NCBI RefSeq assembly: GCF_017916365.1
Contig: NZ_JAFMSU010000001.1
Location: 1,951,028 to 2,015,027, forward strand
Length of the DNA: 64,000 nucleotides
Direction: 5' to 3'
Source: Rufibacter roseolus
GTDB lineage: Bacteria; Bacteroidota; Bacteroidia; Cytophagales; Hymenobacteraceae
This document shows positions 1-64,000 of this stretch, in pieces. Under the pieces are notes generated by a model, which saw nothing but the letters and a program-made list of their open reading frames with translations, made no database searches and was not told the DNA's origin. Position 1 is the stretch's first letter; the number at the start of each line of letters is the position of its first letter. A program made the position numbers and the translations under genes.

Positions 1-264
1 ATCAAAGTCATCCAGAAGGCGCAAAAGCTGGTAAGAACTCCTCATGAAAAAGAGGCACTGCGGAGGAGAATCCGGTACGAGGCCCGGCATGCGTATCTCA
101 CGGCCAATTACCCCGAGGCCACTCAACTTCTGCGCCTGCTGGAAGAAGAGCAGGGAATGACAGCCTTGTACCGACTTCTACAAGTGCTTACCCAAAAGCA
201 GATCCCACTGCAGTTTATCCGGCGTTGGTATCACCGGTGGAAGTACGGGCGTACCGCTGCATAA
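1..264 (+). CDS. C-terminal end of an unidentified protein (possibly a glycosyltransferase)
   Basis: The reading frame is open from the first base to a TAA at 262-264, giving 87 residues without a start, so the gene begins upstream of the window. The visible tail is rich in Leu, Arg and Glu, looks helical, and ends in a basic aromatic stretch (FIRRWYHRWKYGRTAA). Such basic helical tails occur at the ends of family 2 glycosyltransferases, and the neighbours (a DMFase-beta-like protein and a methyltransferase) would suit a glycan-modification locus, but no catalytic motif is visible. It converges with the next gene and overlaps its 3' end by 50 bp. The function is a guess; the coding status is fairly secure because the frame stays open with normal codon use. 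Confidence 0.5.
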   Translation: MKVIQKAQKLVRTPHEKEALRRRIRYEARHAYLTANYPEATQLLRLLEEEQGMTALYRLLQVLTQKQIPLQFIRRWYHRWKYGRTAA

Positions 265-1651
265 AGTTCTGGATCAGTTTGGTGAAAACGGCATCGGTAT
301 CCAAGCCGGACCCGCTTTGGATAGACCCGGTGTTCAGAACGGCGTGGCTTTGCGAGAATTCCGTGAGGGAGATTTCCCCGCCGCCGGTGCCATCCCAGGC
401 AGAGTCATTTTTCGCGTAGATGCTGGTTTCCCCTGCAGAGGCTTTGTTTAGGCCTTTGGCTAAAACCACGGTATTAGCAGGCGTGCTCCACATTGTTTTG
501 TCGGCTTCATCGCCGCAGATGGGAAGACCGTCCAATCCTTTTTCTCCAAAGAGATCTCTTTCTTTTAGCTGAAGGCCAGTGAATAGCCAATGCGCAGGCT
601 GCAGAACCTGGTACGATGCGAAGGTGCCCATGCCGGGTTCAGAGAACTGGGCGCCCAGCAGCTGCGCCTCTGGTTGGGGAGTGTGGCGCCAGAGACTGCC
701 TCGTTTGGTCTCGTTTTGGAAAAAAGACCCGTTTTTCCGGCACTCTAGTTGGGTGAAATCCTGGTGCCATCTTACCTGCCAGTAAACCTGGTTTCCGCCC
801 AGAGCCAAGAGAGACTTTCTCTGATTCAAAACCAAATCCCTCAGTCCCGCATACATCTTCTCCGAGAAATATTCAGCATGGTAAGCCAGCACGAAGACCT
901 CGTACCCGCGGAGCAATTCCGGGTGAGCTTCCAGGTAGAAATCGGGGTAAAGGTCTGCGTTGTAGTGGTGGGAAAACCAGTGGAAAATATGTGCCTCTAT
1001 GTGGAGGTTGTGTTGCAATGGATTAGTACAGGCGTAGGAAAGGGCCGTGTTAGGGCGCAGAGCAGAGACAAAAGGCGCATAGCCTTCGCCTAGGGCATTG
1101 CGGTATAATGATTGGCCGCCGTAGGCATTGTACGCGAGCCAGGTGGTCACCGGGGCCAACACCGCTACTTTAGAAGAAGGGGCGGAGGAACCCACCAGGA
1201 AATGGATCTCAGCAGACTTTTCCACGGCAGGATTGGTGAGCAAAGCCCGATAATAACCCACAGCAGTGGAAGAGGGCAATTCAAAAGTCCAACCGATGGT
1301 CCAGTGGCAACCTTCCTGAGCTTCGTTTAGGGCCTCTTTTTGAAAAATCGAATCAAAAGTAAATTCAGCTACTTCCTTCCAGGTTTCATCGGCCACGTAC
1401 CGCTGTAACCTGAGGTGGTTGCCGGGATGAAGGGCTTTGAGGTGGAAGAAAACGGTCTGCCCGGGAAGATAGAAAAGCTTGTCGGTGTAGCCTTCTAAGG
1501 GTTGCGGTACCATATCCGGGGTGACCTCGTCAACAGGCATGGCGGGTTTGGGCCTGAGGCGCCAGGCAAAATGCTTCAAGGGACCCACCGTTTTAAGTAG
1601 GAGCGGAGAGAGCGCCGGGAAAAGCTGGCTTACCCTTTTACTTAGCCTCAT
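215..1651 (-). CDS. N,N-dimethylformamidase beta subunit-like domain protein
   Basis: The protein has about 478 residues. The central and C-terminal part resembles the large-subunit C-terminal domain of N,N-dimethylformamidase (DMFA2_C-like): a beta-sandwich-like N-terminal half, then a segment with AYNAYGG, and a Rossmann-like segment with EYFSEKMYAGLRDLV followed by GGNQVYW. In this family the domain is found in proteins of unknown substrate, often near polysaccharide genes, so amidase activity on DMF should not be assumed. I chose the ATG at 1651, which overlaps the upstream methyltransferase stop by 14 bp; a TTG seven codons earlier is the alternative. It forms an operon with the methyltransferase gene upstream on the same strand. 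Confidence 0.7.
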   Translation of the reverse strand: MRLSKRVSQLFPALSPLLLKTVGPLKHFAWRLRPKPAMPVDEVTPDMVPQPLEGYTDKLFYLPGQTVFFHLKALHPGNHLRLQRYVADETWKEVAEFTFDSIFQKEALNEAQEGCHWTIGWTFELPSSTAVGYYRALLTNPAVEKSAEIHFLVGSSAPSSKVAVLAPVTTWLAYNAYGGQSLYRNALGEGYAPFVSALRPNTALSYACTNPLQHNLHIEAHIFHWFSHHYNADLYPDFYLEAHPELLRGYEVFVLAYHAEYFSEKMYAGLRDLVLNQRKSLLALGGNQVYWQVRWHQDFTQLECRKNGSFFQNETKRGSLWRHTPQPEAQLLGAQFSEPGMGTFASYQVLQPAHWLFTGLQLKERDLFGEKGLDGLPICGDEADKTMWSTPANTVVLAKGLNKASAGETSIYAKNDSAWDGTGGGEISLTEFSQSHAVLNTGSIQSGSGLDTDAVFTKLIQNFMQRYARTSTGDTNAG

Positions 1652-2408
1652 GAACCTGCGGCGTAGCGACAAAGATGAGTTCTCCCTTACCCAGACCCAG
1701 CCGGGCTTGTTCCTCGGGAGAGCGGGAAAGGGCGTACTCCACGGCCTCTACCGCAAAGCCCTGCGCGGCTACCCGCTTCCCGAAATCCTGGCCGTAGTTC
1801 CGGTACCTATCGGCTTGGCCGTAGGCCTGCAGGCGCTGCTGCGGCGTGATAGCCTCGGTCTTTTCAAGGGTGTGGGCGTGTGGGTGCAGGCGGGCCTGGA
1901 GCAGCAGCTGGCCATCGGACTTTAGCACCCGGCGGAGTTCCTGCAGCGCTTTTTGGTCATCGGGTACGTGGGCCAGCACGTGGGAACAGAGAATCAGGTC
2001 GAAGGTATTGTCTGAGTAGGGCAAGGCCTGGATGTCTACGTGGTCCATGGCCACCGGTGAGGTAAGGTCGGCGCTTCGGTAACGGAGGTTCAAGAGGCTT
2101 TTCAGGCGCGTCTGCAGCATCGGCTCCGGAGCCATGTGCAGCACCTCCAAGGACCTTTCCCTGATTTTGACCTTTTCCTGCAAAAACAGCCACAAAAGGC
2201 GGTGCCGCTCCACGGTGTGGCACTGTGGACAAAGGGCCTGCGCCCGGCGTTCACTCCCGAAGGGTAGAAACGTGCGGAAGGAGCCTTCGCAGATGGGGCA
2301 GTACACCTTGCTACCGGCGTAAAGCCAGCCTCTGGAAAGCCAGTAAAGCTTTCTTAACGTAAGCCGGGCTTGGGCGGGTAGCATTTTCTTTAACAGGGGC
2401 ACAGGCAT
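1638..2408 (-). CDS. Class I SAM-dependent methyltransferase with N-terminal zinc-ribbon-like motif
   Basis: This 256-residue protein carries two CxxC pairs near the N terminus (CPIC around residue 38 and CPQC around residue 60), which suggest a small zinc-binding module. A Methyltransf_11-type fold follows: the acidic strand end RSADL, then FDLILCSHVLAHVPDD (motif IV/V region) and the helix ALQELRRVLKSDG that precedes the last strands. The usual GxGxG of motif I is replaced by LHMAPEP, as is common in Bacteroidota relatives of this type. The substrate is unknown; the linked DMFase-like gene suggests a role in glycan or secondary metabolism. It is the first gene of a two-gene minus-strand operon. 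Confidence 0.8.
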   Translation of the reverse strand: MPVPLLKKMLPAQARLTLRKLYWLSRGWLYAGSKVYCPICEGSFRTFLPFGSERRAQALCPQCHTVERHRLLWLFLQEKVKIRERSLEVLHMAPEPMLQTRLKSLLNLRYRSADLTSPVAMDHVDIQALPYSDNTFDLILCSHVLAHVPDDQKALQELRRVLKSDGQLLLQARLHPHAHTLEKTEAITPQQRLQAYGQADRYRNYGQDFGKRVAAQGFAVEAVEYALSRSPEEQARLGLGKGELIFVATPQVHEAK

Positions 2409-2573
2409 AGGCGCAGATTGGTATATTCAAAGATAAAAAAAACGGGCTGTTTTTCCAGTTAGAAGCAAATCCTGACACCCTGTCTCTGGTTTTACGTAAG
2501 AAATAGTTTTAAAAGGCGATCTGGGTGGGCCGTAGATAAAGGAGCACTGCCCGGCAATTCTGTGAAAAAGTAA

Positions 2574-2581
2574 TATATTTG
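2574..2581 (+). promoter_or_regulatory. Candidate -7 element of the desaturase promoter
   Basis: TATATTTG matches the Bacteroidota -7 consensus TAnnTTTG and lies 22 bp upstream of the desaturase ATG. A clear TTTG at the -33 distance is not visible, so this is a weak prediction. Confidence 0.3.
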
Positions 2582-2603
2582 TTCTTCCATATCTAACTAG
2601 TGT

Positions 2604-3587
2604 ATGATTTCAAAGGCCTTAGCCACCCGTTCAGAGGTGATGATATATGTGGAGAAATTCCTGGACACCGCCTTGCCAGAGTTCCTCAAAAGCGTGGAAG
2701 ACAGCTGGCAACCTGCGGATTTTCTGCCAGACGCCCGTTTTGATTCTTTCTTTGACGAAGTGCGGGAACTGAAAGAGCGTGCCCGCGAATTGTCCTATGA
2801 CCTGCTGGCGGTGCTTATTGGCGATACCATCACCGAGGAAGCCCTGCCTACCTATGAGAGCTGGATCATGAGCATACAAGAGGTGAACCGTGACCCCAAT
2901 TCTTCCTGGATGAAGTGGAACCGCGGCTGGACCTCAGAGGAAAACCGCCACGGCGATTTGCTTAACCGCTACCTGTACCTCACCGGGCGCATTGACATGC
3001 GCCAGATGGAAGCCTCTACCCAGTACCTCATCGCCGACGGCATGGATATCCAGACCGATGATGACCCGTACCGTAGCTTCGTTTATACCTCGTTTCAGGA
3101 AACGGCTACCAACGTGTCTCACCGCCGCGTGGGCGCATTGGCCAAGAAAGCCGGCGAAACCACGCTGTCGCGCATCTGTAACTTCATCGCCGCTGATGAA
3201 GGACGCCACGCCAAAGCCTACAAAACCTTCGTGAAGAAGATCTTTGAGGTGGATCCGTCTGAGATGATGATCGCCTTTGAGGACATGATGCGCAAGAAGA
3301 TTGTGATGCCGGCCCACTACCTGCGCGAGTTGGGTATTGACCAGGGACAGACCTTCGGGCACTTCACCGATGCCGCTCAGCGCATTGGCGTGTACACCTC
3401 CTCAGACTACGTGGAGATCATGGAAACTCTTATCAGGGAGTGGAAAATCTCCAGCATGACCGGGCTGAACGAAGCCGGGGAACGCGCCCGTGACTATTTA
3501 ATGGCCCTGCCTAACCGTCTGCGCCGCGTGGCAGACCGCCTGCGCGTACCAGAACTGCAATACAAGTTCAAGTGGATTGACAGCTAA
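2604..3587 (+). CDS. Acyl-ACP desaturase (soluble, di-iron, plant stearoyl-ACP desaturase family)
   Basis: The protein has 327 residues, the usual length for bacterial members. It introduces a cis double bond into acyl chains carried on ACP, using O2 and ferredoxin-type electrons, to make unsaturated membrane fatty acids. Both di-iron signatures are visible: EENRH at residues 112-116 and DEGRH at 198-202, with a further Glu ligand candidate in FQETAT near residue 166. The protein is cytosolic and has no membrane segment. It stands alone on the plus strand and is followed by a strong hairpin terminator. The family assignment is secure; chain-length preference cannot be read from the sequence. 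Confidence 0.93.
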   Translation: MISKALATRSEVMIYVEKFLDTALPEFLKSVEDSWQPADFLPDARFDSFFDEVRELKERARELSYDLLAVLIGDTITEEALPTYESWIMSIQEVNRDPNSSWMKWNRGWTSEENRHGDLLNRYLYLTGRIDMRQMEASTQYLIADGMDIQTDDDPYRSFVYTSFQETATNVSHRRVGALAKKAGETTLSRICNFIAADEGRHAKAYKTFVKKIFEVDPSEMMIAFEDMMRKKIVMPAHYLRELGIDQGQTFGHFTDAAQRIGVYTSSDYVEIMETLIREWKISSMTGLNEAGERARDYLMALPNRLRRVADRLRVPELQYKFKWIDS

Positions 3588-3619
3588 GAAGCGCCGTTTC
3601 AGGCCTCTTTCCATAAAAC

Positions 3620-3661
3620 AAAACAAGAACGCCCTGCATCTCTGCGGGGCGTTCTTGTTTT
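3620..3661. terminator. Bidirectional intrinsic terminator
   Basis: An inverted repeat with arms AAAACAAGAACGCCC and GGGCGTTCTTGTTTT encloses a short loop. It begins 33 bp after the desaturase stop and lies between convergent genes, so it can end transcription from both sides. A-rich and T-rich flanks give a U-run in each direction. Confidence 0.85.
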
Positions 3662-3713
3662 CCATTCACCGTCAGGTAAAAGGGAATAAGAGATAGGATC
3701 AGGTGTGGGGCGG

Positions 3714-4001
3714 TTAGTTGTTGCCTACTACTTGTACGCCTTTCCAGAAAGCGATGAAACCTCCAATGTTTTTGGCTTTGTCATTGGGTTGCGGGTAAGT
3801 CCAGGCCGCGTCTGGGTTCTCAAAGTGTCCTACCTGCACGGAGTAGTAAGAAGCCTCTCCTTTCCAGGAGCAAACAGAGTGCCGGGTACTGGGTTTGAAG
3901 TACTCCCAATGCAGGGAAGAAGGCGGAAAATAGTGGTTGCCTTCTACCTCTATAGTCGTATCGCTTTCCGCCAGAATCGTATTTTTCCAGATAGCACGCA
4001 T
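3714..4001 (-). CDS. DUF427 domain-containing protein
   Basis: This 95-residue protein consists of one DUF427 domain. The recognisable features are the N-terminal MRAIWKNTILAESD, the central EYFKPSTRHSVCSWKGEA with its invariant-looking Cys-Ser-Trp-Lys-Gly, and AAWTYPQP followed by an aromatic tail. The family is a small cytosolic beta-rich domain, widespread in aerobic bacteria, with no established biochemical function. It is a single-gene unit converging on the desaturase gene with the shared terminator between them. The length matches the family. Confidence 0.85.
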   Translation of the reverse strand: MRAIWKNTILAESDTTIEVEGNHYFPPSSLHWEYFKPSTRHSVCSWKGEASYYSVQVGHFENPDAAWTYPQPNDKAKNIGGFIAFWKGVQVVGNN

Positions 4002-4141
4002 AAGGGTAATTGAAAATGGTATTATAAGTATATTCTCGTTGTATTAATTATTCATGTTTACTCCTTTCTTTTTAGAAGGTTACCTTAAATAAGAAACATT
4101 TTCGTTTACACGTTGTTAAAGAAAGTATACTTTAGAAGCAC

Positions 4142-5242
4142 ATGGCAGCCGGATATAGATTTACAGATTTCGTTCCGGAGGAACCCAAGGACAAGGGGTT
4201 TGAATCCCTGCTCCAGATTTTCCTCCAATTGATTACCCTTACCGCCGGCGACGTAGCTGAGGCAATGTCCTGGATGAGCGAACTGGACAAACGCTACAAA
4301 CTCACCGATGATTCTTACGGTTTAGGCGATTTCTTTGAGGATCTCAAGAAGAAAGGCTACATAGATGACAAAGGCCCCGACGGGCAGTTCAAGCTACAGG
4401 CCAAAGGCGAGCAGAAGATCAGGAAAAGCGCCCTGGAGGAGATCTTCGGGAAACTGAAGAAAGGCGGCAAAGGTGACCACAACACCCCCAAGACGGGTAT
4501 CGGCGATGAACCCTCCGCTGACCGGCGCGAGTTCCGTTTCGGGGATGCGCCCGAGCAGATCGAGCTCACTGAGTCCATCCGGAACGCCCAGATTGAGCAC
4601 GGCATAGGCGACGATTTCTTCCTCACCGAGCAGGATCTGGAAGTGATGGAGCGCGAGCACAAAAGCCTCACCAGCACCGTGCTCATGATTGACATCTCGC
4701 ACTCCATGATTCTGTACGGCGAGGACCGCATCACGCCCGCCAAGAAAGTAGCCATGGCCCTGGCCGAGTTGGTGAAAATCAAGTACCCCAAAGACAACCT
4801 GGACATCATCGTGTTCGGGAACGATGCCTGGCAGATTACGGTGAAGGACCTGCCGTACCTCATGGTGGGGCCGTACCACACCAATACCGTGGCCGGCCTG
4901 GAATTGGCCATGGACCTGCTGCGCCGCCGCAAAACCGCCAACAAGCAGATCTTCATGATCACCGACGGCAAGCCCACCTGCCTCAAAGAAGGATTGAAGT
5001 ACTACAAGAACAGTTTCGGGCTGGACCGGAAAGTGGTGAACAAAACCCTGAACCTGGCGGCCCAGTGCCGGCGCATAGGAATTCCCATCACCACGTTCAT
5101 GATTGCCTCAGACCCGTACCTGCAGCAGTTTGTGGAGGAGTTTACCCAGGTGAACAACGGGCAGGCCTACTACAGCAGCCTCAAAGGCCTGGGAGACCTG
5201 GTGTTCCGGGACTACGGCCGCAACAAAAAGAAAAGGCTGTAA
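4142..5242 (+). CDS. VWA domain protein, partner of the downstream AAA ATPase
   Basis: The 366-residue protein has a helical N-terminal region (about 1-175) with a lysine/glycine-rich linker near 105-115, then a von Willebrand factor A domain. The MIDAS metal site is intact: DISHS (Asp184, Ser186, Ser188), a Thr near 247-249, and ITDGKPT with Asp275. Such proteins pair with MoxR/ChlI-like ATPases, where the VWA protein acts as an adaptor binding Mg2+ and a client. The AAA gene begins 375 bp downstream on the same strand, which fits a functional pair. There is no signal peptide or membrane helix, so it is probably cytosolic. The client is unknown. Confidence 0.85.
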   Translation: MAAGYRFTDFVPEEPKDKGFESLLQIFLQLITLTAGDVAEAMSWMSELDKRYKLTDDSYGLGDFFEDLKKKGYIDDKGPDGQFKLQAKGEQKIRKSALEEIFGKLKKGGKGDHNTPKTGIGDEPSADRREFRFGDAPEQIELTESIRNAQIEHGIGDDFFLTEQDLEVMEREHKSLTSTVLMIDISHSMILYGEDRITPAKKVAMALAELVKIKYPKDNLDIIVFGNDAWQITVKDLPYLMVGPYHTNTVAGLELAMDLLRRRKTANKQIFMITDGKPTCLKEGLKYYKNSFGLDRKVVNKTLNLAAQCRRIGIPITTFMIASDPYLQQFVEEFTQVNNGQAYYSSLKGLGDLVFRDYGRNKKKRL

Positions 5243-5270
5243 AACCGCGCTTGGGTCAAGGCTTCTATCA

Positions 5271-5313
5271 GTTTGTTTTGGGGCAGTTTCTAAGAAAACA
5301 GACCTAAAACAAC
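5271..5313. repeat. Dispersed 40-bp hairpin repeat, copy 1
   Basis: An imperfect inverted repeat: GTTTTGGGGCAGTTTC, spacer, then AAAACAGACCTAAAAC. It matches the family consensus given in the findings and lies just after the VWA gene stop. Confidence 0.6.
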
Positions 5314-5331
5314 TTGGGCAGCGTATTTACC

Positions 5332-5505
5332 TTATTTTCGGTTCAGGTCTTTGTGGCGCAGCAGGTTGCCAATGGTGCCCAAGACAATACAAACGCCAAT
5401 CAATCCATAGAAATAAGGGCGGTCCAATACATGCGTAATCCGCAGCACGGCACCAAAAACCGCCAGCAAAGCGCTGAGCGCATAAACAAGGGAAGAAGTT
5501 TTCAC
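5332..5505 (-). CDS. Small two-helix membrane protein, antisense between the VWA and AAA genes
   Basis: Reading the minus strand from GTG at 5505 gives 57 residues: an N-terminal MKTSSLVYALSALLAVFGAVL helix of about 20 hydrophobic residues, a short HVLDRPYF turn, a second helix YGLIGVCIVLGTIGNLL, and a basic tail RHKDLNRK. The hydrophobic pattern, the basic C terminus and the clean stop are what a real small membrane protein would show. Similar two-helix proteins are common in Bacteroidota. It could start two codons earlier at a TTG. It lies head-on to the VWA gene and divergent from the AAA gene. The function is unknown. Confidence 0.6.
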   Translation of the reverse strand: MKTSSLVYALSALLAVFGAVLRITHVLDRPYFYGLIGVCIVLGTIGNLLRHKDLNRK

Positions 5506-5545
5506 AAGCAATACAGTTAAAAGATAAACCTACACATAAACTTTC

Positions 5546-5582
5546 TGTTTTGCGGCTGTTTTTCTAAGAACAGGCCCAAAGC
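5546..5582. repeat. Dispersed hairpin repeat, copy 2
   Basis: TTTTGCGGCTGTTTTT, a short spacer, then AACAGGCCCAAA. It lies 35-71 bp upstream of the AAA ATPase start, so it falls in or near its 5' untranslated region. Confidence 0.55.
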
Positions 5583-5616
5583 AGCCAACCATCCCAAACC
5601 ACCAGCAATTTAACCC

Positions 5617-7152
5617 ATGCTTTATTCAGATATACCTGCAGAGCAACTGCAAAAGATTAAGACCCTGGGCCAACTCAAGGCCGCCGGCTATGAGCCGCAG
5701 AGCGTGAAAGAAGAACTGCGCGCCAACCTTATCAAAAAGCTGAGCAGCGGCGAGGAAGTGTTTCCCGGTATCTTCGGGTACGAAGAGACCGTGATCCCTG
5801 ATCTGCAGCGCGCTATCCTCAGCCGTCACCATATCAACCTGCTGGGCTTGCGCGGACAGGCTAAAACCAGAATAGCGCGTTTATTGGTGCAGCTCCTGAA
5901 CGAGTACGTGCCCGTGGTGGCCGGCTCTGAGCTGAACGATGACCCGCTGCAGCCGCTCTCGCGTTACGCCCTGGACCAGATTACCCACCATGGCGACGAG
6001 ACCGCTATTGCCTGGATGCACCGCGATGAGCGCTACACCGAGAAACTGGCTACCCCAGATGTATCCGTAGCGGACCTCATCGGCGACGCCGACCCAATCA
6101 AAGCGGCCACTCTCAAATTACCTTACTCAGACGAACGCGTGATCCACTTCGGGTTGATCCCGAGGGCGCACCGCGGCATCTTCGTGATCAACGAATTGCC
6201 GGATTTACAGGCCCGCATTCAGGTATCGCTGTTCAACATTCTGCAGGAAGGTGATATCCAGATCAGGGGTTTCAAGATCAGGCTGCCGCTGGACATTCAG
6301 TTTGTGTTCACCGCCAACCCAGAAGACTATACCAACCGCGGTTCCATTGTGACGCCGCTCAAAGACCGGATCGATTCACAGATCATCACGCACTATCCCA
6401 AGTCAATTGAGATAGGCAAGAGCATCACCAAGCAGGAGGCCCGCATCACTGAGGTGCAGCAGGAGCGCGTGAAAGGCCACGAACTTATCCATGACCTGGT
6501 AGAGCAGATCGCTTTTGAGGCCCGCGAGAGCGAATACGTAGACGCCAAAAGCGGGGTCTCGGCGCGTCTCACCATCTCGGCCTACGAGAGCGTGGTGAGT
6601 GCCGCCGAGCGCCGGGTGCTGCTCAACGCTGAGTCTTCCACACACGTGCGCATTGCTGATTTCCTGGCCGCCGTGCCTGCCGTGACAGGCAAGGTGGAGT
6701 TGGTGTACGAGGGAGAGCAGGAGGGAGCCGGCGGTGTGGCCTATCGCCTCATGGGCAAGGCCATCCGGACGCAGTTCCTCAACTACTTCCCGGACCCCGA
6801 TAAGTTCAAGAAGCAGAAAGACAAAGACCCGTACAAAAAGGTATCAGCGTGGTTCTCAGATGGCCACACCCTGGACCTGCTCAACGATGCCTCAGACGCC
6901 GAGTACAAACGCGTGCTGAACCAGGTGCCGGGCCTTTCTGAGGTGGTGAATAAGTTCCAGCCTACGCCCAAAAGCGAAGCCGAGCACCTGTTCTGGATGG
7001 AGTTCTGTTTGCATGGCTTAGCCGAGTACAGCCTGATTTCCCGCAACCGCCTTACCGCCGGCCTGCAGTTCAAAGACCTGCTCAGCAGCATGTTCTCGGG
7101 CGGCAGCTTTTCTCTCTCGGATGACGACGATGATGACAATGACCGTTATTAA
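5617..7152 (+). CDS. MoxR/magnesium-chelatase-type AAA ATPase with altered Walker B
   Basis: The 511-residue protein has a helical lead-in (1-50), then an AAA core of the ChlI/MoxR type. Walker A is GLRGQAKT (residues 77-84), with Ala before the Lys instead of Gly. The Walker B segment is IFVINE (188-193), with Asn192 where the Mg-coordinating Asp is normally found. Sensor 1 is in FTANPEDYTNRG (around 231-242), and the arginine-finger region is KDRID (250-254). The C-terminal half is helical and ends in an acidic SDDDDDDND tail. It pairs with the VWA gene upstream; such pairs act as chaperone-like or metal-insertion machines. A Mg-chelatase role is unlikely without tetrapyrrole genes nearby. 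Confidence 0.85.
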   Translation: MLYSDIPAEQLQKIKTLGQLKAAGYEPQSVKEELRANLIKKLSSGEEVFPGIFGYEETVIPDLQRAILSRHHINLLGLRGQAKTRIARLLVQLLNEYVPVVAGSELNDDPLQPLSRYALDQITHHGDETAIAWMHRDERYTEKLATPDVSVADLIGDADPIKAATLKLPYSDERVIHFGLIPRAHRGIFVINELPDLQARIQVSLFNILQEGDIQIRGFKIRLPLDIQFVFTANPEDYTNRGSIVTPLKDRIDSQIITHYPKSIEIGKSITKQEARITEVQQERVKGHELIHDLVEQIAFEARESEYVDAKSGVSARLTISAYESVVSAAERRVLLNAESSTHVRIADFLAAVPAVTGKVELVYEGEQEGAGGVAYRLMGKAIRTQFLNYFPDPDKFKKQKDKDPYKKVSAWFSDGHTLDLLNDASDAEYKRVLNQVPGLSEVVNKFQPTPKSEAEHLFWMEFCLHGLAEYSLISRNRLTAGLQFKDLLSSMFSGGSFSLSDDDDDDNDRY

Positions 7153-7181
7153 GCCGTTTTCCTGAAAACTGGCCGTAAACG
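7151..7181. repeat. Dispersed hairpin repeat, copy 3
   Basis: AAGCCGTTTTCC, spacer TG, then AAAACTGGCCGTAAACG. It starts on the stop codon of the AAA gene and directly precedes its terminator. Confidence 0.5.
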
Positions 7182-7183
7182 AT

Positions 7184-7228
7184 AAACCAAAAAGCCGGAG
7201 CAGTACTTGCTTCGGCTTTTTGGTTTTT
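7184..7228 (+). terminator. Intrinsic terminator after the AAA ATPase gene
   Basis: The arms AAACCAAAAAGCCG and CGGCTTTTTGGTTT enclose a GC-rich loop and are followed by a T-run. It ends the VWA/AAA unit. Confidence 0.85.
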
Positions 7229-7374
7229 AGGAGATTTGGTTCAATGATGATAGGTATGCTTCTCTAACACGGAAACGGTTGGGAAGTCTTCCTTTCAACT
7301 ATCCGGTAGCTTGCCCGTACGAAGCTTAGTCTGCCCGGGTAGAGGCGGCACTTATTAAGCTAAACAGGAAGATT

Positions 7375-8130
7375 ATGCCAATCTGGTTACAGGCAACCTT
7401 GTGGGGTTTGCTGGGTGGTGGGGCTTTGCTCATAGGCGCTGCCATAGGGTACTTTTCGAAGGTCTCGGTGCGGGTTTCTTCCAGCGTGATGGCCTTTGGC
7501 GCGGGGGTATTGATCTCGGCGCTCGCTTTTGACCTCATGGACGAGGCCTTTGAGCAGGGCGGTTTCGATGCCGCGGCCATTGGGTTTCTGACGGGGGCGG
7601 TGGTGTACACGGCCGCGAACTGGCTCCTGAAAAAACAGGGTGCCCACAATAGAAAACGCTCCGGGGACCAGCAGGTGTCTGAGGCCGAGGATGAAGGCAG
7701 TGGCCTGGCCTTGGCCATTGGGGCGCTCATTGACGGGGTGCCGGAGTCCATCGCCATCGGCATCAGTATGATCTCGGGCAGTAAGGTGAGTTTTGCGGTA
7801 GTAGCGGCGGTTTTCCTGTCTAACGTGCCCGAGGGGCTTTCCAGCGCAGTGGGCATGAAGAAGGCCCAACGGTCCAAAGCCTACATCTTCGGGGTGTGGG
7901 GCGGCATTGCTTTGATCTCAGGAGTGGCGGCTTTGCTGGGCTACACCGTCTTCAGCGACCTTTCGCCCAACGTCATTGCGGCTACTACGGCGCTGGCCGC
8001 CGGTGCCATCCTGGCCATGATCACCGATACCATGATCCCCGAGGCCTTTGAGGTTACCCATGATTTCACCGGCATCATTACTGTGCTGGGTTTCCTCACC
8101 GCCTTCGTGCTCAGCCATTTAAGCGGGTAA
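7375..8130 (+). CDS. ZIP family divalent metal transporter
   Basis: The 251-residue integral membrane protein has about eight hydrophobic segments. The ZIP signature residues sit in two mid-protein helices: DGVPESIAIG (about 122-131) and NVPEGLSS (about 150-158), equivalent to the HNxxD/E and HExP-type metal sites of helices IV and V. A charged loop (NRKRSGDQQVSEAEDEGSG) between helices III and IV is the usual variable loop. It most likely moves Zn2+ or a similar cation into the cytoplasm. It stands alone on the plus strand and is followed at once by a strong hairpin. Metal preference cannot be told from sequence. Confidence 0.88.
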   Translation: MPIWLQATLWGLLGGGALLIGAAIGYFSKVSVRVSSSVMAFGAGVLISALAFDLMDEAFEQGGFDAAAIGFLTGAVVYTAANWLLKKQGAHNRKRSGDQQVSEAEDEGSGLALAIGALIDGVPESIAIGISMISGSKVSFAVVAAVFLSNVPEGLSSAVGMKKAQRSKAYIFGVWGGIALISGVAALLGYTVFSDLSPNVIAATTALAAGAILAMITDTMIPEAFEVTHDFTGIITVLGFLTAFVLSHLSG

Positions 8131-8134
8131 AAAA

Positions 8135-8181
8135 AACTCCGTTTTGCAGCTGTTTTCAAAAAGCAGCCGCAAAACGGAGTT
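8135..8181. terminator. Bidirectional terminator with hairpin-repeat core
   Basis: The arms AACTCCGTTTTGC and GCAAAACGGAGTT (13 bp, perfect) flank an inner AGCTG/CAGC pairing. It lies between the convergent ZIP and cyclophilin genes. The CGTTTTG...CAAAACG arms and inner GCTGTTTT resemble the dispersed repeat family, so this copy may have been recruited as a terminator. Confidence 0.8.
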
Positions 8182-8191
8182 GAAAGGATTC

Positions 8192-8233
8192 ATTGTTGAT
8201 TATTAATTGCTCATTGTTTCAACAATCAACAAT
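8192..8233. repeat. Short dyad just after the cyclophilin stop
   Basis: ATTGTTGATT and AATCAACAAT form a 10-bp perfect stem around an AT-rich loop. The word is closely related to the longer dyad at 50168-50227. Confidence 0.5.
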
Positions 8234-8234
8234 A

Positions 8235-8693
8235 TTAAGCCTCACTTACTACGATTTTCTCGATTCTGTCGCCTTGGCGGATGTCATCAATCACGTCCAG
8301 GCCTTCCACCACTTTCCCGAAGCAGGTGTGGTTGCGGTCCAGGTGAGCGGTGTTGTTGCGGCTATGGCAGATGAAGAACTGAGATCCGCCGGTGTTGCGG
8401 CCTGCGTGTGCCATAGACAACACACCACGGTCGTGGTACTGATTGCCGCCGGTTAATTCGCAGTCAATCTTGTAACCTGGTCCGCCGGTGCCGGGCATGC
8501 CTTTGGCGCCCTCGCGGGAATTAGGGCAGCCGCCCTGGATCACGAAATCGGGCAGTACACGGTGAAAGGTAAGACCATCATAGAAACCTTCTTTGGCCAG
8601 TTTGGTGAAGTTCTCAACGGTTTTAGGGGCATCCTGCTCGTAGAACTCTACTTTCATGACACCTTTAGCGGTATGGATTTCTGCGGTTTTCAT
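8235..8693 (-). CDS. Cyclophilin-type peptidyl-prolyl cis-trans isomerase
   Basis: The 152-residue single-domain cyclophilin speeds cis-trans isomerisation of proline peptide bonds during folding. The catalytic segment FHRVLPDFVIQGG is visible around residues 40-52, and the later SQFFI and HTCFGKVVEGLDV motifs are present. There is no signal peptide, so it is cytosolic. I set the start at the ATG at 8693 (MKTAEIHTAKG); an upstream extension to 8762 lacks family similarity. The protein belongs to the short bacterial PpiB-like class. It is a single-gene unit converging on the ZIP gene. Confidence 0.93.
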   Translation of the reverse strand: MKTAEIHTAKGVMKVEFYEQDAPKTVENFTKLAKEGFYDGLTFHRVLPDFVIQGGCPNSREGAKGMPGTGGPGYKIDCELTGGNQYHDRGVLSMAHAGRNTGGSQFFICHSRNNTAHLDRNHTCFGKVVEGLDVIDDIRQGDRIEKIVVSEA

Positions 8694-8817
8694 AGAAATA
8701 AATGTGCTTTTAAAATGAACCACGGGCCGCCTGACAGAAAACGCCTGCCGCCCGTCCAGCAAAGATACGTAAATTTCGTGGCCTTTGGCCGATGAGCAAG
8801 ACCGCTCCTGCTGTTTA

Positions 8818-8854
8818 CGTTTTTTGGCCTTTCCTGCAAAACCAAGCCTATAAC
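8818..8854. repeat. Possible hairpin repeat copy, degenerate
   Basis: CGTTTTTTGGCCTTTCC, then AAAACCAAGCCTATAAC. The symmetry and spacing fit the dispersed family, but with several mismatches. Confidence 0.35.
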
Positions 8855-8907
8855 TACGGGACCGCTAAGGTAAATGGAAGCCATAAAGGGTCTTTGTTAA
8901 AAATCGC

Positions 8908-9510
8908 TTGCTACCTGAAAACTCTCAAGATTACAACTCCTTGGAATACCTCGCCATCTACGACCAGTTGAACCAGCCTTTGCACCAGAACCTGCCTCGG
9001 CGGGAGGTTCACGTTTTGGGGCACTGGCATCGCACGTCCCAGATCTATGTGCTGCACCCCGAGAAAGGCTATCTCTGCCATCGGCGTAGCGCTGGCAAGG
9101 ACTTGTTTCCCTCGCTGTGGGACGTGAGTATTGGCGGGCACCTGAGCCCTGAGGAAACCTATGAAAGTTGTGCCTTGCGGGAGCTGTCTGAGGAACTTGG
9201 TATTTCTGTGCATCCCGATGAACTGAAACTGGTCACCATCACCTCGGTAAACGGGCAAGACGAGAAGGCAAAACTGCTGGACCGCGAGCATGTGGGTATT
9301 TTCCTCTACAAAACCAATCTGCCAGAGGCCGGTTTTAAGGTGCAGCAGGAAGAGATCATAGAGATTGAATACCTGGCCTTGCCGCAGTTACGGGCAGACC
9401 TGCAGAGCGCCGCACCCACCCGCGCCTACATTCCCATGCAAGGACATTTCCTAGAAATCCTGGATTTGCTGGAGCAGCACCAGAAACGCAATGCCGATGG
9501 GTTGAATTAG
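8908..9510 (+). CDS. Nudix hydrolase, isopentenyl-diphosphate isomerase-like subgroup
   Basis: The 200-residue protein carries a complete Nudix box, GX5EX7REUXEEXGU, running from GGHLSPEE through RELSEELG (about residues 76-98), with the Glu pair that binds divalent metal. The lead-in region PRREVHVLGHWHRTSQIYV is typical of Nudix proteins related to IPP isomerase. It probably hydrolyses a nucleoside diphosphate-linked compound, but the substrate cannot be assigned. The frame has a stop at 8884-8886 and no ATG before the domain, so translation must start at TTG 8908. It is a single-gene unit. Confidence 0.85.
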   Translation: MLPENSQDYNSLEYLAIYDQLNQPLHQNLPRREVHVLGHWHRTSQIYVLHPEKGYLCHRRSAGKDLFPSLWDVSIGGHLSPEETYESCALRELSEELGISVHPDELKLVTITSVNGQDEKAKLLDREHVGIFLYKTNLPEAGFKVQQEEIIEIEYLALPQLRADLQSAAPTRAYIPMQGHFLEILDLLEQHQKRNADGLN

Positions 9511-9554
9511 CCGTCCCTTTTAGGGCTACTTTTCAAAAATTAGTACCTAAATGC
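9511..9554. repeat. Dispersed hairpin repeat, copy 4
   Basis: CTTTTAGGGCTACTTTTC, then AAAAATTAGTACCTAAATG. It starts directly after the Nudix stop codon. Confidence 0.45.
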
Positions 9555-9570
9555 TAATATTGGTAAACCA

Positions 9571-9610
9571 GACTCAGAACTCAAGACTCAGGACTCAGGA
9601 CTCAGAACTC
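9571..9610. repeat. Iterated ACTCAGRACTC-type simple repeat
   Basis: Four to five near-identical units of a 7-10 bp word (GACTCAG, AACTCAAG, GACTCAG, GACTCAGAACTC) lie immediately downstream of rsgA. The same word iteration recurs at 46730-46763. Confidence 0.7.
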
Positions 9611-9614
9611 CCTT

Positions 9615-10538
9615 TTACCGGTGTGAGTCCTCGTCCTGCAGCAGGCTGAGGTAGCTTTCGTAGCGTGGTATTGCAATTTTGCCTTTTTTTACGGCTTCCT
9701 GTACAGCGCAGCCCGGCTCGTTCACGTGGACGCAGTTATTGTATTTGCATTTGTTCAGGCGCTCGCGCATCTCGGGGAAGTAGTGGGCAATCTCCTCGCG
9801 TTTCATCTCCACCACGCCCAGTTCCTTGATGCCAGGAGTGTCAATAAGGTAAGTGCCAGGCTCCACCTCAAACATCTCGGCGAAGGTGGTGGTGTGTACG
9901 CCTTTGTCTGAGAACGCCGAGATCTCGGAGGTCTTGATGTCCAAATCAGGGACCAGGGCGTTCACCAGGGTGCTTTTGCCCACGCCCGAGTGGCCGGTGA
10001 AAAGGGAGACCTTATCTGCCAGCAACTCCTGCACTTGGGCCAGGCCCTGGCCGGTATGCGCTGAGAGCGGATAGCATGGATAGCCAATCTGGCTGTAGAG
10101 CTGCATCACCTGGTTCATGTACTGCAAGGCCTCAGGGTCATACAGATCCAGCTTGTTGAAGAGCAGCGAGGCGGGGATGTCGTAGGCCTCAGCGGTCACC
10201 AGAAAGCGGTCAATAAACCCGAAGGAGGTACGCGGCGAGACCAGCGTGACCACCAGAAACGCCTGGTCCAGGTTAGAGGCCACAATGTGCGCGTGGTGCG
10301 CCTTATGCGTTGATTTCCGGATGATGTAGTTGCGACGGGGCGTTATCTCGGTGATCACGCCCTGCTGGTCGCCGCCCTCGGGTTCCATTGTCACCTCATC
10401 GCCCACGGCAATGGGGTTACTTACCTTCAATCCTTTGTTCTTGAACTTTCCGCGCAGGCGGCATTTGAACAGCTGCCCACTTGCGTGGTCGCGAACCAAA
10501 TACCACGAGCCCGTTGATTTTACTACTGTGCCTATCAT
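9615..10538 (-). CDS. rsgA: Ribosome small-subunit-dependent GTPase A
   Basis: The 307-residue circularly permuted GTPase assists late maturation of the 30S subunit. An N-terminal OB-fold (about 1-70) is followed by a G domain with G4 (NKLDLYD) before G1 (GHSGVGKST, around 182-190) and G3 (DTPGIKELG). The C-terminal zinc finger CKYNNCVHVNEPGC (around 260-275) is intact. I set the start at the ATG at 10538, which overlaps the TGA of waaA by 4 bp (ATGA), showing translational coupling; a start seven codons upstream is less likely. The family assignment is secure. Confidence 0.97.
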   Translation of the reverse strand: MIGTVVKSTGSWYLVRDHASGQLFKCRLRGKFKNKGLKVSNPIAVGDEVTMEPEGGDQQGVITEITPRRNYIIRKSTHKAHHAHIVASNLDQAFLVVTLVSPRTSFGFIDRFLVTAEAYDIPASLLFNKLDLYDPEALQYMNQVMQLYSQIGYPCYPLSAHTGQGLAQVQELLADKVSLFTGHSGVGKSTLVNALVPDLDIKTSEISAFSDKGVHTTTFAEMFEVEPGTYLIDTPGIKELGVVEMKREEIAHYFPEMRERLNKCKYNNCVHVNEPGCAVQEAVKKGKIAIPRYESYLSLLQDEDSHR

Positions 10539-11791
10539 ACCTGGCGCGAAGGTAACCAATATTCCAACGATGTTAAGATACGGTCTGTGGCGCCGGCCTG
10601 TTTTTGCAGATAAGCCTGGGTAGATGCGCTGATTTTCTGGAGGGCCAACGGATTGTCGTGCACCGCTAGAAACTTCTTGCTCAGGTCCTGGGTAGATTTC
10701 ACGCAGAAAGCCACGCCGGCATCTACCAGGTCCTTCGCTTCCTGGAACTTGGCGTATTTGGGCCCGAAGAAGATAGGTGGCCCGAAAGCGGCCGGCTCTA
10801 ACGTATTATGCAAGCCTTTCCCGAACGCGCCGCCCACGTAGGCGTAATCGGCGTACTGGTAGAGGCTGGAGAGCATACCAATGTTGTCAATGAGCAGAAT
10901 GCGGTACGTGTCCACCGTGGAGACATCGGCCTGGGAATACCTGATAGCCTTGCCCGGAAACTGCGCCTCAATCTCTCCTAATTCCTTGTCTTTGATTTCG
11001 TGGGGCGCCAGAATGAACTTCACGGCAGGCAACTGCTCCTGCATGAAGGGGAGGAGCACCTCCAGGTCCTGGGGCCAACTGCTGCCAATCACCATCACAG
11101 GAGCGGTGTCTTTGAAGGCCTCGGCTATTGGGATAGGGGCAGCGTTCTTGGCCGTTTGGAGCACCCTGTCTACGCGCGTGTCGCCGGCTGTGCTTACCCG
11201 GGTGAAATCTATGCTGGCCAGCAGCTGCGCCGATTCCTGGTTCTGGGTGTAGATGTGCGTGAACCGCTCCAAGATGCGGCGGTAGAAGCTGCCTTTCTTC
11301 TGGAAATAAATCTGGTTAGGCCGGAAAATAGCCGATACCGAGAACAGCGGGATATGGCGTTTTCGCAGTGCTTTGGTGTAATGGTGCCAAAACTCATACT
11401 TGACAAATACCGCCAGGATGGGCTTCACCAAAGTGACAAACTGGTGCGCGTTGCCCGGCGTGTCCAGGGGGAGATAGAAGATGAAATCGGCACCGGCGTA
11501 ATTCTTTCTTACTTCATAGCCCGAGGGGGAGAAGAAAGTGAGCACGATCTTATAATCTGGGAAGCGTTGTTTGAATGCTTCTATGAGTGGCCTGCCTTGC
11601 TCAAATTCGCCCAGGCTGGCGCAGTGAAACCAGGCAACGGGCGCGGTATTGTGGTGCAGTTTGCGCTCTATCTCGGAGAAAATATCCTTTCGGCCGTTTA
11701 CCCACAGGGCCGCTTTGGGCAGAAAAGGCGCCGCCAACCGTACTCCTAACCCATAGGCCCGCACACCAACATCGTAAAGAATCTTAGACAT
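10535..11791 (-). CDS. waaA: 3-deoxy-D-manno-octulosonic acid transferase (Kdo transferase)
   Basis: The 418-residue GT30-family enzyme transfers Kdo from CMP-Kdo to lipid A precursor in the inner membrane. An N-terminal membrane-associating segment is followed by WFHCASLGEFEQGRPL, the conserved acceptor-side motif with the catalytic Glu, and later by YVGGAFGKGLHNTLEPAAFG, the donor-binding segment with a conserved Glu. The length is typical. It is the first gene of an operon with rsgA, overlapping by 4 bp. The presence of this gene means the organism makes Kdo-containing LPS or LOS. Confidence 0.95.
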   Translation of the reverse strand: MSKILYDVGVRAYGLGVRLAAPFLPKAALWVNGRKDIFSEIERKLHHNTAPVAWFHCASLGEFEQGRPLIEAFKQRFPDYKIVLTFFSPSGYEVRKNYAGADFIFYLPLDTPGNAHQFVTLVKPILAVFVKYEFWHHYTKALRKRHIPLFSVSAIFRPNQIYFQKKGSFYRRILERFTHIYTQNQESAQLLASIDFTRVSTAGDTRVDRVLQTAKNAAPIPIAEAFKDTAPVMVIGSSWPQDLEVLLPFMQEQLPAVKFILAPHEIKDKELGEIEAQFPGKAIRYSQADVSTVDTYRILLIDNIGMLSSLYQYADYAYVGGAFGKGLHNTLEPAAFGPPIFFGPKYAKFQEAKDLVDAGVAFCVKSTQDLSKKFLAVHDNPLALQKISASTQAYLQKQAGATDRILTSLEYWLPSRQV

Positions 11792-11960
11792 TACTTAACG
11801 GGTTTTTATTAAGTATGAAAAGGGGAAACCACAGCCAATTGCTTTTGAAGAAATAGCCTGTAAAGTAAAGATACACTGTAATTTCCAGCCAGCGGTAATA
11901 TAAACAGGAAAATAAGCAATTGCATTTAGGATAGTTTCTGAAAATCTGTCTATAAAGCTG

Positions 11961-12002
11961 GCTGGTTTTTAGGCCGTTTTTCCGAAATCAGCCCCTAAAT
12001 GG
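11961..12002. repeat. Dispersed hairpin repeat, copy 5
   Basis: GTTTTTAGGCCGTTTTTC, then AAATCAGCCCCTAAATGG. It lies 170 bp upstream of waaA, in the gap that also holds the peroxiredoxin terminator. The rest of the 320-bp gap (11792-12111) shows no gene. Confidence 0.6.
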
Positions 12003-12054
12003 AAGCCGCTTTTCAAAGCGCAATTCATGGTGATTGTTAGCCAGTTAGCGCAAT

Positions 12055-12087
12055 AAAAAAGCTCCCGTTTGTCGCGGGAGCTTTTTT
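12055..12087 (-). terminator. Intrinsic terminator of the 2-Cys peroxiredoxin gene
   Basis: The perfect arms AAAAAAGCTCCCG and CGGGAGCTTTTTT surround a small loop, 25 bp past the peroxiredoxin stop. Confidence 0.88.
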
Positions 12088-12111
12088 TGTGATGGGTTGC
12101 TAATCAGTGGA

Positions 12112-12744
12112 TTATGCGTTGGTGGTAAGGTAGTTGGCAACTCCCTCGCGGGTGGCTTGCATGCCTTCTTGGCCTTCTTCCCAGTTTGCAGGGCAAACTT
12201 CGCCTTTTTCCTCAAAGTACTGCAGAGCGTCTACCATTCTAAGTGCCTCGTCAATGCTACGGCCCAGCGGCATGTCATTCACCACTTGGTGACGCACGAC
12301 ACCTTGCTTGTCGATCAGGAACAGACCGCGGTAAGCTACTGGCTCGCCTACGAAGATCAGTTCACCTTCCTCGTTGTAGTCATAGTGACCGGCCAATACA
12401 TCAAAGTTGGAGGAGATGGTTTTGGTGGCATCGGCTACCAGCGGGTAAGTAACGCCCTCAATACCGCCTCTTTCGCGTGGGGTGTTCAACCAAGCCCAGT
12501 GCGACTGGTGGGTATCTGTAGAGCAACCAACCACGGCTACGCCTTTACGGGTGAATTCCTCTAAACGGTCCTGAAACGCGATGATTTCTGTAGGGCATAC
12601 AAAGGTAAAGTCCATTGGATAGAAGTAGAACACAACGTGCTGCTTTCCAATGTATTGGTCAAGTGAGAAATCCTCTTCAAACTCTAAATCTACTACCGCT
12701 GTAGCTTTAAAAGACGGTGCTTTTTTACCTACTAATACTGCCAT
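12112..12744 (-). CDS. Typical 2-Cys peroxiredoxin (AhpC/Prx1 family)
   Basis: The 210-residue thiol peroxidase reduces H2O2 and organic hydroperoxides. The peroxidatic Cys is in FTFVCPTE (Cys50) and the resolving Cys in EVCPANW (Cys184). The GGIEG loop typical of Prx1 enzymes is present, but the C-terminal tail (ANYLTTNA) lacks the YF motif of hyperoxidation-sensitive enzymes, suggesting a more robust form. It is cytosolic and a single-gene unit with its own promoter and terminator. The 5' leader contains a short dyad (12781-12816). The electron donor is not encoded nearby. Confidence 0.95.
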   Translation of the reverse strand: MAVLVGKKAPSFKATAVVDLEFEEDFSLDQYIGKQHVVFYFYPMDFTFVCPTEIIAFQDRLEEFTRKGVAVVGCSTDTHQSHWAWLNTPRERGGIEGVTYPLVADATKTISSNFDVLAGHYDYNEEGELIFVGEPVAYRGLFLIDKQGVVRHQVVNDMPLGRSIDEALRMVDALQYFEEKGEVCPANWEEGQEGMQATREGVANYLTTNA

Positions 12745-12823
12745 TGTTAAATAAATTAATTTAAAAGATGCTAATTGAAAATTGCCCCGAGTTTCTGTTT
12801 GAAGCCCTTGGGCAATTGTGGCG

Positions 12824-12856
12824 CAAAGGTAAGGGGCAGCCTTTTACCCTGCAAAA
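12824..12856 (-). promoter_or_regulatory. Candidate promoter of the peroxiredoxin gene
   Basis: On the minus strand a TTTTG lies 20 bp upstream of TACCTTTG, matching the Bacteroidota -33/-7 pattern (TTTG, TAnnTTTG). It would give a leader of about 75 nt. An ATTGCCC/GGGCAAT dyad at 12781-12787 and 12810-12816 would form a hairpin in that leader. Confidence 0.55.
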
Positions 12857-13032
12857 AAGATGGGAAATGAGTCTGTAAACTATTCTGTGTGCGTGGTTAC
12901 CTTTTGTAAACCTGTATGGTAATACTTTGTCTAAATACAAAGTTGATTTATAGTTATTTACGGGAAAATAGCCTTTAAATAGCCCAGAGAAAAAGATGAA
13001 TGTTAGATAGGATCAAGGGTTAAAAGATCCTC

Positions 13033-14310
13033 TTAATGCGGGAAATTATCTGTGGGGCGGCAGATGAACTGAAAGGTGAGGCGACTGCGCTGCTCCAGCA
13101 GGATCTCTTTGCCCTGGGTTAGTTTCTCCAGGCTGGCCTGGTCATAGTTCTTGATGGTGTACAGGTGCAGCGGTTGGTTGTAGTGGATGAGGAATTCCTG
13201 GGCCAGTTCTTCTTTGAGGGCCTCTACGCGGGCATCATCGGCGTCTACGCAGGTAGAAAAGGAGATAGCCGAGTTCTGCATGAGGTTAATCTTGACCCGG
13301 TGTTTGCTCAAAGCCTGGAAAATAGAGCTGAGGTGCGACTCAGAGATGAACCCAAAATCCTTGGTATGGAAGGAGAGGAGACACTGGTTCTGCTTCAGGA
13401 TAAAGGAAGGCGAAATGCGGGCGTGCTGGCAGTTCCAGATGACGGTACCCGGTGCCTCGGGGTGCAGGAAAGACTTCACATGCAGCGGAATGCAGCGCTG
13501 GGCCAGCGGTTGCACCGTTTTGGGGTGGATGACCGAGGCTCCGTAAAAAGCCATTTCAATGGCCTCCTGGTAGGCAATCTCTTCGTACCTCACCGTGTCC
13601 CTGAACAGCTTGGGATCAGCGTTGAGCAAACCGGGTACGTCTTTCCAGATGGTGAGTGCCGCCGCCTGCAGGCAGTACGCAAAAATGGCCGCGCTGAAAT
13701 CCGAGCCCTCGCGGCCCAGGGTGGTGGTGGTGCCATCAGGGGTGCGGCCGATAAATCCTTGGGTGATGATGGGCTGCCTCTCTAATACCGCCGGAAGGTC
13801 TTGCTGGATCTGCCTTTCGGTCCATTCCCAGTCCAGCCGTCCCTCGCGCCAGGTGTCATCGGTGCGCAGGTAATCACGGCAGTCCACCCATTGGTTCTGG
13901 AAACCCTGGCTGCAGAGAAAATGGTGCAGAATCAGGCTGGAGAGCAGTTCCCCCACGCTGATGATCTGGTCATACTGGCGATCAAAGTCATGGGGCTGAA
14001 CCGCTTTAAGTGTTTCCTCTAAATAAGTGAATTGTTGTTGCAGTGCATTGTAGACCGGGTGTTTCGCATCCTGGAAGAGTTCCTGCACAATCTCCTGGTG
14101 ATATTGCCGGGTTTCCTGCAGCGCCTCTGCGTATTCATGCCCCTGGTAAGCCAAATTAAAGACTTTCTCCAGGGCGTTAGTGGTCTTTCCCATGGCAGAA
14201 ACCACTACCACTACTTTCTGCGGGGTAGGTAGCAGGGATAGGATATGAAGTACGTTTCTGAAAGCGGCCGCATTCTTTACGGAGGCTCCACCAAATTTAT
14301 AAACTATCAT
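13033..14310 (-). CDS. lysC: Aspartate kinase (monofunctional)
   Basis: The 425-residue enzyme phosphorylates aspartate, the first step towards lysine, threonine, methionine and diaminopimelate. The amino-acid kinase domain starts with YKFGGASV (KFGGTSV in most relatives) and contains TTTLGREGSDFSAA, the conserved aspartate/ATP-binding segment around residue 200. The C-terminal third (about 300-425) has ACT-type segments for feedback control. There is no fused homoserine dehydrogenase. It is divergent from fbp and a single-gene unit. Which end product inhibits it cannot be judged from sequence. Confidence 0.93.
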   Translation of the reverse strand: MIVYKFGGASVKNAAAFRNVLHILSLLPTPQKVVVVVSAMGKTTNALEKVFNLAYQGHEYAEALQETRQYHQEIVQELFQDAKHPVYNALQQQFTYLEETLKAVQPHDFDRQYDQIISVGELLSSLILHHFLCSQGFQNQWVDCRDYLRTDDTWREGRLDWEWTERQIQQDLPAVLERQPIITQGFIGRTPDGTTTTLGREGSDFSAAIFAYCLQAAALTIWKDVPGLLNADPKLFRDTVRYEEIAYQEAIEMAFYGASVIHPKTVQPLAQRCIPLHVKSFLHPEAPGTVIWNCQHARISPSFILKQNQCLLSFHTKDFGFISESHLSSIFQALSKHRVKINLMQNSAISFSTCVDADDARVEALKEELAQEFLIHYNQPLHLYTIKNYDQASLEKLTQGKEILLEQRSRLTFQFICRPTDNFPH

Positions 14311-14349
14311 TTAATTCTGCTTATTTTAAGAAAGTGTTAAATGTTGAGT

Positions 14350-14400
14350 TTTGTATATCGGTTTAATTGTTATTTTTGTAAAAGAATAGCAAAACTATTC
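14350..14400 (+). promoter_or_regulatory. fbp promoter with adjacent dyad operator candidate
   Basis: TTTG (14350-14353), 17 bp, then TATTTTTG (14371-14378) fits the Bacteroidota promoter pattern. Just downstream, GAATAG-CAAAA-CTATTC (14384-14400) is a perfect 6-bp dyad placed near the expected transcription start, a plausible operator or leader hairpin. Confidence 0.45.
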
Positions 14401-14433
14401 TCTGTCTAATCCTCCACTTATCTACCTTATCCT

Positions 14434-15471
14434 ATGACACTGAAAGAAAACCTGGCCCTGCCGGTTGGCACCACCCTTGATAGGTTCATCATGCGGAAAC
14501 AAGAAGATTTTCCGTATGCCACCGGTGAATTATCTCAGCTGCTCCGTGACATTGCCTTGGCGGCAAAAATAGTAAACCGCGCCATTAACCATGCGGGCCT
14601 GACTGATATTGGAGGTGCCTACGGTAAACAGAACGTGCAGGGCGAGGACCAGCAGAAGCTGGACGTAGTGGCCAACATCCGCTTCATACGCGCTTTACGC
14701 AACGGGGGCGAGGTGTGCGCCATCATTTCTGAGGAAGAGGAAGATGTGATCCATACCGGCAACAACAAGGGTAAATACATTGTGGCCATTGATCCGCTGG
14801 ATGGTTCTTCCAACATAGACGTGAACGTGTCCATAGGCACTATCTTCTCTATTTACCGCCGTATTTCTGAAATAGGCACGGAAGCCACCATGGAAGATTT
14901 CTTCCAGAAAGGTACTGAGCAGGTAGCCGCTGGTTACGTGATTTATGGCTCCAGTACCATGCTGGTGTATACCACCGGCTGTGGCGTGAACGGCTTTACC
15001 TATGAAACGTCATTGGGTGAGTTCTTCCTCTCGCATCCTAATATCACCACGCCGCAGAACGGCAACATTTACTCGGTGAACGAGGGCGGGTTCAACCACT
15101 TCCCTGAGAGCATCAAGCATTACGTGGAGCTTTGCCGCGTGCGTAACTACGCCGCCCGCTACATTGGCTCCCTGGTGGCCGATTTCCACCGCAACCTGCT
15201 CAAGGGCGGCATCTATATGTACCCAAATACCCTGAAATCGCCGGGCGGAAAATTAAGGTTGCTGTATGAGTGCAACGCTCTGGCGTTCCTGGTAGAGCAG
15301 GCCGGCGGCAAAGCCTCAGACGGACGGCACCGCATTCTGGAACTGCAGCCTTCTGAACTGCACCAGCGCTGCACCTTCTACATCGGGTCCAAAGAAATGG
15401 TAGACGAGGTGGAAAACCTGCTCGTAGCCCGGGAAAGGCCGGTAAGGGCGTCCATGCTCATGGATAACTAA
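14434..15471 (+). CDS. fbp: Class 1 fructose-1,6-bisphosphatase
   Basis: The 345-residue enzyme hydrolyses fructose 1,6-bisphosphate to fructose 6-phosphate, the committed step of gluconeogenesis. The metal and substrate site is clear: [10 protein letters not shown] followed by [18 protein letters not shown] (about residues 110-135). The later GGIYMYPNT and [16 protein letters not shown] segments that contact the substrate are present. The length is typical for class 1. It is a single-gene unit, divergent from the aspartate kinase gene and ended by an unusually perfect palindromic terminator. Confidence 0.97.
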
Positions 15472-15501
15472 TACCTGCTCTAAACAAACACCAACATCCT
15501 T

Positions 15502-15547
15502 ATAAACACCGCGGCCCCTGCCAATTGGCAGGGGCCGCGGTGTTTAT
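15502..15547. terminator. 46-bp perfect palindrome, bidirectional terminator
   Basis: The segment reads identically on both strands over all 46 bp, centred on CCAA|TTGG, with flanking ATAAACACCGCGGCCCCTG and its complement. It lies between the convergent fbp and DUF5606 genes. As RNA it would fold into a hairpin of about 20 bp with a minimal loop. Confidence 0.9.
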
Positions 15548-15569
15548 GGCTCGTTCCGTTCAGGATAGA

Positions 15570-16031
15570 TTATCCAGCAGAGGCCGAGGCATCTCCCTCA
15601 GTTTCCTGAGCCGGGGTGGCAGTTTCTTCAGCAGTTTCTGTGTAAGGAACAAACTGATTCACGATCTGGTACCATTGGGCCAGTTTCTTCATGTCTGAGG
15701 CATACACGCGGTCCTGGTCATAGTCCGGCAGCACTGATTCCAGGAAGGAAGACAGTTCCTGGGTGCTGGACTTAGAGGATACCGGGATGTCAGATCCGTA
15801 CTGTTTTCTGATTCTGTCAAAGATCTCCGCCAGAGGAACAGTATGCTCCTCATCATTGGTGTACATGGAGATTTCCTGCAGAATAGATACGCGGTTACGG
15901 GCCTGCGCTACGCTACGGGCAGGTTTTTCGGAGAGGCTTTCTACAATAATTCCGTTGCGGGTAGGCGCTACAATCTTGTAAAGGCCTGGCATGCCGGAAA
16001 TAGAAGCGATCTCTTTCAGGTCAAATGGCAT
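15570..16031 (-). CDS. DUF5606 domain protein
   Basis: The 153-residue protein begins MPFDLKEIASISGMPGLYKIVAPTR-like, the hallmark of this Bacteroidota family, with a small beta-rich N-terminal half (about 1-65). The C-terminal half is helical (LSSFLESVLPDYDQDRVYASDMKKLAQWY) and ends in a low-complexity Ala/Glu/Thr tail. Its function is unknown. It is cytosolic, with no signal peptide. It is followed on the same strand by no further gene and preceded by a TonB-like gene 27 bp upstream, so the two may be co-transcribed with engB. Confidence 0.85.
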   Translation of the reverse strand: MPFDLKEIASISGMPGLYKIVAPTRNGIIVESLSEKPARSVAQARNRVSILQEISMYTNDEEHTVPLAEIFDRIRKQYGSDIPVSSKSSTQELSSFLESVLPDYDQDRVYASDMKKLAQWYQIVNQFVPYTETAEETATPAQETEGDASASAG

Positions 16032-16057
16032 AGGATAGTTTGGTTATGTTGAATAAA

Positions 16058-16435
16058 TTATAGTTTGAAGCTTACGGGCACGCTGTATTGCTGGCTGTAA
16101 CCCGGAGCTTTGAATTTGAGGAGCTTTACCACCCGCAGGGCTTCCTGGCCGGTGCCGCCGCCAATCTCCTTAAGAATTTTGGCATTGGTGATGGCTCCAT
16201 CCTCAGTGAGGGTGAAACCAATGATGCACTGACCCTGCATGCGGTTACGCTTGGCCAGGGCAGGGTACTGTATACTGCGCTGCAACTGCGCCACCAAAGA
16301 GTCTTGTCCGCCGGCATAATGCTCGGCCACCGGCAGTTTACCAACCTGGGTAGCGGCGGGTTTGGTTGTCTGGGCAAAAGCACCCGTGGAGAAAAAAGCC
16401 AGAAGGGCTCCTGCTAAAATGTGTTTTAATTTCAT
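16058..16435 (-). CDS. Secreted TonB C-terminal domain protein
   Basis: The 125-residue protein has an N-terminal signal peptide (MKLKHILAGALLAFFSTGAFA, cleavage after AFA) and a short linker. A TonB-like C-terminal domain follows: LQRSIQYPALAKRNRMQG, CIIGFTLTEDGAITNAKIL, GGTGQEALRVVKLL and a final PVSFKL strand. Unlike energy transducer TonB, it has a cleavable signal and no proline-rich periplasm-spanning stretch, so it is probably a free periplasmic protein rather than an ExbBD-coupled transducer. It lies 30 bp downstream of engB and 27 bp upstream of the DUF5606 gene, in what appears to be one operon. Confidence 0.8.
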   Translation of the reverse strand: MKLKHILAGALLAFFSTGAFAQTTKPAATQVGKLPVAEHYAGGQDSLVAQLQRSIQYPALAKRNRMQGQCIIGFTLTEDGAITNAKILKEIGGGTGQEALRVVKLLKFKAPGYSQQYSVPVSFKL

Positions 16436-16465
16436 GATGAGTAGGTTTTATGCTTTTACAGACCC

Positions 16466-17080
16466 CTATGCCTTACGCTCTTCCTGGTAACGCTGGTTCA
16501 CGTCACTGATGAACTGAAGAATCTCTTCCCGACCCTCTTTGGTGGTAGAGGAACTCTTCATGTACATAGGCAGCTCTTCCCAGGTTTCCTTCAGCGTTTT
16601 CATATAGAGCGCTATGTTCATATCAGTTTTCGTGCCAGACTGTTTGTCTGTTTTCGTGAAGATAAGCACAAAAGGCACGCCCATAGTTCCCAGCAACTCC
16701 ATGAATTCAAGGTCTGGTTTCTGAGGGGGCAGGCGGGAATCTATGAGCACGAACACGCAGGCCAAATTGGGCCGGTTCTTCATGTAATACAGGATCATCT
16801 TGCGCCAGGCCTCCCTGGAATCTTTGCTCACTTTGGCCCAGCCGTACCCCGGTAAGTCTACCAAATACCAGTTGTCATTGATGAGAAAGTGGTTGATCAA
16901 CTGGGTCTTGCCCGGGAAAGAGGAAGTCTTGGCTAATTTAAGCCGATTGGTAAGCATGTTGATGAGCGATGACTTGCCCACATTTGACCGCCCAATAAAC
17001 GCATATTCCGGCAGGTCTGTCTGCGGACACAAATCAGCACGGGTGTTGCTGGTAATGAACTTTGCATCTTTAATGACCAT
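16466..17080 (-). CDS. engB: Ribosome biogenesis GTPase EngB (YihA/YsxC)
   Basis: The 204-residue GTPase is needed for 50S subunit assembly. The motifs are intact: G1 GRSNVGKSS near residue 31, G3 DLPGYGWAKVS, and G4 TKTDK. The short N-terminal FITSNTRADLCP segment is typical. It is the first gene of a probable minus-strand operon with the TonB-like and DUF5606 genes, starting opposite the AT-rich region upstream of the OmpA-like gene. Confidence 0.96.
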   Translation of the reverse strand: MVIKDAKFITSNTRADLCPQTDLPEYAFIGRSNVGKSSLINMLTNRLKLAKTSSFPGKTQLINHFLINDNWYLVDLPGYGWAKVSKDSREAWRKMILYYMKNRPNLACVFVLIDSRLPPQKPDLEFMELLGTMGVPFVLIFTKTDKQSGTKTDMNIALYMKTLKETWEELPMYMKSSSTTKEGREEILQFISDVNQRYQEERKA

Positions 17081-17465
17081 AATTACTCCCTACGTTTATT
17101 GATAAAACGCAAAGGTACCAAATAAACCGCTAACCCCTTCATAATCTATTGGCAGACGGTTTTTGCCTGCAGAATCTTGCAGAAATAGTAACCATTTAAC
17201 CCAAATCTAAGTATCGTAGGGCGAATAAGCGTAATAGATATGATTATGAGATAAGATAGTTTTTCTATATTGCGGCACTTTACTAATAAAAGCCTTAAAA
17301 TAATTTAGAAAAGCAGATTAATTATCTTAAAATTTTTAAATATTATTGTGGTTCTCTTTATTGCTGACAATAACGTTTAAGAAGCCAGAATAACCCTCTG
17401 ATTTTCTTATCCTATTTTACTTTTTGCGCCTTATTTAGAAGATACTATACCTTAACCTTTACACT
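17081..17465 (+). other. 385-bp AT-rich intergenic region upstream of the PorE-like gene
   Basis: No credible ORF is visible. The stretch 17215-17360 is strongly AT-rich with A/T tracts, suggesting bent DNA and a promoter region for the divergent engB and PorE-like genes. I could not identify a convincing TTTG/TAnnTTTG pair. Confidence 0.4.
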
Positions 17466-19406
17466 ATGAATCACTTAGACAAGCGGTTGTTTAGAACATC
17501 TTTATTTTTTCTGACACTGTTTCTCATGGCTTCCACGGCCATGGCCCAGAGTACCCGTAAGCTGATCAGGAGCGGAGATAAATTTTTTAACCAGGCAAAT
17601 TTCCGGGCAGCATTACCTTTCTATGAGCGGGCGTTGGAGCGTGATCCAAATAATGCAAAGGCCCTTTACCGGGCAGGTATCAGCTACATCGCTTTTGACA
17701 AAGAGAAAGCCAGTGAGTATGTATACAAGGCCTACAAGATGAAACCCAAAGTGGGCGAAGATGTACTTTATTGGTTAGGCCGCGTGGACCTGGTGAACTA
17801 TGAGTTTGACAACGCCATCAAAAATGCCCAGGCTTACCAGGCTACCTTGGGCAAGCGTGATGACGAAGGCAGAGAGCAGGCGGCTTTGCTTTTGCAACAT
17901 GCCCGTAACGCCAAGAAAGAGGTGGCCAACCCTAAGGACATTTTCGTGAAGAACCTGGGGCCAACCGTGAACACCCCCTACTCTGAGCACAGCCCCGTAA
18001 TTTCTTCAGATGACAACTACCTGCTGTTCACTTCCCGCAGCGCGGGCGTAACCGGCGGTAAGGAAGCTGAGGATGGTGAGTACTTTGAGGACATCTTTGA
18101 GACCCGCCGTTTAGGTGTTGATCAGTGGGAGACCCCAAAATCTTTGAGCGGACGTTTGAACGGTACCGGGCACGATGCCTCTATCCAGTTATTCGACAAC
18201 GACACTAAATTGCTGATGTACCGTCAGGACGAAGGTGGTGATATTTTCATGAGCAGCCGTGACGGTGGTGATTGGGGACAGCCGCAGAAACTGAACAAGA
18301 ACATCAATTCCAAAGGCTTTGAGTCTGATGCCTTCATCTCCAGAGATGGCTCTACTCTTTATTTCTCTACAAGCCAGTTTTCTCAGAACGGTGACCTGGA
18401 CATCTACTACGCCAAGCGCCAGCCTAACGGCGAGTGGGGTACCCCTAAGAACTTCGGTAACGGTGTGAACACGCCTTATGATGAGGATAGCCCTTACTTC
18501 ACACCAGATGGTCTGACCATGTATTTCAGCTCACGCGGACACTCTACCATGGGTGGATACGATATCTTCACCATGTCCTTTGACACCGTAGCCCGCCGTT
18601 GGAGCAGACCAGTGAACATGGGTTATCCAGTGAACACACCAGATGATGATACTTACTACCGCCTAAGCCCAGATGGTTCTTACGCCTACCTTTCTTCTTA
18701 CCGCATGGGTGGTTACGGCGAGAAAGACATCTACACCATCAACTACATCCGCAACGCCAATGTACGTGGCCATGTATACAGCCTGCGTGACTCAACTATC
18801 ATCCCAGGAGTAGAGCTGGTGTTCTCTGGTAAAGCCGCTAACAACACGCCAGTTGAGGCCCGTGATGTGACCAAGCCAGACTCAGGAACTTACCAGGTTT
18901 CTGTGCTTTCTGCCCGCCCTTACCAGGTAACTTTGTCAAAAGACGGCAAAACCATCGCTACTGAGCAGTATGAAGTGCCAATGTCTCTGAGCGATACCAC
19001 CACGTTTGAGAAAGATTTCTACATCGCGTTTGAAGACACCAGCGGTGTTGGTGCCGGTGCTTACGCCTTCAAGCGTATCTACTATGACACTGACAAATAC
19101 AACCTGCGTCCTGAGTCTATCTCTGAGCTGGACAACATTGTGCGGGTAATGAAAGCCAACCCAACCCTGCGTCTGTCTATTGACGGCCACACTGACTCTC
19201 GTGCCTCAGACGACTATAACGTGACTTTGGGTGAGAACCGCGCAATGGCTGCTTACAACTACCTGTTACAACAAGGTATTCCTAGCAACCGCATGATCAC
19301 TGTTTCTTATGGTGAGCGTCGTCCGGCTGCGCCGAACACCTCTCCAGAGAACATGCAGTTGAACCGTCGCACAGAATTCAACGTGATCAAAAACCTGGAA
19401 CAATAA
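17466..19406 (+). CDS. porE: OmpA/TPR/propeller protein, PorE-like type IX secretion component
   Basis: The 646-residue protein has a signal peptide ending ASTAMA, TPR repeats (about 35-135), and a PD40-type beta-propeller (about 160-440; repeated DNYLLFTSRS, STLYFSTS, GLTMYFSSRG units). A carboxypeptidase-regulatory-like domain (about 435-520) and an OmpA C-terminal peptidoglycan-binding domain (about 530-646, LSIDGHTDSRASDDYN, NRRTEFNVI) follow. This order is that of PorE, which anchors the type IX secretion ring to peptidoglycan. PorE of Porphyromonas is a lipoprotein, whereas here no lipobox Cys is seen, so paralogous OmpA-family proteins remain possible. It is a single-gene unit. Confidence 0.75.
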   Translation: MNHLDKRLFRTSLFFLTLFLMASTAMAQSTRKLIRSGDKFFNQANFRAALPFYERALERDPNNAKALYRAGISYIAFDKEKASEYVYKAYKMKPKVGEDVLYWLGRVDLVNYEFDNAIKNAQAYQATLGKRDDEGREQAALLLQHARNAKKEVANPKDIFVKNLGPTVNTPYSEHSPVISSDDNYLLFTSRSAGVTGGKEAEDGEYFEDIFETRRLGVDQWETPKSLSGRLNGTGHDASIQLFDNDTKLLMYRQDEGGDIFMSSRDGGDWGQPQKLNKNINSKGFESDAFISRDGSTLYFSTSQFSQNGDLDIYYAKRQPNGEWGTPKNFGNGVNTPYDEDSPYFTPDGLTMYFSSRGHSTMGGYDIFTMSFDTVARRWSRPVNMGYPVNTPDDDTYYRLSPDGSYAYLSSYRMGGYGEKDIYTINYIRNANVRGHVYSLRDSTIIPGVELVFSGKAANNTPVEARDVTKPDSGTYQVSVLSARPYQVTLSKDGKTIATEQYEVPMSLSDTTTFEKDFYIAFEDTSGVGAGAYAFKRIYYDTDKYNLRPESISELDNIVRVMKANPTLRLSIDGHTDSRASDDYNVTLGENRAMAAYNYLLQQGIPSNRMITVSYGERRPAAPNTSPENMQLNRRTEFNVIKNLEQ

Positions 19407-19411
19407 GACAT

Positions 19412-19449
19412 TCCGCTTTAGCGTTCTTTTTGAGAAAATAGCTTAGAAA
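19412..19449. repeat. Possible hairpin repeat copy, degenerate
   Basis: GCTTTAGCGTTCTTTTTG, then AGAAAATAGCTTAGAAAC. The outer and inner symmetry of the dispersed family is partly kept; the element directly precedes the terminator. Confidence 0.35.
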
Positions 19450-19450
19450 C

Positions 19451-19478
19451 AGAGCCCCGGTCAAATGGCCGGGGCTCT
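19451..19478 (+). terminator. Intrinsic terminator of the PorE-like gene
   Basis: The perfect arms AGAGCCCCGG and CCGGGGCTCT enclose an 8-nt loop and are followed by TTGTTATTT. Confidence 0.85.
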
Positions 19479-19535
19479 TGTTATTTATGGGAGGGCACTT
19501 TACAACATAATGCAGGAAATGTAGTTAATGGGTAG

Positions 19536-19543
19536 TAGCTTTG
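19536..19543 (+). promoter_or_regulatory. Candidate -7 element for the ubiE-porT operon
   Basis: TAGCTTTG matches TAnnTTTG and lies 24 bp upstream of the ubiE ATG. No clear TTTG is seen at -33. Confidence 0.35.
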
Positions 19544-19566
19544 CCGCTCCTAAACTAAATTAGTAC

Positions 19567-20289
19567 ATGTCAGTAGTTCCGTACAAAGACCAGGAAGATG
19601 GTAAGAAAAAGCAGGTGGCCCAGATGTTCAACAGCATTGCCAAACGCTATGATTTCCTTAACCATTTCCTTAGCGCAGGAGTAGACATTTACTGGCGCAA
19701 ACGGGCGGTGAAACTGCTGGAGCCGCTAAAGCCTCAGAATGTATTGGACATTGCTACCGGCACCGGGGATTTCGCGCTGGAGACCCTGCGGCTTAAACCA
19801 AAGCAGATCGTGGGGATTGATATCTCTGAGGGCATGCTGCAGGTGGGCCGGGAGAAGATAAGCAAGCGCGGCCTTAGCCACCTGGTGCAACTGCAGTTAG
19901 GCGACTCTGAGAACATCCAGTTCCCTGATAACCACTTTGACGCCATTACGGTGGCGTTTGGGGTGCGCAACTTTGAGAACCTGGAGAAAGGCCTCACTGA
20001 GATGTTTCGCGTACTGAAACCTGGCGGCATGGCGGTGATCCTGGAGTTCTCCAAGCCGCAGGCGTTCCCCATGAAACAAGGATATAATTTTTACTTCAAA
20101 CATATTTTACCCGTTTTCGGAAAACTGATCTCGAAAGACAATGCCGCTTACACCTACCTGCCAGAGTCTGTGCAGGCGTTCCCAGACGGCAATGATTTCC
20201 TGGCCATTTTCCAGAGAATCGGATTTAAAAACACAAAATGGCATTCACTTACCTTCGGCATCAGCTCCATTTACACCGGCACAAAATAG
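19567..20289 (+). CDS. ubiE: Demethylmenaquinone methyltransferase
   Basis: The 240-residue enzyme methylates demethylmenaquinone with SAM, the last step of menaquinone synthesis. It shows the UbiE/MenG signatures: N-terminal VAQMFNSIAKRYDFLNHFLS, motif I VLDIATGTGDFAL, and the C-terminal FKHILPVFGKLISKDNAAYTYLPESV region. Bacteroidota usually use menaquinone, so MenG is the likely role. The next gene, porT, starts inside its 3' end with an overlap of about 52 bp, and an SDR gene follows, so the three form one operon. Confidence 0.96.
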   Translation: MSVVPYKDQEDGKKKQVAQMFNSIAKRYDFLNHFLSAGVDIYWRKRAVKLLEPLKPQNVLDIATGTGDFALETLRLKPKQIVGIDISEGMLQVGREKISKRGLSHLVQLQLGDSENIQFPDNHFDAITVAFGVRNFENLEKGLTEMFRVLKPGGMAVILEFSKPQAFPMKQGYNFYFKHILPVFGKLISKDNAAYTYLPESVQAFPDGNDFLAIFQRIGFKNTKWHSLTFGISSIYTGTK

Positions 20290-20993
20290 TCTTATTCCTA
20301 CTGCTTGCTCTTCTGGGCTTCGGCCAGAAAGCCATGGCGCAGGGGAAACTCCAGGGTGAGAACCTGCCTGGTTATGAATTCAAAAGACTGCGCTGGGGTT
20401 TCTCTTTGGGCGTGAACGGATCCTGGTACCAACTGGAGCATTCGCAGTATTATGTAGACCAGATCAAGGCCGGAAACGACTACTCGGTGAATGACAAGAC
20501 CGGCATCGGGTTCAACGTGAACTTCATCACCTCTTACCGCCTGAACCAGGATTTTGTGCTGCGCGCGCAACCGGGCGTGGGTTATCACAGCCGGGCCATT
20601 GAATACAAGAACGTTCCCGCCGATGAGAATACCCAGGGCGGAAACATCACGCAGCAGATCAATACTTTTGCCGGCGAGTTGCCGCTGCTGGTGAAGTATG
20701 AGGCCAAGCGACGCAGAAACACCCAGATGTATTTCATTGGGGGGGTGAAACCGTCTTTGGTGGTGGGCGGCCAGAAGAAGGGCAACCCCGAGGTGCTGCA
20801 GGTGAAGAGCTTTGACGTGGCCATTGAGTATGGCGTAGGATTAGATATGTTCTATCCGTTCTTCAAGTTCGCGCCGGAGATCAGGTACTCACGGGGCATC
20901 ACCAACATCCACCAGCCTTTCCCCACGGTGTTCAACAACAGCATTCAGCAGCTGAACACCAATACCATTACGCTTTACCTCAATTTTGAATAA
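20238..20993 (+). CDS. porT: Type IX secretion outer-membrane protein PorT family
   Basis: The protein has about 251 residues from ATG 20238. The N terminus carries basic residues and a hydrophobic core (KIVLFLLLALLGFG) with cleavage expected after KAMA. The mature part is an eight-strand-type beta-barrel: RWGFSLGVNGSWYQ, GIGFNVNFITSYRLN, QPGVGYHSR, LPLLVKYEAKRR, EYGVGLDMFYPFFKFAPEIRYSRGI, and a final NTITLYLNFE strand ending in an aromatic-acidic pair. It is needed with PorU and PorV for type IX secretion and gliding in relatives. Adjacency to ubiE is common in this phylum. The only ATG lies 52 bp inside ubiE. Confidence 0.85.
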   Translation: MAFTYLRHQLHLHRHKIVLFLLLALLGFGQKAMAQGKLQGENLPGYEFKRLRWGFSLGVNGSWYQLEHSQYYVDQIKAGNDYSVNDKTGIGFNVNFITSYRLNQDFVLRAQPGVGYHSRAIEYKNVPADENTQGGNITQQINTFAGELPLLVKYEAKRRRNTQMYFIGGVKPSLVVGGQKKGNPEVLQVKSFDVAIEYGVGLDMFYPFFKFAPEIRYSRGITNIHQPFPTVFNNSIQQLNTNTITLYLNFE

Positions 20994-21000
20994 GTCTCTT

Positions 21001-21753
21001 ATGACGCAGAAGATTGCATTGGTGACCGGAGCCTCTTCGGGTATTGGCCGCGCCACCGCTATTTCCCTGGCGCAGCATGGTTTTAAAATAATCGCCACGG
21101 GTCGCCGCACCGAAAGGCTGCAGGAACTGGTGCAGCAGTTTGGCCCCGAGAACATCTACCCGCTGGAATTTGACGTGCGCGACAAAGAAGCCGTCCGGGC
21201 AGCCATAGCTAGCCTGCCTGCCGAGTGGCGTACCATTGACGTGCTCATTAACAATGCCGGCAATGCGCACGGGCTGGCCTCGTTCCAGAACGGCAACCTG
21301 GATGATTGGGACGCCATGCTGGACATCAACGTAAAAGGTTTGCTGTACGTGACCAAAGAGGTGCTGCCGGTAATGGTGGAGCGGAAATCAGGGCACATCA
21401 TCAACATCGGGTCTATTGCCGGAAAAGAAGTATACGCCAACGGAAACGTGTACTGCGCGAGTAAATCCGCAGTAGATGCGTTGTCCAAGGCCATGCGCAT
21501 TGACCTGGTGCACGAAGGCGTGAAGGTGTCTGAGGTGAACCCAGGCGCCGTGGAAACCGAGTTCTCTGAAGTACGCTTCAAAGGCGACAAAGAACGCGCG
21601 GCTAGCGTCTACAAAGGATATGAAGCCCTTACTGCCGAAGATCTGGCCGACCTCATCCTGTTCATGGTTACCCGCCCCAAACACGTGAACTTAGCCGAGG
21701 TAATGATTCTACCCGCAGCTCAGGCTTCGGCTACCATCATCAACAAGCAATAG
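21001..21753 (+). CDS. Short-chain dehydrogenase/reductase (YdfG-like)
   Basis: The 250-residue classical SDR has a TGASSGIG cofactor motif at residues 9-16, an NNAG segment (LINNAGNAHG) around 83, and the catalytic Ser (IINIGSIAG) and YCASK Tyr/Lys pair around 140-160. An Arg-rich stretch after the second strand (TGRRTERL) suggests NADP preference. Relatives such as YdfG oxidise or reduce 3-hydroxy acids, including serine-type substrates. I chose ATG 21001, 7 bp after the porT stop; a TTG at 20986 overlapping porT is less likely. It ends the ubiE-porT operon. Confidence 0.9.
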   Translation: MTQKIALVTGASSGIGRATAISLAQHGFKIIATGRRTERLQELVQQFGPENIYPLEFDVRDKEAVRAAIASLPAEWRTIDVLINNAGNAHGLASFQNGNLDDWDAMLDINVKGLLYVTKEVLPVMVERKSGHIINIGSIAGKEVYANGNVYCASKSAVDALSKAMRIDLVHEGVKVSEVNPGAVETEFSEVRFKGDKERAASVYKGYEALTAEDLADLILFMVTRPKHVNLAEVMILPAAQASATIINKQ

Positions 21754-21768
21754 ATTTCCTTCAAAGAA

Positions 21769-21815
21769 AACAACAAGGCCCACCGGTTACAGAACCGGTG
21801 GGCCTTGTTGTTTTT
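21769..21815 (+). terminator. Terminator of the ubiE-porT-SDR operon
   Basis: The arms AACAACAAGGCCCACCGGTT and AACCGGTGGGCCTTGTTGTT are perfect (20 bp), with a small loop and a T-run. Confidence 0.9.
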
Positions 21816-21848
21816 GGGCTGTTTTCTGTAAACCAAGTTCTAAACGGG
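21815..21848. repeat. Dispersed hairpin repeat, copy 6
   Basis: GGGCTGTTTTCTGT, then AAACCAAGTTCTAAACGGG. It directly abuts the preceding terminator. Confidence 0.5.
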
Positions 21849-21894
21849 TATCTATCTGCGCGGTAATTCCGTTGCAGGAGAAACGCCGCTGCCC

Positions 21895-22287
21895 ATGAAG
21901 TTCACCCAGATAAAAGAGACCTGCCTCTACGTCCAAGACCTGGATCGCACCACCGCTTTTTACACGGAAATTTTGGGCTTACCCGTCATTGGGCAGGTGC
22001 CTGGGCGACATGTGTTCTTCAGGGTGGGGAGTTCAGTGCTGCTGTGTTTCAATGCCCAGAAGACGCGGGCCAGCAAAGACCTGCCGCCGCATTTTGGCGA
22101 GGGACAACTGCACCTGGCCTTTGAGTGCGAAGCCGCGGAATACGTTGCCTGGAAAGAGAAGCTGCAAGGAGCTAACATCACCATTGAGCACGAGCAGACC
22201 TGGCCCCATGACCGCAAGTCCTGCTACTTCCGGGACCCCGACCAGCACCTGCTGGAGATTGTGGTGCCGGGCATCTGGGAGAGGTAA
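21895..22287 (+). CDS. VOC-superfamily protein (glyoxalase/bleomycin-resistance fold)
   Basis: The 130-residue protein consists of one vicinal-oxygen-chelate domain made of two beta-alpha-beta modules. Typical segments are TCLYVQDLDRTTAFYTEILGLPV at the start and CYFRDPDQHLLEIV at the end, with the metal-ligand Glu in LLEIV and a His in the LHLAFE strand. Members act as glyoxalases, dioxygenases or antibiotic-binding proteins; the substrate here is unknown. It is a single-gene unit that converges on the esterase gene. Confidence 0.88.
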   Translation: MKFTQIKETCLYVQDLDRTTAFYTEILGLPVIGQVPGRHVFFRVGSSVLLCFNAQKTRASKDLPPHFGEGQLHLAFECEAAEYVAWKEKLQGANITIEHEQTWPHDRKSCYFRDPDQHLLEIVVPGIWER

Positions 22288-22295
22288 AGTAGAAT

Positions 22296-22334
22296 GGTTT
22301 TAAGGCTGTTTTATAAAAAACGGCTTCTAAACAG
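22296..22334. repeat. Dispersed hairpin repeat, copy 7
   Basis: GGTTTTAAGGCTGTTTTA, then AAAAAACGGCTTCTAAACAG. It lies between the convergent VOC and esterase genes and could act as a terminator for both. Confidence 0.6.
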
Positions 22335-22348
22335 ATTAGCCGAAATGC

Positions 22349-23005
22349 TTACTCTTTCCTCCGGTTTTTCAAGGCCAGGAGCACCTCCTGGTTTAGTTCA
22401 TGCTTGCCTTCAAAGGTGATGATGTCTGGGTGCAGCCCAGCTTCTCGTACCTGTTTGAGTTGATCCTGGACCTTGTCTTCCGCTACGAAATGATCCTGCT
22501 TTCCATACACATAGGTGAGGTCCGTTTCTTTTAGCGGATGGCTACCAGAAGCCAGTTCCATGTCCTCGGGAAAGACGCCGGCCCAGAGCACCAGTTGACT
22601 GATGGGCCATTGCGCCTGACCCAGCCAGCGGCAGACGGTGGCTGCGCCCTGCGAGAAACCCAGCACGTGCAGTTCGGCCCCAGGCGCTTCGCGGAGCGCC
22701 ATTTCCCGCACCAGGTTCAGGTAAGAGACATAATCCGCGATCTCGTGCAGGCGTTCCTCCTTCGTCATCCAAGTGGCGCCCACGCGGCCCGAGAAACCCT
22801 CCAGGTAAAACCGGGAAAGTCCTTCCGGGGCAATCACTACGGTCTGCTCGTCAATTAGGGCCTCAAAATGCCTGATGAAGTAGCGGGCCAGTTGGCCGTA
22901 GCCGTGCAGGACGATCCAGAGATGTTTGGTCTCAGGGGAAAGGGTGCCCAGTTGATGCAGGTGCGCCGTACGGGGAACTTCAATGGTCCGGTGATAGGAT
23001 GGCAA
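22349..23005 (-). CDS. Alpha/beta hydrolase (phospholipase/carboxylesterase type)
   Basis: The 218-residue serine hydrolase has an oxyanion segment WIVLHGYGQ near residue 30 and the nucleophile elbow GFSQGAA with Ser around 118. A likely acid is in YGKQDHFVAED, and the His is in EGKHELNQEV near the end. This layout is that of acyl-protein-thioesterase-like carboxylesterases. The substrate is unknown. The frame allows no ATG before the domain; the start is TTG 23005, one base after the cdd stop, which implies translational coupling with cdd. Confidence 0.88.
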   Translation of the reverse strand: MPSYHRTIEVPRTAHLHQLGTLSPETKHLWIVLHGYGQLARYFIRHFEALIDEQTVVIAPEGLSRFYLEGFSGRVGATWMTKEERLHEIADYVSYLNLVREMALREAPGAELHVLGFSQGAATVCRWLGQAQWPISQLVLWAGVFPEDMELASGSHPLKETDLTYVYGKQDHFVAEDKVQDQLKQVREAGLHPDIITFEGKHELNQEVLLALKNRRKE

Positions 23006-23006
23006 C

Positions 23007-23492
23007 TTACAGTTGGTCTTTCGTGAACATGAAAGGCAACAGATCCTCCACCGATTTCAGGCGGATGACTTGGCCGTCCTCGCCTTGCATGATGAGGCGG
23101 ATGGGCGCGTTCTGGCGGTTCTGGTACTCGGCCATAACCTGACGGCAGGCACCGCAGGAACAGGCTTTCAGGAAATGGGACTCATTCCGCCGCCGAACCG
23201 TCACGGCCATCATCTCAATAATTTTATCCGGGTAATTGGAGCCAACGCCAAACAGCAGGGTACGCTCGGCGCAGAGACCCGAGGGGTAGGCGGCGTTTTC
23301 CTGGTTCGTGCCCTGGTGCAGACTTCCGTCTGAAAGAAGCAAAGCGGCTCCTACCAAATAATTGGAATAGGGGGCGTAGGCGTTGTCGGTGGCTTTTTGG
23401 GCGAGGAGAAGGACCTGCTGTTCCTGAGGGGTTAATTCTTCAAGAGAAGACACTACCTCATAGGTAATGTTGAGTTGTACTTGTTCTATCAT
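23007..23492 (-). CDS. cdd: Cytidine deaminase
   Basis: The 161-residue enzyme deaminates cytidine and deoxycytidine to uridine forms for pyrimidine salvage. The zinc site is the small tetrameric type: SGLCAERTLL (Cys ligand with catalytic Glu) near residue 70 and CSCGACRQV (two Cys ligands) near 108. The substrate segment YSNYLVGAALL is also present. I set the start at the ATG at 23492 (MIEQVQLNIT). It is the first gene of a two-gene unit with the esterase. Confidence 0.93.
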   Translation of the reverse strand: MIEQVQLNITYEVVSSLEELTPQEQQVLLLAQKATDNAYAPYSNYLVGAALLLSDGSLHQGTNQENAAYPSGLCAERTLLFGVGSNYPDKIIEMMAVTVRRRNESHFLKACSCGACRQVMAEYQNRQNAPIRLIMQGEDGQVIRLKSVEDLLPFMFTKDQL

Positions 23493-23615
23493 AGGGTGCG
23501 GTTTCCGCACGAGCACGTACGGGAGCCAAAGTTAATAAGTTGGCCCGAAAAACCAAGAAGTGGTTGCCGGTGCGGGAGAAAATGCCCATTTTAAGGCGAT
23601 CATCCGTGCCGTACT

Positions 23616-24947
23616 ATGAATAAGATCCTCCTCCTGGGCGCTGGCCGCTCCGCTACCGTGCTCATCCAGTACCTGTTGTCCAACGCGCAAATCCAAGGCT
23701 GGCAAGTGGCCATCGGGGATGTCTCCATAGACCATTTAGGGCCGTTTTTGCAGGAATACCCCCAAACCAGAACGTTTCTCTTCAACGTGCAGGACGATGC
23801 GCAGCGCAAGGCAGAGATCGGCGCCGCCGATGTGGTCATCTCCATGCTGCCGGCCTTGTTTCATCCTTTAGTTGCGGAAACGTGTTTAACCTTGGATAAG
23901 CACCTGGTCACCGCCTCGTACGTGCCGCCGCAGATAAAGGCATTGCACGAGGAGGCCCAAGCCAAGGGACTGACCTTTCTCATGGAGTGTGGCCTGGACC
24001 CGGGCATCGACCATATGTCTGCCATGCGTATCATTCACCAGATCCAGGTGGCAGGAGGGACCATCACCTCGTTCAAATCCTTTACGGGTGGGCTCATGGC
24101 CCCGGAGTCCGATAACAATCCCTGGCACTACAAATTCACATGGAACCCGCGCAACGTGATTCTGGCGGGTCAGGGAACGGCCAAATACATAGAGAACGGC
24201 ACGTACAAATACATCCCGTACCCGCAGCTTTTCCGGCGCACCCAGACCTTCACGGTAGACGGCTACGGCTCCTTCGACGGCTACGCCAACCGAGACTCAC
24301 TAAGCTATCGCGAGCCCTATGGTTTGCAGAATATCCCCACCATGCTGCGGGGCACGCTTCGGCGGCCAGGTTATTGCCAGGCCTGGCAGGTGCTGGTGCA
24401 ACTGGGCCTCACCGATGACTCCTACTCCCTGGAAGATCCCGCCCGCATGACGTACCGCCAGTTGGTGGAAAGCTGCCTGCCCGAAGCCGCCCAGGAAAAA
24501 TCCCTGAAAGAGCGAGTAGCGGCCTATGTAGGCCTATCCCCGGAGGCGGAGGAACTGCGCCTGGTGGAGTGGACCGGTTTGTTTGACGAGGTTCCTATTG
24601 GGTTGGAGCATGCCACCCCAGCCCAGGCCCTGGAGAAACTGCTGACAGAGAAATGGAAGCTGAGCCCCGGCGACAAAGACATGATTGTGATGCTGCACCA
24701 GTTTGAGTACAAACAGAACGGCCAACGCAAAAAGCTGACTTCCTCCCTGGTGGTGCTAGGCGATGATGAGGTACATACCGCAATGGCGAAAACTGTAGGG
24801 CTGCCGGTGGGCATCGCGGTGAAGCTTCTGTTGCAAGGCAAACTGCAGACCAAAGGCGTGGTGGTGCCTTTGAAATCTGATTTCTATGAACCCATTCTGG
24901 AGGAACTAGAGCAGTACGGCATCCGCTTCCAGGAGCAGGAAGGATAA
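23616..24947 (+). CDS. Saccharopine dehydrogenase-like oxidoreductase
   Basis: The 443-residue protein starts with a Rossmann motif (ILLLGAGRSATVLIQYL), followed by AADVVISMLPALFHPLVAETCL and a conserved MECGLDPGIDHMSA segment that matches the saccharopine reductase C-terminal domain family. In eukaryotes the relatives take part in lysine breakdown or synthesis through saccharopine. In Bacteroidota the equivalent gene is often annotated for lysine catabolism, but a partner lysine-ketoglutarate reductase is not seen here. It is a single-gene unit and cytosolic. The family is secure; the reaction is not. Confidence 0.85.
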   Translation: MNKILLLGAGRSATVLIQYLLSNAQIQGWQVAIGDVSIDHLGPFLQEYPQTRTFLFNVQDDAQRKAEIGAADVVISMLPALFHPLVAETCLTLDKHLVTASYVPPQIKALHEEAQAKGLTFLMECGLDPGIDHMSAMRIIHQIQVAGGTITSFKSFTGGLMAPESDNNPWHYKFTWNPRNVILAGQGTAKYIENGTYKYIPYPQLFRRTQTFTVDGYGSFDGYANRDSLSYREPYGLQNIPTMLRGTLRRPGYCQAWQVLVQLGLTDDSYSLEDPARMTYRQLVESCLPEAAQEKSLKERVAAYVGLSPEAEELRLVEWTGLFDEVPIGLEHATPAQALEKLLTEKWKLSPGDKDMIVMLHQFEYKQNGQRKKLTSSLVVLGDDEVHTAMAKTVGLPVGIAVKLLLQGKLQTKGVVVPLKSDFYEPILEELEQYGIRFQEQEG

Positions 24948-24987
24948 CCGTTTAAGGCCGATTTTCGGGAAATAGCCTACAAACGGG
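24948..24987. repeat. Dispersed hairpin repeat, copy 8
   Basis: CCGTTTAAGGCCGATTTTC, then GAAATAGCCTACAAACGG. The outer CCGTTT/AAACGG arms pair perfectly. It lies between convergent genes. Confidence 0.65.
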
Positions 24988-25019
24988 AAAATACCTGCGA
25001 TGAAGTTGACGGAGAGAAA

Positions 25020-25733
25020 TTAGAAAATAAGGTAATAATCCTTTAACAGCTCCCGGAAGGCAGCGGTGTAGGAGTGGTCTTTTTCCCGCACTGCCAGCAC
25101 CTGTTCTGCCGGTGCACTTGGTTGGCAGGAATACGTGTGGATAGCGCGCAGCAGTTTCCCGTTGGGCGTGCCCTCTAACCATAGAATGCTGTTGGTGAAG
25201 AACCCGCTTTGGTGGGCCTCGCGCTCAAATACCCTAGCCTCATGCGGAGGCAAAAGAATGTGCATTTGACCCGTTGGTTTTAAATACCGCTGGCCGAAGA
25301 AGATGATCTCTGAAAATGAAAGCGTCTCGGTGTGTTTGGCCTGGTTCTTTACAGCATCTGATGACTTGAGCGAAGCCTGGAAAAAAGGCGGATTACTGAT
25401 AATCACGTCAAAAGGCACAGGCTGGGTAGCTTCAAATTCTTGCAAACCCATGGGAAACAACCGCACCTGGTCGGCCCACGGACTGCCCGAGATGTTTTCC
25501 TGCGCCTGTCTGGCCGCCGCCGCCTCAAGCTCCACCGCTTCAATCTGCGCCTCAGGAGCCCGCTGCGCCACCATCAGACTCAGCAAACCCGTTCCGGCCC
25601 CAATATCAAGAATCCGTTTCGCACCCGTCACATCCGCCCAAGCACCTAACACACAAGAATCAGTGCATACCTTCATCGCGCACTGGTCCTGTTTGATCAA
25701 GAACTGCTTAAACCGGAAATAGTCGTTGGCCAC
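25020..25733 (-). CDS. tRNA1(Val) (adenine37-N6)-methyltransferase-like enzyme
   Basis: The 237-residue protein matches TrmN6/YfiC: N-terminal FRFKQFLIKQDQCAMKVCTDSCVLGAW, SAM motif I ILDIGAGTGLLSL, and the adenine-N6 catalytic motif SNPPFF near residue 124. It methylates A37 of a valine tRNA in relatives. It is cytosolic. The gene starts next to a long AT-rich dyad (25741-25850) that separates it from rnhA on the same strand. Confidence 0.9.
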   Translation of the reverse strand: MANDYFRFKQFLIKQDQCAMKVCTDSCVLGAWADVTGAKRILDIGAGTGLLSLMVAQRAPEAQIEAVELEAAAARQAQENISGSPWADQVRLFPMGLQEFEATQPVPFDVIISNPPFFQASLKSSDAVKNQAKHTETLSFSEIIFFGQRYLKPTGQMHILLPPHEARVFEREAHQSGFFTNSILWLEGTPNGKLLRAIHTYSCQPSAPAEQVLAVREKDHSYTAAFRELLKDYYLIF

Positions 25734-25740
25734 TTTGCAG

Positions 25741-25850
25741 ATGTGAAGATTTGTAGATTTGGAAATTTGGAGATGAGGAGATTTGAAGATGAAGTTGGTT
25801 TGCTAGTGCATTTCATCTGCACATTTTCACATCTCCACATCTTCAAATCA
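25741..25850. repeat. Long dyad built from GGAGATG/AAGATTTG words
   Basis: The left half iterates words such as GATTTGGAAATTTGGAGATG, and the right half contains their complements (CATCTCCACATCTTCAAAT). The whole could fold into a long imperfect hairpin. The same word set recurs at 53058-53168. It fills the trmN6-rnhA gap and touches the rnhA stop. Confidence 0.65.
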
Positions 25851-26309
25851 ACCAGCCGTTGGATTTGCTTCGAAGCCTTTGTCTGGGGGGAGGTTGGGTT
25901 GGAGGGCGGCGGCTACGGCCAGTTCGTCGCAGCGTTCGTTTTCAGCGTGGCCGGCGTGGCCACGAACCCAGACGAAACGCACCTGGTGCTTGCGGTAAAT
26001 TTTGAGGAAACGCTGCCACAGATCGGGGTTGGCTTTGCCGGTGAAGCCTTTCTTCTCCCAGCCAAAGACCCATTTCTTCTCCACCGCATCCACTACGTAT
26101 TTTGAGTCTGAGTAAATGGTGACCGGAATGCCGGGCTTGGTGATGGATTCCAGTGCCACGATCACGGCCAGAAGCTCCATGCGGTTGTTGGTGGTCTTCC
26201 GGAAGCCTTCGCTGATTTCCTTCACGTGGGGGCCGTACCTGAGAATAACGCCGTAGCCGCCAGGGCCAGGATTGCCCCGCGAGGCACCATCGGTAAATAC
26301 TTCTATCAA
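25848..26309 (-). CDS. rnhA: Ribonuclease HI
   Basis: The 153-residue enzyme cleaves RNA in RNA/DNA hybrids. All four acidic catalytic residues are visible: FTDGASRGNPGPGG (Asp), NNRMELLAVIVAL (Glu), IYSDSKYV (Asp) and NERCDELA (Asp), with the basic handle-like region EKKWVFGWEKKG between. I set the start at TTG 26309, which gives the standard 150-160 residue length and MIEVFTDGA; the frame extends 26 codons further upstream without family similarity. It is a single-gene unit. Confidence 0.93.
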   Translation of the reverse strand: MIEVFTDGASRGNPGPGGYGVILRYGPHVKEISEGFRKTTNNRMELLAVIVALESITKPGIPVTIYSDSKYVVDAVEKKWVFGWEKKGFTGKANPDLWQRFLKIYRKHQVRFVWVRGHAGHAENERCDELAVAAALQPNLPPDKGFEANPTAG

Positions 26310-26422
26310 AACGTATGCAGTTAGTCTGCCGCAAAAATACCCATCCCGCCGCAAGCCTCGGCTAAATGCGGCCAGAATATTTTCCAACGGTACATCAGCG
26401 CACTCAGGCCAATTACCCGTTC

Positions 26423-26456
26423 TGCGCCTGTTTGTCTAAAACCGACCATAAAACAG
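26423..26456. repeat. Possible hairpin repeat copy, degenerate
   Basis: GCGCCTGTTTGTCTAAAACC, then GACCATAAAACAG. Only part of the family symmetry is kept. The surrounding gap 26310-26671 also holds a small CCCCTCC/GGAGGGG dyad at 26532-26547 and a CAATCACTCAACCACT-type iteration near 26640-26668; no gene is visible. Confidence 0.3.
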
Positions 26457-26671
26457 CAAGGCAGGTGAAGTGTTATATCATTACTGAATGCCTGGGGCAT
26501 TTATGAACAAACGGTACCTAAGTGGAAGATTCCCCTCCTGGGAGGGGGAGGTTTAATGCTACAGAGAAAAGCAGCTAATGCTCACAAGTGAAGAAAGATT
26601 GGTATTAGTTGAGCAAATGGGATTCAAGCTTCCATTCTATCAATCACTCAACCACTCAATCACTCATTCTA

Positions 26672-27496
26672 CTACTTCGCGTAGCTGATGGTGGCGTTGA
26701 AACCTACACCTCCAAGGGCCATCTTCTCCCAAGCACCCTGGCTTGTTTCGCGGGTATAGCTGGGTTTGTTAAATAAGCCGGCGCTAAACCAAAGCCCGCC
26801 GCCACCCAGGTGCCGCACAAGTTCCAGCGAGAGCAGCACATCAGAGTCAAGGTAGATGTTGCGGTCGCGGAGGTCCAGCGTGATGCCGTCTCCCAGATCT
26901 TTCTGGGCTACATTGAGGTAGATGGGTTCTCTGAGCAGGTTTTCCTCCGGTCCGTTTTTGCCCATCCGGTAGACATTGATCCTCAGGAAGAGGGTGTCGT
27001 ACTGGTTGCTGGCGATGTTAAAGGTCACCTTTTCCAGGAACGACGGTTTTTTGATGTCCAACACTGTGCCTATCTCTGTGCCCAGGCGGTTGCTTTTGAA
27101 CCCGGCAGTGGTGTTTTTGGAGTTAGTGGTATTGCCCACCACTTTTGTTACGTACTTGCGCGGCCGCACCACCACTTCTTTCAGGGCCACGGCCTGTTCC
27201 CGTAAACTGATGGTCGCGCTTTGCTGCCCGTACCTTTGCTTGAAGTCACTTACTTTCCAGCTTTGGGTTGCGTACCCGATGGCGGATATCTGCAAGGTCT
27301 CATTGTCCAGAGCATCAGGAAGAGAAAGCGCGAAAACGCCCTCGGTAGTGGAAACCGTGCCCACGTTCTGGCCCACCACGCCAATATTGACGTACTCCAG
27401 CGGCCGCGATTGGGCGTCTACAATCTTACCTTGGATGCGCTGTGCCTGGGCCAGGAAAGAAATCAGGAAGAAGAGGAGAGTGAAGGAAGCTTTCAT
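26672..27496 (-). CDS. Secreted protein with CarboxypepD_reg-like domain
   Basis: The 274-residue protein has a signal peptide (MKASFTLLFFLISFLAQA, cleavage before QRIQG). A beta-sandwich of the carboxypeptidase-regulatory/CNA-B kind follows (about 20-105): IQGKIVDAQSRPLEYVNIGV, NVGTVSTTEGVFALSLP and ISAIGYATQ. The remaining part (110-274) is beta-rich and contains LRINVYRMGKNGPEENL and DVLLSLELVRHLGG, as in Bacteroidota proteins of unknown function that resemble the N-terminal plug-side domain of TonB-dependent receptors without the barrel. It is probably periplasmic or surface exposed. The precise role is unknown. Confidence 0.8.
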   Translation of the reverse strand: MKASFTLLFFLISFLAQAQRIQGKIVDAQSRPLEYVNIGVVGQNVGTVSTTEGVFALSLPDALDNETLQISAIGYATQSWKVSDFKQRYGQQSATISLREQAVALKEVVVRPRKYVTKVVGNTTNSKNTTAGFKSNRLGTEIGTVLDIKKPSFLEKVTFNIASNQYDTLFLRINVYRMGKNGPEENLLREPIYLNVAQKDLGDGITLDLRDRNIYLDSDVLLSLELVRHLGGGGLWFSAGLFNKPSYTRETSQGAWEKMALGGVGFNATISYAK

Positions 27497-27584
27497 ATGG
27501 TGGCTGTTTTCTCTGTAGATGCAGGGACGCTACGGCAGGTTGCTTCAGGTTTCAGAAAATGCTTTCCTTCAGATGGATGAGAAA

Positions 27585-27639
27585 TAAAAAAGCAGCCTTT
27601 TGTTTTAAGGCTGTTTTAACAAAATCGGCCCCTAAACGG
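27585..27639. terminator. Hairpin after marC, overlapping dispersed repeat copy 9
   Basis: AAAAAGCAGCCTT and AAGGCTGTTTT form a stem. The right arm is also the left arm of a dispersed repeat copy (27602-27639: GTTTTAAGGCTGTTTTA, then AAAATCGGCCCCTAAACGG). Two mutually exclusive hairpins are therefore possible. Downstream of marC on the minus strand it probably ends transcription. Confidence 0.6.
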
Positions 27640-27641
27640 AA

Positions 27642-28214
27642 TCAGATGCTCACATGGGTTTTGAACAGCTTGATAGCAATGGCCAGCAGAATCACCCCGA
27701 ACACCTTACGCAGGACCTCGGTGCCGTTCTGGCCCAGTTTGCGCTCCAGCCAGTTAGAACTCTTGAGCACGATGTACACAAACAACAGGTTGAGCAGGAT
27801 ACCCACCAGCACGTTGGGCAATGCATAGGCTGCGCGCAAAGAAAGCAGCGTAGTCATGGTGCCCGCGCCTACAATGAGTGGGAAGGCCAGCGGCACAATG
27901 GAACCGGTCTTTACCTCGGGGTTGGAGTGGAACAGGTGAATGCCCAGCACCATTTCCATCCCCATCAAAAAGATGATGATGGCCCCGGCCAGCGCGAAAG
28001 AAGCGAAATCAATCCCGAAGAGCCGCAGAATCCCATCGCCCAGGAAGAGGAACACAATCATGAGGGCACCCGCCACCAGCGTGGCTTTCTCAGACTGGAT
28101 AATTCCCTCGCGCTGCCGCAACTGGATGATGATGGGAATGGAACCCAGGATATCAATGATGGCGAACAGGATCAGGCTAACGGAAACAATCTCTTTGAAA
28201 CTGAAATGGGGCAT
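27642..28214 (-). CDS. MarC family integral membrane protein
   Basis: The 190-residue protein has six hydrophobic segments. The family features are the N-terminal FAIIDILGSIPIIIQL, the charged QSEKATLVAG turn, and the mid-protein SIVPLAFPLIVGAGTMTTLL (the conserved PLAxPxIxGPG-type loop). MarC proteins sit in the inner membrane; their transported substrate is not established, despite the old link with multiple antibiotic resistance. I set the start at the ATG at 28214; an upstream TTG at 28253 is possible. It lies 41 bp downstream of the aminotransferase gene, so it may be co-transcribed with it. Confidence 0.87.
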   Translation of the reverse strand: MPHFSFKEIVSVSLILFAIIDILGSIPIIIQLRQREGIIQSEKATLVAGALMIVFLFLGDGILRLFGIDFASFALAGAIIIFLMGMEMVLGIHLFHSNPEVKTGSIVPLAFPLIVGAGTMTTLLSLRAAYALPNVLVGILLNLLFVYIVLKSSNWLERKLGQNGTEVLRKVFGVILLAIAIKLFKTHVSI

Positions 28215-28255
28215 GGCAATGGTCTGCGGCGGTTTAGGGGTTTGCCGCCGCAATA

Positions 28256-29317
28256 TTAGTGATAATGGTTGGAAATGAAATTGCGCAGCACGTCATAGTC
28301 TGAGTCTGCGATGGCGGGGAAGTTGGCGATCCTGAACGTGTTCTTGGCCCAGGGACCGTATCCGTTGCCCAGCGTGATGCCCTGCGTGGCCGCAATTCGT
28401 TTGGCCTCGGCAATCCAGCGGTCGGGGCCTTTCACGGCCACTACCGTGAGGGAACGCACCTCGGGGTTTTCCACCAACAGTTGCATCTCAGTGAGTTCTT
28501 CAAAGAACGTGTATAGGTCCTGCGCCCGCTGCGCCAGGTGCTGGTCAATGTTTTTGATGAGCGGGCGGTGCTCCATCACCCTTTTGAGCAGGTACAGGTT
28601 GAGCACGTTGGGCGTGTAGGCGGTCTGGTAATTGAGCATTTTCTCGTGCAGGAACACCAGACTGTTGTAGTGTCGGCGGTCGTTGAGGCCTTTGGCCCGC
28701 TGAATGGTGCGCGGCGAGCACACCAGCACGCCCATGCCGGCCGGCAACCCGAAACATTTCTGCACCGAGGCAAACCAGATATCGGCCCTAATGAACTTGA
28801 GGTTGGCCCCGGCCATGCTGGAGGTGGCGTCCACGGCCAGCAGCGGGTCTTTGAACTGGTTCTGTAGTTTCAGGAGCGTGTTCATGCTCACGTGCGTGCC
28901 GTTGGAAGTCTCGGTCTGGGTCACGCAGATCAGATCAGTGTCATCCTCCACCGGGATATTGGGCACGTCCAGCACCTCCTCCAGCCCGAAGGCCTGTCCG
29001 TAGCAATCGGGGCGCAGGCGCTTGGCGTACTGGTACCATTTCTCCCCGAAAGCCCCGTTGTAGAGGTGGAGGCTTTTGTGCGGCGTCAGGCTCTGGGCCA
29101 GGATCTCCCAGCACTCGGTGGCCGACGAGGTGAAGAAAATGTAGTAGTCCTGGGGAATGTTCAGCCGGTTGCGCACCAGGCCCACCAGGTCACGCATCAT
29201 CTGCACAAAGCGCTCTCCGCGGTGCGGAATACTCAGGATCCCTTCATCATACGCCATGGTCAGGTAATCCCGAACCTCGGGATAGACTTGGGAGGGACCC
29301 GGATAGAAGTTAAGCAT
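28256..29317 (-). CDS. Class V aminotransferase, phosphoserine aminotransferase-like
   Basis: The 353-residue PLP enzyme resembles SerC and alanine-glyoxylate aminotransferases. It begins MLNFYPGPSQVYPEV, has ILSIPHRGERF (substrate-binding region), a cofactor-binding Asp in LLAVDATSSMAG (about residue 177), and the PLP lysine in ASVQKCFGLPAGMGV (about 200). It could make phosphoserine for serine synthesis, but SerC is usually next to serA, which is not seen here, so another amino-donor role is possible. I set the start at the ATG at 29317. It probably leads an operon with marC. Confidence 0.82.
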   Translation of the reverse strand: MLNFYPGPSQVYPEVRDYLTMAYDEGILSIPHRGERFVQMMRDLVGLVRNRLNIPQDYYIFFTSSATECWEILAQSLTPHKSLHLYNGAFGEKWYQYAKRLRPDCYGQAFGLEEVLDVPNIPVEDDTDLICVTQTETSNGTHVSMNTLLKLQNQFKDPLLAVDATSSMAGANLKFIRADIWFASVQKCFGLPAGMGVLVCSPRTIQRAKGLNDRRHYNSLVFLHEKMLNYQTAYTPNVLNLYLLKRVMEHRPLIKNIDQHLAQRAQDLYTFFEELTEMQLLVENPEVRSLTVVAVKGPDRWIAEAKRIAATQGITLGNGYGPWAKNTFRIANFPAIADSDYDVLRNFISNHYH

Positions 29318-29396
29318 GGGCAGCGGCAGTGGTTGGTGGTGGAACGATGCGTGAAAATTGGGCAAAAGGTACTGGACAGCGGATTGCGGAAAAGCT

Positions 29397-29437
29397 GTTT
29401 CGGGGCTGTTTTTAAGAAAATGGGCTTAAAACGAAAC
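29397..29437. repeat. Dispersed hairpin repeat, copy 10
   Basis: GTTTCGGGGCTGTTTTTA, then GAAAATGGGCTTAAAACGAAAC. The outer GTTTCG/CGAAAC arms pair perfectly. It lies 80 bp upstream of the aminotransferase start and 52 bp after the aroQ stop. Confidence 0.65.
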
Positions 29438-29488
29438 CCTGGGCAGACCTCCTGCTAAAATGACCTACACGTGAAAAACGAAGGCTGG

Positions 29489-29947
29489 TTACGCTTTGGT
29501 GTATGTAAATCCTACCTTGTTGGGCTTCTGCCGCTCAAAGTACTGCAAGGCAAGCCGATAGCTCTCCAACCCGAAGCCGGAGATGCTGCCCACGCACCGG
29601 CCGCCAATGTACGTCACGTGGCGGGTGGCCTCGCGGGCATACACGTTGGAGATGTGTACCTCAATCACGGGCGTCTCAATGGCCGCGATGGCGTCTGCCA
29701 AAGCCAGGCTGGAATGCGTGTAGGCCCCGGCGTTGAATACGATGCCCTGGTACTCGAACCCCACTTCGTGCAGTTTGTCAATGAGGGTGCCTTCTGTGTT
29801 GGACTGGAAGTACACCAGTTCCATGCCCGGGAAACCGGGGATGAGGTCTTTCTCCAGGTAGTCTTCAAAGGAGCGAGAACCGTAGATAGACTTTTCGCGG
29901 CGGCCCAGTAGGTTCAGGTTAGGGCCATTGAGGATGAGAATTTTCAT
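29489..29947 (-). CDS. aroQ: Type II 3-dehydroquinate dehydratase
   Basis: The 152-residue enzyme dehydrates 3-dehydroquinate in the shikimate pathway. The N-terminal ILNGPNLNLLGRRE, the QSNTEGTLIDKLHE segment, NAGAYTHSSLALADA, and IEVHISNVYAREATRH with the catalytic His are all present. I set the start at the ATG at 29947, giving the standard length. It is divergent from xerD, an arrangement frequently seen in Bacteroidota. Confidence 0.96.
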   Translation of the reverse strand: MKILILNGPNLNLLGRREKSIYGSRSFEDYLEKDLIPGFPGMELVYFQSNTEGTLIDKLHEVGFEYQGIVFNAGAYTHSSLALADAIAAIETPVIEVHISNVYAREATRHVTYIGGRCVGSISGFGLESYRLALQYFERQKPNKVGFTYTKA

Positions 29948-30041
29948 AGTGGTAAGGTTTGCGTGGAGCCGGAAAATGGGCCCGGGGTCATGACCAAATG
30001 TACGCAATAACTGCCTTTGGGCGGCTATTTCTTGTGAAGCA

Positions 30042-30072
30042 TTTGGATATAATTAGGTTATACCTATATTTA
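30042..30072 (+). promoter_or_regulatory. Candidate xerD promoter
   Basis: TTTG (30042-30045), 19 bp, then TATATTTA (30065-30072) matches the Bacteroidota promoter pattern with one mismatch in the -7 element. The -7 lies 17 bp upstream of the xerD ATG. Confidence 0.5.
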
Positions 30073-30089
30073 GGCTTTTCCTCCCCCAA

Positions 30090-30989
30090 ATGAATTGGTC
30101 CGTAAGTCTTACCCATTTTCAGGGATATCTCCAGTTGGAGAAGTCCTTGTCAGGCCACTCTGTAGAAGCTTACCTACGGGATGTGCGCAAACTGGTGCAG
30201 TTTTTAGAGATAACCCAACAGAAAGTAGGGCCGTTGGAGGTGCAAGCCACCCACCTGCAGGGTTTCCTGGAATACATCAATGGCCTGGGCATGACGTCTC
30301 ATTCGCAGGCGCGCACCCTCTCCGGCATCAGGGCTTTCTACAAATTCCTGATCATGGAAGACCTGCTCAACGCAGACCCTACCGAGACCATTGAAGCCCC
30401 CAAACTGCAACGCAAACTCCCTGACGTCCTCAGCTACGATGAAATCGTCTCCCTCTTTGAGGCCATTGACGTGAGCACCCCCGAGGGCACCCGCAACAAA
30501 GCCATGCTGGAAACCCTCTACAGCTCGGGCCTGCGCGTCACCGAGTTGATTGAGCTCAAAATAAGTAACCTCTACGAAGACCTGGGTTTCCTGCGCATCA
30601 CCGGCAAGGGCAACAAAGAGCGGCTGGTACCCATCGGGCGGGATGCCCTCAAATACATCAGGCTCTACCTGGACGGCGTGCGCCGGCACCTGCCCATCAA
30701 GAAAGGCCATGAGGACTTTGTGTTCCTCAACCGCCGGGGCGCCAGTCTGAGCCGTGTCATGGTGTTCACCATCATCAAAGACCTGGCCGCCAAAATAGGG
30801 CTGGAGAAAAACATCTCGCCTCACACCTTCCGCCACTCCTTCGCCACGCACCTCATTGAAGGCGGCGCCGATCTCAGGGCCGTGCAGGAAATGCTGGGCC
30901 ACGAGTCCATCACCACCACCGAGATCTACACCCACCTGGACCGCGACTACCTCAAGCAGATCATCCAGGAGTTCCATCCCAGGAGCTAG
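30090..30989 (+). CDS. xerD: Site-specific tyrosine recombinase XerD
   Basis: The 299-residue recombinase resolves chromosome dimers at dif sites. The N-terminal SAM-like DNA-binding domain (about 1-90) contains FQGYLQLEKSLSGHSVEAYLRD. The catalytic domain has the Arg in SGLRVTELIEL (about 148), the HxxR box HTFRHSFATHLIEGG (about 247), the second His in LGHESITTTEIYTH, and the Tyr in EIYTHLD (about 279). The length and motifs match XerC/D rather than a phage integrase, and there are no mobile-element genes around it. Confidence 0.93.
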   Translation: MNWSVSLTHFQGYLQLEKSLSGHSVEAYLRDVRKLVQFLEITQQKVGPLEVQATHLQGFLEYINGLGMTSHSQARTLSGIRAFYKFLIMEDLLNADPTETIEAPKLQRKLPDVLSYDEIVSLFEAIDVSTPEGTRNKAMLETLYSSGLRVTELIELKISNLYEDLGFLRITGKGNKERLVPIGRDALKYIRLYLDGVRRHLPIKKGHEDFVFLNRRGASLSRVMVFTIIKDLAAKIGLEKNISPHTFRHSFATHLIEGGADLRAVQEMLGHESITTTEIYTHLDRDYLKQIIQEFHPRS

Positions 30990-31050
30990 GAGATAGTGAT
31001 TGGTTGACCAATGGTATTTGGTTGTTAGGGCGCTAATTTATTCGAACCTC

Positions 31051-31464
31051 ATGTATTCATTAGTGGATATAATAGAATTTGTAAAAGACAAGACAGGGGT
31101 TGAGGAGGTGACAGCAGAGGCTGATATTGAAAATGATTTGGGGTGTTATGGTGATGATTGGGATGAACTTATTCAAGAATATGCAAGTCGTTACCAAGTG
31201 GACATGAGTTCGTATTTGTGGTACTTTCATACTGACGAAGAAGGACACAGTAATAGCATTGGAAGAGCTTTTTTTAAAGCACCATATGAAAGAGTTACTC
31301 GTATCCCTGTTACACCACAGATGTTCTTAGATTTTGCGAATAAAGGTAAATGGGACATTCCCTATCCTCCACATACATTACCTAAAAGACGGTATGATAT
31401 TTTAATTAATCAGATCCTCGTTGTGTTTTTCATAGCTTACGCCATTTACTCATGCAGCAAATAA
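31051..31464 (+). CDS. DUF1493 family protein with C-terminal membrane helix
   Basis: The 137-residue protein has an N-terminal acyl-carrier-like fold (IIEFVKDKTGVEEVTAEADIENDLG followed, split across the loop, by GDDWDELI and EYASRYQVDMSSYLW), which is the DUF1493 pattern. A hydrophobic C-terminal segment (INQILVVFFIAYAIYSC) could anchor it in the membrane. No function is established for the family; it lacks the DSL serine of true acyl carriers. The start is at ATG 31051. Base composition (about 40% GC by eye) is lower than its neighbours, suggesting recent acquisition. It stands alone after xerD. Confidence 0.75.
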   Translation: MYSLVDIIEFVKDKTGVEEVTAEADIENDLGCYGDDWDELIQEYASRYQVDMSSYLWYFHTDEEGHSNSIGRAFFKAPYERVTRIPVTPQMFLDFANKGKWDIPYPPHTLPKRRYDILINQILVVFFIAYAIYSCSK

Positions 31465-31515
31465 TGTGACATGAAAATCTGGTGCTTAAAAATGTGTTTT
31501 TAATATTTCATTGCC

Positions 31516-31588
31516 GTTGTTGGTGTTATCACCAACAACCCAAACTGCGGTGGCCGGCGCAAGGGCAACCACAAGGGATTGCCCCTAC
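31516..31588. repeat. Two adjacent hairpin modules shared with 56.7 kb
   Basis: Module A is GTTGTTGGTG-TTAT-CACCAACAAC (31516-31539), a perfect 10-bp stem with a 4-nt loop. Module B (31562-31588) has GGGCAA and TTGCCC arms around CCACAAGGGA. Both recur at 56693-56713 (B) and 56768-56791 (A), in reversed order. They lie in the 300-bp gap between the DUF1493 gene and the terminator at 31708. Confidence 0.7.
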
Positions 31589-31707
31589 CTAATCACCGTA
31601 GAATTCCCATCTGTTTGATGGGCGATTCTCAAGAAAAGTTTCTCAAACAGGAATGATGTGGATTTTCATCATGGCCATTTATAGCCTTAATTATCAAAAA
31701 CATCCCT

Positions 31708-31753
31708 AAAACAGAAAAGCCCGGAGCTGCTCAGCTTCGGGCTTTTCTGTTTT
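31708..31753 (-). terminator. Terminator of the large TPR/transglutaminase gene
   Basis: The arms AAAACAGAAAAGCCC and GGGCTTTTCTGTTTT flank a GC-rich inner stem with a short loop, 14 bp beyond the stop. Confidence 0.88.
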
Positions 31754-31766
31754 GGTGAACCAAGGT

Positions 31767-34700
31767 TTATTTCAGCGCCAACTGCCGGGCATCGGCGGCG
31801 ATGACTTTCTTGTAGAAGGCCTGGAACTCGGCCATCTGTTGGGGCTGGATGATGTCTTTGGTGAACCTGAGCTCGCGGGTGAACACCAGTTGGTCTTTCA
31901 CCTTCTTGTAAGTGAGCGAGTACTCGGCCACCGGGCAGGTCAGTTTCACCGATTGTGGTACCTCCGCGAGGGCTTTCTTGGCGGGCAGTGACATGGTGAT
32001 GGTTTCCCGGTCATGGTCGGCGTAGAGTAGTTGGGTCAGGTCCAGCGGGGTGGTGCGGGTCTCGTTGAAGGTGAAATCGCGGGCGGTGGCTTTGCTGGTC
32101 CAAGGCAGGGAGAACAGAGACATGCCGCCTACCTGGGTCACCACATCGTTTGCCTGGTAAGCCAGACGGCAGCGCACGGTGTCCTGGGCGCCTTCCAGCC
32201 CTTTGAAAGAAAGCTCCGTCAGTTTCACGCTGGCCATGGAGGCATTAATAGCCTGCTGCACAATCCGCTCGCGCTCCTGCTGGCCGGCATCGCGGTAACG
32301 TTGCTTGGCCTCGGCGGCCATGGCCCCGGTTTTGTAGTTTTCCTCCACCACAGACAGTCCATTGTTCACCAACTGCACTTTCACGTTGCGGTCAATGATG
32401 TTCTGGGTCCGGACTTTGGGGTTCAGGTGCGAGAGGCTGCGGTTGGCCTGGCTCTGCTCATCGTCAATTTCCAGGATACCGGACTGCAGCATGCCCTGGT
32501 ACAGACTCCCGAAGGGCAGGAAGTTAGACGTCAGCTCCACGTACATCTCTTTCTCCGGCAGGTTGATCTTGGCGATGCAGTGGTTGAAGTCAATGGAGGG
32601 CAGCACCAGGTCATCGTAGCCGTTGTCGCGGGTGTTCACCAGTACCAGTTGGGCCGGCACGCCTACCTCGCGGCACATGGCCACAAACAGCGTGGACACG
32701 TCTTTGCAGTCGCCTATTTTGGTGCTGAGCACATCAGACGGTTTCTGGGGCACCAGTCCACTCTGGCGGAACGGGATAGAGCTGTAGGTGATGTTGCTGG
32801 TGATGTACTCGTAGATGGCCTGGGCTTTCTGCACCGGGGTGAGGTTCTGCTTACCCACAAATACCTCTTCTACGGCCTGTTTCACCTCATAATCAGGGCG
32901 GGCTTTAGCGGCGGCCAGATCGGCGTACCAGTTGGAGATGAACTTCCAGTCGGGGAACGAGGAGATGTACAGGGTCTGGCTTACGTCTGAGAGCACCGGC
33001 ATCTTGTCCTCGGGCTGCATGCCCGGCTGGTCTTTCTGTTCCCACACGTAAAGCTTGAACTCATCGGCGGTCTGCACCTTAGGCTCCAGGGCTTTTTGCG
33101 TCACCTTATACTGGAACTTGGTCTCGGGGTCTACGAGCAAGCTGTAGCGAGTGGTCTGGTAAGGCAGGTAGTGGGTGAAGAAATGACGGTCCCAGAAATG
33201 CGAGGCCAGTTTGCCCAGCAGGTGGTTTTCCAGTTTGTAGGTAATATGGATGGCGTCGCCGGGCTCCAGGTTAGTGAACACCAACTGGCCATTGTTGCTC
33301 TCGGCGGGCACCTTGTTGCCGTTCTGTTTCACCACTTCGGCCTTCTCCAGGAGCTGGCGCTGCATGTTGTGGTAGTCAATGCCGTATTCCTTCCAGAACT
33401 CCACGCCCTGCTGATTGAAAGTCTTTACCACAATGGTGCGTTTCTCCTCAGAGGCGCCGCCTTTGTAGACCACTTTCTGCACTTCGTCCAGCAACACCAG
33501 GCTGCTGTGCTCTGGGTATGTGGCCGCAGCCGGGGCTTTCTTGATCAGGGCGTACACATCGGTCTGCGGGAAATAGCTGAACACCTCTTTCTTGTTCTCC
33601 AACTGGCGTAGTTCTTTGAGGCTGGTGTAATCAGTAGGGTCCAGTTGAATGGCTTTGCGGTAGGCGGCCAGTGCTTCTTCTTTTTTATCCTGGGCCTTGA
33701 GCGTTTTGGCCAGATCGGCCCAGTACTGCCCAATGTAGGGCGAGAGCTGCAGCGTTTTGCGGTAAGCTTCCTCGGCCAGTTTATGGTTCTGGGCCTGGGC
33801 GTAAATATTGCCCAGCGTGTGTTGGATGCCCACGGCCACTGGCTCTTCCTGCAGATACTGCTGGTAAAGCTTGATGCCGTTGTTCATGTCGCCTTTGTCA
33901 AAGTACACCGAGGCCAATCGCTGCGAGACGGCGTAGGAACGGTTCTCCTTCAGGAATTTCTTCAGGACATTGGCCGCACCCGCCTGGTTTTTGTTCACGT
34001 TCTTCTCAATCATGTACTTGAGCTCAATGAACGCCGGATTCTCGGGGTAATTGGTGTAGCCGCGCTCGGCCAGTTTGATGACCTCGTTGAACTGCTCTTT
34101 CTTGGACAGGACTTTGATGCGCTTGGTCAGGATAGACTCATCGAAGCCTTGCTGCTGCTCCATCTGGTCCAGCAGGGCCAGTGCCTGGGTGTAGTTCTCC
34201 TTCTCCAGTTCATCGTCAAAACGCAGGTCCAGGGAGAAAGGCAGGTTGGGGTCATGCTCTTTGAGCCATTCCAAAGCCGTGGTGAGCGAGGTTCTGTTTT
34301 CCTCGCGTTGGTAGGCCTCCAGTTGCCGCATTACAATGAAGCTGCTGGTGGGCACCATTTTCTGGGCCTGGCGGTAAACCCGGCGGGCATCAGAGGTTTT
34401 GTCGTTGCGCAGGTAGGTGTGCGCCAGCATAAGTTTGGGCAGTACCTGGGTGGGGTTGACCTGGGTTTGTTTCTGGAAGAATTCCTCTACGGCCAGGGTA
34501 ATAGGAGTAGGCGTGGCACCGGTGTCTTTGGTATAGGCCTGGTAAGCCGCGGTGGAGGTCAAGCCCTGAATAGGGTTTCCTTTCTCATCTGTGAGGCGCA
34601 CCATGAAGTTGGAGCGGCCGGCGTAGCTTTCGCCCACCTGCACCAGAATGCGGTTTTGGCCTTTTTTGAGGGAAACAGGCGTTAAATAGGTGTCCACGTC

Positions 34701-35543
34701 ATTGTTGCGCTCCACGTCATCGGCGAAGACCAGGCGATCATTCACCCAGGCTTTCAGAGAACCCGATACGCCCATTCTCAACTGCACAGTCTGGTCTTTG
34801 GGACTGCTCACGAAGGTCTGCGCGTACACCGTGGCGTCATTGAAGTAGAAGTGGTAGGTGAAATCGATCCACTTGTCATTGCGGGTAGCCGGCGGCGTAA
34901 ACCAGGAAACGGTGGCGCCGTGCTTATTGGTGAACGTGGCGTTGGCCTCCGGTTTTCCCAAAGGCCCGAAATCCTTGTTGAACCCGCTGCCCGACATGTT
35001 CTCGAACTCGCCCACCATCATCCACTTGTCCAGGGCCCCAATCTGGGCATAAGCCTGGTGGGCCTCCGCCGGCTGGTTTGTGGTTTCATAGTGGCTGCCC
35101 AGGATAGACCAAGCCATGGCCTTGAGCGTACCATCGGCTTTGGGGTCTTTCACCAGATTCTTGAGGAAAGCCAGTTGCTCGGCGGTTTTCTTGCCGCCGC
35201 CCGCCATAAGGGAAGGGGTGGTCCAGAGCGAGTACACGTAAGGGTAAGGGTTCGGGGATGCCTTGAAGAACTCCTGGAATTCCCGGAAAGCCTCGGTGCC
35301 GGGGCGGTCCATGGAAGCCAGCAAAGACAAGCCCAGGTGCGCCTCGGCTTTGGTGCCCGGCTCCAAAGATGCTTTTTTGAAAAGCTCCCGCGCCTCTGTC
35401 CGTTTGTTGTCATGGAATTTGAGCCAGGCCTCTTCTAAGGGGGTGGAGGCAGGCGCCGCCATGGCCGGAAGGCCGGGCAGCAAGTACACCACCAGCAGCA
35501 GAATGGCAGCCAGTCGGCGGGAAAAGGAGGGTGCGGTACGCAT
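31767..35543 (-). CDS. Large TPR / DUF3857 / transglutaminase-like protein
   Basis: The 1258-residue exported protein has a signal peptide (LAAILLLVVYLLPGLPAMA). An N-terminal segment of TPR-like helices (about 30-140), a beta-rich stretch (160-330), and further TPR units (350-640, e.g. EEAYRKTLQLSPYIGQYWADL, split in the middle) follow. A DUF3857 domain (650-850) and a transglutaminase core come next, with Cys in KIGDCKDVS (about 945) and His in IDFNHC (about 986). DUF3857-transglutaminase pairs are common secreted proteins of Bacteroidota with unknown substrates. It is a single-gene unit whose length is well above the family norm because of the TPR array. Confidence 0.85.
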   Translation of the reverse strand: MRTAPSFSRRLAAILLLVVYLLPGLPAMAAPASTPLEEAWLKFHDNKRTEARELFKKASLEPGTKAEAHLGLSLLASMDRPGTEAFREFQEFFKASPNPYPYVYSLWTTPSLMAGGGKKTAEQLAFLKNLVKDPKADGTLKAMAWSILGSHYETTNQPAEAHQAYAQIGALDKWMMVGEFENMSGSGFNKDFGPLGKPEANATFTNKHGATVSWFTPPATRNDKWIDFTYHFYFNDATVYAQTFVSSPKDQTVQLRMGVSGSLKAWVNDRLVFADDVERNNDVDTYLTPVSLKKGQNRILVQVGESYAGRSNFMVRLTDEKGNPIQGLTSTAAYQAYTKDTGATPTPITLAVEEFFQKQTQVNPTQVLPKLMLAHTYLRNDKTSDARRVYRQAQKMVPTSSFIVMRQLEAYQREENRTSLTTALEWLKEHDPNLPFSLDLRFDDELEKENYTQALALLDQMEQQQGFDESILTKRIKVLSKKEQFNEVIKLAERGYTNYPENPAFIELKYMIEKNVNKNQAGAANVLKKFLKENRSYAVSQRLASVYFDKGDMNNGIKLYQQYLQEEPVAVGIQHTLGNIYAQAQNHKLAEEAYRKTLQLSPYIGQYWADLAKTLKAQDKKEEALAAYRKAIQLDPTDYTSLKELRQLENKKEVFSYFPQTDVYALIKKAPAAATYPEHSSLVLLDEVQKVVYKGGASEEKRTIVVKTFNQQGVEFWKEYGIDYHNMQRQLLEKAEVVKQNGNKVPAESNNGQLVFTNLEPGDAIHITYKLENHLLGKLASHFWDRHFFTHYLPYQTTRYSLLVDPETKFQYKVTQKALEPKVQTADEFKLYVWEQKDQPGMQPEDKMPVLSDVSQTLYISSFPDWKFISNWYADLAAAKARPDYEVKQAVEEVFVGKQNLTPVQKAQAIYEYITSNITYSSIPFRQSGLVPQKPSDVLSTKIGDCKDVSTLFVAMCREVGVPAQLVLVNTRDNGYDDLVLPSIDFNHCIAKINLPEKEMYVELTSNFLPFGSLYQGMLQSGILEIDDEQSQANRSLSHLNPKVRTQNIIDRNVKVQLVNNGLSVVEENYKTGAMAAEAKQRYRDAGQQERERIVQQAINASMASVKLTELSFKGLEGAQDTVRCRLAYQANDVVTQVGGMSLFSLPWTSKATARDFTFNETRTTPLDLTQLLYADHDRETITMSLPAKKALAEVPQSVKLTCPVAEYSLTYKKVKDQLVFTRELRFTKDIIQPQQMAEFQAFYKKVIAADARQLALK

Positions 35544-35642
35544 GAGTGAAAAGCTGAAGTAATTTCTTTCTATAAATTACCGCAGATTCTCAGAAGTTAC
35601 CAAGCCGATATAAATATTTATAGGAGAGCTCTAAAAGCGAGT

Positions 35643-35684
35643 CCTGTTTTGGGGCCGATTTAAGTAAAACAGGCTTAAAACCAG
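35643..35684. repeat. Dispersed hairpin repeat, copy 11
   Basis: CCTGTTTTGGGGCCGATTTA, then AAAACAGGCTTAAAACCAG. It lies between meaB and the start of the large TPR gene, 6 bp beyond the meaB stop. Confidence 0.6.
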
Positions 35685-35689
35685 AAGGG

Positions 35690-36673
35690 TTACGTTAACA
35701 GCCGGAACAACTCCGCAGCCGCGGCAAACGGCGATTTCTGTCCCTGCGTCACCTGCCCCGAGACTGCTTCCCACTGCGCCTTCACCGCCGGATGCTGGTA
35801 GAACCGTTCCTCCAACTGCTGCCGGATGCTGTGCCGAAGCCAATGCAAATTCTGCTCTTGTCGCCGATGCTGGAAATAGCCGTTCCCCTGCGTGAGCTGC
35901 ACATATTCCGTCACCAATTCCCAGATAGGCGCCAGTCCGCTTTTCTCAAACGCCGAGCAGACCGTCACCCGGGGGCTCCACTTGGACGCACCCAACGGAA
36001 ACAGATGCAACGCGCCCTGGTACTCGGCCTGGGCACTGGTGGCAGCGGAGAGGTTGGCACCATCGGCTTTGGTGATAGCGATGGCATCGGCCATTTCCAT
36101 GATGCCTTTCTTGATGCCCTGCAGTTCATCACCGGCGCCGGCCAGCATCAAAAGCAGGAAGAAATCCACCATCTCGTGCACCGCCGTCTCCGACTGGCCC
36201 ACACCCACCGTTTCCACAAAGATCACGTCAAAGCCCGCCGCCTCGCACAGCAGAATGCTCTCGCGGGTACTGCGGGCCACGCCGCCCAATGTTTTGCCGG
36301 CCGGCGAAGGCCGGATGTACGCCTTGGGATTAGCCGAGAGCGTTTCCATGCGGGTTTTATCACCCAGGATACTGCCACCCGTGCGCTGACTGGTGGGGTC
36401 AATGGCCAGCACCGCCAGCTTCTTGCCGTGGTGCTCCAAAAGGTAATTCCCGAAGGCCTCAATAAAGGTGCTCTTGCCCACGCCCGGCACGCCCGTAATG
36501 CCCACCCTAACTGATTTCCCCGCGTGCGGCAACACCAGCTCCATGACCTCGTGGGCCAGGGCCTGGTCAGAAGGCAGGGTACTTTCTACTAAGGTAATGG
36601 CGCGGCTCAGGAGCACCCGGTTCCCGGACAGGACTCCGGCGGCATACTCGTCTGGGGAAAATCGTTTAGGCAC
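35690..36673 (-). CDS. meaB: Methylmalonyl-CoA mutase-associated GTPase MeaB
   Basis: The 327-residue G3E-type GTPase protects and reloads methylmalonyl-CoA mutase with adenosylcobalamin. Walker A is GVPGVGKSTF (about 60-69). The mutase-interacting segments IDPTSQRTGGSILGDKTRM and VGVGQSE are present, together with ITKADG as the G4 motif. The C-terminal dimerisation helices are visible. The mutase subunits lie 8-12 kb downstream rather than next to it. A hairpin repeat overlaps its start region (36673-36711). Confidence 0.95.
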   Translation of the reverse strand: MPKRFSPDEYAAGVLSGNRVLLSRAITLVESTLPSDQALAHEVMELVLPHAGKSVRVGITGVPGVGKSTFIEAFGNYLLEHHGKKLAVLAIDPTSQRTGGSILGDKTRMETLSANPKAYIRPSPAGKTLGGVARSTRESILLCEAAGFDVIFVETVGVGQSETAVHEMVDFFLLLMLAGAGDELQGIKKGIMEMADAIAITKADGANLSAATSAQAEYQGALHLFPLGASKWSPRVTVCSAFEKSGLAPIWELVTEYVQLTQGNGYFQHRRQEQNLHWLRHSIRQQLEERFYQHPAVKAQWEAVSGQVTQGQKSPFAAAAELFRLLT

Positions 36674-36711
36674 TCGTTTAGGGGCTGTTTTCAGAAAAGT
36701 ACGCGAAAAAT
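36673..36711. repeat. Dispersed hairpin repeat, copy 12
   Basis: CTCGTTTAGGGGCTGTTTTC, then AGAAAAGTACGCGAAAAATAC. It touches the meaB start codon, so it would fall in the meaB leader. Confidence 0.5.
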
Positions 36712-36882
36712 ACGAAAAGGACGCCTAAGAATTTCAAGACGCCCTGGTAAGGAGGGGTAACCGGAAACTGGAGTGGAAAAGGCTTAGGCCTGGGAACAGG
36801 TGGGTATACCTTAAGGAACCTACCCCGCATAGGGGTAAGACATAGCTGGCCGAATCTTATTTCAAACAAACTATTCATAGAC

Positions 36883-37572
36883 ATGAAAGTAGCTATTATT
36901 GGAACCGGGCGCATGGGTAAGGGCCTGCTCAAGACTTTATACCAAGCCTACGGCCAAAATGTATTGTTTACGGGCCGAGACGTAGCGCACGCCCAAAGGA
37001 CCATAGAAGAACTTGGCCTGCTCTTAAAGGCAGTACCGCAAGAAGAGGCACTGCAAGCCGATGTCATCATTCCCACCTTATGGTTCAGCGACCTTTTGCC
37101 TTGGGCGCAGGAACATAAAGAGGCCTTGAAAGGGAAAATAGTCATCGATATCTCCAATCCTTTCAACGAGAATTTCGATGATTTCACCACGGGTTATGAC
37201 ACTTCCGCGGCCGAGGAACTGCAGAAAGTCATCCCAGACAGCCAGGTGGTGGCTGCCTTTAAGAACACGTACTGGGTGGTGTTTGATGACCCGGTGCTGC
37301 AAGGCCTGAAGAGCGATGTGTACGTAGCCTCTAACAGTGACCAGGCCAGAGAAACCGTGCTGCAGCTCCTGAAGCCGCTGCCCTTCAGGGTTCTGGATGC
37401 TGGTCTATTGAAAAACAGCCGCACCATTGAACGCATGACGCTGCTTTCTTCAGAACTGGCAAGGAAGGCGGGTAGTCACCCCAGAATCGCCTTTAACCTT
37501 TGGGGACTGGAGCATGAAGGCTTGCCCAAAGAAAAGCAAGACAAAGCTATTGCCTTGAATCCAGTGCCCTAA
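36883..37572 (+). CDS. NADPH-dependent F420 reductase-like oxidoreductase
   Basis: The 229-residue protein begins with a Rossmann motif (VAIIGTGRMGKGL) and a following NVLFTGRDVAHA strand suited to NADP. IPTLWFSDLLPWAQ, IVIDISNPFNENFDDF and VAAFKNTYWVVF match the NADP-binding protein family related to F420-dependent NADP reductase. Coenzyme F420 is not expected in this phylum, so the true substrate is probably different. It is cytosolic and a single-gene unit. A TACCCC/GGGGTA dyad lies about 50 bp upstream. Confidence 0.8.
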   Translation: MKVAIIGTGRMGKGLLKTLYQAYGQNVLFTGRDVAHAQRTIEELGLLLKAVPQEEALQADVIIPTLWFSDLLPWAQEHKEALKGKIVIDISNPFNENFDDFTTGYDTSAAEELQKVIPDSQVVAAFKNTYWVVFDDPVLQGLKSDVYVASNSDQARETVLQLLKPLPFRVLDAGLLKNSRTIERMTLLSSELARKAGSHPRIAFNLWGLEHEGLPKEKQDKAIALNPVP

Positions 37573-37599
37573 ACATGGACCCTTACCAGCAACGAAACC

Positions 37600-38772
37600 T
37601 TACTTGGTTGGCAGCACGGCACTGGTGGAGGGAGCCAGGTTCTGGAAGTAGAAGGCCGGGAAGTTGGGCAAGCCCAGGGCGCTTTTCTGGTCACCCAGTT
37701 TGATGCCGGCGTCTTTATAGTCGCAGGCCTCGCCCAGGGCGTTGGGGTTCCGGATCACGCCCAGCCAGGTGCTGTTGTTGCGGGCCACGTAGATGCGCCC
37801 ATCCGGACCGAGTTGCAGGGCGCCGATTTTACGGCTCATGCTTTTGGCCACTTGTTTGCCCGAGTGGATGATGGCGTCATTGGTACCGGCTGCCAGGTCA
37901 AACTGGAAGATGCGGGCCTCGCCACCGGCAATGCCGTTCTTGCCGCCGTAGAGTTTGGTGCCATCGGGGGAGAATTCCACGCCGTAGGCTTCATCGAACT
38001 TGCCTAAGTCCACAGCCAGGGCCAGTTTGCCGTTCTCGTTGTTGAAATCAAAGACCTCAATCTTGTTTACCGCTGCCCAGGTGGCTACCGCCAGTTTGTT
38101 GCCGGCCGGCGAGGCTTTCATGTACCCGATGGTGGCGCCGTTGTCACCGGAGTGGATGCTGCCCAGGTGGCTCTCCACGGGTTTGAAGGTGATACCATCG
38201 GCGGTGATGAGGTAGGCGTAGAAGGCTGAGCTGTTCCAGCGGTGCGTGATGATCCAGAAGTCGCGGCCGTTGCGGTGTTTCACGGCGGTGAGTTTCTCAG
38301 TGACGGGGGCAAAGACCAGGTTGTTTTTGGAGACCACTTCGCCCAGGCCACCGTTGCGGCTCAGGTCAATGAGGTGGTACTGCAGACCGTGGCTCTGGCC
38401 CTGGAAATCGGTGGTGAAAAGGTAGTAGAGGTGCGAGGTGCCGGGTTTGGGCACAATCACCGAGGACTGGGTGGAAGACTCGTGGCCTTTGAGCGAATCG
38501 CCGTTGGCCATGATCTGCTTGTTGCGGTTCCAGACCTGCATGCCGTTGGTGTAGAACAAAAGGTTGCCCAGCGCATCTGACAGCACCGCGCAGCCTTCCT
38601 CACTGAACATCTTACCGTCTTTGAGCGGCTGCGGATTGGCCGGATCAGCAAAGGACAAGCCCGCGTTTTGCCCGAAATACCAGGTGGTCACTTCTTTCTG
38701 GGCCTGCGCCGTCAGGGAAAGAAACCAGAAAGGAAGCAGGAGCAAAAGTCTATTGATATTCTTCATCTTCAC
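37600..38772 (-). CDS. Secreted propeller protein related to type B T9SS cargo, without sorting domain
   Basis: The 390-residue protein has a signal peptide (LLLLLPFWFLSLTAQA). The body strongly resembles the N-terminal propeller-like region of large gliding-associated type IX cargo: TTWYFGQNAGLSF, EGCAVLSDALGNLLFYTNG, SSTQSSVIVPKPG, and SPAGNKLAVATW, YGVEFSPDGTKLYGG. In relatives a gliding-motility C-terminal domain follows, but here the protein ends after the propeller (STSAVLPTK), so it has no visible sorting signal. It is probably periplasmic or released by another route. The function is unknown. Confidence 0.78.
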   Translation of the reverse strand: MKMKNINRLLLLLPFWFLSLTAQAQKEVTTWYFGQNAGLSFADPANPQPLKDGKMFSEEGCAVLSDALGNLLFYTNGMQVWNRNKQIMANGDSLKGHESSTQSSVIVPKPGTSHLYYLFTTDFQGQSHGLQYHLIDLSRNGGLGEVVSKNNLVFAPVTEKLTAVKHRNGRDFWIITHRWNSSAFYAYLITADGITFKPVESHLGSIHSGDNGATIGYMKASPAGNKLAVATWAAVNKIEVFDFNNENGKLALAVDLGKFDEAYGVEFSPDGTKLYGGKNGIAGGEARIFQFDLAAGTNDAIIHSGKQVAKSMSRKIGALQLGPDGRIYVARNNSTWLGVIRNPNALGEACDYKDAGIKLGDQKSALGLPNFPAFYFQNLAPSTSAVLPTK

Positions 38773-39034
38773 GTAAGCAACGCTGTTTCAACAGCAGAAT
38801 TCAAAGATTAGGCCAGAGTCTAAATAACGCCATCGCCGGAATTCTATTGGGGATAAACGAAGCTTTTTAAGGGAAACCCCTCTTAGGGGACGTAACAAAC
38901 TGGCGCCTAGGTTTCTTTTTGGTGGTTTTTCCCTCAAAATCCGCCGGACCGGAGAACCTAATCAGGCAAAAAAATGTAGCTTGCCTAAGAATAGGAATAA
39001 AGAACCAAGGAAAAATCATTCTGCTATTCAGCCC

Positions 39035-39478
39035 ATGCCCTCCTCTATGAAGCAAGAAGTAAGAAATTCATTGGGTAAGCTCTTTCTTACCACCCAATAT
39101 GAGCCGGCGCACCACTGGGTCTATAACAACTGGATCGGGTACCAATCCTTTGACAGTATTGTGCAGGGCGCCAATGTCTGCCTGGGGCTTATTGCTGCTT
39201 CAGGGAGTGCCTGTCTTCTCAACGATAACCGGGAGGTGTTGGGTCCCTGGAACCATGCGGTGGAGTGGATTGCGTCTGACTGGACACCCCGTGCCGTGGC
39301 CAATGGGCTGCAGTACTTTGCCCACGTGGTCAGCGACGATTCACTTGCCAAAGTCTCCAGCGAGGAAATGCACCAGAAAGTGGAGGGGTTTGAAATGCGG
39401 ATGTTCTCAGACATAGAAGAGGCCAAAAGCTGGCTTAACGCAAAGAAAAAGCTGGTGCCCACTCAGGCCGGAAAGTAA
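39035..39478 (+). CDS. STAS/SpoIIAA-like protein
   Basis: The 147-residue protein belongs to a Cytophagales family resembling STAS-like domains: VYNNWIGYQSFDSIVQGA, ACLLNDNREVLGPW, AVEWIASDWTPRAVANGL and IEEAKSWL alternate strands and helices. Such proteins are presumed cytosolic signalling or stress proteins; no partner is known. I chose ATG 39035; another ATG lies four codons later, and the frame extends back to a TTG at 38981. It is a single-gene unit converging on the metalloprotease gene. Confidence 0.75.
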   Translation: MPSSMKQEVRNSLGKLFLTTQYEPAHHWVYNNWIGYQSFDSIVQGANVCLGLIAASGSACLLNDNREVLGPWNHAVEWIASDWTPRAVANGLQYFAHVVSDDSLAKVSSEEMHQKVEGFEMRMFSDIEEAKSWLNAKKKLVPTQAGK

Positions 39479-39480
39479 AG

Positions 39481-39518
39481 CGATTTGGGGCTGTTTTCTG
39501 AAAAGAAGCCCTGAAATG
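39481..39518. repeat. Dispersed hairpin repeat, copy 13
   Basis: CGATTTGGGGCTGTTTTC, then TGAAAAGAAGCCCTGAAATG. The GGGGCTgTTTT/AAAAgaAGCCCT pairing is clear. It starts 2 bp after the STAS-like stop. Confidence 0.65.
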
Positions 39519-39532
39519 AAAATAAAAGGCAT

Positions 39533-39565
39533 AAAAAAAGCGGCTCCGTTTAGGAGCCGCTTTTT
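39533..39565. terminator. Bidirectional terminator
   Basis: The perfect arms AAAAAGCGGCTCC and GGAGCCGCTTTTT around a short loop lie between the convergent STAS-like and metalloprotease genes. Confidence 0.88.
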
Positions 39566-39587
39566 CTGTTTTAAGGCCAAAAGAAGC

Positions 39588-42158
39588 TTAGCTTCTTGGG
39601 TTCAGGGCTTCGTTGATACGGTCAGAAAGATCCAGCAAGTGGTAGTTGCTCAGTGAATCTGCCTGGTTAGCCGCCGATGCTTTGATCAGGTTGTTGATGT
39701 TGCGCAACTCGGCTTTGGCCACGGAAACCACATCGCTGGTGCGGGCATCCATGGTTGGGGCTGCGTTACCGCCTCTGCCGCCTTGTGCTGCCTGAGCACC
39801 CGCTGGGGCCGGAGCCGGTTTCACCAGGTCAATCAGTTCCTGCACGTACATCTTCTGCAGGTTACGACGGTACACGTCAATGGCCTGCTTGTTTTTCACT
39901 TCTCTGAAGATAGAGCCGTTCATGTCATTGAAGAAGTCGGTTACCTTGTAGGCCTTGTCACCGTCCATGGCTTCTGCCGCGATGAGCTTGGTCAGGGTGT
40001 TGTTGCTGATGAGGCGGTTCAACACGGCCTGCTGGCTGCGGGAAACCACTACCATAGGGTTAGTGCCGGTGTTGTTGAGCACGTTTGGCGCCAGTAACCA
40101 GGTAGGGGTAGAGAACAATTGCTTGTCCAGGAACGTCATGGCTTCTTTCTGGGTGGCTGCTGGCGTGCGCTCATAAATCACGCCTTCCTGCTCTACCGTT
40201 TTGGGGTTCTCATAGATACCACCTACGTTCTTGGCTACGTGGCCCATGTAGCGGTTGAACTGGGTCGTCAACTGACCGTACATGATTTCCAGGTTCTCAT
40301 AGCCTTCGTTTTCTTCTTTGGTCCACTCCGGGAGTTTGGCCAGGATACGCTGCAGGTTTTTGATGCCGTACTCAGAAGCTTTCATGGCGTTATCACCCAA
40401 GTCTTCGTTCTGAGAGTGCGGATCGTCTGGGTTGATCTCCGTCCCGAACCAGTTGCGGCGGTTCTTCAGTTTCTCCATGGTCATTTTGTTGAGCATAGGA
40501 ATCTCGGCCGTTGCGTTTTTGGCGTTGGGCAGAACCCGGTAACCCCACTCAATGGCCCACAGATCATAGTCGCCAATTCTTGGGTAAATCCCTTTGGAGG
40601 TGATGTTGTCTTCTGGCTGGGCCACGTAGTTGAAACGGGCGTAGTCCATGATAGAAGGGGTATGGCCGTTCTGCTCCACCCATTTCTTGTTGCGCAGGTT
40701 CTCTACCGGCACCGTTGAGCTGGAACCGTAGTTGTGGCGCAGACCCAAAGTGTGCCCAACCTCGTGCGATGACACAAAGCGGATCAGATCGCCCATGAGC
40801 TCGTCTGAGAACTCCATTTTGCGGGCGCGTGGGTCAATGGCGGCCGTCTGGATAAAGTACCAGTCATGCACCAGTTTCATTACGTTGTGGTACCAGTTGA
40901 TGTGGCTTTCCATGATCTCGCCGCTCCGTGGGTCAGAGATACTTGGTCCGCTGGCGTTGGAAATCTCCGATGGCTTGTACACGATGGCCGAGTGACGGGC
41001 ATCGTCCAGGCTCCAGTTCGGGTTCTCTTTGGCGCTTGGGGCTTCTTTTCCGATGATGGCGTTCTTGAAACCGGCTTTCTCAAACGCTTTCTGCCAGTCA
41101 TTCACGCCGGCAATCAGGTAAGGCACCCATTTCTTCGGCGTAGCCGGATCAATGTAGAACACGATAGGCTCTTTAGGCTCTACCAACTCGCCGCGCTTGT
41201 ATTTGGCCATGTCTTTTTCCTTCGGCTCCAGTCTCCAGCGTTTTACCATCTGGATTTCTTTCACGCCCTGCGGATTGGCATCGAAGTCTGTGTAGCCTAC
41301 GGTGAAGAAACCAACGCGCGGGTCAAAGTAACGCGGCTGCATGGGTTTCTTAGGCAATACCACCATGGAAGTGTTCACCTCAATGGTAGAAGAACCGTTC
41401 AGGTTGGAGTTGGCAGCACCTGCGCCGGCCGGAGCCGCCCCGAAACCGGTAGTAGGAGGGGTGAGCACGTACGTTTTCACGGAGGTCACTTCCACGTTCT
41501 GCGGGAAGCTGCGCACGTTCTGGATGTAGCTGCGGTCTGGGATGAAGTTACCCAACCGGATGCGGGTTTTGGCCGCCGCGTTGCTGAAAGAGAAAATCTC
41601 GTTCTCGCCTTTGATATAGTCAGTGACATCAATCACGCTGCCTTTGTTGCCCGGGCTGTACGCAGCCACGTTGAAAGCAGCCACAATGGCCTGCACGTTG
41701 GAGCGCTGCACGCTCTGGTACATAGACTTGGTGCTGTCTGGGCTGTAGGTGGCGTAAGAGATTTTGCGCATGAATATGCGGTCATCCGGACCTTTCTCAA
41801 ACATGATCACTGAGGACCCGATCTGGTCACCGGCGTAGCCTGAGGCGGCGCGTACTTCGGCACCGGCTTTGGAGATACGGTTCACCACCAGAATCTCGCG
41901 ACCCAAAACGGAGTCTGCCAGCTCAAAGAAGTACTTGTCTTCTACTTTGTGGGTCTTGAAAAAACCAGATTTGGATTGGGCTTTGTCGGTGATGACATCG
42001 GCGTAAGCCTTGGGTTTGGCTTTCTGGTTGGCTGTGCCTGCCATACCGGCGGCCCCGGCTACCCGACGCGTAGAATCGGCGGGCTGGGTCCGACCCTGGG
42101 CCATGGCTATCCCGGCGAAGGAGGAAACCAGCCCCAGCGTCAATAAGAATTTCTTCAT
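39588..42158 (-). CDS. Zinc-dependent metalloprotease (DUF5117/DUF5118 family)
   Basis: The 856-residue secreted protein has a signal peptide (LTLGLVSSFAGIAMA) and a disordered Ala/Pro/Lys segment (20-50). A beta-rich DUF5118/DUF5117 region precedes a metzincin-like catalytic site, HEVGHTLGLRHN (about 465-476), with three zinc-binding His and the catalytic Glu. A conserved SIMDYARFNYV segment follows, as in metzincin Met-turns. A low-complexity Ala/Gly/Gln stretch precedes the last helices. It is probably periplasmic or on the outer membrane. Natural substrates are unknown. It is a single-gene unit. Confidence 0.9.
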   Translation of the reverse strand: MKKFLLTLGLVSSFAGIAMAQGRTQPADSTRRVAGAAGMAGTANQKAKPKAYADVITDKAQSKSGFFKTHKVEDKYFFELADSVLGREILVVNRISKAGAEVRAASGYAGDQIGSSVIMFEKGPDDRIFMRKISYATYSPDSTKSMYQSVQRSNVQAIVAAFNVAAYSPGNKGSVIDVTDYIKGENEIFSFSNAAAKTRIRLGNFIPDRSYIQNVRSFPQNVEVTSVKTYVLTPPTTGFGAAPAGAGAANSNLNGSSTIEVNTSMVVLPKKPMQPRYFDPRVGFFTVGYTDFDANPQGVKEIQMVKRWRLEPKEKDMAKYKRGELVEPKEPIVFYIDPATPKKWVPYLIAGVNDWQKAFEKAGFKNAIIGKEAPSAKENPNWSLDDARHSAIVYKPSEISNASGPSISDPRSGEIMESHINWYHNVMKLVHDWYFIQTAAIDPRARKMEFSDELMGDLIRFVSSHEVGHTLGLRHNYGSSSTVPVENLRNKKWVEQNGHTPSIMDYARFNYVAQPEDNITSKGIYPRIGDYDLWAIEWGYRVLPNAKNATAEIPMLNKMTMEKLKNRRNWFGTEINPDDPHSQNEDLGDNAMKASEYGIKNLQRILAKLPEWTKEENEGYENLEIMYGQLTTQFNRYMGHVAKNVGGIYENPKTVEQEGVIYERTPAATQKEAMTFLDKQLFSTPTWLLAPNVLNNTGTNPMVVVSRSQQAVLNRLISNNTLTKLIAAEAMDGDKAYKVTDFFNDMNGSIFREVKNKQAIDVYRRNLQKMYVQELIDLVKPAPAPAGAQAAQGGRGGNAAPTMDARTSDVVSVAKAELRNINNLIKASAANQADSLSNYHLLDLSDRINEALNPRS

Positions 42159-42283
42159 ACTAGGTTTGCTTGTAAGTTGTGTAAAGGGTTGTGTTTGGTG
42201 TGGAACTCACGCAGCCTTAGACAAAGCTTACAATCAGAAGGTTTAATGCCGGAAAGAAGAAAAGTAGAAAAATTTGAAGAAGT

Positions 42284-42324
42284 GGGTTTAGGGTCCGTTT
42301 TTGGATAACAAGGCCTAAAACAGG
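42284..42324. repeat. Dispersed hairpin repeat, copy 14
   Basis: GGGTTTAGGGTCCGTTTTTG, then GATAACAAGGCCTAAAACAGG. It lies between the unknown protein's stop and the metalloprotease start. Confidence 0.55.
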
Positions 42325-42378
42325 ACTATTTAAGCAGGTGAAATCTTCACCCTTAGAGCCTTGATGAAGGGTCAAGGC

Positions 42379-43056
42379 TTATACTGCTTGTATCTGATAG
42401 GTGATCTCTGCATACTTATTGCCTTGGGTAATGAGCCCTTCGGTCACGCCCAGCGCATCAAAAGTGTTGTCAAAGGAACCCTGTACCAGAAACAGCTGAT
42501 CATCTTTGTTCGCTTTCAGTAACTTGGCCGTCAACGCTAGGACGAAATCTGTGGCCCCGGAAATCAACGCAATCTGTGGCGCTCCCAGGGTGGTGATTCC
42601 GGCAATGGCGTTTTTGAAGTTTTGGAACTGCTGGTTTTCCTGTACTTCCGCTACCACGGTTCCCATGTCTCTGGCGCCACCGTCAAACTCCATCACCATG
42701 AGACGGTAGTCTAAAAAGCGGGGAATTTTGCCAGGGGTGTTTCGGTAGCAGGTCAGGCCTTTGGGCCCCAGGTCCAGGTGCGATTTGTTTTTTACATTTT
42801 CAAAGACCATGGTCTGCAGTTGCAAAGGCTCGGCGGAGGCGTCATCTGCGATGACCGTGACCACGTAAATCTCACCCCGGCCAATCTCCCTTTTCCGCTT
42901 GATGTACACATCCTTGAGCTGGAAGCGGATATCAGTGGTGGCCGGAGGGAGGCCTGTTACGCCAATAAGGCTTTCTTCCGTGGCTTCCTGGCTGAACACC
43001 ATGTCCCTAATGCGTTTAGAAGGACTGACAATTACATCTGGGGTAAAGGCTTCCAT
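42379..43056 (-). CDS. Hypothetical protein
   Basis: The 225-residue protein has no signal peptide, no long hydrophobic helix and no motif I recognise. The first half is beta-rich with alternating charged strands (IRFQLKDVYIKRKREIG, IYVVTVIADDASAEPLQLQTMVFENV, FLDYRLMVMEFD), which could be a C2-like or other beta-sandwich. A helix-rich middle (QQFQNFKNAIAGITTLG, DFVLALTAKLLKAN) follows, and the end is again beta-rich. It is a single-gene unit next to the Mrr-type endonuclease, with a 270-bp AT-rich gap between them. Codon use looks normal for the window. Confidence 0.65.
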   Translation of the reverse strand: MEAFTPDVIVSPSKRIRDMVFSQEATEESLIGVTGLPPATTDIRFQLKDVYIKRKREIGRGEIYVVTVIADDASAEPLQLQTMVFENVKNKSHLDLGPKGLTCYRNTPGKIPRFLDYRLMVMEFDGGARDMGTVVAEVQENQQFQNFKNAIAGITTLGAPQIALISGATDFVLALTAKLLKANKDDQLFLVQGSFDNTFDALGVTEGLITQGNKYAEITYQIQAV

Positions 43057-43330
43057 TAGAGTATAGATTTTGTTTATAGCTTATTTTATGAAAACTACCA
43101 TGAAGACACACCCTCTTTCAGGCAAGGGGCTTCCGCTTTTTTAGTTATTAATATAGAAGTATGTATTTGAAATTCAATAAAAAGGATTGTGCGGGTATAA
43201 TTAATATTGATCCTGCTTTTCTTGAGTATTTTTCTAACGAAAAAGAAAATTAGATCGGTGAGAATATATTTCTGAATGAGTTCAAGCAATGTTACACCAA
43301 CTTCAATGCATAAGCGCTTCTCATCAAGGC

Positions 43331-44248
43331 TTACTCCTCCTCAAAGAAATCTAAATCCACCTTTTTTACCTCGTAAGACTTAGCCACGGAAACACCTAAG
43401 TTGTAGTCAATCATGTACTGGGCTAACTGTTGACCATCAATTAAAACAATCTTGGTTTCATTTCTTGGGGTATAGGCTATGGCATCGGCAGAAAACCGGG
43501 AAGTAGTAATAAAGACTCCTTTCTTGGCTCCTTGTCCTGCCAATGCGCCTACGAAGCTTTGAATGTCAGGCCTGCCAACTGGGTTATTGTCCCATCGTTT
43601 TGCTTGGATGTAAATGACATCCAATCCAAGAATATCTTCTTTGATTATACCATCAATACCGCCGTCACCAGATTTGCCAAGTGCTTTTCCAGCCTCCCTG
43701 AAAGAACCACCATATCCCATCTTAACTAACAATTGGACTACTAGTTTTTCAAAGAAAGCTGGAGACAAGGCTTTTATTTTGCTAAGTATTTCCTCCACCA
43801 ACTCTTGCTTGATTCCTTGGTAGGCGTTCTCTAGTATTTCTTCTGGAGTTGCAGTTGATTCAGTAATCGATGATTGTTGTGCTGAGCCAGAACCGTTTGA
43901 ATTAGTAGCTAATTTAAATTCTATAAATTCAGGAAATTGATTTAAGAACTTGACATTGATTGAAGACGGATTTTGAGCTAAAACTTTCCTACCTCTTTCA
44001 GTGATGTTGAAAAAAGACTTCTTTGAGGATTCTAATAATCCAGCCTTCTTAAGGTAAGTAGTTGCCCAGCCTACTCTGTTTGAGAAAGTAGGCTGGGTAC
44101 CACTTGGTAAAAGTTCTGTTAGGTCCTCTTGAGATAAGTTGAAATAAGTAGCAAGTGCCTCTACAGCTTCTCTTGTTTTGTGTTCTTTGTTATCTGAAGT
44201 CAACTTCAGAAGTGGGAGCATGATTGATTGGTAATCAGGAATAGCCAT
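43331..44248 (-). CDS. Mrr-type restriction endonuclease
   Basis: The 305-residue protein has an N-terminal winged-helix domain (about 1-100; Mrr_N-like, TREAVEALATYF ... GWATTYLKKAGLL). A C-terminal PD-(D/E)xK nuclease domain carries FEKLVVQLLVKMGYGG, GDGGIDGII (catalytic Asp) and VIYIQAKRW (QxK motif). Mrr enzymes cut DNA carrying foreign methylation. No methyltransferase or specificity gene is nearby, fitting a solitary type IV system. GC is clearly lower than in the flanking genes (about 40% by eye), indicating transfer. It lies 35 bp upstream of the mutase large-subunit stop, on the same strand. Confidence 0.87.
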   Translation of the reverse strand: MAIPDYQSIMLPLLKLTSDNKEHKTREAVEALATYFNLSQEDLTELLPSGTQPTFSNRVGWATTYLKKAGLLESSKKSFFNITERGRKVLAQNPSSINVKFLNQFPEFIEFKLATNSNGSGSAQQSSITESTATPEEILENAYQGIKQELVEEILSKIKALSPAFFEKLVVQLLVKMGYGGSFREAGKALGKSGDGGIDGIIKEDILGLDVIYIQAKRWDNNPVGRPDIQSFVGALAGQGAKKGVFITTSRFSADAIAYTPRNETKIVLIDGQQLAQYMIDYNLGVSVAKSYEVKKVDLDFFEEE

Positions 44249-44283
44249 TGTTCTTCTTTAGAACCTCAATATACTTTATTCCA

Positions 44284-46416
<2,133 letters not shown>

Positions 46417-46501
46417 GTGTTCGTATCATGTAGCAGGTATCAGGTAACTGTATGCCTGCATGAATTATCATTGGTAAAATTCCGGCTGTTTCCCGCTTTG
46501 G

Positions 46502-46697
46502 CCTCCCTTATTTGTCCTCCTGAAAGGATCTTGTGGGCGAACTGTAATTAAGGCAACTAAGTGCAAGAGTCTCCGCTTCGGGTTAATTGGCTTTGTCAAT
46601 CCTACCTGCAGTTATCGAAAGCAGGGATGCTGTTTCATCGCTCTTGTCTTTCCAGTTTGCCCACAAGATCCTTCCAGGAGGACAAGTAGGAGGGAGG
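46502..46697. repeat. 195-bp inverted-repeat element between the mutase subunit genes
   Basis: The left arm (46502-46544) contains TTGTCCTCCTGAAAGGATC and TTGTGGGCGAACTG. The right arm (46653-46697) is its near-perfect complement (CAGTTTGCCCACAAGATCC, TTCCAGGAGGACAAG). The arms are about 43-45 bp and differ at about five positions. The 108-bp centre contains a CAAGAG/CTCTTG pair. It could be a non-autonomous mobile element or a structured RNA. No ORF is inside. Confidence 0.75.
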
Positions 46698-46729
46698 TCT
46701 CCTCATGGAGAGGATTGTATCAAAACATT

Positions 46730-46763
46730 AACTCAGGACTCAGAACTCAAGACTCAGGACTGA
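46730..46763. repeat. Iterated ACTCAGGACTC-type simple repeat
   Basis: The same 7-10 bp word iteration as at 9571-9610 (AACTCAGGACTCAG, AACTCAAGACTCAGGACT). It ends 17 bp from the stop codon of the small mutase subunit. Confidence 0.7.
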
Positions 46764-46779
46764 TGACGCGCCCCGTGCG

Positions 46780-48615
46780 TCAAACACCCAAGCGCTCCTG
46801 AATGCGGGTAATAATTTCCTTCGTATCACAGCCCCTGAAGAGGAAATCATCAAAGCCATTGGCCTGGAGCTCTTCTTTCAACTGCATGGGGTCATCGGCC
46901 AGGATCAAGGCTGGGCCCTGACGGTGTTGCGCGCGCATGCCTTTGGCGAAGGCCTCCGCGAACTCATTGAACTGGCGTTCCGGTGCGGCCATGACAATGA
47001 CCTGTACATCCAGATCCTTTACTTTGGCCAAAGCAGTGGGAACATCCTCAAACTTGAGTACCTGGGTGGTGAAACCCGAGCAGGTAAAGAACTCCCGGGC
47101 GAAGGTGGCGTGGATGTGTTCCTGGATGGCCGTGCCCATGTGCACCACCAGGGCGTGCGGACGCCGGTTTTTCTTCCGGAAGTGCAGCTCGGTGGCCAAA
47201 CGCATGACTTCATAGGAGTACGCCCCGCGGGTATTGTCAAAGTGTTTACTCTGGATCAGCTTCTCGGGGTCATACTCATGCTGCTCCTTGGGGTTGGGGA
47301 ACTTGTTCGTGCCCACAATCACTTCTTTGGCGCTGGCAATGTCCTTGAATTTCTGGCTGCTGGTTTCCTTGATCAGTTCCTGGATGAAACCGGCGTTAGA
47401 GGCCGGGATAAAGCCTCCCTGGGCCTCAATCTCCTGGAACAGGGCCCAGGCTTTCAGCGCTATCTGCCGGGTAAGGTACTCTATATAGTAAGAACCGGCC
47501 GCCGGGTCAATGGCCTGGTCCAGGTAGGCTTCTTCCTTGAGGATGATGGGGATGTTACGGGCGATGCGCTCACTGAACTCATTGTCTTGCCGGAAGGTGG
47601 AGTCAAAAGGCTCTACCTCTAAGGAATTTACGCCGCCAATGATGGCGCTCATCATCTCGGTGGTGTGGCGCAGCAGGTTGGTGTGCGGGTCCAGGGTGGT
47701 TTGGTGCCAGCGCGAGGTGGAGGCATGGACGCGTAAGGCCGAGGCCGCTTCGGTGGGTACCTCGTAGGCTTCCACTACCTTGGCCCACAGCAACCGGATG
47801 GCCCGGAACTTAGCGATCTCAAAAAAGTAATTGGTGCCTGCGGTCAGGTGAAACTGCATGTTCCGGAAAACACTCTCCGCCGGCAGGCCTTGCTGGGTGA
47901 GGCCGTTGGTGTAACACACCGCAATGGCCAGGGTAATAGCCAGCTCCTGCACCAGCGTGGCACCTTTGTTACTGAAGTGCGATCCGTTGATGGTGAGGGC
48001 GTAGAAGTTGGGCGCGTCCAGGGTTTGTTCCAGCAAGTGCATGGCATGCTCCATGTCCAGCTGCTTATAGCTCTCCGAGGACAGAATAGGGGAGCATTTC
48101 AGGAAACCGTTAAGCGTGGCCAACGAGATCCTTTTGCGGTGCAAACCGGTAGTAAGGTGGTGGAGAAAATTAGCCGCCTCGGTGGAGACGGTATAGGAGA
48201 CCGGCACTTTGGTCAGGTCAATCTCCTTGATGAGGTAGTCCACGTCAAAATCATAGCCGTTCTCCATGATGAAATGGATGCCATCTGCCCCGCGGGTGAG
48301 CGCCGCCGCAGCTTTGTCTATGGCTTCGCGGCCCTTGCCCGAGGAGAAGATGGGCTGGAGGTTCACCCAACTGTTCTTGTCGGTTTTGGCGGTGCGCAGG
48401 TACGGGAACTGCCCCGGGGTGGTGTTGAGGGTCCCACTCTGCGGTACGTTTGATTGGGTATAAAAAGGCGCGACGGTGATACCTTCGTAACTCTGCCAAT
48501 GCAGGTCAGCTAGGTCGGCTCCTTTCAGGTCTTGTTTTATTTTGGCAACCCATTGCTCGGCCGTAACCAGGCCAAACTCGGGGAATAATGCCTCAGATGA
48601 GGTAGGGTTTGTCAT
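46780..48615 (-). CDS. mutA: Methylmalonyl-CoA mutase small subunit
   Basis: The 611-residue non-catalytic partner of mutB keeps the fold: PYLRTAKTDKNSW, FEIAKFRAIRLLWAKVV, SRWHQTTLDPHTNLLRHTTE, and DPAAGSYYIEYLTRQIA. The C-terminal cobalamin-like domain lacks the DxHxxG lower-ligand motif (MGTAIQEHIHATFAREFF in its place), as expected for a small subunit. It begins the mutase operon; a TATCTTTA that resembles a -7 element lies about 30 bp upstream of its start. Confidence 0.95.
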   Translation of the reverse strand: MTNPTSSEALFPEFGLVTAEQWVAKIKQDLKGADLADLHWQSYEGITVAPFYTQSNVPQSGTLNTTPGQFPYLRTAKTDKNSWVNLQPIFSSGKGREAIDKAAAALTRGADGIHFIMENGYDFDVDYLIKEIDLTKVPVSYTVSTEAANFLHHLTTGLHRKRISLATLNGFLKCSPILSSESYKQLDMEHAMHLLEQTLDAPNFYALTINGSHFSNKGATLVQELAITLAIAVCYTNGLTQQGLPAESVFRNMQFHLTAGTNYFFEIAKFRAIRLLWAKVVEAYEVPTEAASALRVHASTSRWHQTTLDPHTNLLRHTTEMMSAIIGGVNSLEVEPFDSTFRQDNEFSERIARNIPIILKEEAYLDQAIDPAAGSYYIEYLTRQIALKAWALFQEIEAQGGFIPASNAGFIQELIKETSSQKFKDIASAKEVIVGTNKFPNPKEQHEYDPEKLIQSKHFDNTRGAYSYEVMRLATELHFRKKNRRPHALVVHMGTAIQEHIHATFAREFFTCSGFTTQVLKFEDVPTALAKVKDLDVQVIVMAAPERQFNEFAEAFAKGMRAQHRQGPALILADDPMQLKEELQANGFDDFLFRGCDTKEIITRIQERLGV

Positions 48616-48693
48616 AAAGAAGGCAGGCGTATGATGTGGTAAAGATAGCTTTTTGCCTGAACTGTTCTACGGCTGCCGCCTGGTTTGCGATGA

Positions 48694-48735
48694 GCGTTTT
48701 ACCCCTGTTTTAAGCAAAACAGGCCCTAAATGAGC
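48694..48735. repeat. Dispersed hairpin repeat, copy 15
   Basis: The inner 20 bp CCTGTTTTAAGCAAAACAGG is a perfect 8-bp stem with a 4-nt loop. The outer arms are GCGTTTTA and CCTAAATGAGC. It lies 79 bp upstream of mutA. Confidence 0.7.
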
Positions 48736-48878
48736 CGGGTGTCTGTCAATTACCTGCATTTTCTTTTTACGGAAGGTGAAAACAGCTCTACCTCCCTAAT
48801 TTTTTAGCAGCTGGGTTTATAATACGGGTAAACTGGCTTGGGCCTGATCCTATTCTTCTGCTTTAAGATTAAGAGGTT

Positions 48879-48919
48879 CCTGTTTGTGGGCTGATTTTCT
48901 CGAAAGAGGCTCAAAGTGG
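48879..48919. repeat. Dispersed hairpin repeat, copy 16
   Basis: CCTGTTTGTGGGCTGATTTTC, in two parts, then CGAAAGAGGCTCAAAGTGG. It lies 38 bp upstream of the DUF72 gene. Apart from this and copy 15, the 341-bp gap 48616-48956 holds no gene I can support. Confidence 0.45.
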
Positions 48920-48956
48920 TCAGAACCTCTCGCCAAAATCTGCGTCTGTATGCAGC

Positions 48957-49706
48957 ATGGATATTGCACATGATCAATTGTACATCGGAACCTCGGGCTG
49001 GAGTTATGCGTGGCGGGGGATTTTCTACCCGGAAGACATCAAATCGGCGGAGATGCTGCCTTTTTACGCCCAGCACTTCAACTGCACCGAGGTGAACAGC
49101 AGTTTCTACCATTTCACCATGGAGAAAACCATCCTGAAGTGGCTGGAAAGTACGCCTGCCCATTTCAAGTTCGCGCCCAAACTGCACCGCTCCATCACCC
49201 ACGAGAGCCGTCTGCAGAACGTGGAGGACCCCTTGCGCAAGTGGATGGACCGTTTCCTGCTCATGGGCGAACGACTAGGACCGGTGCTGGTGCAACTACC
49301 CGGATCCTTCCACTATAACGAACTCATCGCGAAGCACTTTTTCACCCTGCTCCGCAACCTGTACCCCACCACTGTTTTCGCGCTGGAAGTACGGCATGCG
49401 TCCTGGCACACCGAGGAAGTCCTGGAACTGCTGGAGGAATTCAATATTTCATTAGTGGTGATCAGTGCCGGGAAGAAATGGCCAGCCTTGGCAACGGCTA
49501 CCACAGATACGGTCTACATGCGTTTGCACGGCCACGAGCAACTATACCGGGGCGCCTACCCCGAGGAGGAACTGGAACGATTTGGCTACATGGCGCAGGA
49601 TTGGCTTCTGGATGAAAAAACCGTCTGGTGCTTCTTCAACAACACCATTGGGGGTAACGCTACCTCAGACGCGAAGAAACTGCAGCAAGTGATCTTGAAT
49701 CTTTAG
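48957..49706 (+). CDS. DUF72 domain-containing protein
   Basis: The 249-residue protein has the DUF72 TIM-barrel pattern: YIGTSGWSYAWRGIFYPED at the start, FNCTEVNSSFYHF, a long FKFAPKLHRSITHESRL strand-helix, LGPVLVQLPGSFHY, VFALEVRHASWHTEEVL, and VYMRLHGHEQLYRGAYP. The conserved His and Arg residues suggest a metal or phosphate site, but the family function is not established. It is cytosolic, in contact with a convergent YkvA-like gene (overlap of 4 bp at the stops). Confidence 0.88.
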   Translation: MDIAHDQLYIGTSGWSYAWRGIFYPEDIKSAEMLPFYAQHFNCTEVNSSFYHFTMEKTILKWLESTPAHFKFAPKLHRSITHESRLQNVEDPLRKWMDRFLLMGERLGPVLVQLPGSFHYNELIAKHFFTLLRNLYPTTVFALEVRHASWHTEEVLELLEEFNISLVVISAGKKWPALATATTDTVYMRLHGHEQLYRGAYPEEELERFGYMAQDWLLDEKTVWCFFNNTIGGNATSDAKKLQQVILNL

Positions 49707-50092
49707 CGGTTCTGGTACCAGCGCCAGGCCCAACTTCCGGCCCACCAAAGCGCCAGCGTCCACATAAGAATAATAACGGCGGCGGCCCATTTGCTGTGTT
49801 TGAACCGAGGTGCCCCTTCTAAGGCAATTTTCTGGCAGTATTCTTCCATTATATCGTCTGGCAGCAATTTAATGGTAAGCCAGACACCCAACGGAAGCAG
49901 CAGCAGGTCATCCACATAACCCAGAACCGGAATGAAATCAGGGATCAGGTCAATGGGGCTGAGGGCATAGGCTACGGTAAGGGCGCCCATGGCTTTAGCG
50001 GGCCAGGGCGTCCTGAAATCCTGGATGGCCAGCGCCACTGCCCAGACATCGGCCTTCAGGCGTTTCGCCCACCTTTTCAGTTTCTGCCACAC
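49703..50092 (-). CDS. YkvA family membrane protein (DUF1232)
   Basis: The 129-residue protein has a basic N terminus and the DUF1232 signature VAYALSPIDLIPDFIPVLGYVDDLLLLPLG, in two parts, which inserts as a hairpin in the membrane. A second hydrophobic segment near the C terminus (AAVIILMWTLALWWAGSWAW) is a likely transmembrane helix. The function is unknown. It is the end of a minus-strand unit converging on the DUF72 gene, with stop codons overlapping by 4 bp. Confidence 0.88.
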   Translation of the reverse strand: MWQKLKRWAKRLKADVWAVALAIQDFRTPWPAKAMGALTVAYALSPIDLIPDFIPVLGYVDDLLLLPLGVWLTIKLLPDDIMEEYCQKIALEGAPRFKHSKWAAAVIILMWTLALWWAGSWAWRWYQNR

Positions 50093-50127
50093 TATTAATT
50101 GACGGTTTTGCCTGTAGGGATGGAAAG

Positions 50128-50168
50128 CGTTTTAGGCCCCCTTTTCAGAAGATGGGCTGTAAACAGGA
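50128..50168. repeat. Dispersed hairpin repeat, copy 17
   Basis: GCGTTTTAGGCCCCCTTTTC, then AGAAGATGGGCTGTAAACAGG. It sits immediately before a 23-bp perfect stem (50168-50227). Confidence 0.55.
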
Positions 50169-50227
50169 TTGCTGATTGTTCATTGCTGATTGTTGTTTTT
50201 TTCGATCAGCAATGAACAATCAGCAAT
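50168..50227 (-). terminator. Long hairpin terminator of ctlX
   Basis: The arms ATTGCTGATTGTTCATTGC and its complement are 23 bp and perfectly matched (50168-50190, 50205-50227), with a T-rich loop. The hairpin begins at the last base of the ctlX stop. The word resembles the dyad at 8192-8233. Confidence 0.75.
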
Positions 50228-51183
50228 TAAACGAAGATCTCAGCCAGCATGCAGCGGGCGCTTCCTCCGCCATGGGCTTCAATGGTGCGCAGGTCTGAGC
50301 GTACGATCTTGGTGCGCGCGTTCAGGTCCTCAAACTGGTCTTTGCGCAGGGCCTTGTAGCCTTTGTCTGACATCACCAGCACCGGTTCGCCGGCCTTGTT
50401 GCGCACCTGCAGCATGTTACCCGCCATTTTCTTCACCTGGGCCAGCGACAAGTCTATGATCTCTTTGCCCGTGTCTACCAGTGCCTCCAGTAAAATACCC
50501 TGCTCTTCCTCATCGGGGATCGCCTCCAGGCACACGAGCGCGAAATCGGCGCCGATGCTCATGATCACGTTGGTGTGGTAGATGGGCAGGCCGTTGGCAT
50601 CAACCGCATGGAACACGATGGGGCGGAAGTCCAGCGCTTCGCAGAAAGCCTGTAGCGGTTCCAGGTGGGTGCGCTCTGAGAGGCAGGCGTAGGCAATCTT
50701 GTGCTGGCGGTCCAGCACCAGGCTACCGGTGCCCTCCAGGAACTTGCCTTCGTTCTCAAAATGGGTGAGGTCTATGACCTGAGTGAAGGGCAGGCCGTGC
50801 TCTTCCTTAAGTTGGGTTAGCAGATCAGGGTGGCGCTCCAGGCGCCGGGTGGGGGAGAGCATGGGATACAAAACCACCTTGCCGCCTTTGTGGAAGGAAA
50901 TCCAGTTGTTGGGGAAAATGGCATCGGGGGTGGCGGGGTCTTCCAAATCGTCCAGTACTACCGCATCTATGCGGGCAGCCCACAGTTTTAACAGGAACTG
51001 GTTGAACTCATCCAGGGCTTTCTGCTGCACCTGGGCGGCGGCACCCGCCGGCACCTCCTGCTGGAAAGCGTTAGTGGCTGCGGTCTCGGGGTTGGCCCCG
51101 AAATGGGCGGGGCGCACCAGCAATACCTGAGAGGCAAGCGGCACGTTGGCGTGGGACGGTAGTTTGTTTTCTGGTTGTTGCAT
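50227..51183 (-). CDS. ctlX: CtlX-like amidinotransferase (citrulline utilisation/arginine-deiminase-related hydrolase)
   Basis: The 318-residue protein has the pentein fold of guanidino-modifying enzymes. IFPNNWISFH carries the conserved Asn pair and substrate contact; EGTGSLVLDR, YHTNVIMSIG with the catalytic His, and the C-terminal GGGSARCMLAEIF with nucleophile Cys311 are all present. Related CtlX proteins act on citrulline or arginine. I chose ATG 51183 (MQQPENKLPS), because the 17 residues before it lack family similarity. It has its own hairpin terminator. Confidence 0.85.
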   Translation of the reverse strand: MQQPENKLPSHANVPLASQVLLVRPAHFGANPETAATNAFQQEVPAGAAAQVQQKALDEFNQFLLKLWAARIDAVVLDDLEDPATPDAIFPNNWISFHKGGKVVLYPMLSPTRRLERHPDLLTQLKEEHGLPFTQVIDLTHFENEGKFLEGTGSLVLDRQHKIAYACLSERTHLEPLQAFCEALDFRPIVFHAVDANGLPIYHTNVIMSIGADFALVCLEAIPDEEEQGILLEALVDTGKEIIDLSLAQVKKMAGNMLQVRNKAGEPVLVMSDKGYKALRKDQFEDLNARTKIVRSDLRTIEAHGGGSARCMLAEIFV

Positions 51184-51298
51184 GGCAAGGCCTGGTCTTT
51201 GGGTTCTGCAAGATACGGCAAAACGATGAACCACGCACTTTGCCCGGCAGAAGGCGGCGTCTTAGGGATTTGGAGTGATTGTAATTTGAAACCAACGG

Positions 51299-51336
51299 CT
51301 GTTTAAGGCCTGTTTTCCGGAAATCGGCCTTAAAAG
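51299..51336. repeat. Dispersed hairpin repeat, copy 18
   Basis: CTGTTTAAGGCCTGTTTTCC, then GGAAATCGGCCTTAAAAG. TTTAAGGCC and GGCCTTAAA pair over 9 bp. It lies next to the terminator at 51341. Confidence 0.7.
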
Positions 51337-51340
51337 AAAA

Positions 51341-51379
51341 TCCCCGTTCCCGGGCTTTTCAGGCCTTGGAAACGGGGAA
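51341..51379 (-). terminator. Probable terminator of the 76-residue protein gene
   Basis: TCCCCGTT and AACGGGGA form a stem around CCCGGGCTTTTC and other loop sequence; on the minus strand it is followed by a T-rich stretch. Confidence 0.65.
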
Positions 51380-51439
51380 GATGGTGGGGATATGGACGCT
51401 TTGCGGTTAAACTAAGGTTACTTAAGTGCAGGGGCCTGG

Positions 51440-51670
51440 TTACTGCTGCCCGGCTGCCGCGGATCTGTTACGCCAGAAATACCGGAAGCAACGGCCCATG
51501 ATACCTCTGAAACGCTTGGGGAAAGTGGCCCGGCACCAGCGCTTCAACTCCCGAATCTCGTGGGTGAGCAACAACCGAAGGCATTTCCTGAACTCTTTTT
51601 CAAATAACACTACATCAAAACTAACTTTCAGTAAAATGAATTTACTGTACTGCAAATAGGATGTGGTCAT
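51440..51670 (-). CDS. Small conserved hypothetical protein
   Basis: The 76-residue basic protein begins MTTSYLQYSKFILLKVSFD and contains LFEKEFRKCLRLLLTHEIRELKRWC. The alternation of acidic and basic residues suggests two or three amphipathic helices. I recall similar small proteins in Cytophagales with a pattern of KFIL-KVSFD-LFEKE; their role is unknown. It has its own terminator. Real, but uncharacterised. Confidence 0.6.
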   Translation of the reverse strand: MTTSYLQYSKFILLKVSFDVVLFEKEFRKCLRLLLTHEIRELKRWCRATFPKRFRGIMGRCFRYFWRNRSAAAGQQ

Positions 51671-52288
51671 AGTAGTGATGGTTTTTTGATTGGGTGATGG
51701 ATGGTGAAAAGTCTGAAAGCCCCAACTTTCCCTTCTACGAAAATCAAAGAAAAAGAGTAGTCCGGGGAATCAGGTAGAACCTGGTGTTTTCCTGTATTTA
51801 CGTTGAAATGGGCAGGAAACGGGGGTTCCGTGCGGGTAGTGTAGTACGGGCGAGTGGAAGATCAGTTTCGCCGGGTGCCCGTGCCGTGACCAGCGGCGAA
51901 ACGTAATGGGATAACGCGCCCCAAAGCGGGGAAATTGCCATGGGTGAAGGCCATTGGGGCGTATGTGCTTTGTCATCAGGCCGGTGCACAGGACATGGGT
52001 TCTGAAACAGTTGGGGCTGCCGGTTTCCGCATTCTGGAAGAAGAGTCCTGATGTTTTGGGCCATAATTGGTCTCTGCGCTTGTAAACCTATTGCATACAA
52101 TTCTTAACCGAAGTGCAACAAGTATAGAAATAAACTAATTAAAAGTCAAGGGGTTGAAGGGGCGTTGGCTTCGATAGGATGATGGCCTTTAAACCGGGTT
52201 TTGCCGTAAGATAGCCTTGTGAAGACCTAAACGCGGTTGGCTTTTTCAGGCCATGGCCCGTACCTTTGTTAAAATTCAGTATTAATAC
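51671..52288 (+). other. 618-bp gap with no convincing gene
   Basis: It contains GC-rich sequence (51780-52090) in which open frames on the minus strand have Pro-rich, unconserved translations. AT-rich sequence follows at 52100-52140. A CCTTTAAACC...GACCTAAACG segment at 52188-52236 may be a very degenerate hairpin repeat. The promoter of the next gene is at 52261. Confidence 0.35.
52237..52268 (+). promoter_or_regulatory. Candidate promoter of the 5'-nucleotidase operon
   Basis: TTG (52237-52239), 21 bp, then TACCTTTG (52261-52268), which fits TAnnTTTG. The -7 lies 20 bp upstream of ATG 52289. Confidence 0.5.
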
Positions 52289-53059
52289 ATGTCTTTATTT
52301 TCGGATTTCCGTACTCGTCACATTTCTCTGAGTGTGGGAGTAGCCCTGGCACTGACGGGCTGCCAGAAAGAGTTGGTTCCATCCGCCAGTCTTTCCCCCA
52401 CCACCGATATCCCGGTCAACACCCAAATCACCCCAGATTCCACGGCTGAGCGCACCATCACGCCTTACCGCACGCGGGTAGACCAGACCATGAACGAGGT
52501 GATTGGCCAGGCCCCCGAAGCCATTAACCGCGGCGAGATTGAGTCGCCGCTGGGCAACCTGGTCGCCGACCTGAGCCGCACCCAGGTAATGGCCGTGTAC
52601 GGCAAGCCCATTGACATGGGAGGCATGACCAACGGCGGCCTGCGCAACCCCATAGACCAGGGCCCCATCACCGTGGGCGACGTGTTTGAGCTCATGCCCT
52701 TTGAAAACGAAATGTTGGTTCTGACGCTCTCCGGCGCCACCGTGAAGGAGATGTTTGACTTTGCCGCGCGCACCAAGATCCTGTTCGTGGCCAATGCCAC
52801 CTATACCCTGCGCAACGCCAGGGCCGAGGAAATCACCATTGGGGGCAAGCCTTTTGACATCAATAAGACTTACACCCTGGCCATCTCAGATTACCTGGCC
52901 AACGGCGGAGATAACATGGGTTTTCTGAAGACCGCCCTCAAAGTAGAGAAAACCGGTCTGCTAGCCCGTGATGCCATCATGAAAGAAATCAAGCAACGTA
53001 CCGCCCAGAACAAACCGGTAACCGGCGCTAAGGACGGCCGGGTGAAAGTGGTGAACTAA
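52289..53059 (+). CDS. 5'-nucleotidase C-terminal domain lipoprotein
   Basis: The 256-residue protein has a lipobox (ALTGCQKE, Cys about residue 26). The 5'-nucleotidase C-terminal domain follows: ESPLGNLVADLSRTQVMAVYG, DMGGMTNGGLRNPI, ITVGDVFELMPFENEMLVLTLSG, and AISDYLANGGDNMGFL. In UshA/YfkN-type enzymes this domain follows the metallophosphatase domain in one chain. Here it is a separate gene, placed before the metallophosphatase gene (53169). Together they could form a split enzyme. The domain binds nucleoside; by itself it lacks the metal site. Confidence 0.88.
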   Translation: MSLFSDFRTRHISLSVGVALALTGCQKELVPSASLSPTTDIPVNTQITPDSTAERTITPYRTRVDQTMNEVIGQAPEAINRGEIESPLGNLVADLSRTQVMAVYGKPIDMGGMTNGGLRNPIDQGPITVGDVFELMPFENEMLVLTLSGATVKEMFDFAARTKILFVANATYTLRNARAEEITIGGKPFDINKTYTLAISDYLANGGDNMGFLKTALKVEKTGLLARDAIMKEIKQRTAQNKPVTGAKDGRVKVVN

Positions 53060-53168
53060 ATTTGGAGATGAGAAGATCTGAAAATTTGGAGATGATTTTT
53101 AATCTCCACATCTCCCAATCTTCAAATTTCCAAATCTTCAAATCCCCAAATTTCCAAATTTGAAAAAG
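53058..53168. repeat. Long dyad built from GGAGATG/AAGATTTG words, second copy
   Basis: The left part contains AAATTTGGAGATGAGAAGATC and GAAAATTTGGAGATGATTTT, in pieces; the right part iterates TCTCCACATCTCCC, CTTCAAATTTCC, CTTCAAATCCCC and AAATTTCC. It fills the gap between the two 5'-nucleotidase half-genes. The word family is the same as at 25741-25850. Confidence 0.65.
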
Positions 53169-54104
53169 ATGAATCGTCGCGATTTTATAAAGAATACGGT
53201 GGCCGGAACGGCGGGTCTGGCTTTGTTGGGCCTGCCGAGCCTGGGCAATGCGGCTGCTGCCCCTATCAAACTGACCATTCTGCACACCAATGACATGCAC
53301 TCCCGCATTGATCCGTTCCCCAATGACGGGCGCAAGAACGGAGGCATGGGCGGCATGGCTCGCCGGGCAACGCTGGTGAAGCAGATCAGGGCGCAGGAAC
53401 CTAACGTGCTGCTGCTGGACGCCGGTGATATCTGGCAGGGAACACCTTATTTCAACTTCTTCGGGGGAGAGTTGGAGTACAAACTCATGACCCAGATGGG
53501 CTATGACGCGGCCACCCTGGGCAACCATGACTTTGACAATGGCCTGGAAGGGCTGCAGAAACAGTTGCCGCACGCCGGTTTCCCGTTCATTATCTCTAAC
53601 TATGATTTCTCAGACACCATTCTAAAAGGCCGTTTCCAACCTTATAAAGTGTTTGTGAAGGAAGGCGTGCGCGTGGGCGTGTTCGGGCTGGGTATCCAGT
53701 TGGCTGGTCTGGTAGCCGATAACAACTTTGCCGGCACCAAATACCTAGATCCGGTGGAAACGGCCCGCAACATGGTGAAAACGCTGCGAGAGCAGGAGAA
53801 CGTGGATTTGGTAATCTGCCTCTCGCACCTGGGCTACACCTATGAGTACGACAAGATCAGTGACCGCAAACTGGCCCAGAAGGTGAACGGTATTGATCTC
53901 ATCATTGGGGGCCATACCCATACGTTCCTGGATGAGCCCGAAAAATTCACCCACGCAGACGGGCACGTGACCCTGGTGAACCAGGTGGGCTGGTCGGGTA
54001 TTAACCTGGGCCGGATAGATTTTTCTTTTGATAGAAAAAGCAGGTCAAAAACGGCTAGCACGGCTTCTGTGCTGCCTTTGAATGAGAGTGTCATAAATTC
54101 GTAA
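53169..54104 (+). CDS. 5'-nucleotidase metallophosphatase domain protein, Tat-exported
   Basis: The 311-residue protein has a twin-arginine signal (NRRDFIKNTVAGTAG, cleavage after NAA). The metallophosphatase signature follows: TILHTNDMHSR, LLLDAGDIWQGTPYF, ATLGNHDFDNG, ICLSHLGYTYE and IIGGHTHTF, which supply the two-metal site. The second domain of UshA-like nucleotidases is missing and sits in the upstream gene. The start at ATG 53169 was chosen because the Tat motif begins right there. Confidence 0.9.
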   Translation: MNRRDFIKNTVAGTAGLALLGLPSLGNAAAAPIKLTILHTNDMHSRIDPFPNDGRKNGGMGGMARRATLVKQIRAQEPNVLLLDAGDIWQGTPYFNFFGGELEYKLMTQMGYDAATLGNHDFDNGLEGLQKQLPHAGFPFIISNYDFSDTILKGRFQPYKVFVKEGVRVGVFGLGIQLAGLVADNNFAGTKYLDPVETARNMVKTLREQENVDLVICLSHLGYTYEYDKISDRKLAQKVNGIDLIIGGHTHTFLDEPEKFTHADGHVTLVNQVGWSGINLGRIDFSFDRKSRSKTASTASVLPLNESVINS

Positions 54105-54194
54105 TCTTCAAGTTTTTTTCTCTCAACTTTTTTTTCATTTTTGTAACCCCCTCAGAAATTCGTCACTCAATAAAACGCGGGATTGGAAGAAGCG

Positions 54195-55625
54195 ATGTTA
54201 ATGGTAAAAGACTGTACAACCGTCTGGCATAACTGTTTACAGGTTATCAAAGACAACATAGGCGAGCAGAGCTACAAGACGTGGTTCGAGCCCATCGTGC
54301 CTTTGTCTTTGGCCGGAAACGTACTCACAATACAGGTTCCCAGCCAATTCTTCTATGAGTGGCTGGAAGAGCACTATGTGGGTCTGCTCAAGAAAGTAGT
54401 GTTCCAGGAACTGGGCAGCGAAGGCCGCCTGGAGTACTCCATCATTGTAGACCAGGGCAACGATCACAGCAAGCCTCAGACGGTAAATATCCCTACCAAG
54501 AAGGTGCCCGCCGCCGTAGCCAACTCCTACAGCCCTGAGCGCAGCTTCCTGAAGAACCCGTTTGAGTCCAAGGCCATAGACCGGCACTTCTTCAACTCGC
54601 AGCTGAACCAGAGCTATACGTTTGAGAACTATATTGAGGGAGACTGCAACCGTCTGGCACGTTCAGCGGGCTACGCCGTGGCTAATAAGCCGGGTACCAC
54701 CTCTTTCAACCCCTTGATGGTGTATGGCGGCGTAGGATTGGGCAAGACCCACCTGGTGCAGGCCATCGGTAACCACATCAAAGGCAACAACCCAGACAAA
54801 TTCGTGCTGTACGTTTCGTCAGAGAAGTTCGTGAACCAGTTCATTGAGTCTTTGAAGACCAACAGCGTGCAGGATTTCGCAAATTTCTACCTTTTGGTAG
54901 ATATCCTCATCATTGACGATGTGCAGTTCCTGAGCGGCAAGGAGAAAACCCAGGAGATGTTCTTCCACATCTTCAACCACCTGCACCAGTCTGGAAAGCA
55001 GATTGTGATGACCTCAGACTGCCCGCCGCGAGACCTTAAAGGCCTTGAAGAGCGTCTTTTGTCTCGCTTCAAGTGGGGTTTGACCGCCGATTTGCAGAGC
55101 CCGGATTTTGAGACCCGGATGGCCATCATCCAGAAGAAGATGCAGTCTGACGGGATTCACATCCCCGATAACGTGATTGAGTACCTGGCCTACAGCGTGG
55201 ATACCAACGTGCGGGAACTGGAAGGCGTGCTTATTTCGTTAATAGCACAGTCCTCCTTGAACCGCAAAGAGATTGACCTGGAATTGGCCAAAGCGGCCCT
55301 GAAACACATCATTGAAGATGTGGAGACCGAGGTGAACCTGGACTTCATCCAGAAAACCGTGGCCGAGTACTTTCAGGTAAGCCTTGACTCACTCAAAGCC
55401 AAAACCCGCAAGAAAGAGATTGTGACCGCCCGCCAGGTGGCCATGTATTTCGCGAAGGAATACACCAGCCACTCGCTTAAGTCCATCGGGTACCATTTCG
55501 GCGGCAGAGACCATTCCACGGTTATCCACTCGGTGCAGACGGTCTCTGACCTCATTGATACCGACAAAAAATTCAAGGCTTCTATCCAGGAGCTGCAGAA
55601 GAAGTTCAAGGTGAAGGCGGTTTAA
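54195..55625 (+). CDS. dnaA: Chromosomal replication initiator DnaA
   Basis: The 476-residue initiator binds DnaA boxes and melts the origin. It has an N-terminal domain (1-80, WHNCLQVIKDNIGEQSYKTWF) and a linker, then an AAA core with Walker A GGVGLGKTH (about 178-186) and Walker B ILIIDDVQF (about 237-245). The C-terminal DNA-binding domain carries the signature TARQVAMYFAKEYTSHSLKSIG with GRDHSTVIHS. The start is uncertain between ATG 54195 and ATG 54201. No DnaA-box cluster is seen in the short gaps on either side, so an adjacent oriC is unlikely. Confidence 0.97.
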   Translation: MLMVKDCTTVWHNCLQVIKDNIGEQSYKTWFEPIVPLSLAGNVLTIQVPSQFFYEWLEEHYVGLLKKVVFQELGSEGRLEYSIIVDQGNDHSKPQTVNIPTKKVPAAVANSYSPERSFLKNPFESKAIDRHFFNSQLNQSYTFENYIEGDCNRLARSAGYAVANKPGTTSFNPLMVYGGVGLGKTHLVQAIGNHIKGNNPDKFVLYVSSEKFVNQFIESLKTNSVQDFANFYLLVDILIIDDVQFLSGKEKTQEMFFHIFNHLHQSGKQIVMTSDCPPRDLKGLEERLLSRFKWGLTADLQSPDFETRMAIIQKKMQSDGIHIPDNVIEYLAYSVDTNVRELEGVLISLIAQSSLNRKEIDLELAKAALKHIIEDVETEVNLDFIQKTVAEYFQVSLDSLKAKTRKKEIVTARQVAMYFAKEYTSHSLKSIGYHFGGRDHSTVIHSVQTVSDLIDTDKKFKASIQELQKKFKVKAV

Positions 55626-55649
55626 TAACGCGTTTTCTCTTACCTACCT

Positions 55650-56099
55650 ATGATATCAAAAAAAGCCAAGTACGCCCTTAAAGCACTTCTTTATTTGGCC
55701 AAGCAGCATGACCGCGGTCTGGTGCTTATCTCTGAGATTGCCGCCGCCGAGCGGATTCCGCGCAAGTTCCTGGAAGCTATTCTGGTGGACCTGAAAGTGC
55801 AGCAAATTGTGCAAAGCACCCGCGGCAAAAACGGTGGCTACACGCTGGTAAAAGACCCGGCTCAACTCTCCGTAGGCAATGTCATTAGAATGGTAGATGG
55901 TCCGCTGGCGCCCGTGCATTGCGTAAGCCACCTGTATTATCGCAAATGCGAGGAGTGCGTGGATGAGGCAACCTGCGAGATCCGCATGCTCATGAAACGC
56001 GTCCGTGACGCTACCTGCGATATTCTGGATACTACCTACCTTGCTGATTTCTCTAAAGTCACCGCTTTGGTAGTGGAGGAGGAAGCCAACCAGATTTAA
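55650..56099 (+). CDS. Rrf2 family transcriptional regulator
   Basis: The 149-residue regulator has a winged-helix DNA-binding half (MISKKAKYALKALLYLA, ISEIAAAERIPRKFLEAILVDLK, TRGKNGGYTLVKDP). The C-terminal half carries a Cys cluster, Cys91, Cys100, Cys103 and Cys109 (HC-x8-CEEC-x5-C), typical of Fe-S sensing Rrf2 proteins. It could sense iron-sulfur status, redox or nitric oxide. It lies 24 bp after dnaA and may be co-transcribed with it. It is followed by direct CAGATTTAAC repeats at 56093-56117 and a terminator. Confidence 0.92.
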   Translation: MISKKAKYALKALLYLAKQHDRGLVLISEIAAAERIPRKFLEAILVDLKVQQIVQSTRGKNGGYTLVKDPAQLSVGNVIRMVDGPLAPVHCVSHLYYRKCEECVDEATCEIRMLMKRVRDATCDILDTTYLADFSKVTALVVEEEANQI

Positions 56100-56129
56100 C
56101 CAGATTTAACCAGATTCAAAGACTTTTTC

Positions 56130-56177
56130 AAAGCTGTTTCAAGCCTGTTTTTACAACAGCGGTCTTGAAACAGCTTT
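56130..56177 (+). terminator. Terminator of the dnaA-rrf2 unit
   Basis: The arms AAAGCTGTTTCAAG and CTTGAAACAGCTTT are perfect (14 bp) around a 20-nt loop, followed by TTTG. Confidence 0.85.
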
Positions 56178-56633
56178 TTGTTTTAGACTTTTTCACCTCT
56201 CCTCTGGTTCAAGACTGTGATTTGGACCTACCATGGCCTGCAGTTTGCAACTGCAGTGAGGCGTTAGCCTCAAAACGGCTATGGCTCAGATTTTCTTCCG
56301 TGACTTTCTTTCTTCTGACTTTACTTCCTAGTTCCTTTCTACCAAGCCTCAGAACTGCAGCCGCGGTCTGCGGGCGTTTGTCACTTTTCTCCTTGATGAG
56401 AAAAGTAACCAAAAGAATCAAGAAGCCTCAAACTCGCTGACGCTCGGACAGTGAGGCTTCAGTAAAGGTACCACCTGGCTAAGGCTATCTATTGCATTGT
56501 AGACGCAGGCCACTACTGCTGGACACGTCCCTGCTTGCGTCAGACCTGTGCTCGGCCTCACTGTAGGCCTTCGCCCCGGCCTGCCACAGGAACCACCCTG
56601 CTATGGCATTTGGTTTGGTTATCTGATTATGTA

Positions 56634-56655
56634 GAGACAAGGCATGCCTTGTCTC
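56634..56655. repeat. 22-bp perfect palindrome
   Basis: GAGACAAGGCA and TGCCTTGTCTC are perfect complements, centred on GGCATGCC. Similar GACAAGGCATGCCTTGTC words occur in intergenic repeats of various bacteria. Confidence 0.65.
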
Positions 56656-56692
56656 CGGCGGGCCCTCTGCAATGAACGTTTACCACCTGTAA

Positions 56693-56713
56693 GGGCACCC
56701 ACAAGAGGTGCCC
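56693..56713. repeat. Hairpin module B, second copy
   Basis: GGGCACC-CACAAGA-GGTGCCC, with AAG before and CTAC after, as in the copy at 31562-31588. The stem differs from the first copy by paired changes on both arms. Confidence 0.7.
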
Positions 56714-56767
56714 CTACATTCCTTATACTTCCTCTCACAACCTCGCGTGTCGTGCCTGACGTTCGCC

Positions 56768-56791
56768 GTTGTTGGTGTTATCACCAACAAC
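56768..56791. repeat. Hairpin module A, second copy
   Basis: GTTGTTGGTG-TTAT-CACCAACAAC, identical over 24 bp to 31516-31539. Confidence 0.75.
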
Positions 56792-57151
56792 CACATTTGC
56801 TACTGTTGTCTGAAAAGACCAATCTCCAGTGGCAGGAACCTCATATATCTTGTGAAGTTATACCAGGCTTCAGCCATCTAACAGCCACTTCCATGGCTCT
56901 AAATCACTGTTGCCACTTTTTCCGGGAATAGGGATTCACCGCTGAGAAATCGCTTTGCTTACATCCTGATTCCTTATCAACTTAATAATTTTCTTCTTCC
57001 TTAGTTGGATTTACAGTAATTGGTGTCTTAATTTGTCTACTTCTTCTATAGAGATTCTCAAGCGTAATGGCTGTTTTGCGGCGATTATGTTGAGTTCAAA
57101 ATAGGAGAAGAGAGGACAGAACACCTTTTGCAAAACATAAAAGACAAGACC

Positions 57152-57790
57152 ATGGCATTAAGATTAGGCGACATCGCTCCTGACTTTACCGCAGAAACCT
57201 CAGAAGGCACAATCAATTTCCATGAGTGGATTGGCGATGGCTGGGCTGTATTGTTTTCCCATCCGCGTGACTATACCCCTGTGTGTACCACCGAGTTGGG
57301 TGCAGTGGCCCGCATCAAGGATGAGTTTGACCGTCGCGGCGTGAAAGTGGCGGCTCTCAGCGTAGACCCCATTGACTCGCACCACGGCTGGATTCAGGAT
57401 ATCAACGAGACGCAGAACACCACGGTCAATTTCCCCATCATCGCAGATGCAGACAGAAAAGTGTCTGACCTGTATGACATGATTCACCCTAATGCCAGCG
57501 ATACCTTCACGGTGCGTTCTGTGTTCATTATCGGGCCAGACAAGAAAGTGAAGCTGATCTTTACTTATCCAGCCTCTACGGGTCGTAACTTCGCTGAGAT
57601 CCTGCGTGTGATTGACTCTCTGCAGTTGACCGCCAACCACAGCGTGGCTACCCCAGCCAACTGGGAAAACGGCCAGGATTGCGTGATTCTGCCATCGGTG
57701 AAGCAGGAGGAAGTGGAAGCCAAATTCCCGAAAGGCCACGTGGTAGTGAAGCCTTACCTGCGCCTTACGCCGCAACCTAACCTGAACTAA
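57152..57790 (+). CDS. 1-Cys peroxiredoxin (Prx6 family)
   Basis: The 212-residue peroxidase shows the Prx6 pattern: LRLGDIAPDFTAETSEG, then FSHPRDYTPVCTTELG with peroxidatic Cys45-47, and DPIDSHHGWIQDI. The C-terminal dimerisation segment (TPANWENGQDCVILPSVKQ) holds a further Cys. There is no resolving Cys in the usual 2-Cys position. It detoxifies hydroperoxides. I chose ATG 57152 (MALRLGDIAPDF). It forms a single-gene unit that ends at a 24-bp stem terminator. Confidence 0.95.
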   Translation: MALRLGDIAPDFTAETSEGTINFHEWIGDGWAVLFSHPRDYTPVCTTELGAVARIKDEFDRRGVKVAALSVDPIDSHHGWIQDINETQNTTVNFPIIADADRKVSDLYDMIHPNASDTFTVRSVFIIGPDKKVKLIFTYPASTGRNFAEILRVIDSLQLTANHSVATPANWENGQDCVILPSVKQEEVEAKFPKGHVVVKPYLRLTPQPNLN

Positions 57791-57830
57791 GCATTTCCAG
57801 CCTCTTTTTGACTTTAGAGTTTAAAAGGAA

Positions 57831-57888
57831 CAGGCATAAAACAGAAGCGGCCACCCTGCAAAGAGTGGCCGCTTCTGTTTTATGCCTG
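57831..57888. terminator. 24-bp perfect stem, bidirectional terminator
   Basis: The left arm 57831-57854 (CAGGCATAAAACAGAAGCGG, then CCAC) and right arm 57865-57888 are exact complements around a 10-nt loop. It lies between convergent genes. Confidence 0.9.
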
Positions 57889-57915
57889 TTTCAGGAAAAG
57901 AGTTCCTGAACGGAA

Positions 57916-58416
57916 TTATCTTCTGGTAGGGGTAGTAGACGTATCCGTTACCGGAATGGCGTGGCGGTCTGCTACTTCCAGGAGCTTGGTTTTGGCCAGC
58001 TGCTGGCCCTTGCGGGTGCTTACCAGCCGCAGGTTCACCAGGCACCGGCTGCCGTCGCGCATGGCAAAACGGGCTTGGGTGTTGTTGAGCGAGATGCCCG
58101 TCACATCCTGCAGGTGAATGGCTATCTTTTTCTTAAAGTGGCCTCGTTTCTCCACTACGTAAGCTGGCGTGATCTCTAAATAAGACTGTTGGCCAAACAA
58201 AGACGTGTTCTGCGCCAGGATGAACAACAGATAACCCAAAGCCAGAATCAGGAAGACATAGTGGATGAAATGCCGGTCGTTGGTGGAGGAATCGGGTTCC
58301 GTAAAAATCATGAACAACCCGTATGCCATCCACAGCAAAACCAAACCCAACTGCACCCCGAAGGAAATTTTGTGGTCACGTGACGGCCGCAACCCAACCC
58401 TAGCCAATGATTTCAT
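57916..58416 (-). CDS. Hypothetical two-helix membrane protein
   Basis: The 166-residue protein has two hydrophobic segments (FGVQLGLVLLWMAYGLFMIF and HYVFLILALGYLLFILA) at about 19-40 and 50-67. The C-terminal cytosolic part is beta-rich (YLEITPAYVVEKRGHF, KKKIAIHLQDVTGISL, RFAMRDGSRCLVNLRLVS) and resembles a small PH-like domain. No catalytic motif is visible. It is a single-gene unit converging on the 1-Cys peroxiredoxin gene. A role cannot be assigned. Confidence 0.65.
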   Translation of the reverse strand: MKSLARVGLRPSRDHKISFGVQLGLVLLWMAYGLFMIFTEPDSSTNDRHFIHYVFLILALGYLLFILAQNTSLFGQQSYLEITPAYVVEKRGHFKKKIAIHLQDVTGISLNNTQARFAMRDGSRCLVNLRLVSTRKGQQLAKTKLLEVADRHAIPVTDTSTTPTRR

Positions 58417-58480
58417 GAATTAAAATTATTGGGCAAAGATAGTGAATTTTTAATACCAGCTTTGGGGTCTGCCATCTGTA

Positions 58481-58915
58481 CTAGGCACCCTTCAAAGTGG
58501 CGGTGAGGTTCATTTCTGGTACCGAGGCCAGGGCTCTGGAGATGGGGCAGCCTTCTTTGGCTTTCTGCGCCAGTTCCTGCAGTTCATCATTTGACATGCC
58601 AGAGGCTTCCACCTCGGTGGTAAGGTCTATCCTGCGAATGAAAGGACCGTTTTCCTGACCTAGAAATACCTTGGCTTGGGTTCTTACCGAGGTGGCTTTC
58701 TTGCCGGCGTTTTCCAGCAGGCTACTTAGGAACATAGAGAAACAGCCCGCGTGCGCCGCGCCCACCAGTTCCTCGGGGTTAGTGCCTGTCATATCCTCCT
58801 CAAAACGCGACCCAAAGGAGTAACGCGCATCCAGGGTGCCGCTTTGGGTGGAAACAGTTCCTTTACCGTCTTTCAGGCCACCTTCCCAGACGCCTGTACC
58901 TGTATTATTTGCCAT
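58481..58915 (-). CDS. OsmC family peroxidase-like protein
   Basis: The 144-residue protein has the OsmC/Ohr fold: an N-terminal strand pair (GTGVWEGGLKDGKG), TNPEELVGAAHAGCFSMFLSSLL with the first reactive Cys (about residue 58), and QKAKEGCPISRAL with the second Cys (about 123). Such proteins detoxify organic hydroperoxides through the two Cys. It is cytosolic and a single-gene unit. It adds to the two peroxiredoxins of the window. Confidence 0.92.
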   Translation of the reverse strand: MANNTGTGVWEGGLKDGKGTVSTQSGTLDARYSFGSRFEEDMTGTNPEELVGAAHAGCFSMFLSSLLENAGKKATSVRTQAKVFLGQENGPFIRRIDLTTEVEASGMSNDELQELAQKAKEGCPISRALASVPEMNLTATLKGA

Positions 58916-59047
58916 AGTTTTAAGTGTATTGTTGGTTAGATATGAGATAAGGTACTAAAAAATATCCGAATTGGTTTTCCAGGGCTTATTCTGCTTTGGC
59001 CGCAACTCGTCCACCGGTCAGGACTAAAAGTACACGGATGGCCTATC

Positions 59048-59117
59048 AAACCAAAGCCAGCGGCAGAAAACAGAAAGTTTGGTGCTGCTTCCGGTTTTCT
59101 TCCGCTGGCTTTGGTTT
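59048..59117. repeat. Inverted repeat in the gap between osmC and the CHRD gene
   Basis: The arms AAACCAAAGCCAGCGG and CCGCTGGCTTTGGTTT extend to 24 bp with one mismatch (AGAAAAC and GTTTTC ends). The loop is about 22 nt. The 330-bp gap (58916-59245) has no gene. It may be a terminator or transcribed hairpin. Confidence 0.7.
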
Positions 59118-59245
59118 ACGCTAAGTGCTTGGCTGGTTTATGATAGATTCTGAGGAAACGCGTCATAAACCAACAACAATGTGGCTAAGGAAATAGTCCA
59201 TGGGCTGGAATTTCATGGGCTTTTCCGATTTGTTTTAACACCGTT

Positions 59246-59758
59246 TTACTTCACCTGCCCTCTTATTTCCCCGGCCGGGTAGGTAGGCGAATGGACGTTG
59301 GTGTAGATATTGCCCGCTTCTATGGCCGCAATCAGATCAGAGAGGGTTTTCCCGGCCAAAGGTCCTTTCAGGGAAGCGCTGGTGATGATGCCCTCGGCAA
59401 TGACGCCCGAAGGATTGGAGACACTGCCCACCAGATCCACCACTACAGGTCCGTTTTCACCGGCTGGGGCCATGTGCAGGTGCCCAAAAAGCACCGATTC
59501 CATGTTGGCCACAATTAACTTGTAATAGAGCTGGGTTCCGTCTTTGCTTAATCTAAGGATAATCTGACCGGTGGCATTACTGATCACCTCCCGGGTTTCT
59601 TCTTCCGGCCGAAGATGCGCCGTGTACGTGTAAGGCGATTGCGCATCAGCGGTTTTCGCCACCGCGGCTACGTTTTGGGGTTCAACTAATTCTGTGTCGC
59701 AACTACTCAGGCAGAGCGACATCACCATGACGGGTAATGCATAGATAAAATTTTTCAT
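59246..59758 (-). CDS. CHRD domain lipoprotein
   Basis: The 170-residue protein has a lipobox (MSLCLSSCDTELV, Cys about residue 20). The CHRD (chordin-like) domain follows: YTAHLRPEEETREV, GQIILRLSKDGTQLYYKLIVANMESVLFGHLHMAP, NGPVVVDLVGS, and ISAIEAGNIYTNVHSPTYPAGEIRG, in parts. CHRD domains in bacteria are of unknown function, and the protein is expected on a membrane surface facing the periplasm or exterior. It is a single-gene unit. Confidence 0.88.
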   Translation of the reverse strand: MKNFIYALPVMVMSLCLSSCDTELVEPQNVAAVAKTADAQSPYTYTAHLRPEEETREVISNATGQIILRLSKDGTQLYYKLIVANMESVLFGHLHMAPAGENGPVVVDLVGSVSNPSGVIAEGIITSASLKGPLAGKTLSDLIAAIEAGNIYTNVHSPTYPAGEIRGQVK

Positions 59759-60023
59759 ATGGTTGATTTATAAATAGTTGAATAACAGTATATATAACCT
59801 GACCCACAAAGCAAGGTTTTGTTATAAGCTATGTTTATATCTTTATATGTAGCCAAGGTGTCTAATGGCCCGTTTAGGCCAGGTTTTTACCGGATTTTGA
59901 AATAGGGTAGAGGTGTAAACGTTTGAAATACAGAAGTATGCAACTCCATTTTGCTCCCATGTTGAGAGTTGAAAACTTGGCTTACTGAGGAGAATGCAAA
60001 ACTGGCTACCGCACTAGATGTAA

Positions 60024-60068
60024 AGCTGTTTTAGGGCCGGTTTTCTCAAAGCAACCCTGGAACATAAC
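60024..60068. repeat. Dispersed hairpin repeat, copy 19
   Basis: AGCTGTTTTAGGGCCGGTTTTC, in two parts, then AAAGCAACCCTGGAACATAAC. Confidence 0.5.
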
Positions 60069-60125
60069 GGTAGTCTTTCTAATAGAAAAGGTGAAGAACC
60101 ATAAGAACCTTTGTGAGAGAAGCTT

Positions 60126-60165
60126 CCGTTTTGAAGCCAGTTTTAGGAAAAGGGGCCTTAAATGG
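60126..60165. repeat. Dispersed hairpin repeat, copy 20
   Basis: CCGTTTTGAAGCCAGTTTTA, then GGAAAAGGGGCCTTAAATGG. It lies 136 bp upstream of the GH3 family gene. Confidence 0.55.
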
Positions 60166-60300
60166 TGACGTACCCAGGAGGCTGAAAAGAACTTCCGGAA
60201 GATTACTATCTTTACCACCTTTCAAAGAGAATAAGCCGGAGGGTTTTCTCTCAAATGAAAGGTTTTCCCCCGCTTGTTCAATCACTAGCAAAATGTCTAC

Positions 60301-61806
60301 ATGGGAGTAAAAGCGTTCTTGAGTAAACCTTTAGCCGCCTTGACTGTGGCCCGGCAGAAAAGCTGGATGGAGCATCCGGCCCAGGCCCAGCAGCAGGTTT
60401 TTTCGTCTATCATCGGCAAAGCCGCCAACACCGCTTTCGGGAAAGACCATTATTTCAAGGACATCCAGACCCCGCAGGATTTTGCCCAGGCCGTACCCGC
60501 ATGTGATTACGAGGCCCTGCGTCCGTACTTTGACCGCCTGAAACAGGGTGAACAGAATGTGCTCTGGCCGGGTCTGCCGCTTTATTTCGCCAAGACCTCC
60601 GGTACCACTTCGGGCACAAAATACATTCCCATTACCCAGGATTCCATCCCCAACCATATCAACGGCGCCAAGAACGCGCTGCTGAATTACATCCACGAGA
60701 CTGGTCGCGCCCAGTTTCTGGACGGTAAACTGATTTTCCTGAGCGGCAGCCCAGTCCTGGAGCAGGTGGCGGGCATCAATACCGGTCGGTTGTCGGGCAT
60801 TGTGAACCACCACGTGCCGGGCTACCTGCGCACAAACCAACTGCCCAGCTACGAGACCAACTGCATTGAAGACTGGGAAACGAAGCTGGAGGCCATTGTG
60901 AATGAGACCATAGACCAGCGCATGACGCTCATCTCGGGCATTCCGCCGTGGGTGCAGATGTATTTTGACAAAATCATGGCCCGCACCGGCAAGCAAATCA
61001 AAGACGTGTTCCCGGACTTCAACCTGTTTGTCTACGGTGGCGTCAATTTCGCGCCGTACCGGGCCAAACTGATAGAGAGCATCGGGCGGAAGGTGGATTC
61101 CATTGAGACCTTCCCAGCCTCCGAGGGGTTTATCGCTTACCAGAACATGCAGGAAGACCCCGGCCTGCTGCTCCTCGCCGACAGCGGCATTTTCTTTGAG
61201 TTTATCCCCGCCGAGGAGTACCACCAGCCCAACCCGCGCCGCCTCACATTAGGCGAGGTGAAAACCGGCGTCAACTATGCGCTCATCATCAACAGCAACG
61301 CCGGGCTTTGGGGCTATTCCATCGGCGACACCGTTAAGTTCACCTCGCTGTTCCCGCACAAGTTGGTGGTCAGTGGCCGATTGAAGCATTTTATCTCGGC
61401 GTTTGGCGAGCACGTGATAGGTGAGGAAGTGGAAGGCGCTTTGAATGATGCCATGCAGGAATTCCCGGAGGTAGCCGTGACCGAGTTTACCGTGGCCCCT
61501 TACGTGAGCCAGGGCGAAGGCGCCTCTTACCACGAGTGGTTCATTGCTTATGACACGCCGCCCCACGACCCGGAGCGGTTCGCCAAGGCCCTGAATTGGC
61601 ACCTGCGCCGCCGCAACAGCTATTATGATGACCTCATCTCGGGCAACATCCTGGCCAATCTCAAAGTGACGGCTCTGCCACCCGATGCTTTCCAGCAGTA
61701 CATGAAGCGCCAGGGCAAACTGGGTGGCCAGAACAAAGTGCCCCGCCTGAGCAATGACCGCACCTTAGCCGAGGGGCTGTTAGAAACGCTTAACCTCTCA
61801 CTGTAG
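60301..61806 (+). CDS. GH3 family acyl-adenylate-forming protein
   Basis: The 501-residue protein matches the GH3 auxin-responsive promoter family of plants, which belongs to the acyl-adenylating superfamily. The motifs are visible: KTSGTTSGTKYIPIT (ATP-binding loop, about 97-111), ETFPASEGFIAYQ (about 268-280) and SIGDTVKFTS with VSGRLKHFISAFGEHVIGEE (AMP/hinge region, 340-378). In plants GH3 enzymes conjugate amino acids to acyl hormones; the bacterial substrate is unknown. It leads a short operon with a lipoprotein and a protease gene. Confidence 0.9.
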   Translation: MGVKAFLSKPLAALTVARQKSWMEHPAQAQQQVFSSIIGKAANTAFGKDHYFKDIQTPQDFAQAVPACDYEALRPYFDRLKQGEQNVLWPGLPLYFAKTSGTTSGTKYIPITQDSIPNHINGAKNALLNYIHETGRAQFLDGKLIFLSGSPVLEQVAGINTGRLSGIVNHHVPGYLRTNQLPSYETNCIEDWETKLEAIVNETIDQRMTLISGIPPWVQMYFDKIMARTGKQIKDVFPDFNLFVYGGVNFAPYRAKLIESIGRKVDSIETFPASEGFIAYQNMQEDPGLLLLADSGIFFEFIPAEEYHQPNPRRLTLGEVKTGVNYALIINSNAGLWGYSIGDTVKFTSLFPHKLVVSGRLKHFISAFGEHVIGEEVEGALNDAMQEFPEVAVTEFTVAPYVSQGEGASYHEWFIAYDTPPHDPERFAKALNWHLRRRNSYYDDLISGNILANLKVTALPPDAFQQYMKRQGKLGGQNKVPRLSNDRTLAEGLLETLNLSL

Positions 61807-61812
61807 CCTCAC

Positions 61813-62337
61813 ATGAAGAAAACGTATTGCGGGTTGCTCTTGCTCTCCTGGCTGTTTGTTTCTTGTACTCAGAAACCTGCCCCGGCGGAAGAAAATAAAC
61901 CTACACAGGCCTCCGCTCCGCTAGAACAACCACCAGTGGAACAGCCACAGGAGCCCGCCACCTCCAGAACAAAGGCCATTGTGCTGGATTCCTATTCTGA
62001 ATTCCCGGAGGAGGTAGAGGGCTGCTCCTGCTATTTCTCCCGGAACAAGGAAGAGTTTGAGTCAGGCAAATACATTTACATGAATAATTATGCCAACCTG
62101 GCGTTTGTCTCTATTGGAGGCCAGCAGGTGAGATTTGAGTGCATAGATAAAAGTGACAGTGTCAAAACCGATGCCCCATACCGGGACGCCAGCGGCAAAT
62201 ATGAACTCAGGGCCATCGTGAAAAAGTCTTCCCCCAATGGAGAAGAAGTTTTCAAGAATGAAGGTTTGTTGCTGGTGAAAGACCTGAAAACGGGTGCTTT
62301 TTCAGAGATTCCTTTTGTGGGAGAGTGCGGATGTTAG
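61813..62337 (+). CDS. Hypothetical lipoprotein
   Basis: The 174-residue protein has a lipobox (LFVSCTQ, Cys about 18) and a Pro/Glu/Ala-rich linker (20-53). A globular part contains EEVEGCSCYFSRNKEEF, YIYMNNYANLAFVSIGG and a final VGECGC with a CxC near the end. Four Cys in the mature part might bind metal or form disulfides. It starts 7 bp after the GH3 gene and its end overlaps the S41 start by 7 bp, so it belongs to that operon. No function is known. Confidence 0.7.
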   Translation: MKKTYCGLLLLSWLFVSCTQKPAPAEENKPTQASAPLEQPPVEQPQEPATSRTKAIVLDSYSEFPEEVEGCSCYFSRNKEEFESGKYIYMNNYANLAFVSIGGQQVRFECIDKSDSVKTDAPYRDASGKYELRAIVKKSSPNGEEVFKNEGLLLVKDLKTGAFSEIPFVGECGC

Positions 62338-63608
62338 GTAAATCTGGAGCCGTTAAAGTAGGTGTCATGCTGGCCATGATCATGGTTCAGTCTGCCTTTT
62401 TGTTTGGCCAGGCCAAGAAATTCACCAGTGAGCAGTACAAGGCAGATTTCACCTACTTCTGGAAAACCATTGGAGAAGACTACTGTTACTTTGATAAGAA
62501 GCAGACCGATTGGCCAAAGGTGCCCGCCCTTTACCAGGCCCAACTGGACTCCGTCACTAACCGCCCGCAGTTTGTTTCCCTGTTGGAGCGCGTCTTCAAT
62601 GAACTGTATGACCACCACGCTGGGCTGAACACCAACACCCCGCAATCTTCGCGCCTGGTGCCCTCCGGCACCGATGTCTGGGTCGAGTTTGTGAATGGCA
62701 AGCCGATGGTGCTGGAGGTAAGAAGCGGGCTGGGTGCCGAGAAAGTGGGTCTGCGGGCCGGAATGGAGATTGTGTCTGTGAACGATGTGCCGGTACAAGT
62801 TGCTTTGAGGCCGTTTTTGGGAAAGTCGCTCAAAACCGTAGACCCGGAAGCGCAGAACTTTGCCTTGCGCCTGCTCCTGGGCGGAAACCACGTGCAGCCC
62901 CGGAAAATCACGGTATTAGACAAAGGCAAGCGGCGCATCTTTTACCCCGATGCCCCTAAAATGCTCCTGGAGGACATCCGGTACCCGGCCAAAGTGGAGA
63001 GCCGGATTATCAACGGCATAGGGTATATCAAGATCAACAACTGCCTGTTTGACAATACGCTCATCCCGGCGTTTGATAGCGTGCTCAACTCTTTGGAGGG
63101 AACCAGGGCCCTGGTGCTGGATCTACGGGAGACGCCCAGCGGCGGCAACACCACGGTGGCCCGAGCCATTCTGGGAAGGTTCATCACCAAAGACCAGTTC
63201 TACCAGAAACACGAACTCACCGCTGAGGAGCGGCAGTACGACGTAAAGCGCAGTTGGGTGGAAGTGGTGTCGCCCAGGGGAAAAGCCTATGAAAAACCCA
63301 TGGCGGTTTTGGTGGGCCACTGGACGGGCAGCGTGGGTGAGGGCATCACCATAGCGTTTGACGGCCTGCAGCGGGCCACCACCGTGGGCACCAGAATGGC
63401 CGGACTCAACGGCGCCATCTATTCTTACCAGATGCCCAACACCAACATCGGGTTCTCTTTCCCGGTGGAGAAACTCTTTCACGTGAACGGCTCTCCAAGA
63501 GAAACCTTTACGCCTGCTATATTGGTGGATTTCACCAAAGAACCTGCTGCTAAAACCGATCTGGTCCTGGAGAAGGCCTTGGCTTTCTTGAATGGGAAAG
63601 GGAAATAA
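62331..63608 (+). CDS. S41 family peptidase (tail-specific protease-like)
   Basis: The 425-residue protein has an N-terminal hydrophobic signal (VGVMLAMIMVQSAFLFG). A helical S41 N-terminal region precedes a PDZ domain (VGLRAGMEIVSVNDVPVQ, about 140-165), followed by the catalytic domain with ALVLDLRETPSGGNTT. The nucleophile Ser is in WTGSVGEGITIAF (about 334), and a Lys in the next helix region completes a possible Ser-Lys dyad. Tail-specific proteases act in the periplasm. The start overlaps the lipoprotein stop (ATG 62331). Confidence 0.87.
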   Translation: MLGKSGAVKVGVMLAMIMVQSAFLFGQAKKFTSEQYKADFTYFWKTIGEDYCYFDKKQTDWPKVPALYQAQLDSVTNRPQFVSLLERVFNELYDHHAGLNTNTPQSSRLVPSGTDVWVEFVNGKPMVLEVRSGLGAEKVGLRAGMEIVSVNDVPVQVALRPFLGKSLKTVDPEAQNFALRLLLGGNHVQPRKITVLDKGKRRIFYPDAPKMLLEDIRYPAKVESRIINGIGYIKINNCLFDNTLIPAFDSVLNSLEGTRALVLDLRETPSGGNTTVARAILGRFITKDQFYQKHELTAEERQYDVKRSWVEVVSPRGKAYEKPMAVLVGHWTGSVGEGITIAFDGLQRATTVGTRMAGLNGAIYSYQMPNTNIGFSFPVEKLFHVNGSPRETFTPAILVDFTKEPAAKTDLVLEKALAFLNGKGK

Positions 63609-63678
63609 CCCTTAATTACCTTGTAACTCTTACTACATTAGAGAGCTTGTTCGGTAAAACTACACTCCCCTATAATTC

Positions 63679-63996
63679 ATGAAACCCCGCTATCAATTCA
63701 TATTCATTACTTCTCTTCTGTTTCTTACATCTTGTGACTGTTACCAAAGGGTGCAAGGGAAAGTAGTGGACTTGAAAAGTGGCTTGCCTTTAGAGAATGT
63801 TTCTGTTTCCAATCCTGTCAAGGAGAATTTTAAAACCGAAACCGATTCACTGGGGCAATTTGAACTTGCTGGGATATCAGGTGGATTCTCTTGCCCGCCC
63901 ATGAGCGTAGTGGTGGAGAAGGCGGGATTTAAAAGATTGGAGACTTCCATTCCAGCGGGAGGCTTCCAGGTGATTAAACTAGAGAAATCGGAATAG
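63679..63996 (+). CDS. Small lipoprotein with CarboxypepD_reg-like domain
   Basis: The 105-residue protein has a lipobox (LLFLTSCDC, Cys about 19). One beta-sandwich of the carboxypeptidase-regulatory type follows: VQGKVVDLKSGLPLENVSV, ETDSLGQFELAGI, and VVEKAGFKRLE. The whole protein is one domain, so it could be a surface or periplasmic binding module. It begins 70 bp after the S41 gene and ends 4 bp before the window edge, so it appears complete. The function is unknown. Confidence 0.75.
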   Translation: MKPRYQFIFITSLLFLTSCDCYQRVQGKVVDLKSGLPLENVSVSNPVKENFKTETDSLGQFELAGISGGFSCPPMSVVVEKAGFKRLETSIPAGGFQVIKLEKSE

Positions 63997-64000
63997 ACTC

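What the first reader, a model, noticed from the sequence alone, without database searches (positions are those of the whole stretch)
5271..60165. A dispersed family of about 20 imperfect 40-bp hairpins in the gaps between genes
The same design recurs in intergenic gaps: an outer CGTTTTA-like arm, GGGCTGTTTT, 2-6 bp of spacer, AAAACAGGCCC, then TAAAACG. Clear copies are at 5271, 5546, 7151, 9511, 11961, 21815, 22296, 24948, 27602, 29397, 35643, 36673, 39481, 42284, 48694, 48879, 50128, 51299, 60024 and 60126, with weaker ones at 8818, 19412 and 26423. Outer bases vary but often change in pairs (CCGTTT/AAACGG, GTTTCG/CGAAAC), which points to selection on the fold or on palindromic DNA. Copies occur both before starts and after stops. 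I know of no named family of this form in Hymenobacteraceae, so this may be an undescribed REP-like element.
Basis: seen in the sequence. Interest (0 to 1): 0.75.

Follow-up and report, generated by a model that had tools for sequence, protein, structure and literature searches.

The report
Three thousand fixed palindromic chromosome marks
The chromosome of a Rufibacter bacterium carries a 40-base palindrome about every 1.7 kilobases, mostly between genes; the copies stay at the same places in related species and only short T/A runs in them are well protected from mutation, so they look like fixed landing sites for an unknown DNA-reading protein rather than hopping elements or RNA hairpins.

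Summary
The interpretation changes. No empty site was seen in 222 flank-aligned comparisons, and occupancy of orthologous gaps agrees across 13 Rufibacter genomes. Within genomes the arms hardly covary (excess in 2 of 14); between close relatives the G/C arms diverge like flanks (21%), the T/A tracts TT-N9-TTT-N4-AAA-N9-AA only 5%. Half-sites occur inverted, usually 4 bp apart. Copies are mostly one per gap and evenly spaced (mean 1.65 kb); some lie inside genes. Species have dialects around the same core. A 100-kb low-GC contig has 2 copies; 53 of 64 genomes of other genera have none. REP/RAYT and terminator readings fail their tests. Best reading: a genus-specific, two-fold symmetric protein-binding site marking the host chromosome, statistically like DNA uptake sequences, but palindromic and without a recognisable type IV pilus motor; a nucleoid or insulator site is nearly as likely. 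The protein is unknown.

The parts
1323..1362 (.). site copy, coding, score 28.2, core 10/10
2161..2200 (.). site copy, gap, 25.7, core 8/10
3593..3632 (.). site copy, gap, 19.1, core 9/10
5273..5312 (.). site copy, gap, 39.6, core 9/10
5545..5584 (.). site copy, gap, 40.4, core 9/10
7143..7182 (.). site copy, gap (overlaps the end of the gene 5617-7152), 34.0, core 9/10
8138..8177 (.). site copy, gap, 22.3, core 10/10
8817..8856 (.). weak site copy, gap, 19.3, core 7/10
9515..9554 (.). site copy just after a stop, 28.7, core 10/10
11963..12002 (.). site copy, gap, 39.7, core 10/10
12540..12579 (.). site copy, coding, 19.4, core 8/10
12943..12982 (.). site copy, gap, 27.6, core 9/10
19413..19452 (.). 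site copy, gap, 33.2, core 10/10
20100..20139 (.). site copy, coding, 17.2, core 9/10
20193..20232 (.). site copy, coding, 16.2, core 9/10
21808..21847 (.). site copy, gap, 37.9, core 10/10; follows a GC-rich hairpin whose T-tract overlaps it
22295..22334 (.). site copy, convergent gap, 40.2, core 10/10
23731..23770 (.). site copy, coding, 23.8, core 8/10
24947..24986 (.). site copy abutting a stop, convergent gap, 28.6, core 9/10
26417..26456 (.). site copy, gap, 28.8, core 8/10
27600..27639 (.). site copy, gap, 43.0, core 10/10
29395..29434 (.). site copy, gap, 44.2, core 10/10; a copy found in the orthologous gap of 16 of 16 genus genomes
31675..31714 (.). site copy, gap, 31.7, core 9/10
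34650..34689 (.). site copy, coding, 31.8, core 9/10
35644..35683 (.). site copy, gap, 41.7, core 10/10
36674..36713 (.). site copy, gap, 34.9, core 10/10
39480..39519 (.). site copy after a stop, convergent gap, 35.8, core 10/10
42284..42323 (.). site copy, gap, 31.8, core 9/10
43070..43109 (.). site copy, gap, 20.4, core 9/10
46347..46386 (.). site copy, coding, 25.9, core 8/10
48694..48733 (.). site copy, divergent gap, 36.6, core 10/10
48880..48919 (.). site copy, same divergent gap, 29.9, core 9/10
50127..50166 (.). site copy, gap, 30.5, core 9/10
51299..51338 (.). site copy, gap, 42.3, core 10/10
56134..56173 (.). site copy, gap, 31.3, core 9/10
57875..57914 (.). site copy, gap, 21.2, core 9/10
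59133..59172 (.). weak site copy, gap, 16.1, core 8/10
60026..60065 (.). site copy, gap, 31.4, core 9/10
60126..60165 (.). site copy, gap, 34.5, core 10/10
62800..62839 (.). site copy, coding, 27.6, core 10/10

Best explanation
SHOWN: the family is a position-conserved, two-fold symmetric DNA site with the constrained core TT-N9-TTT-N4-AAA-N9-AA, present about once per 1.7 kb in the sampled Rufibacter chromosome, usually one per gap and sometimes inside genes. INFERRED: a dimeric (or tetrameric) protein reads the inverted half-sites as duplex DNA. The sites work as chromosome-wide self marks, in the way DNA uptake sequences do: a recognition protein favours self DNA that carries the site during DNA acquisition or recombination, and this keeps the core constrained, spaces the sites evenly at about the length of an exchanged fragment, confines them to permissive positions, leaves acquired replicons poor in them, and lets species drift into dialects at unchanged positions. 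The protein and the process it serves are not identified.
For: Core 25/499 (5.0%) divergent against other arm columns 269/1296 (20.8%), loop 55/200, flanks 18-24% between G000 and G004 (50 gap copies; Fisher p 1e-18 core vs arms); the same pattern in G000-G003 and G007-G014. Half-sites inverted, mostly 4 bp apart. 0 of 222 empty sites. Occupancy of orthologous gaps: 169 of 186 where G000 has a copy, 20 of 136 where it has none (summed over 12 genomes). Spacing mean 1,652 bp, CV 0.85 against 1.31 +/- 0.09 in a gap-weighted null, 0 of 300; counts per 20 kb var/mean 0.51. Coding copies lie further from gap copies than random coding positions (eight genomes, n 100, mean percentile 0.597, z 3.35; in G000 alone p 0.07); their third-codon core positions are conserved (4/42 vs 8674/33055 mismatched, p 0.007). 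Dialects with unchanged core. 2 copies in 100 kb of contig C4. Neisserial DUS: spacing 1.1-1.5 kb, 97% identity inside about 85% identical surroundings, permissive sites, absent from recently acquired genes (PMC2397512, passages); dialects sharing a 3-nt core (PMC3630211, passages).
Against: The known DUS/USS cores described in the passages that I saw are 9-12 bp and not 40-bp palindromes. G000 has ComEC but no T2SSE/PilB-type ATPase above cut-off, so no type IV pilus uptake of the neisserial kind is in evidence. Coding copies are rare in the high-information genomes (2-5% in G005, G013, G007, G014, G001, G006; 10-22% in the other eight). In G013 and G005 the G/C arms and much of the loop are homogenised too, which suggests copying or conversion beyond a binding core. 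Accessory window genes (in at most 2 of 6 relatives' fetched regions) still have copies nearby (10 of 11, against 35 of 45 for shared genes), and the 7.3-kb contig C5 has 4 copies. Repulsion between gap sites is weak after length and orientation are allowed for (coefficient 0.22-0.27 +/- 0.10; not different from 0 in G005/G013/G001). I made no test of transformation and my searches listed none for Rufibacter.
Confidence: 0.42

Rival explanations
1. Nucleoid-organising or insulating site: a genus-specific dimeric nucleoid protein binds one site between neighbouring transcription units and bends, bridges or insulates the DNA; phased T/A tracts suit bending.
For: Number per gap saturates near one and all gap orientations are used; divergent gaps under 180 bp nearly free (1 of 13), those of 180-400 bp occupied in 10 of 17, and 19 of 24 copies in divergent gaps lie at least 80 bp from both starts; two-fold symmetry with a 4-bp centre; core-only constraint; sparse on contig C4.
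Against: Coding copies in the middle of long genes do not fit a boundary role; species dialects in weakly constrained columns are not predicted; no such protein is known to me and one full-text search listed none.
Confidence: 0.33
2. Relic of an old REP/MITE-like burst: copies spread before the genus radiated, were later taken into service (T/A core), and in some species are still homogenised by conversion.
For: Near-clonal copies, loops included, in G013 and G005; essential restriction to the genus; 15 of 16 genomes have a Y1 transposase match, some with the NH[LV]H / YIHQNP motifs that a paper gives for a Bacteroidetes RAYT subclass flanked by atypical structures (PMC6006769, passages); within 700 bp of the match centre copies lie on both sides in 13 of 30 Y1 loci against 109 of 461 control genes (p 0.017, cut-off chosen afterwards).
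Against: 0 of 222 empty sites; no GTAG/CGTC tag; G007 without any Y1 match keeps good copies; within 600 bp 5 of 30 against 95 of 461, and measured from the gene ends, in the 16 of 30 loci whose frame I could call, both-sided copies within 300 bp in 2 of 16 against 93 of 459; coding copies in any frame; few orphan half-sites.
Confidence: 0.14
3. RNA hairpin at transcript ends: a bidirectional terminator or 3'-end stabiliser.
For: Copies lie nearer the upstream stop than the next start in tandem gaps under 400 bp (46 vs 16) and occupy 31 of 44 convergent gaps; 8-18% of copies in six genomes (G000, G005, G006, G007, G014, G013) are extended by at least 4 bp of locus-specific complementary flanks, against 1-5% when flanks are permuted; small pairing excess within G000 and G006.
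Against: No pairing excess within the other 12 genomes; arm-swapped chimeras fold only slightly less stably, not significant in any of six genomes; G/C pairs drift like flanks in the G000 lineage; an outward T-run at only 10-20% of sides; copies inside genes and in divergent gaps.
Confidence: 0.09
4. Compositional artefact of AT-rich gaps.
For: Gaps are AT-richer than the window as a whole (0.41-0.44 G+C in four Rufibacter samples; window 0.527).
Against: 31 copies in the window gaps against at most 1 in 50 dinucleotide shuffles; 259 vs 1 in reversed sequence; five other genera of the family give 0-2 per 80 kb with the same matrix.
Confidence: 0.01

Closest known systems
DNA uptake sequences (DUS) of Neisseriaceae and USS of Pasteurellaceae
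   Same: Thousands of copies, spacing of 1-1.7 kb, permissive mostly intergenic positions with some in genes, strong conservation inside diverged surroundings, clade dialects with a common core, poor in acquired DNA.
   Different: Here a 40-bp two-fold symmetric site with four T/A tracts; strong avoidance of genes; no type IV pilus/T2S motor found in G000; no uptake data.
REP / REPIN elements with RAYT (GTAG family) and CGTC-tagged palindromes
   Same: 20-40 bp palindromes, high copy number, mostly extragenic, species-specific variants.
   Different: No tag, no specially flanked transposase, no empty sites seen, constraint on T/A tracts and not on the stem, near-fixed 4-bp centre.
Nucleoid-protein sites such as matS/MatP, Noc, ParB/parS (recalled, no call)
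   Same: Palindromic duplex sites read by a dimer, placed for chromosome organisation.
   Different: About 3,000 copies genome-wide and a longer four-tract core; no protein identified.
HIP1 of cyanobacteria (recalled, no call)
   Same: Very abundant, widely scattered palindrome of unclear role.
   Different: HIP1 is 8 bp and common in genes; this one is 40 bp, mostly intergenic and position-conserved.

Membership tests
REP (GTAG) / RAYT system | GTAG tetranucleotide at one end | tested here: not met
   GTAG at ends 0-5% vs 3-10% in outer control, four genomes
REP (GTAG) / RAYT system | RAYT gene flanked by copies of the repeat | tested here: not met
   G007 has no Y1_Tnp match; both sides within 600 bp of the match centre 5 of 30 vs 95 of 461 control genes, within 700 bp 13 of 30 vs 109 of 461; from gene ends, within 300 bp, 2 of 16 vs 93 of 459
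REP (GTAG) / RAYT system | Mobility: presence/absence at orthologous places | tested here: not met
   0 of 222 empty sites, between species only
CGTC-tagged palindromes | CGTC at one end | tested here: not met
   0-5% at ends vs 3-7% in outer control, four genomes
DUS/USS | Over-represented genome-wide, evenly spaced near the exchange-fragment length | tested here: inconclusive
   Over-representation and even spacing met; the exchange-fragment length was not measured
DUS/USS | Site conserved beyond its surroundings, with clade dialects sharing a core | tested here: met
DUS/USS | Poor in acquired DNA | tested here: inconclusive
   2 copies in 100 kb of contig C4, but accessory window genes have copies nearby
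DUS/USS | Competence machinery with a DNA receptor on a type IV pilus or similar | tested here: not met
   ComEC in 16 of 16; no T2SSE above cut-off in G000, the only genome of the genus searched for it
DUS/USS | Site raises DNA uptake or transformation | not testable with these tools
   needs an experiment
Intrinsic terminator | Stable hairpin followed by a T-run | tested here: not met
   outward T-run at 10-20% of sides; little fold-level constraint
Nucleoid-protein site | Bound in the cell by a defined nucleoid protein | not testable with these tools
   needs ChIP-seq or pull-down
Rfam RNA families | Covariance-model match | tested here: not met
   0 matches in the window at gathering scores

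The most novel reading that the evidence does not exclude
A Bacteroidota genus marks its whole chromosome with about 3,000 fixed palindromic sites read by an unknown dimeric protein, a self-recognition or chromosome-architecture code of a kind not yet described: even spacing, species dialects around an invariant four-tract core, and almost none on an accessory replicon.
Probability: 0.45. Interest if true: 0.88.

Novelty: new variant of a known kind. Interest (0 to 1): 0.72.

Why it matters
If right, Rufibacter has either a sequence-specific self-DNA mark in Bacteroidota, outside the type IV pilus systems in which I know DUS and USS, or a nucleoid protein with thousands of exact sites. Either makes a question testable that is usually only argued about: how thousands of dispersed sites change their sequence in concert at unchanged positions. 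It also warns that a perfect-looking hairpin family can be a duplex-DNA site, which substitution rates between relatives show and folding does not.

Tried and rejected
Intrinsic terminator: T-runs at 10-20% of sides only. RNA fold under selection: arm-swap tests and column rates speak against it as a general rule, though 8-18% of copies in six genomes have complementary outer flanks and G000 and G006 show a small within-genome pairing excess. REP/RAYT; a both-sided excess around Y1 matches at 700 bp (p 0.017, cut-off chosen after the result) did not hold at 600 bp or from gene ends. An autonomous parent element with separated half-sites: 1-8 orphan half-sites per sample in five genomes; three strong ones in G001 lie within about 105 bases of a contig end, one strong one in G006 is unexplained. 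LexA of Bacteroidetes: its reported motifs CTAA-N5-TTAG and GGA-N5-TCC (PMC8565304, passages) are unlike this core. Similar palindromes of other sequence in five other genera: none stood out, but the word test was weak, as it also missed the family in G009. tRNA: none in the window.

Limits: gene calls are from my own hexamer caller, trained on G000 except, so gap and coding labels are approximate; the 3,000 figure is extrapolated from 464 kb of 5.5 Mb; matrices were trained per genome on the sequences they then scored, except the held-out one; the tree rests on three proteins and has weak deep nodes; one search stops at 150 scored candidates per genome, so it proves presence, not number; the empty-site test used 11 ordered pairs among nine genomes, so many sites were counted from both sides; one search used the window and six of eight other stretches (two aligned under 20% and were dropped). 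In some searches and 82 loci of G008 and G012 were scored with the G000 matrix. I did not use the structure-prediction tools.


Full report
CHECK OF THE OBSERVATION. A weight matrix trained by iteration on the window and twenty 20-kb stretches of the same genome, made symmetric about the centre, finds 40 copies in the window and none in its reversed sequence, and 259 against 1 in 464 kb. A matrix trained without the window finds 38 against 0, and 31 in the 47 window gaps against a mean of 0.06 (at most 1) in 50 dinucleotide shuffles of those gaps. At 0.56 per kb the 5.5-Mb genome should hold about 3,000 (extrapolated). The consensus is CCGTTTTnGGGCTGTTTT-nnnn-AAAACAGCCCnAAAACGG. Pooled over 14 genome samples, strong half-sites form inverted pairs at 4 bp (770), 3 (111), 5 (100), 6 (9) and 2 (6), none at the other spacings tested from -2 to 12, with 1 in all reversed sequences and 8 direct pairs in all.

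WHERE IT OCCURS. The own genome belongs to Rufibacter by inference: G001, of the same genus, has contigs of 250,496 and 107,997 bases, as Rufibacter ruber CCM 8646 does, and G010 shares a 462,340-base contig with Rufibacter sp. XAAS-G3-1; the species of the window genome is not known. The exact core is present in 15 of 16 genomes of the genus and 0 of 43 outside. A sequence-only model built from 79 copies reaches its match limit in 16 of 16 genus genomes and gives 1 to 6 matches (both strands counted) in 11 of 64 genomes of other genera, none in 53 (stricter filters, E up to 0.01).

PLACEMENT. With my own gene caller, 205 of 259 copies are in gaps and 54 inside genes, although gaps are about a fifth of the DNA. 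Between confidently called genes, convergent gaps of 80-180 bp are occupied in 14 of 17, tandem gaps of 180-400 bp in 34 of 45, divergent gaps under 180 bp in 1 of 13 and of 180-400 bp in 10 of 17. In tandem gaps under 400 bp, 46 of 62 copies lie nearer the upstream stop; of 24 copies in divergent gaps, 19 lie at least 80 bp from both starts. The number per gap saturates near one (variance/mean 0.4-0.8), and spacing is more even than when copies are dealt to gaps by length (CV 0.85 vs 1.31 +/- 0.09, 0 of 300). Coding copies are further from gap copies than random coding positions (n 100 in eight genomes, mean percentile 0.597; in G000 alone the difference has p 0.07), so they tend to fill deserts. 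In a regression on gaps, distance to the next site has a small positive effect (0.22 +/- 0.10; not different from 0 in G005/G013/G001).

NOT SEEN TO MOVE. For gaps of the window that could be matched between orthologous neighbours in 12 relatives, a copy is present in 169 of 186 cases where G000 has one and in 20 of 136 where it has none (sums of the table). The gap at 29,318-29,488 is occupied in 16 of 16 genomes, with outer flanks mostly diverged. Among 222 comparisons with both flanks aligned (11 ordered pairs among nine genomes), 220 sites are occupied, 2 partial and 0 empty. G007, with well-kept copies, has no Y1 transposase match. Copies lie on both sides within 600 bp of the match centre in 5 of 30 Y1 loci against 95 of 461 control genes, and within 700 bp in 13 of 30 against 109 of 461 (p 0.017, cut-off chosen afterwards). 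From the gene ends, in 16 of 30 loci whose frame could be called, both-sided copies within 300 bp occur in 2 of 16 against 93 of 459. GTAG and CGTC tags are not enriched at the ends.

WHAT IS UNDER SELECTION. Between G000 and G004, over 50 gap copies, columns 5-6 and 16-18 with their mirror columns differ in 25 of 499 cases (5.0%), other arm columns in 269 of 1296 (20.8%), the loop in 55 of 200 (27.5%), and flanks in 18-24%. Column 12 (9%) and column 4 (13%) are intermediate. So in this lineage most of the G/C arm, the very thing that makes the hairpin, drifts like neighbouring DNA, and TT-N9-TTT-N4-AAA-N9-AA is kept. G000-G003 and G007-G014 show the same core (11.3% vs 29.4%; 5.7% vs 15.5%), with some extra arm constraint in G007-G014 (flanks 23-25%). 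Coding copies follow: core 5 of 130 against 35 of 338 in other arm columns; third-codon core positions 4 of 42, other third positions in the site 26 of 132, elsewhere 8674 of 33055 (p 0.007 and 0.05).

FOLD. Replacing each right arm by that of another copy lowers pairing from 11.04 to 10.54 of 18 in G000 (z 5.3) and from 13.76 to 12.94 in G006 (z 3.9); in the other 12 genomes z lies between -1.6 and 1.1. Folding energies of swapped copies are 0.2 to 3.5 kcal/mol weaker on average, not significant in any of six genomes. On the cross-species alignment covariation is clear (0 of 500 shuffles), because the two arms change together between species dialects.

DIALECTS. Genomes differ in consensus around an unchanged core: G013 CCGTTTTCGGGCTCATTT, G005 GCGTTTAGGGGCTGTTTT, G007 and G014 CCGTTTTTGGCCTGTTTT (left arms). 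Information content runs from 23 bits (G009) to 50 bits (G013). Orthologous copies of G000 and G004 are 78% identical against 59% for non-orthologous ones, but those of G000 and G005 62% against 62%. On a small three-protein tree seven of the low-information genomes form one group beside G005, and G002 lies elsewhere; deep nodes are weakly supported. As the positions are old, I infer that dialects changed in place; this needs a homogenising force (drive, conversion or selection), which I cannot identify.

ACCESSORY DNA. Contig C4 (101.9 kb, G+C 0.448; among eight long proteins scanned, a type I restriction subunit, leucine-rich repeats and secretion-tail domains) has 2 copies in 100 kb; contig C5 (7.3 kb) has 4. 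Against a simple core-genome rule, window genes found in at most 2 of 6 relatives have a copy within 250 bp in 10 of 11 cases, compared with 35 of 45 for shared genes.

INTERPRETATION. Two-fold symmetry, a near-fixed centre, constraint on the core, little pairing constraint and use of all gap orientations point to a duplex site read by a dimer. The nearest statistical match that I found in print is the DUS of Neisseria: mean spacing 1.1-1.5 kb, 97% identity in about 85% identical surroundings, permissive positions, absent from recently acquired genes (PMC2397512, passages), dialects with a shared 3-nt core (PMC3630211, passages); USS has helically phased AT-rich segments (PMC1626085, passages). 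But G000 lacks a T2SSE/PilB match above cut-off although ComEC is present in 16 of 16, and the DUS and USS of these papers are not 40-bp palindromes. I therefore rate a DUS-like self mark at 0.42 and a nucleoid or insulator site at 0.33, with the shared claim, a fixed protein-binding site and not a hairpin RNA or a mobile element, at about 0.75.

LITERATURE. Searches for Hymenobacter with palindromic repeats, Bacteroidetes REP families, Rufibacter genome papers, REP with Hymenobacteraceae, uptake sequences in Bacteroidetes, palindromic nucleoid sites in Bacteroidetes, REPIN/RAYT in Bacteroidetes, and Rufibacter or repeat terms listed no description of this family among the rows shown (listings only; searches had more papers than were listed); subscription journals are mostly not held. 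REP comparison: PMC3733652 (passages) and PMC6006769 (passages), which reports a Bacteroidetes RAYT subclass flanked by atypical structures; several Rufibacter Y1 proteins carry its motifs, a lead tested here only through.

Noticed in passing
G000 contig C4 (L347-L351): A 101.9-kb low-GC contig (0.448) with a type I restriction subunit and secretion-tail proteins carries only 2 copies of the site in 100 kb; probably a plasmid or acquired replicon.
   Followed up: partly
G000, G005, G006, G007, G014, G013 samples: 8-18% of copies in these genomes are continued outward by at least 4 bp of locus-specific complementary flank (up to 16 bp), as if the site sat in the loop of another hairpin or terminator; none in G009, G010, G011, G015.
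   Followed up: partly
48616-48956: A divergent gap with two copies about 185 bp apart in G000 and in 8 of 12 relatives, one copy in the other 4; no tRNA found; an unannotated small gene or RNA may lie between.
   Followed up: no
L043, L046, L047 (G001 contig ends): Strong half-sites lie within about 105 bases of contig ends, so the short-read assembly of R. ruber seems to break at the palindromes.
   Followed up: no
L095:14559 (G006): A strong half-site (26.6 of at most 28.5) with no full copy scored around it.
   Followed up: no
G096 (genus g3): Six model matches (both strands counted) in one genome of another genus, best E 3e-8; perhaps DNA transferred from Rufibacter.
   Followed up: no
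L154, L157, L162, L173, L161, L165: Rufibacter Y1 transposase proteins with NH[LV]H and YIHQNP or YVHQNP motifs, like the Bacteroidetes RAYT subclass 2.6 of PMC6006769.
   Followed up: partly
21770-21815: A GC-rich hairpin ends in a T-tract that overlaps the left arm of the site, so a canonical terminator stands directly beside a copy.
   Followed up: no
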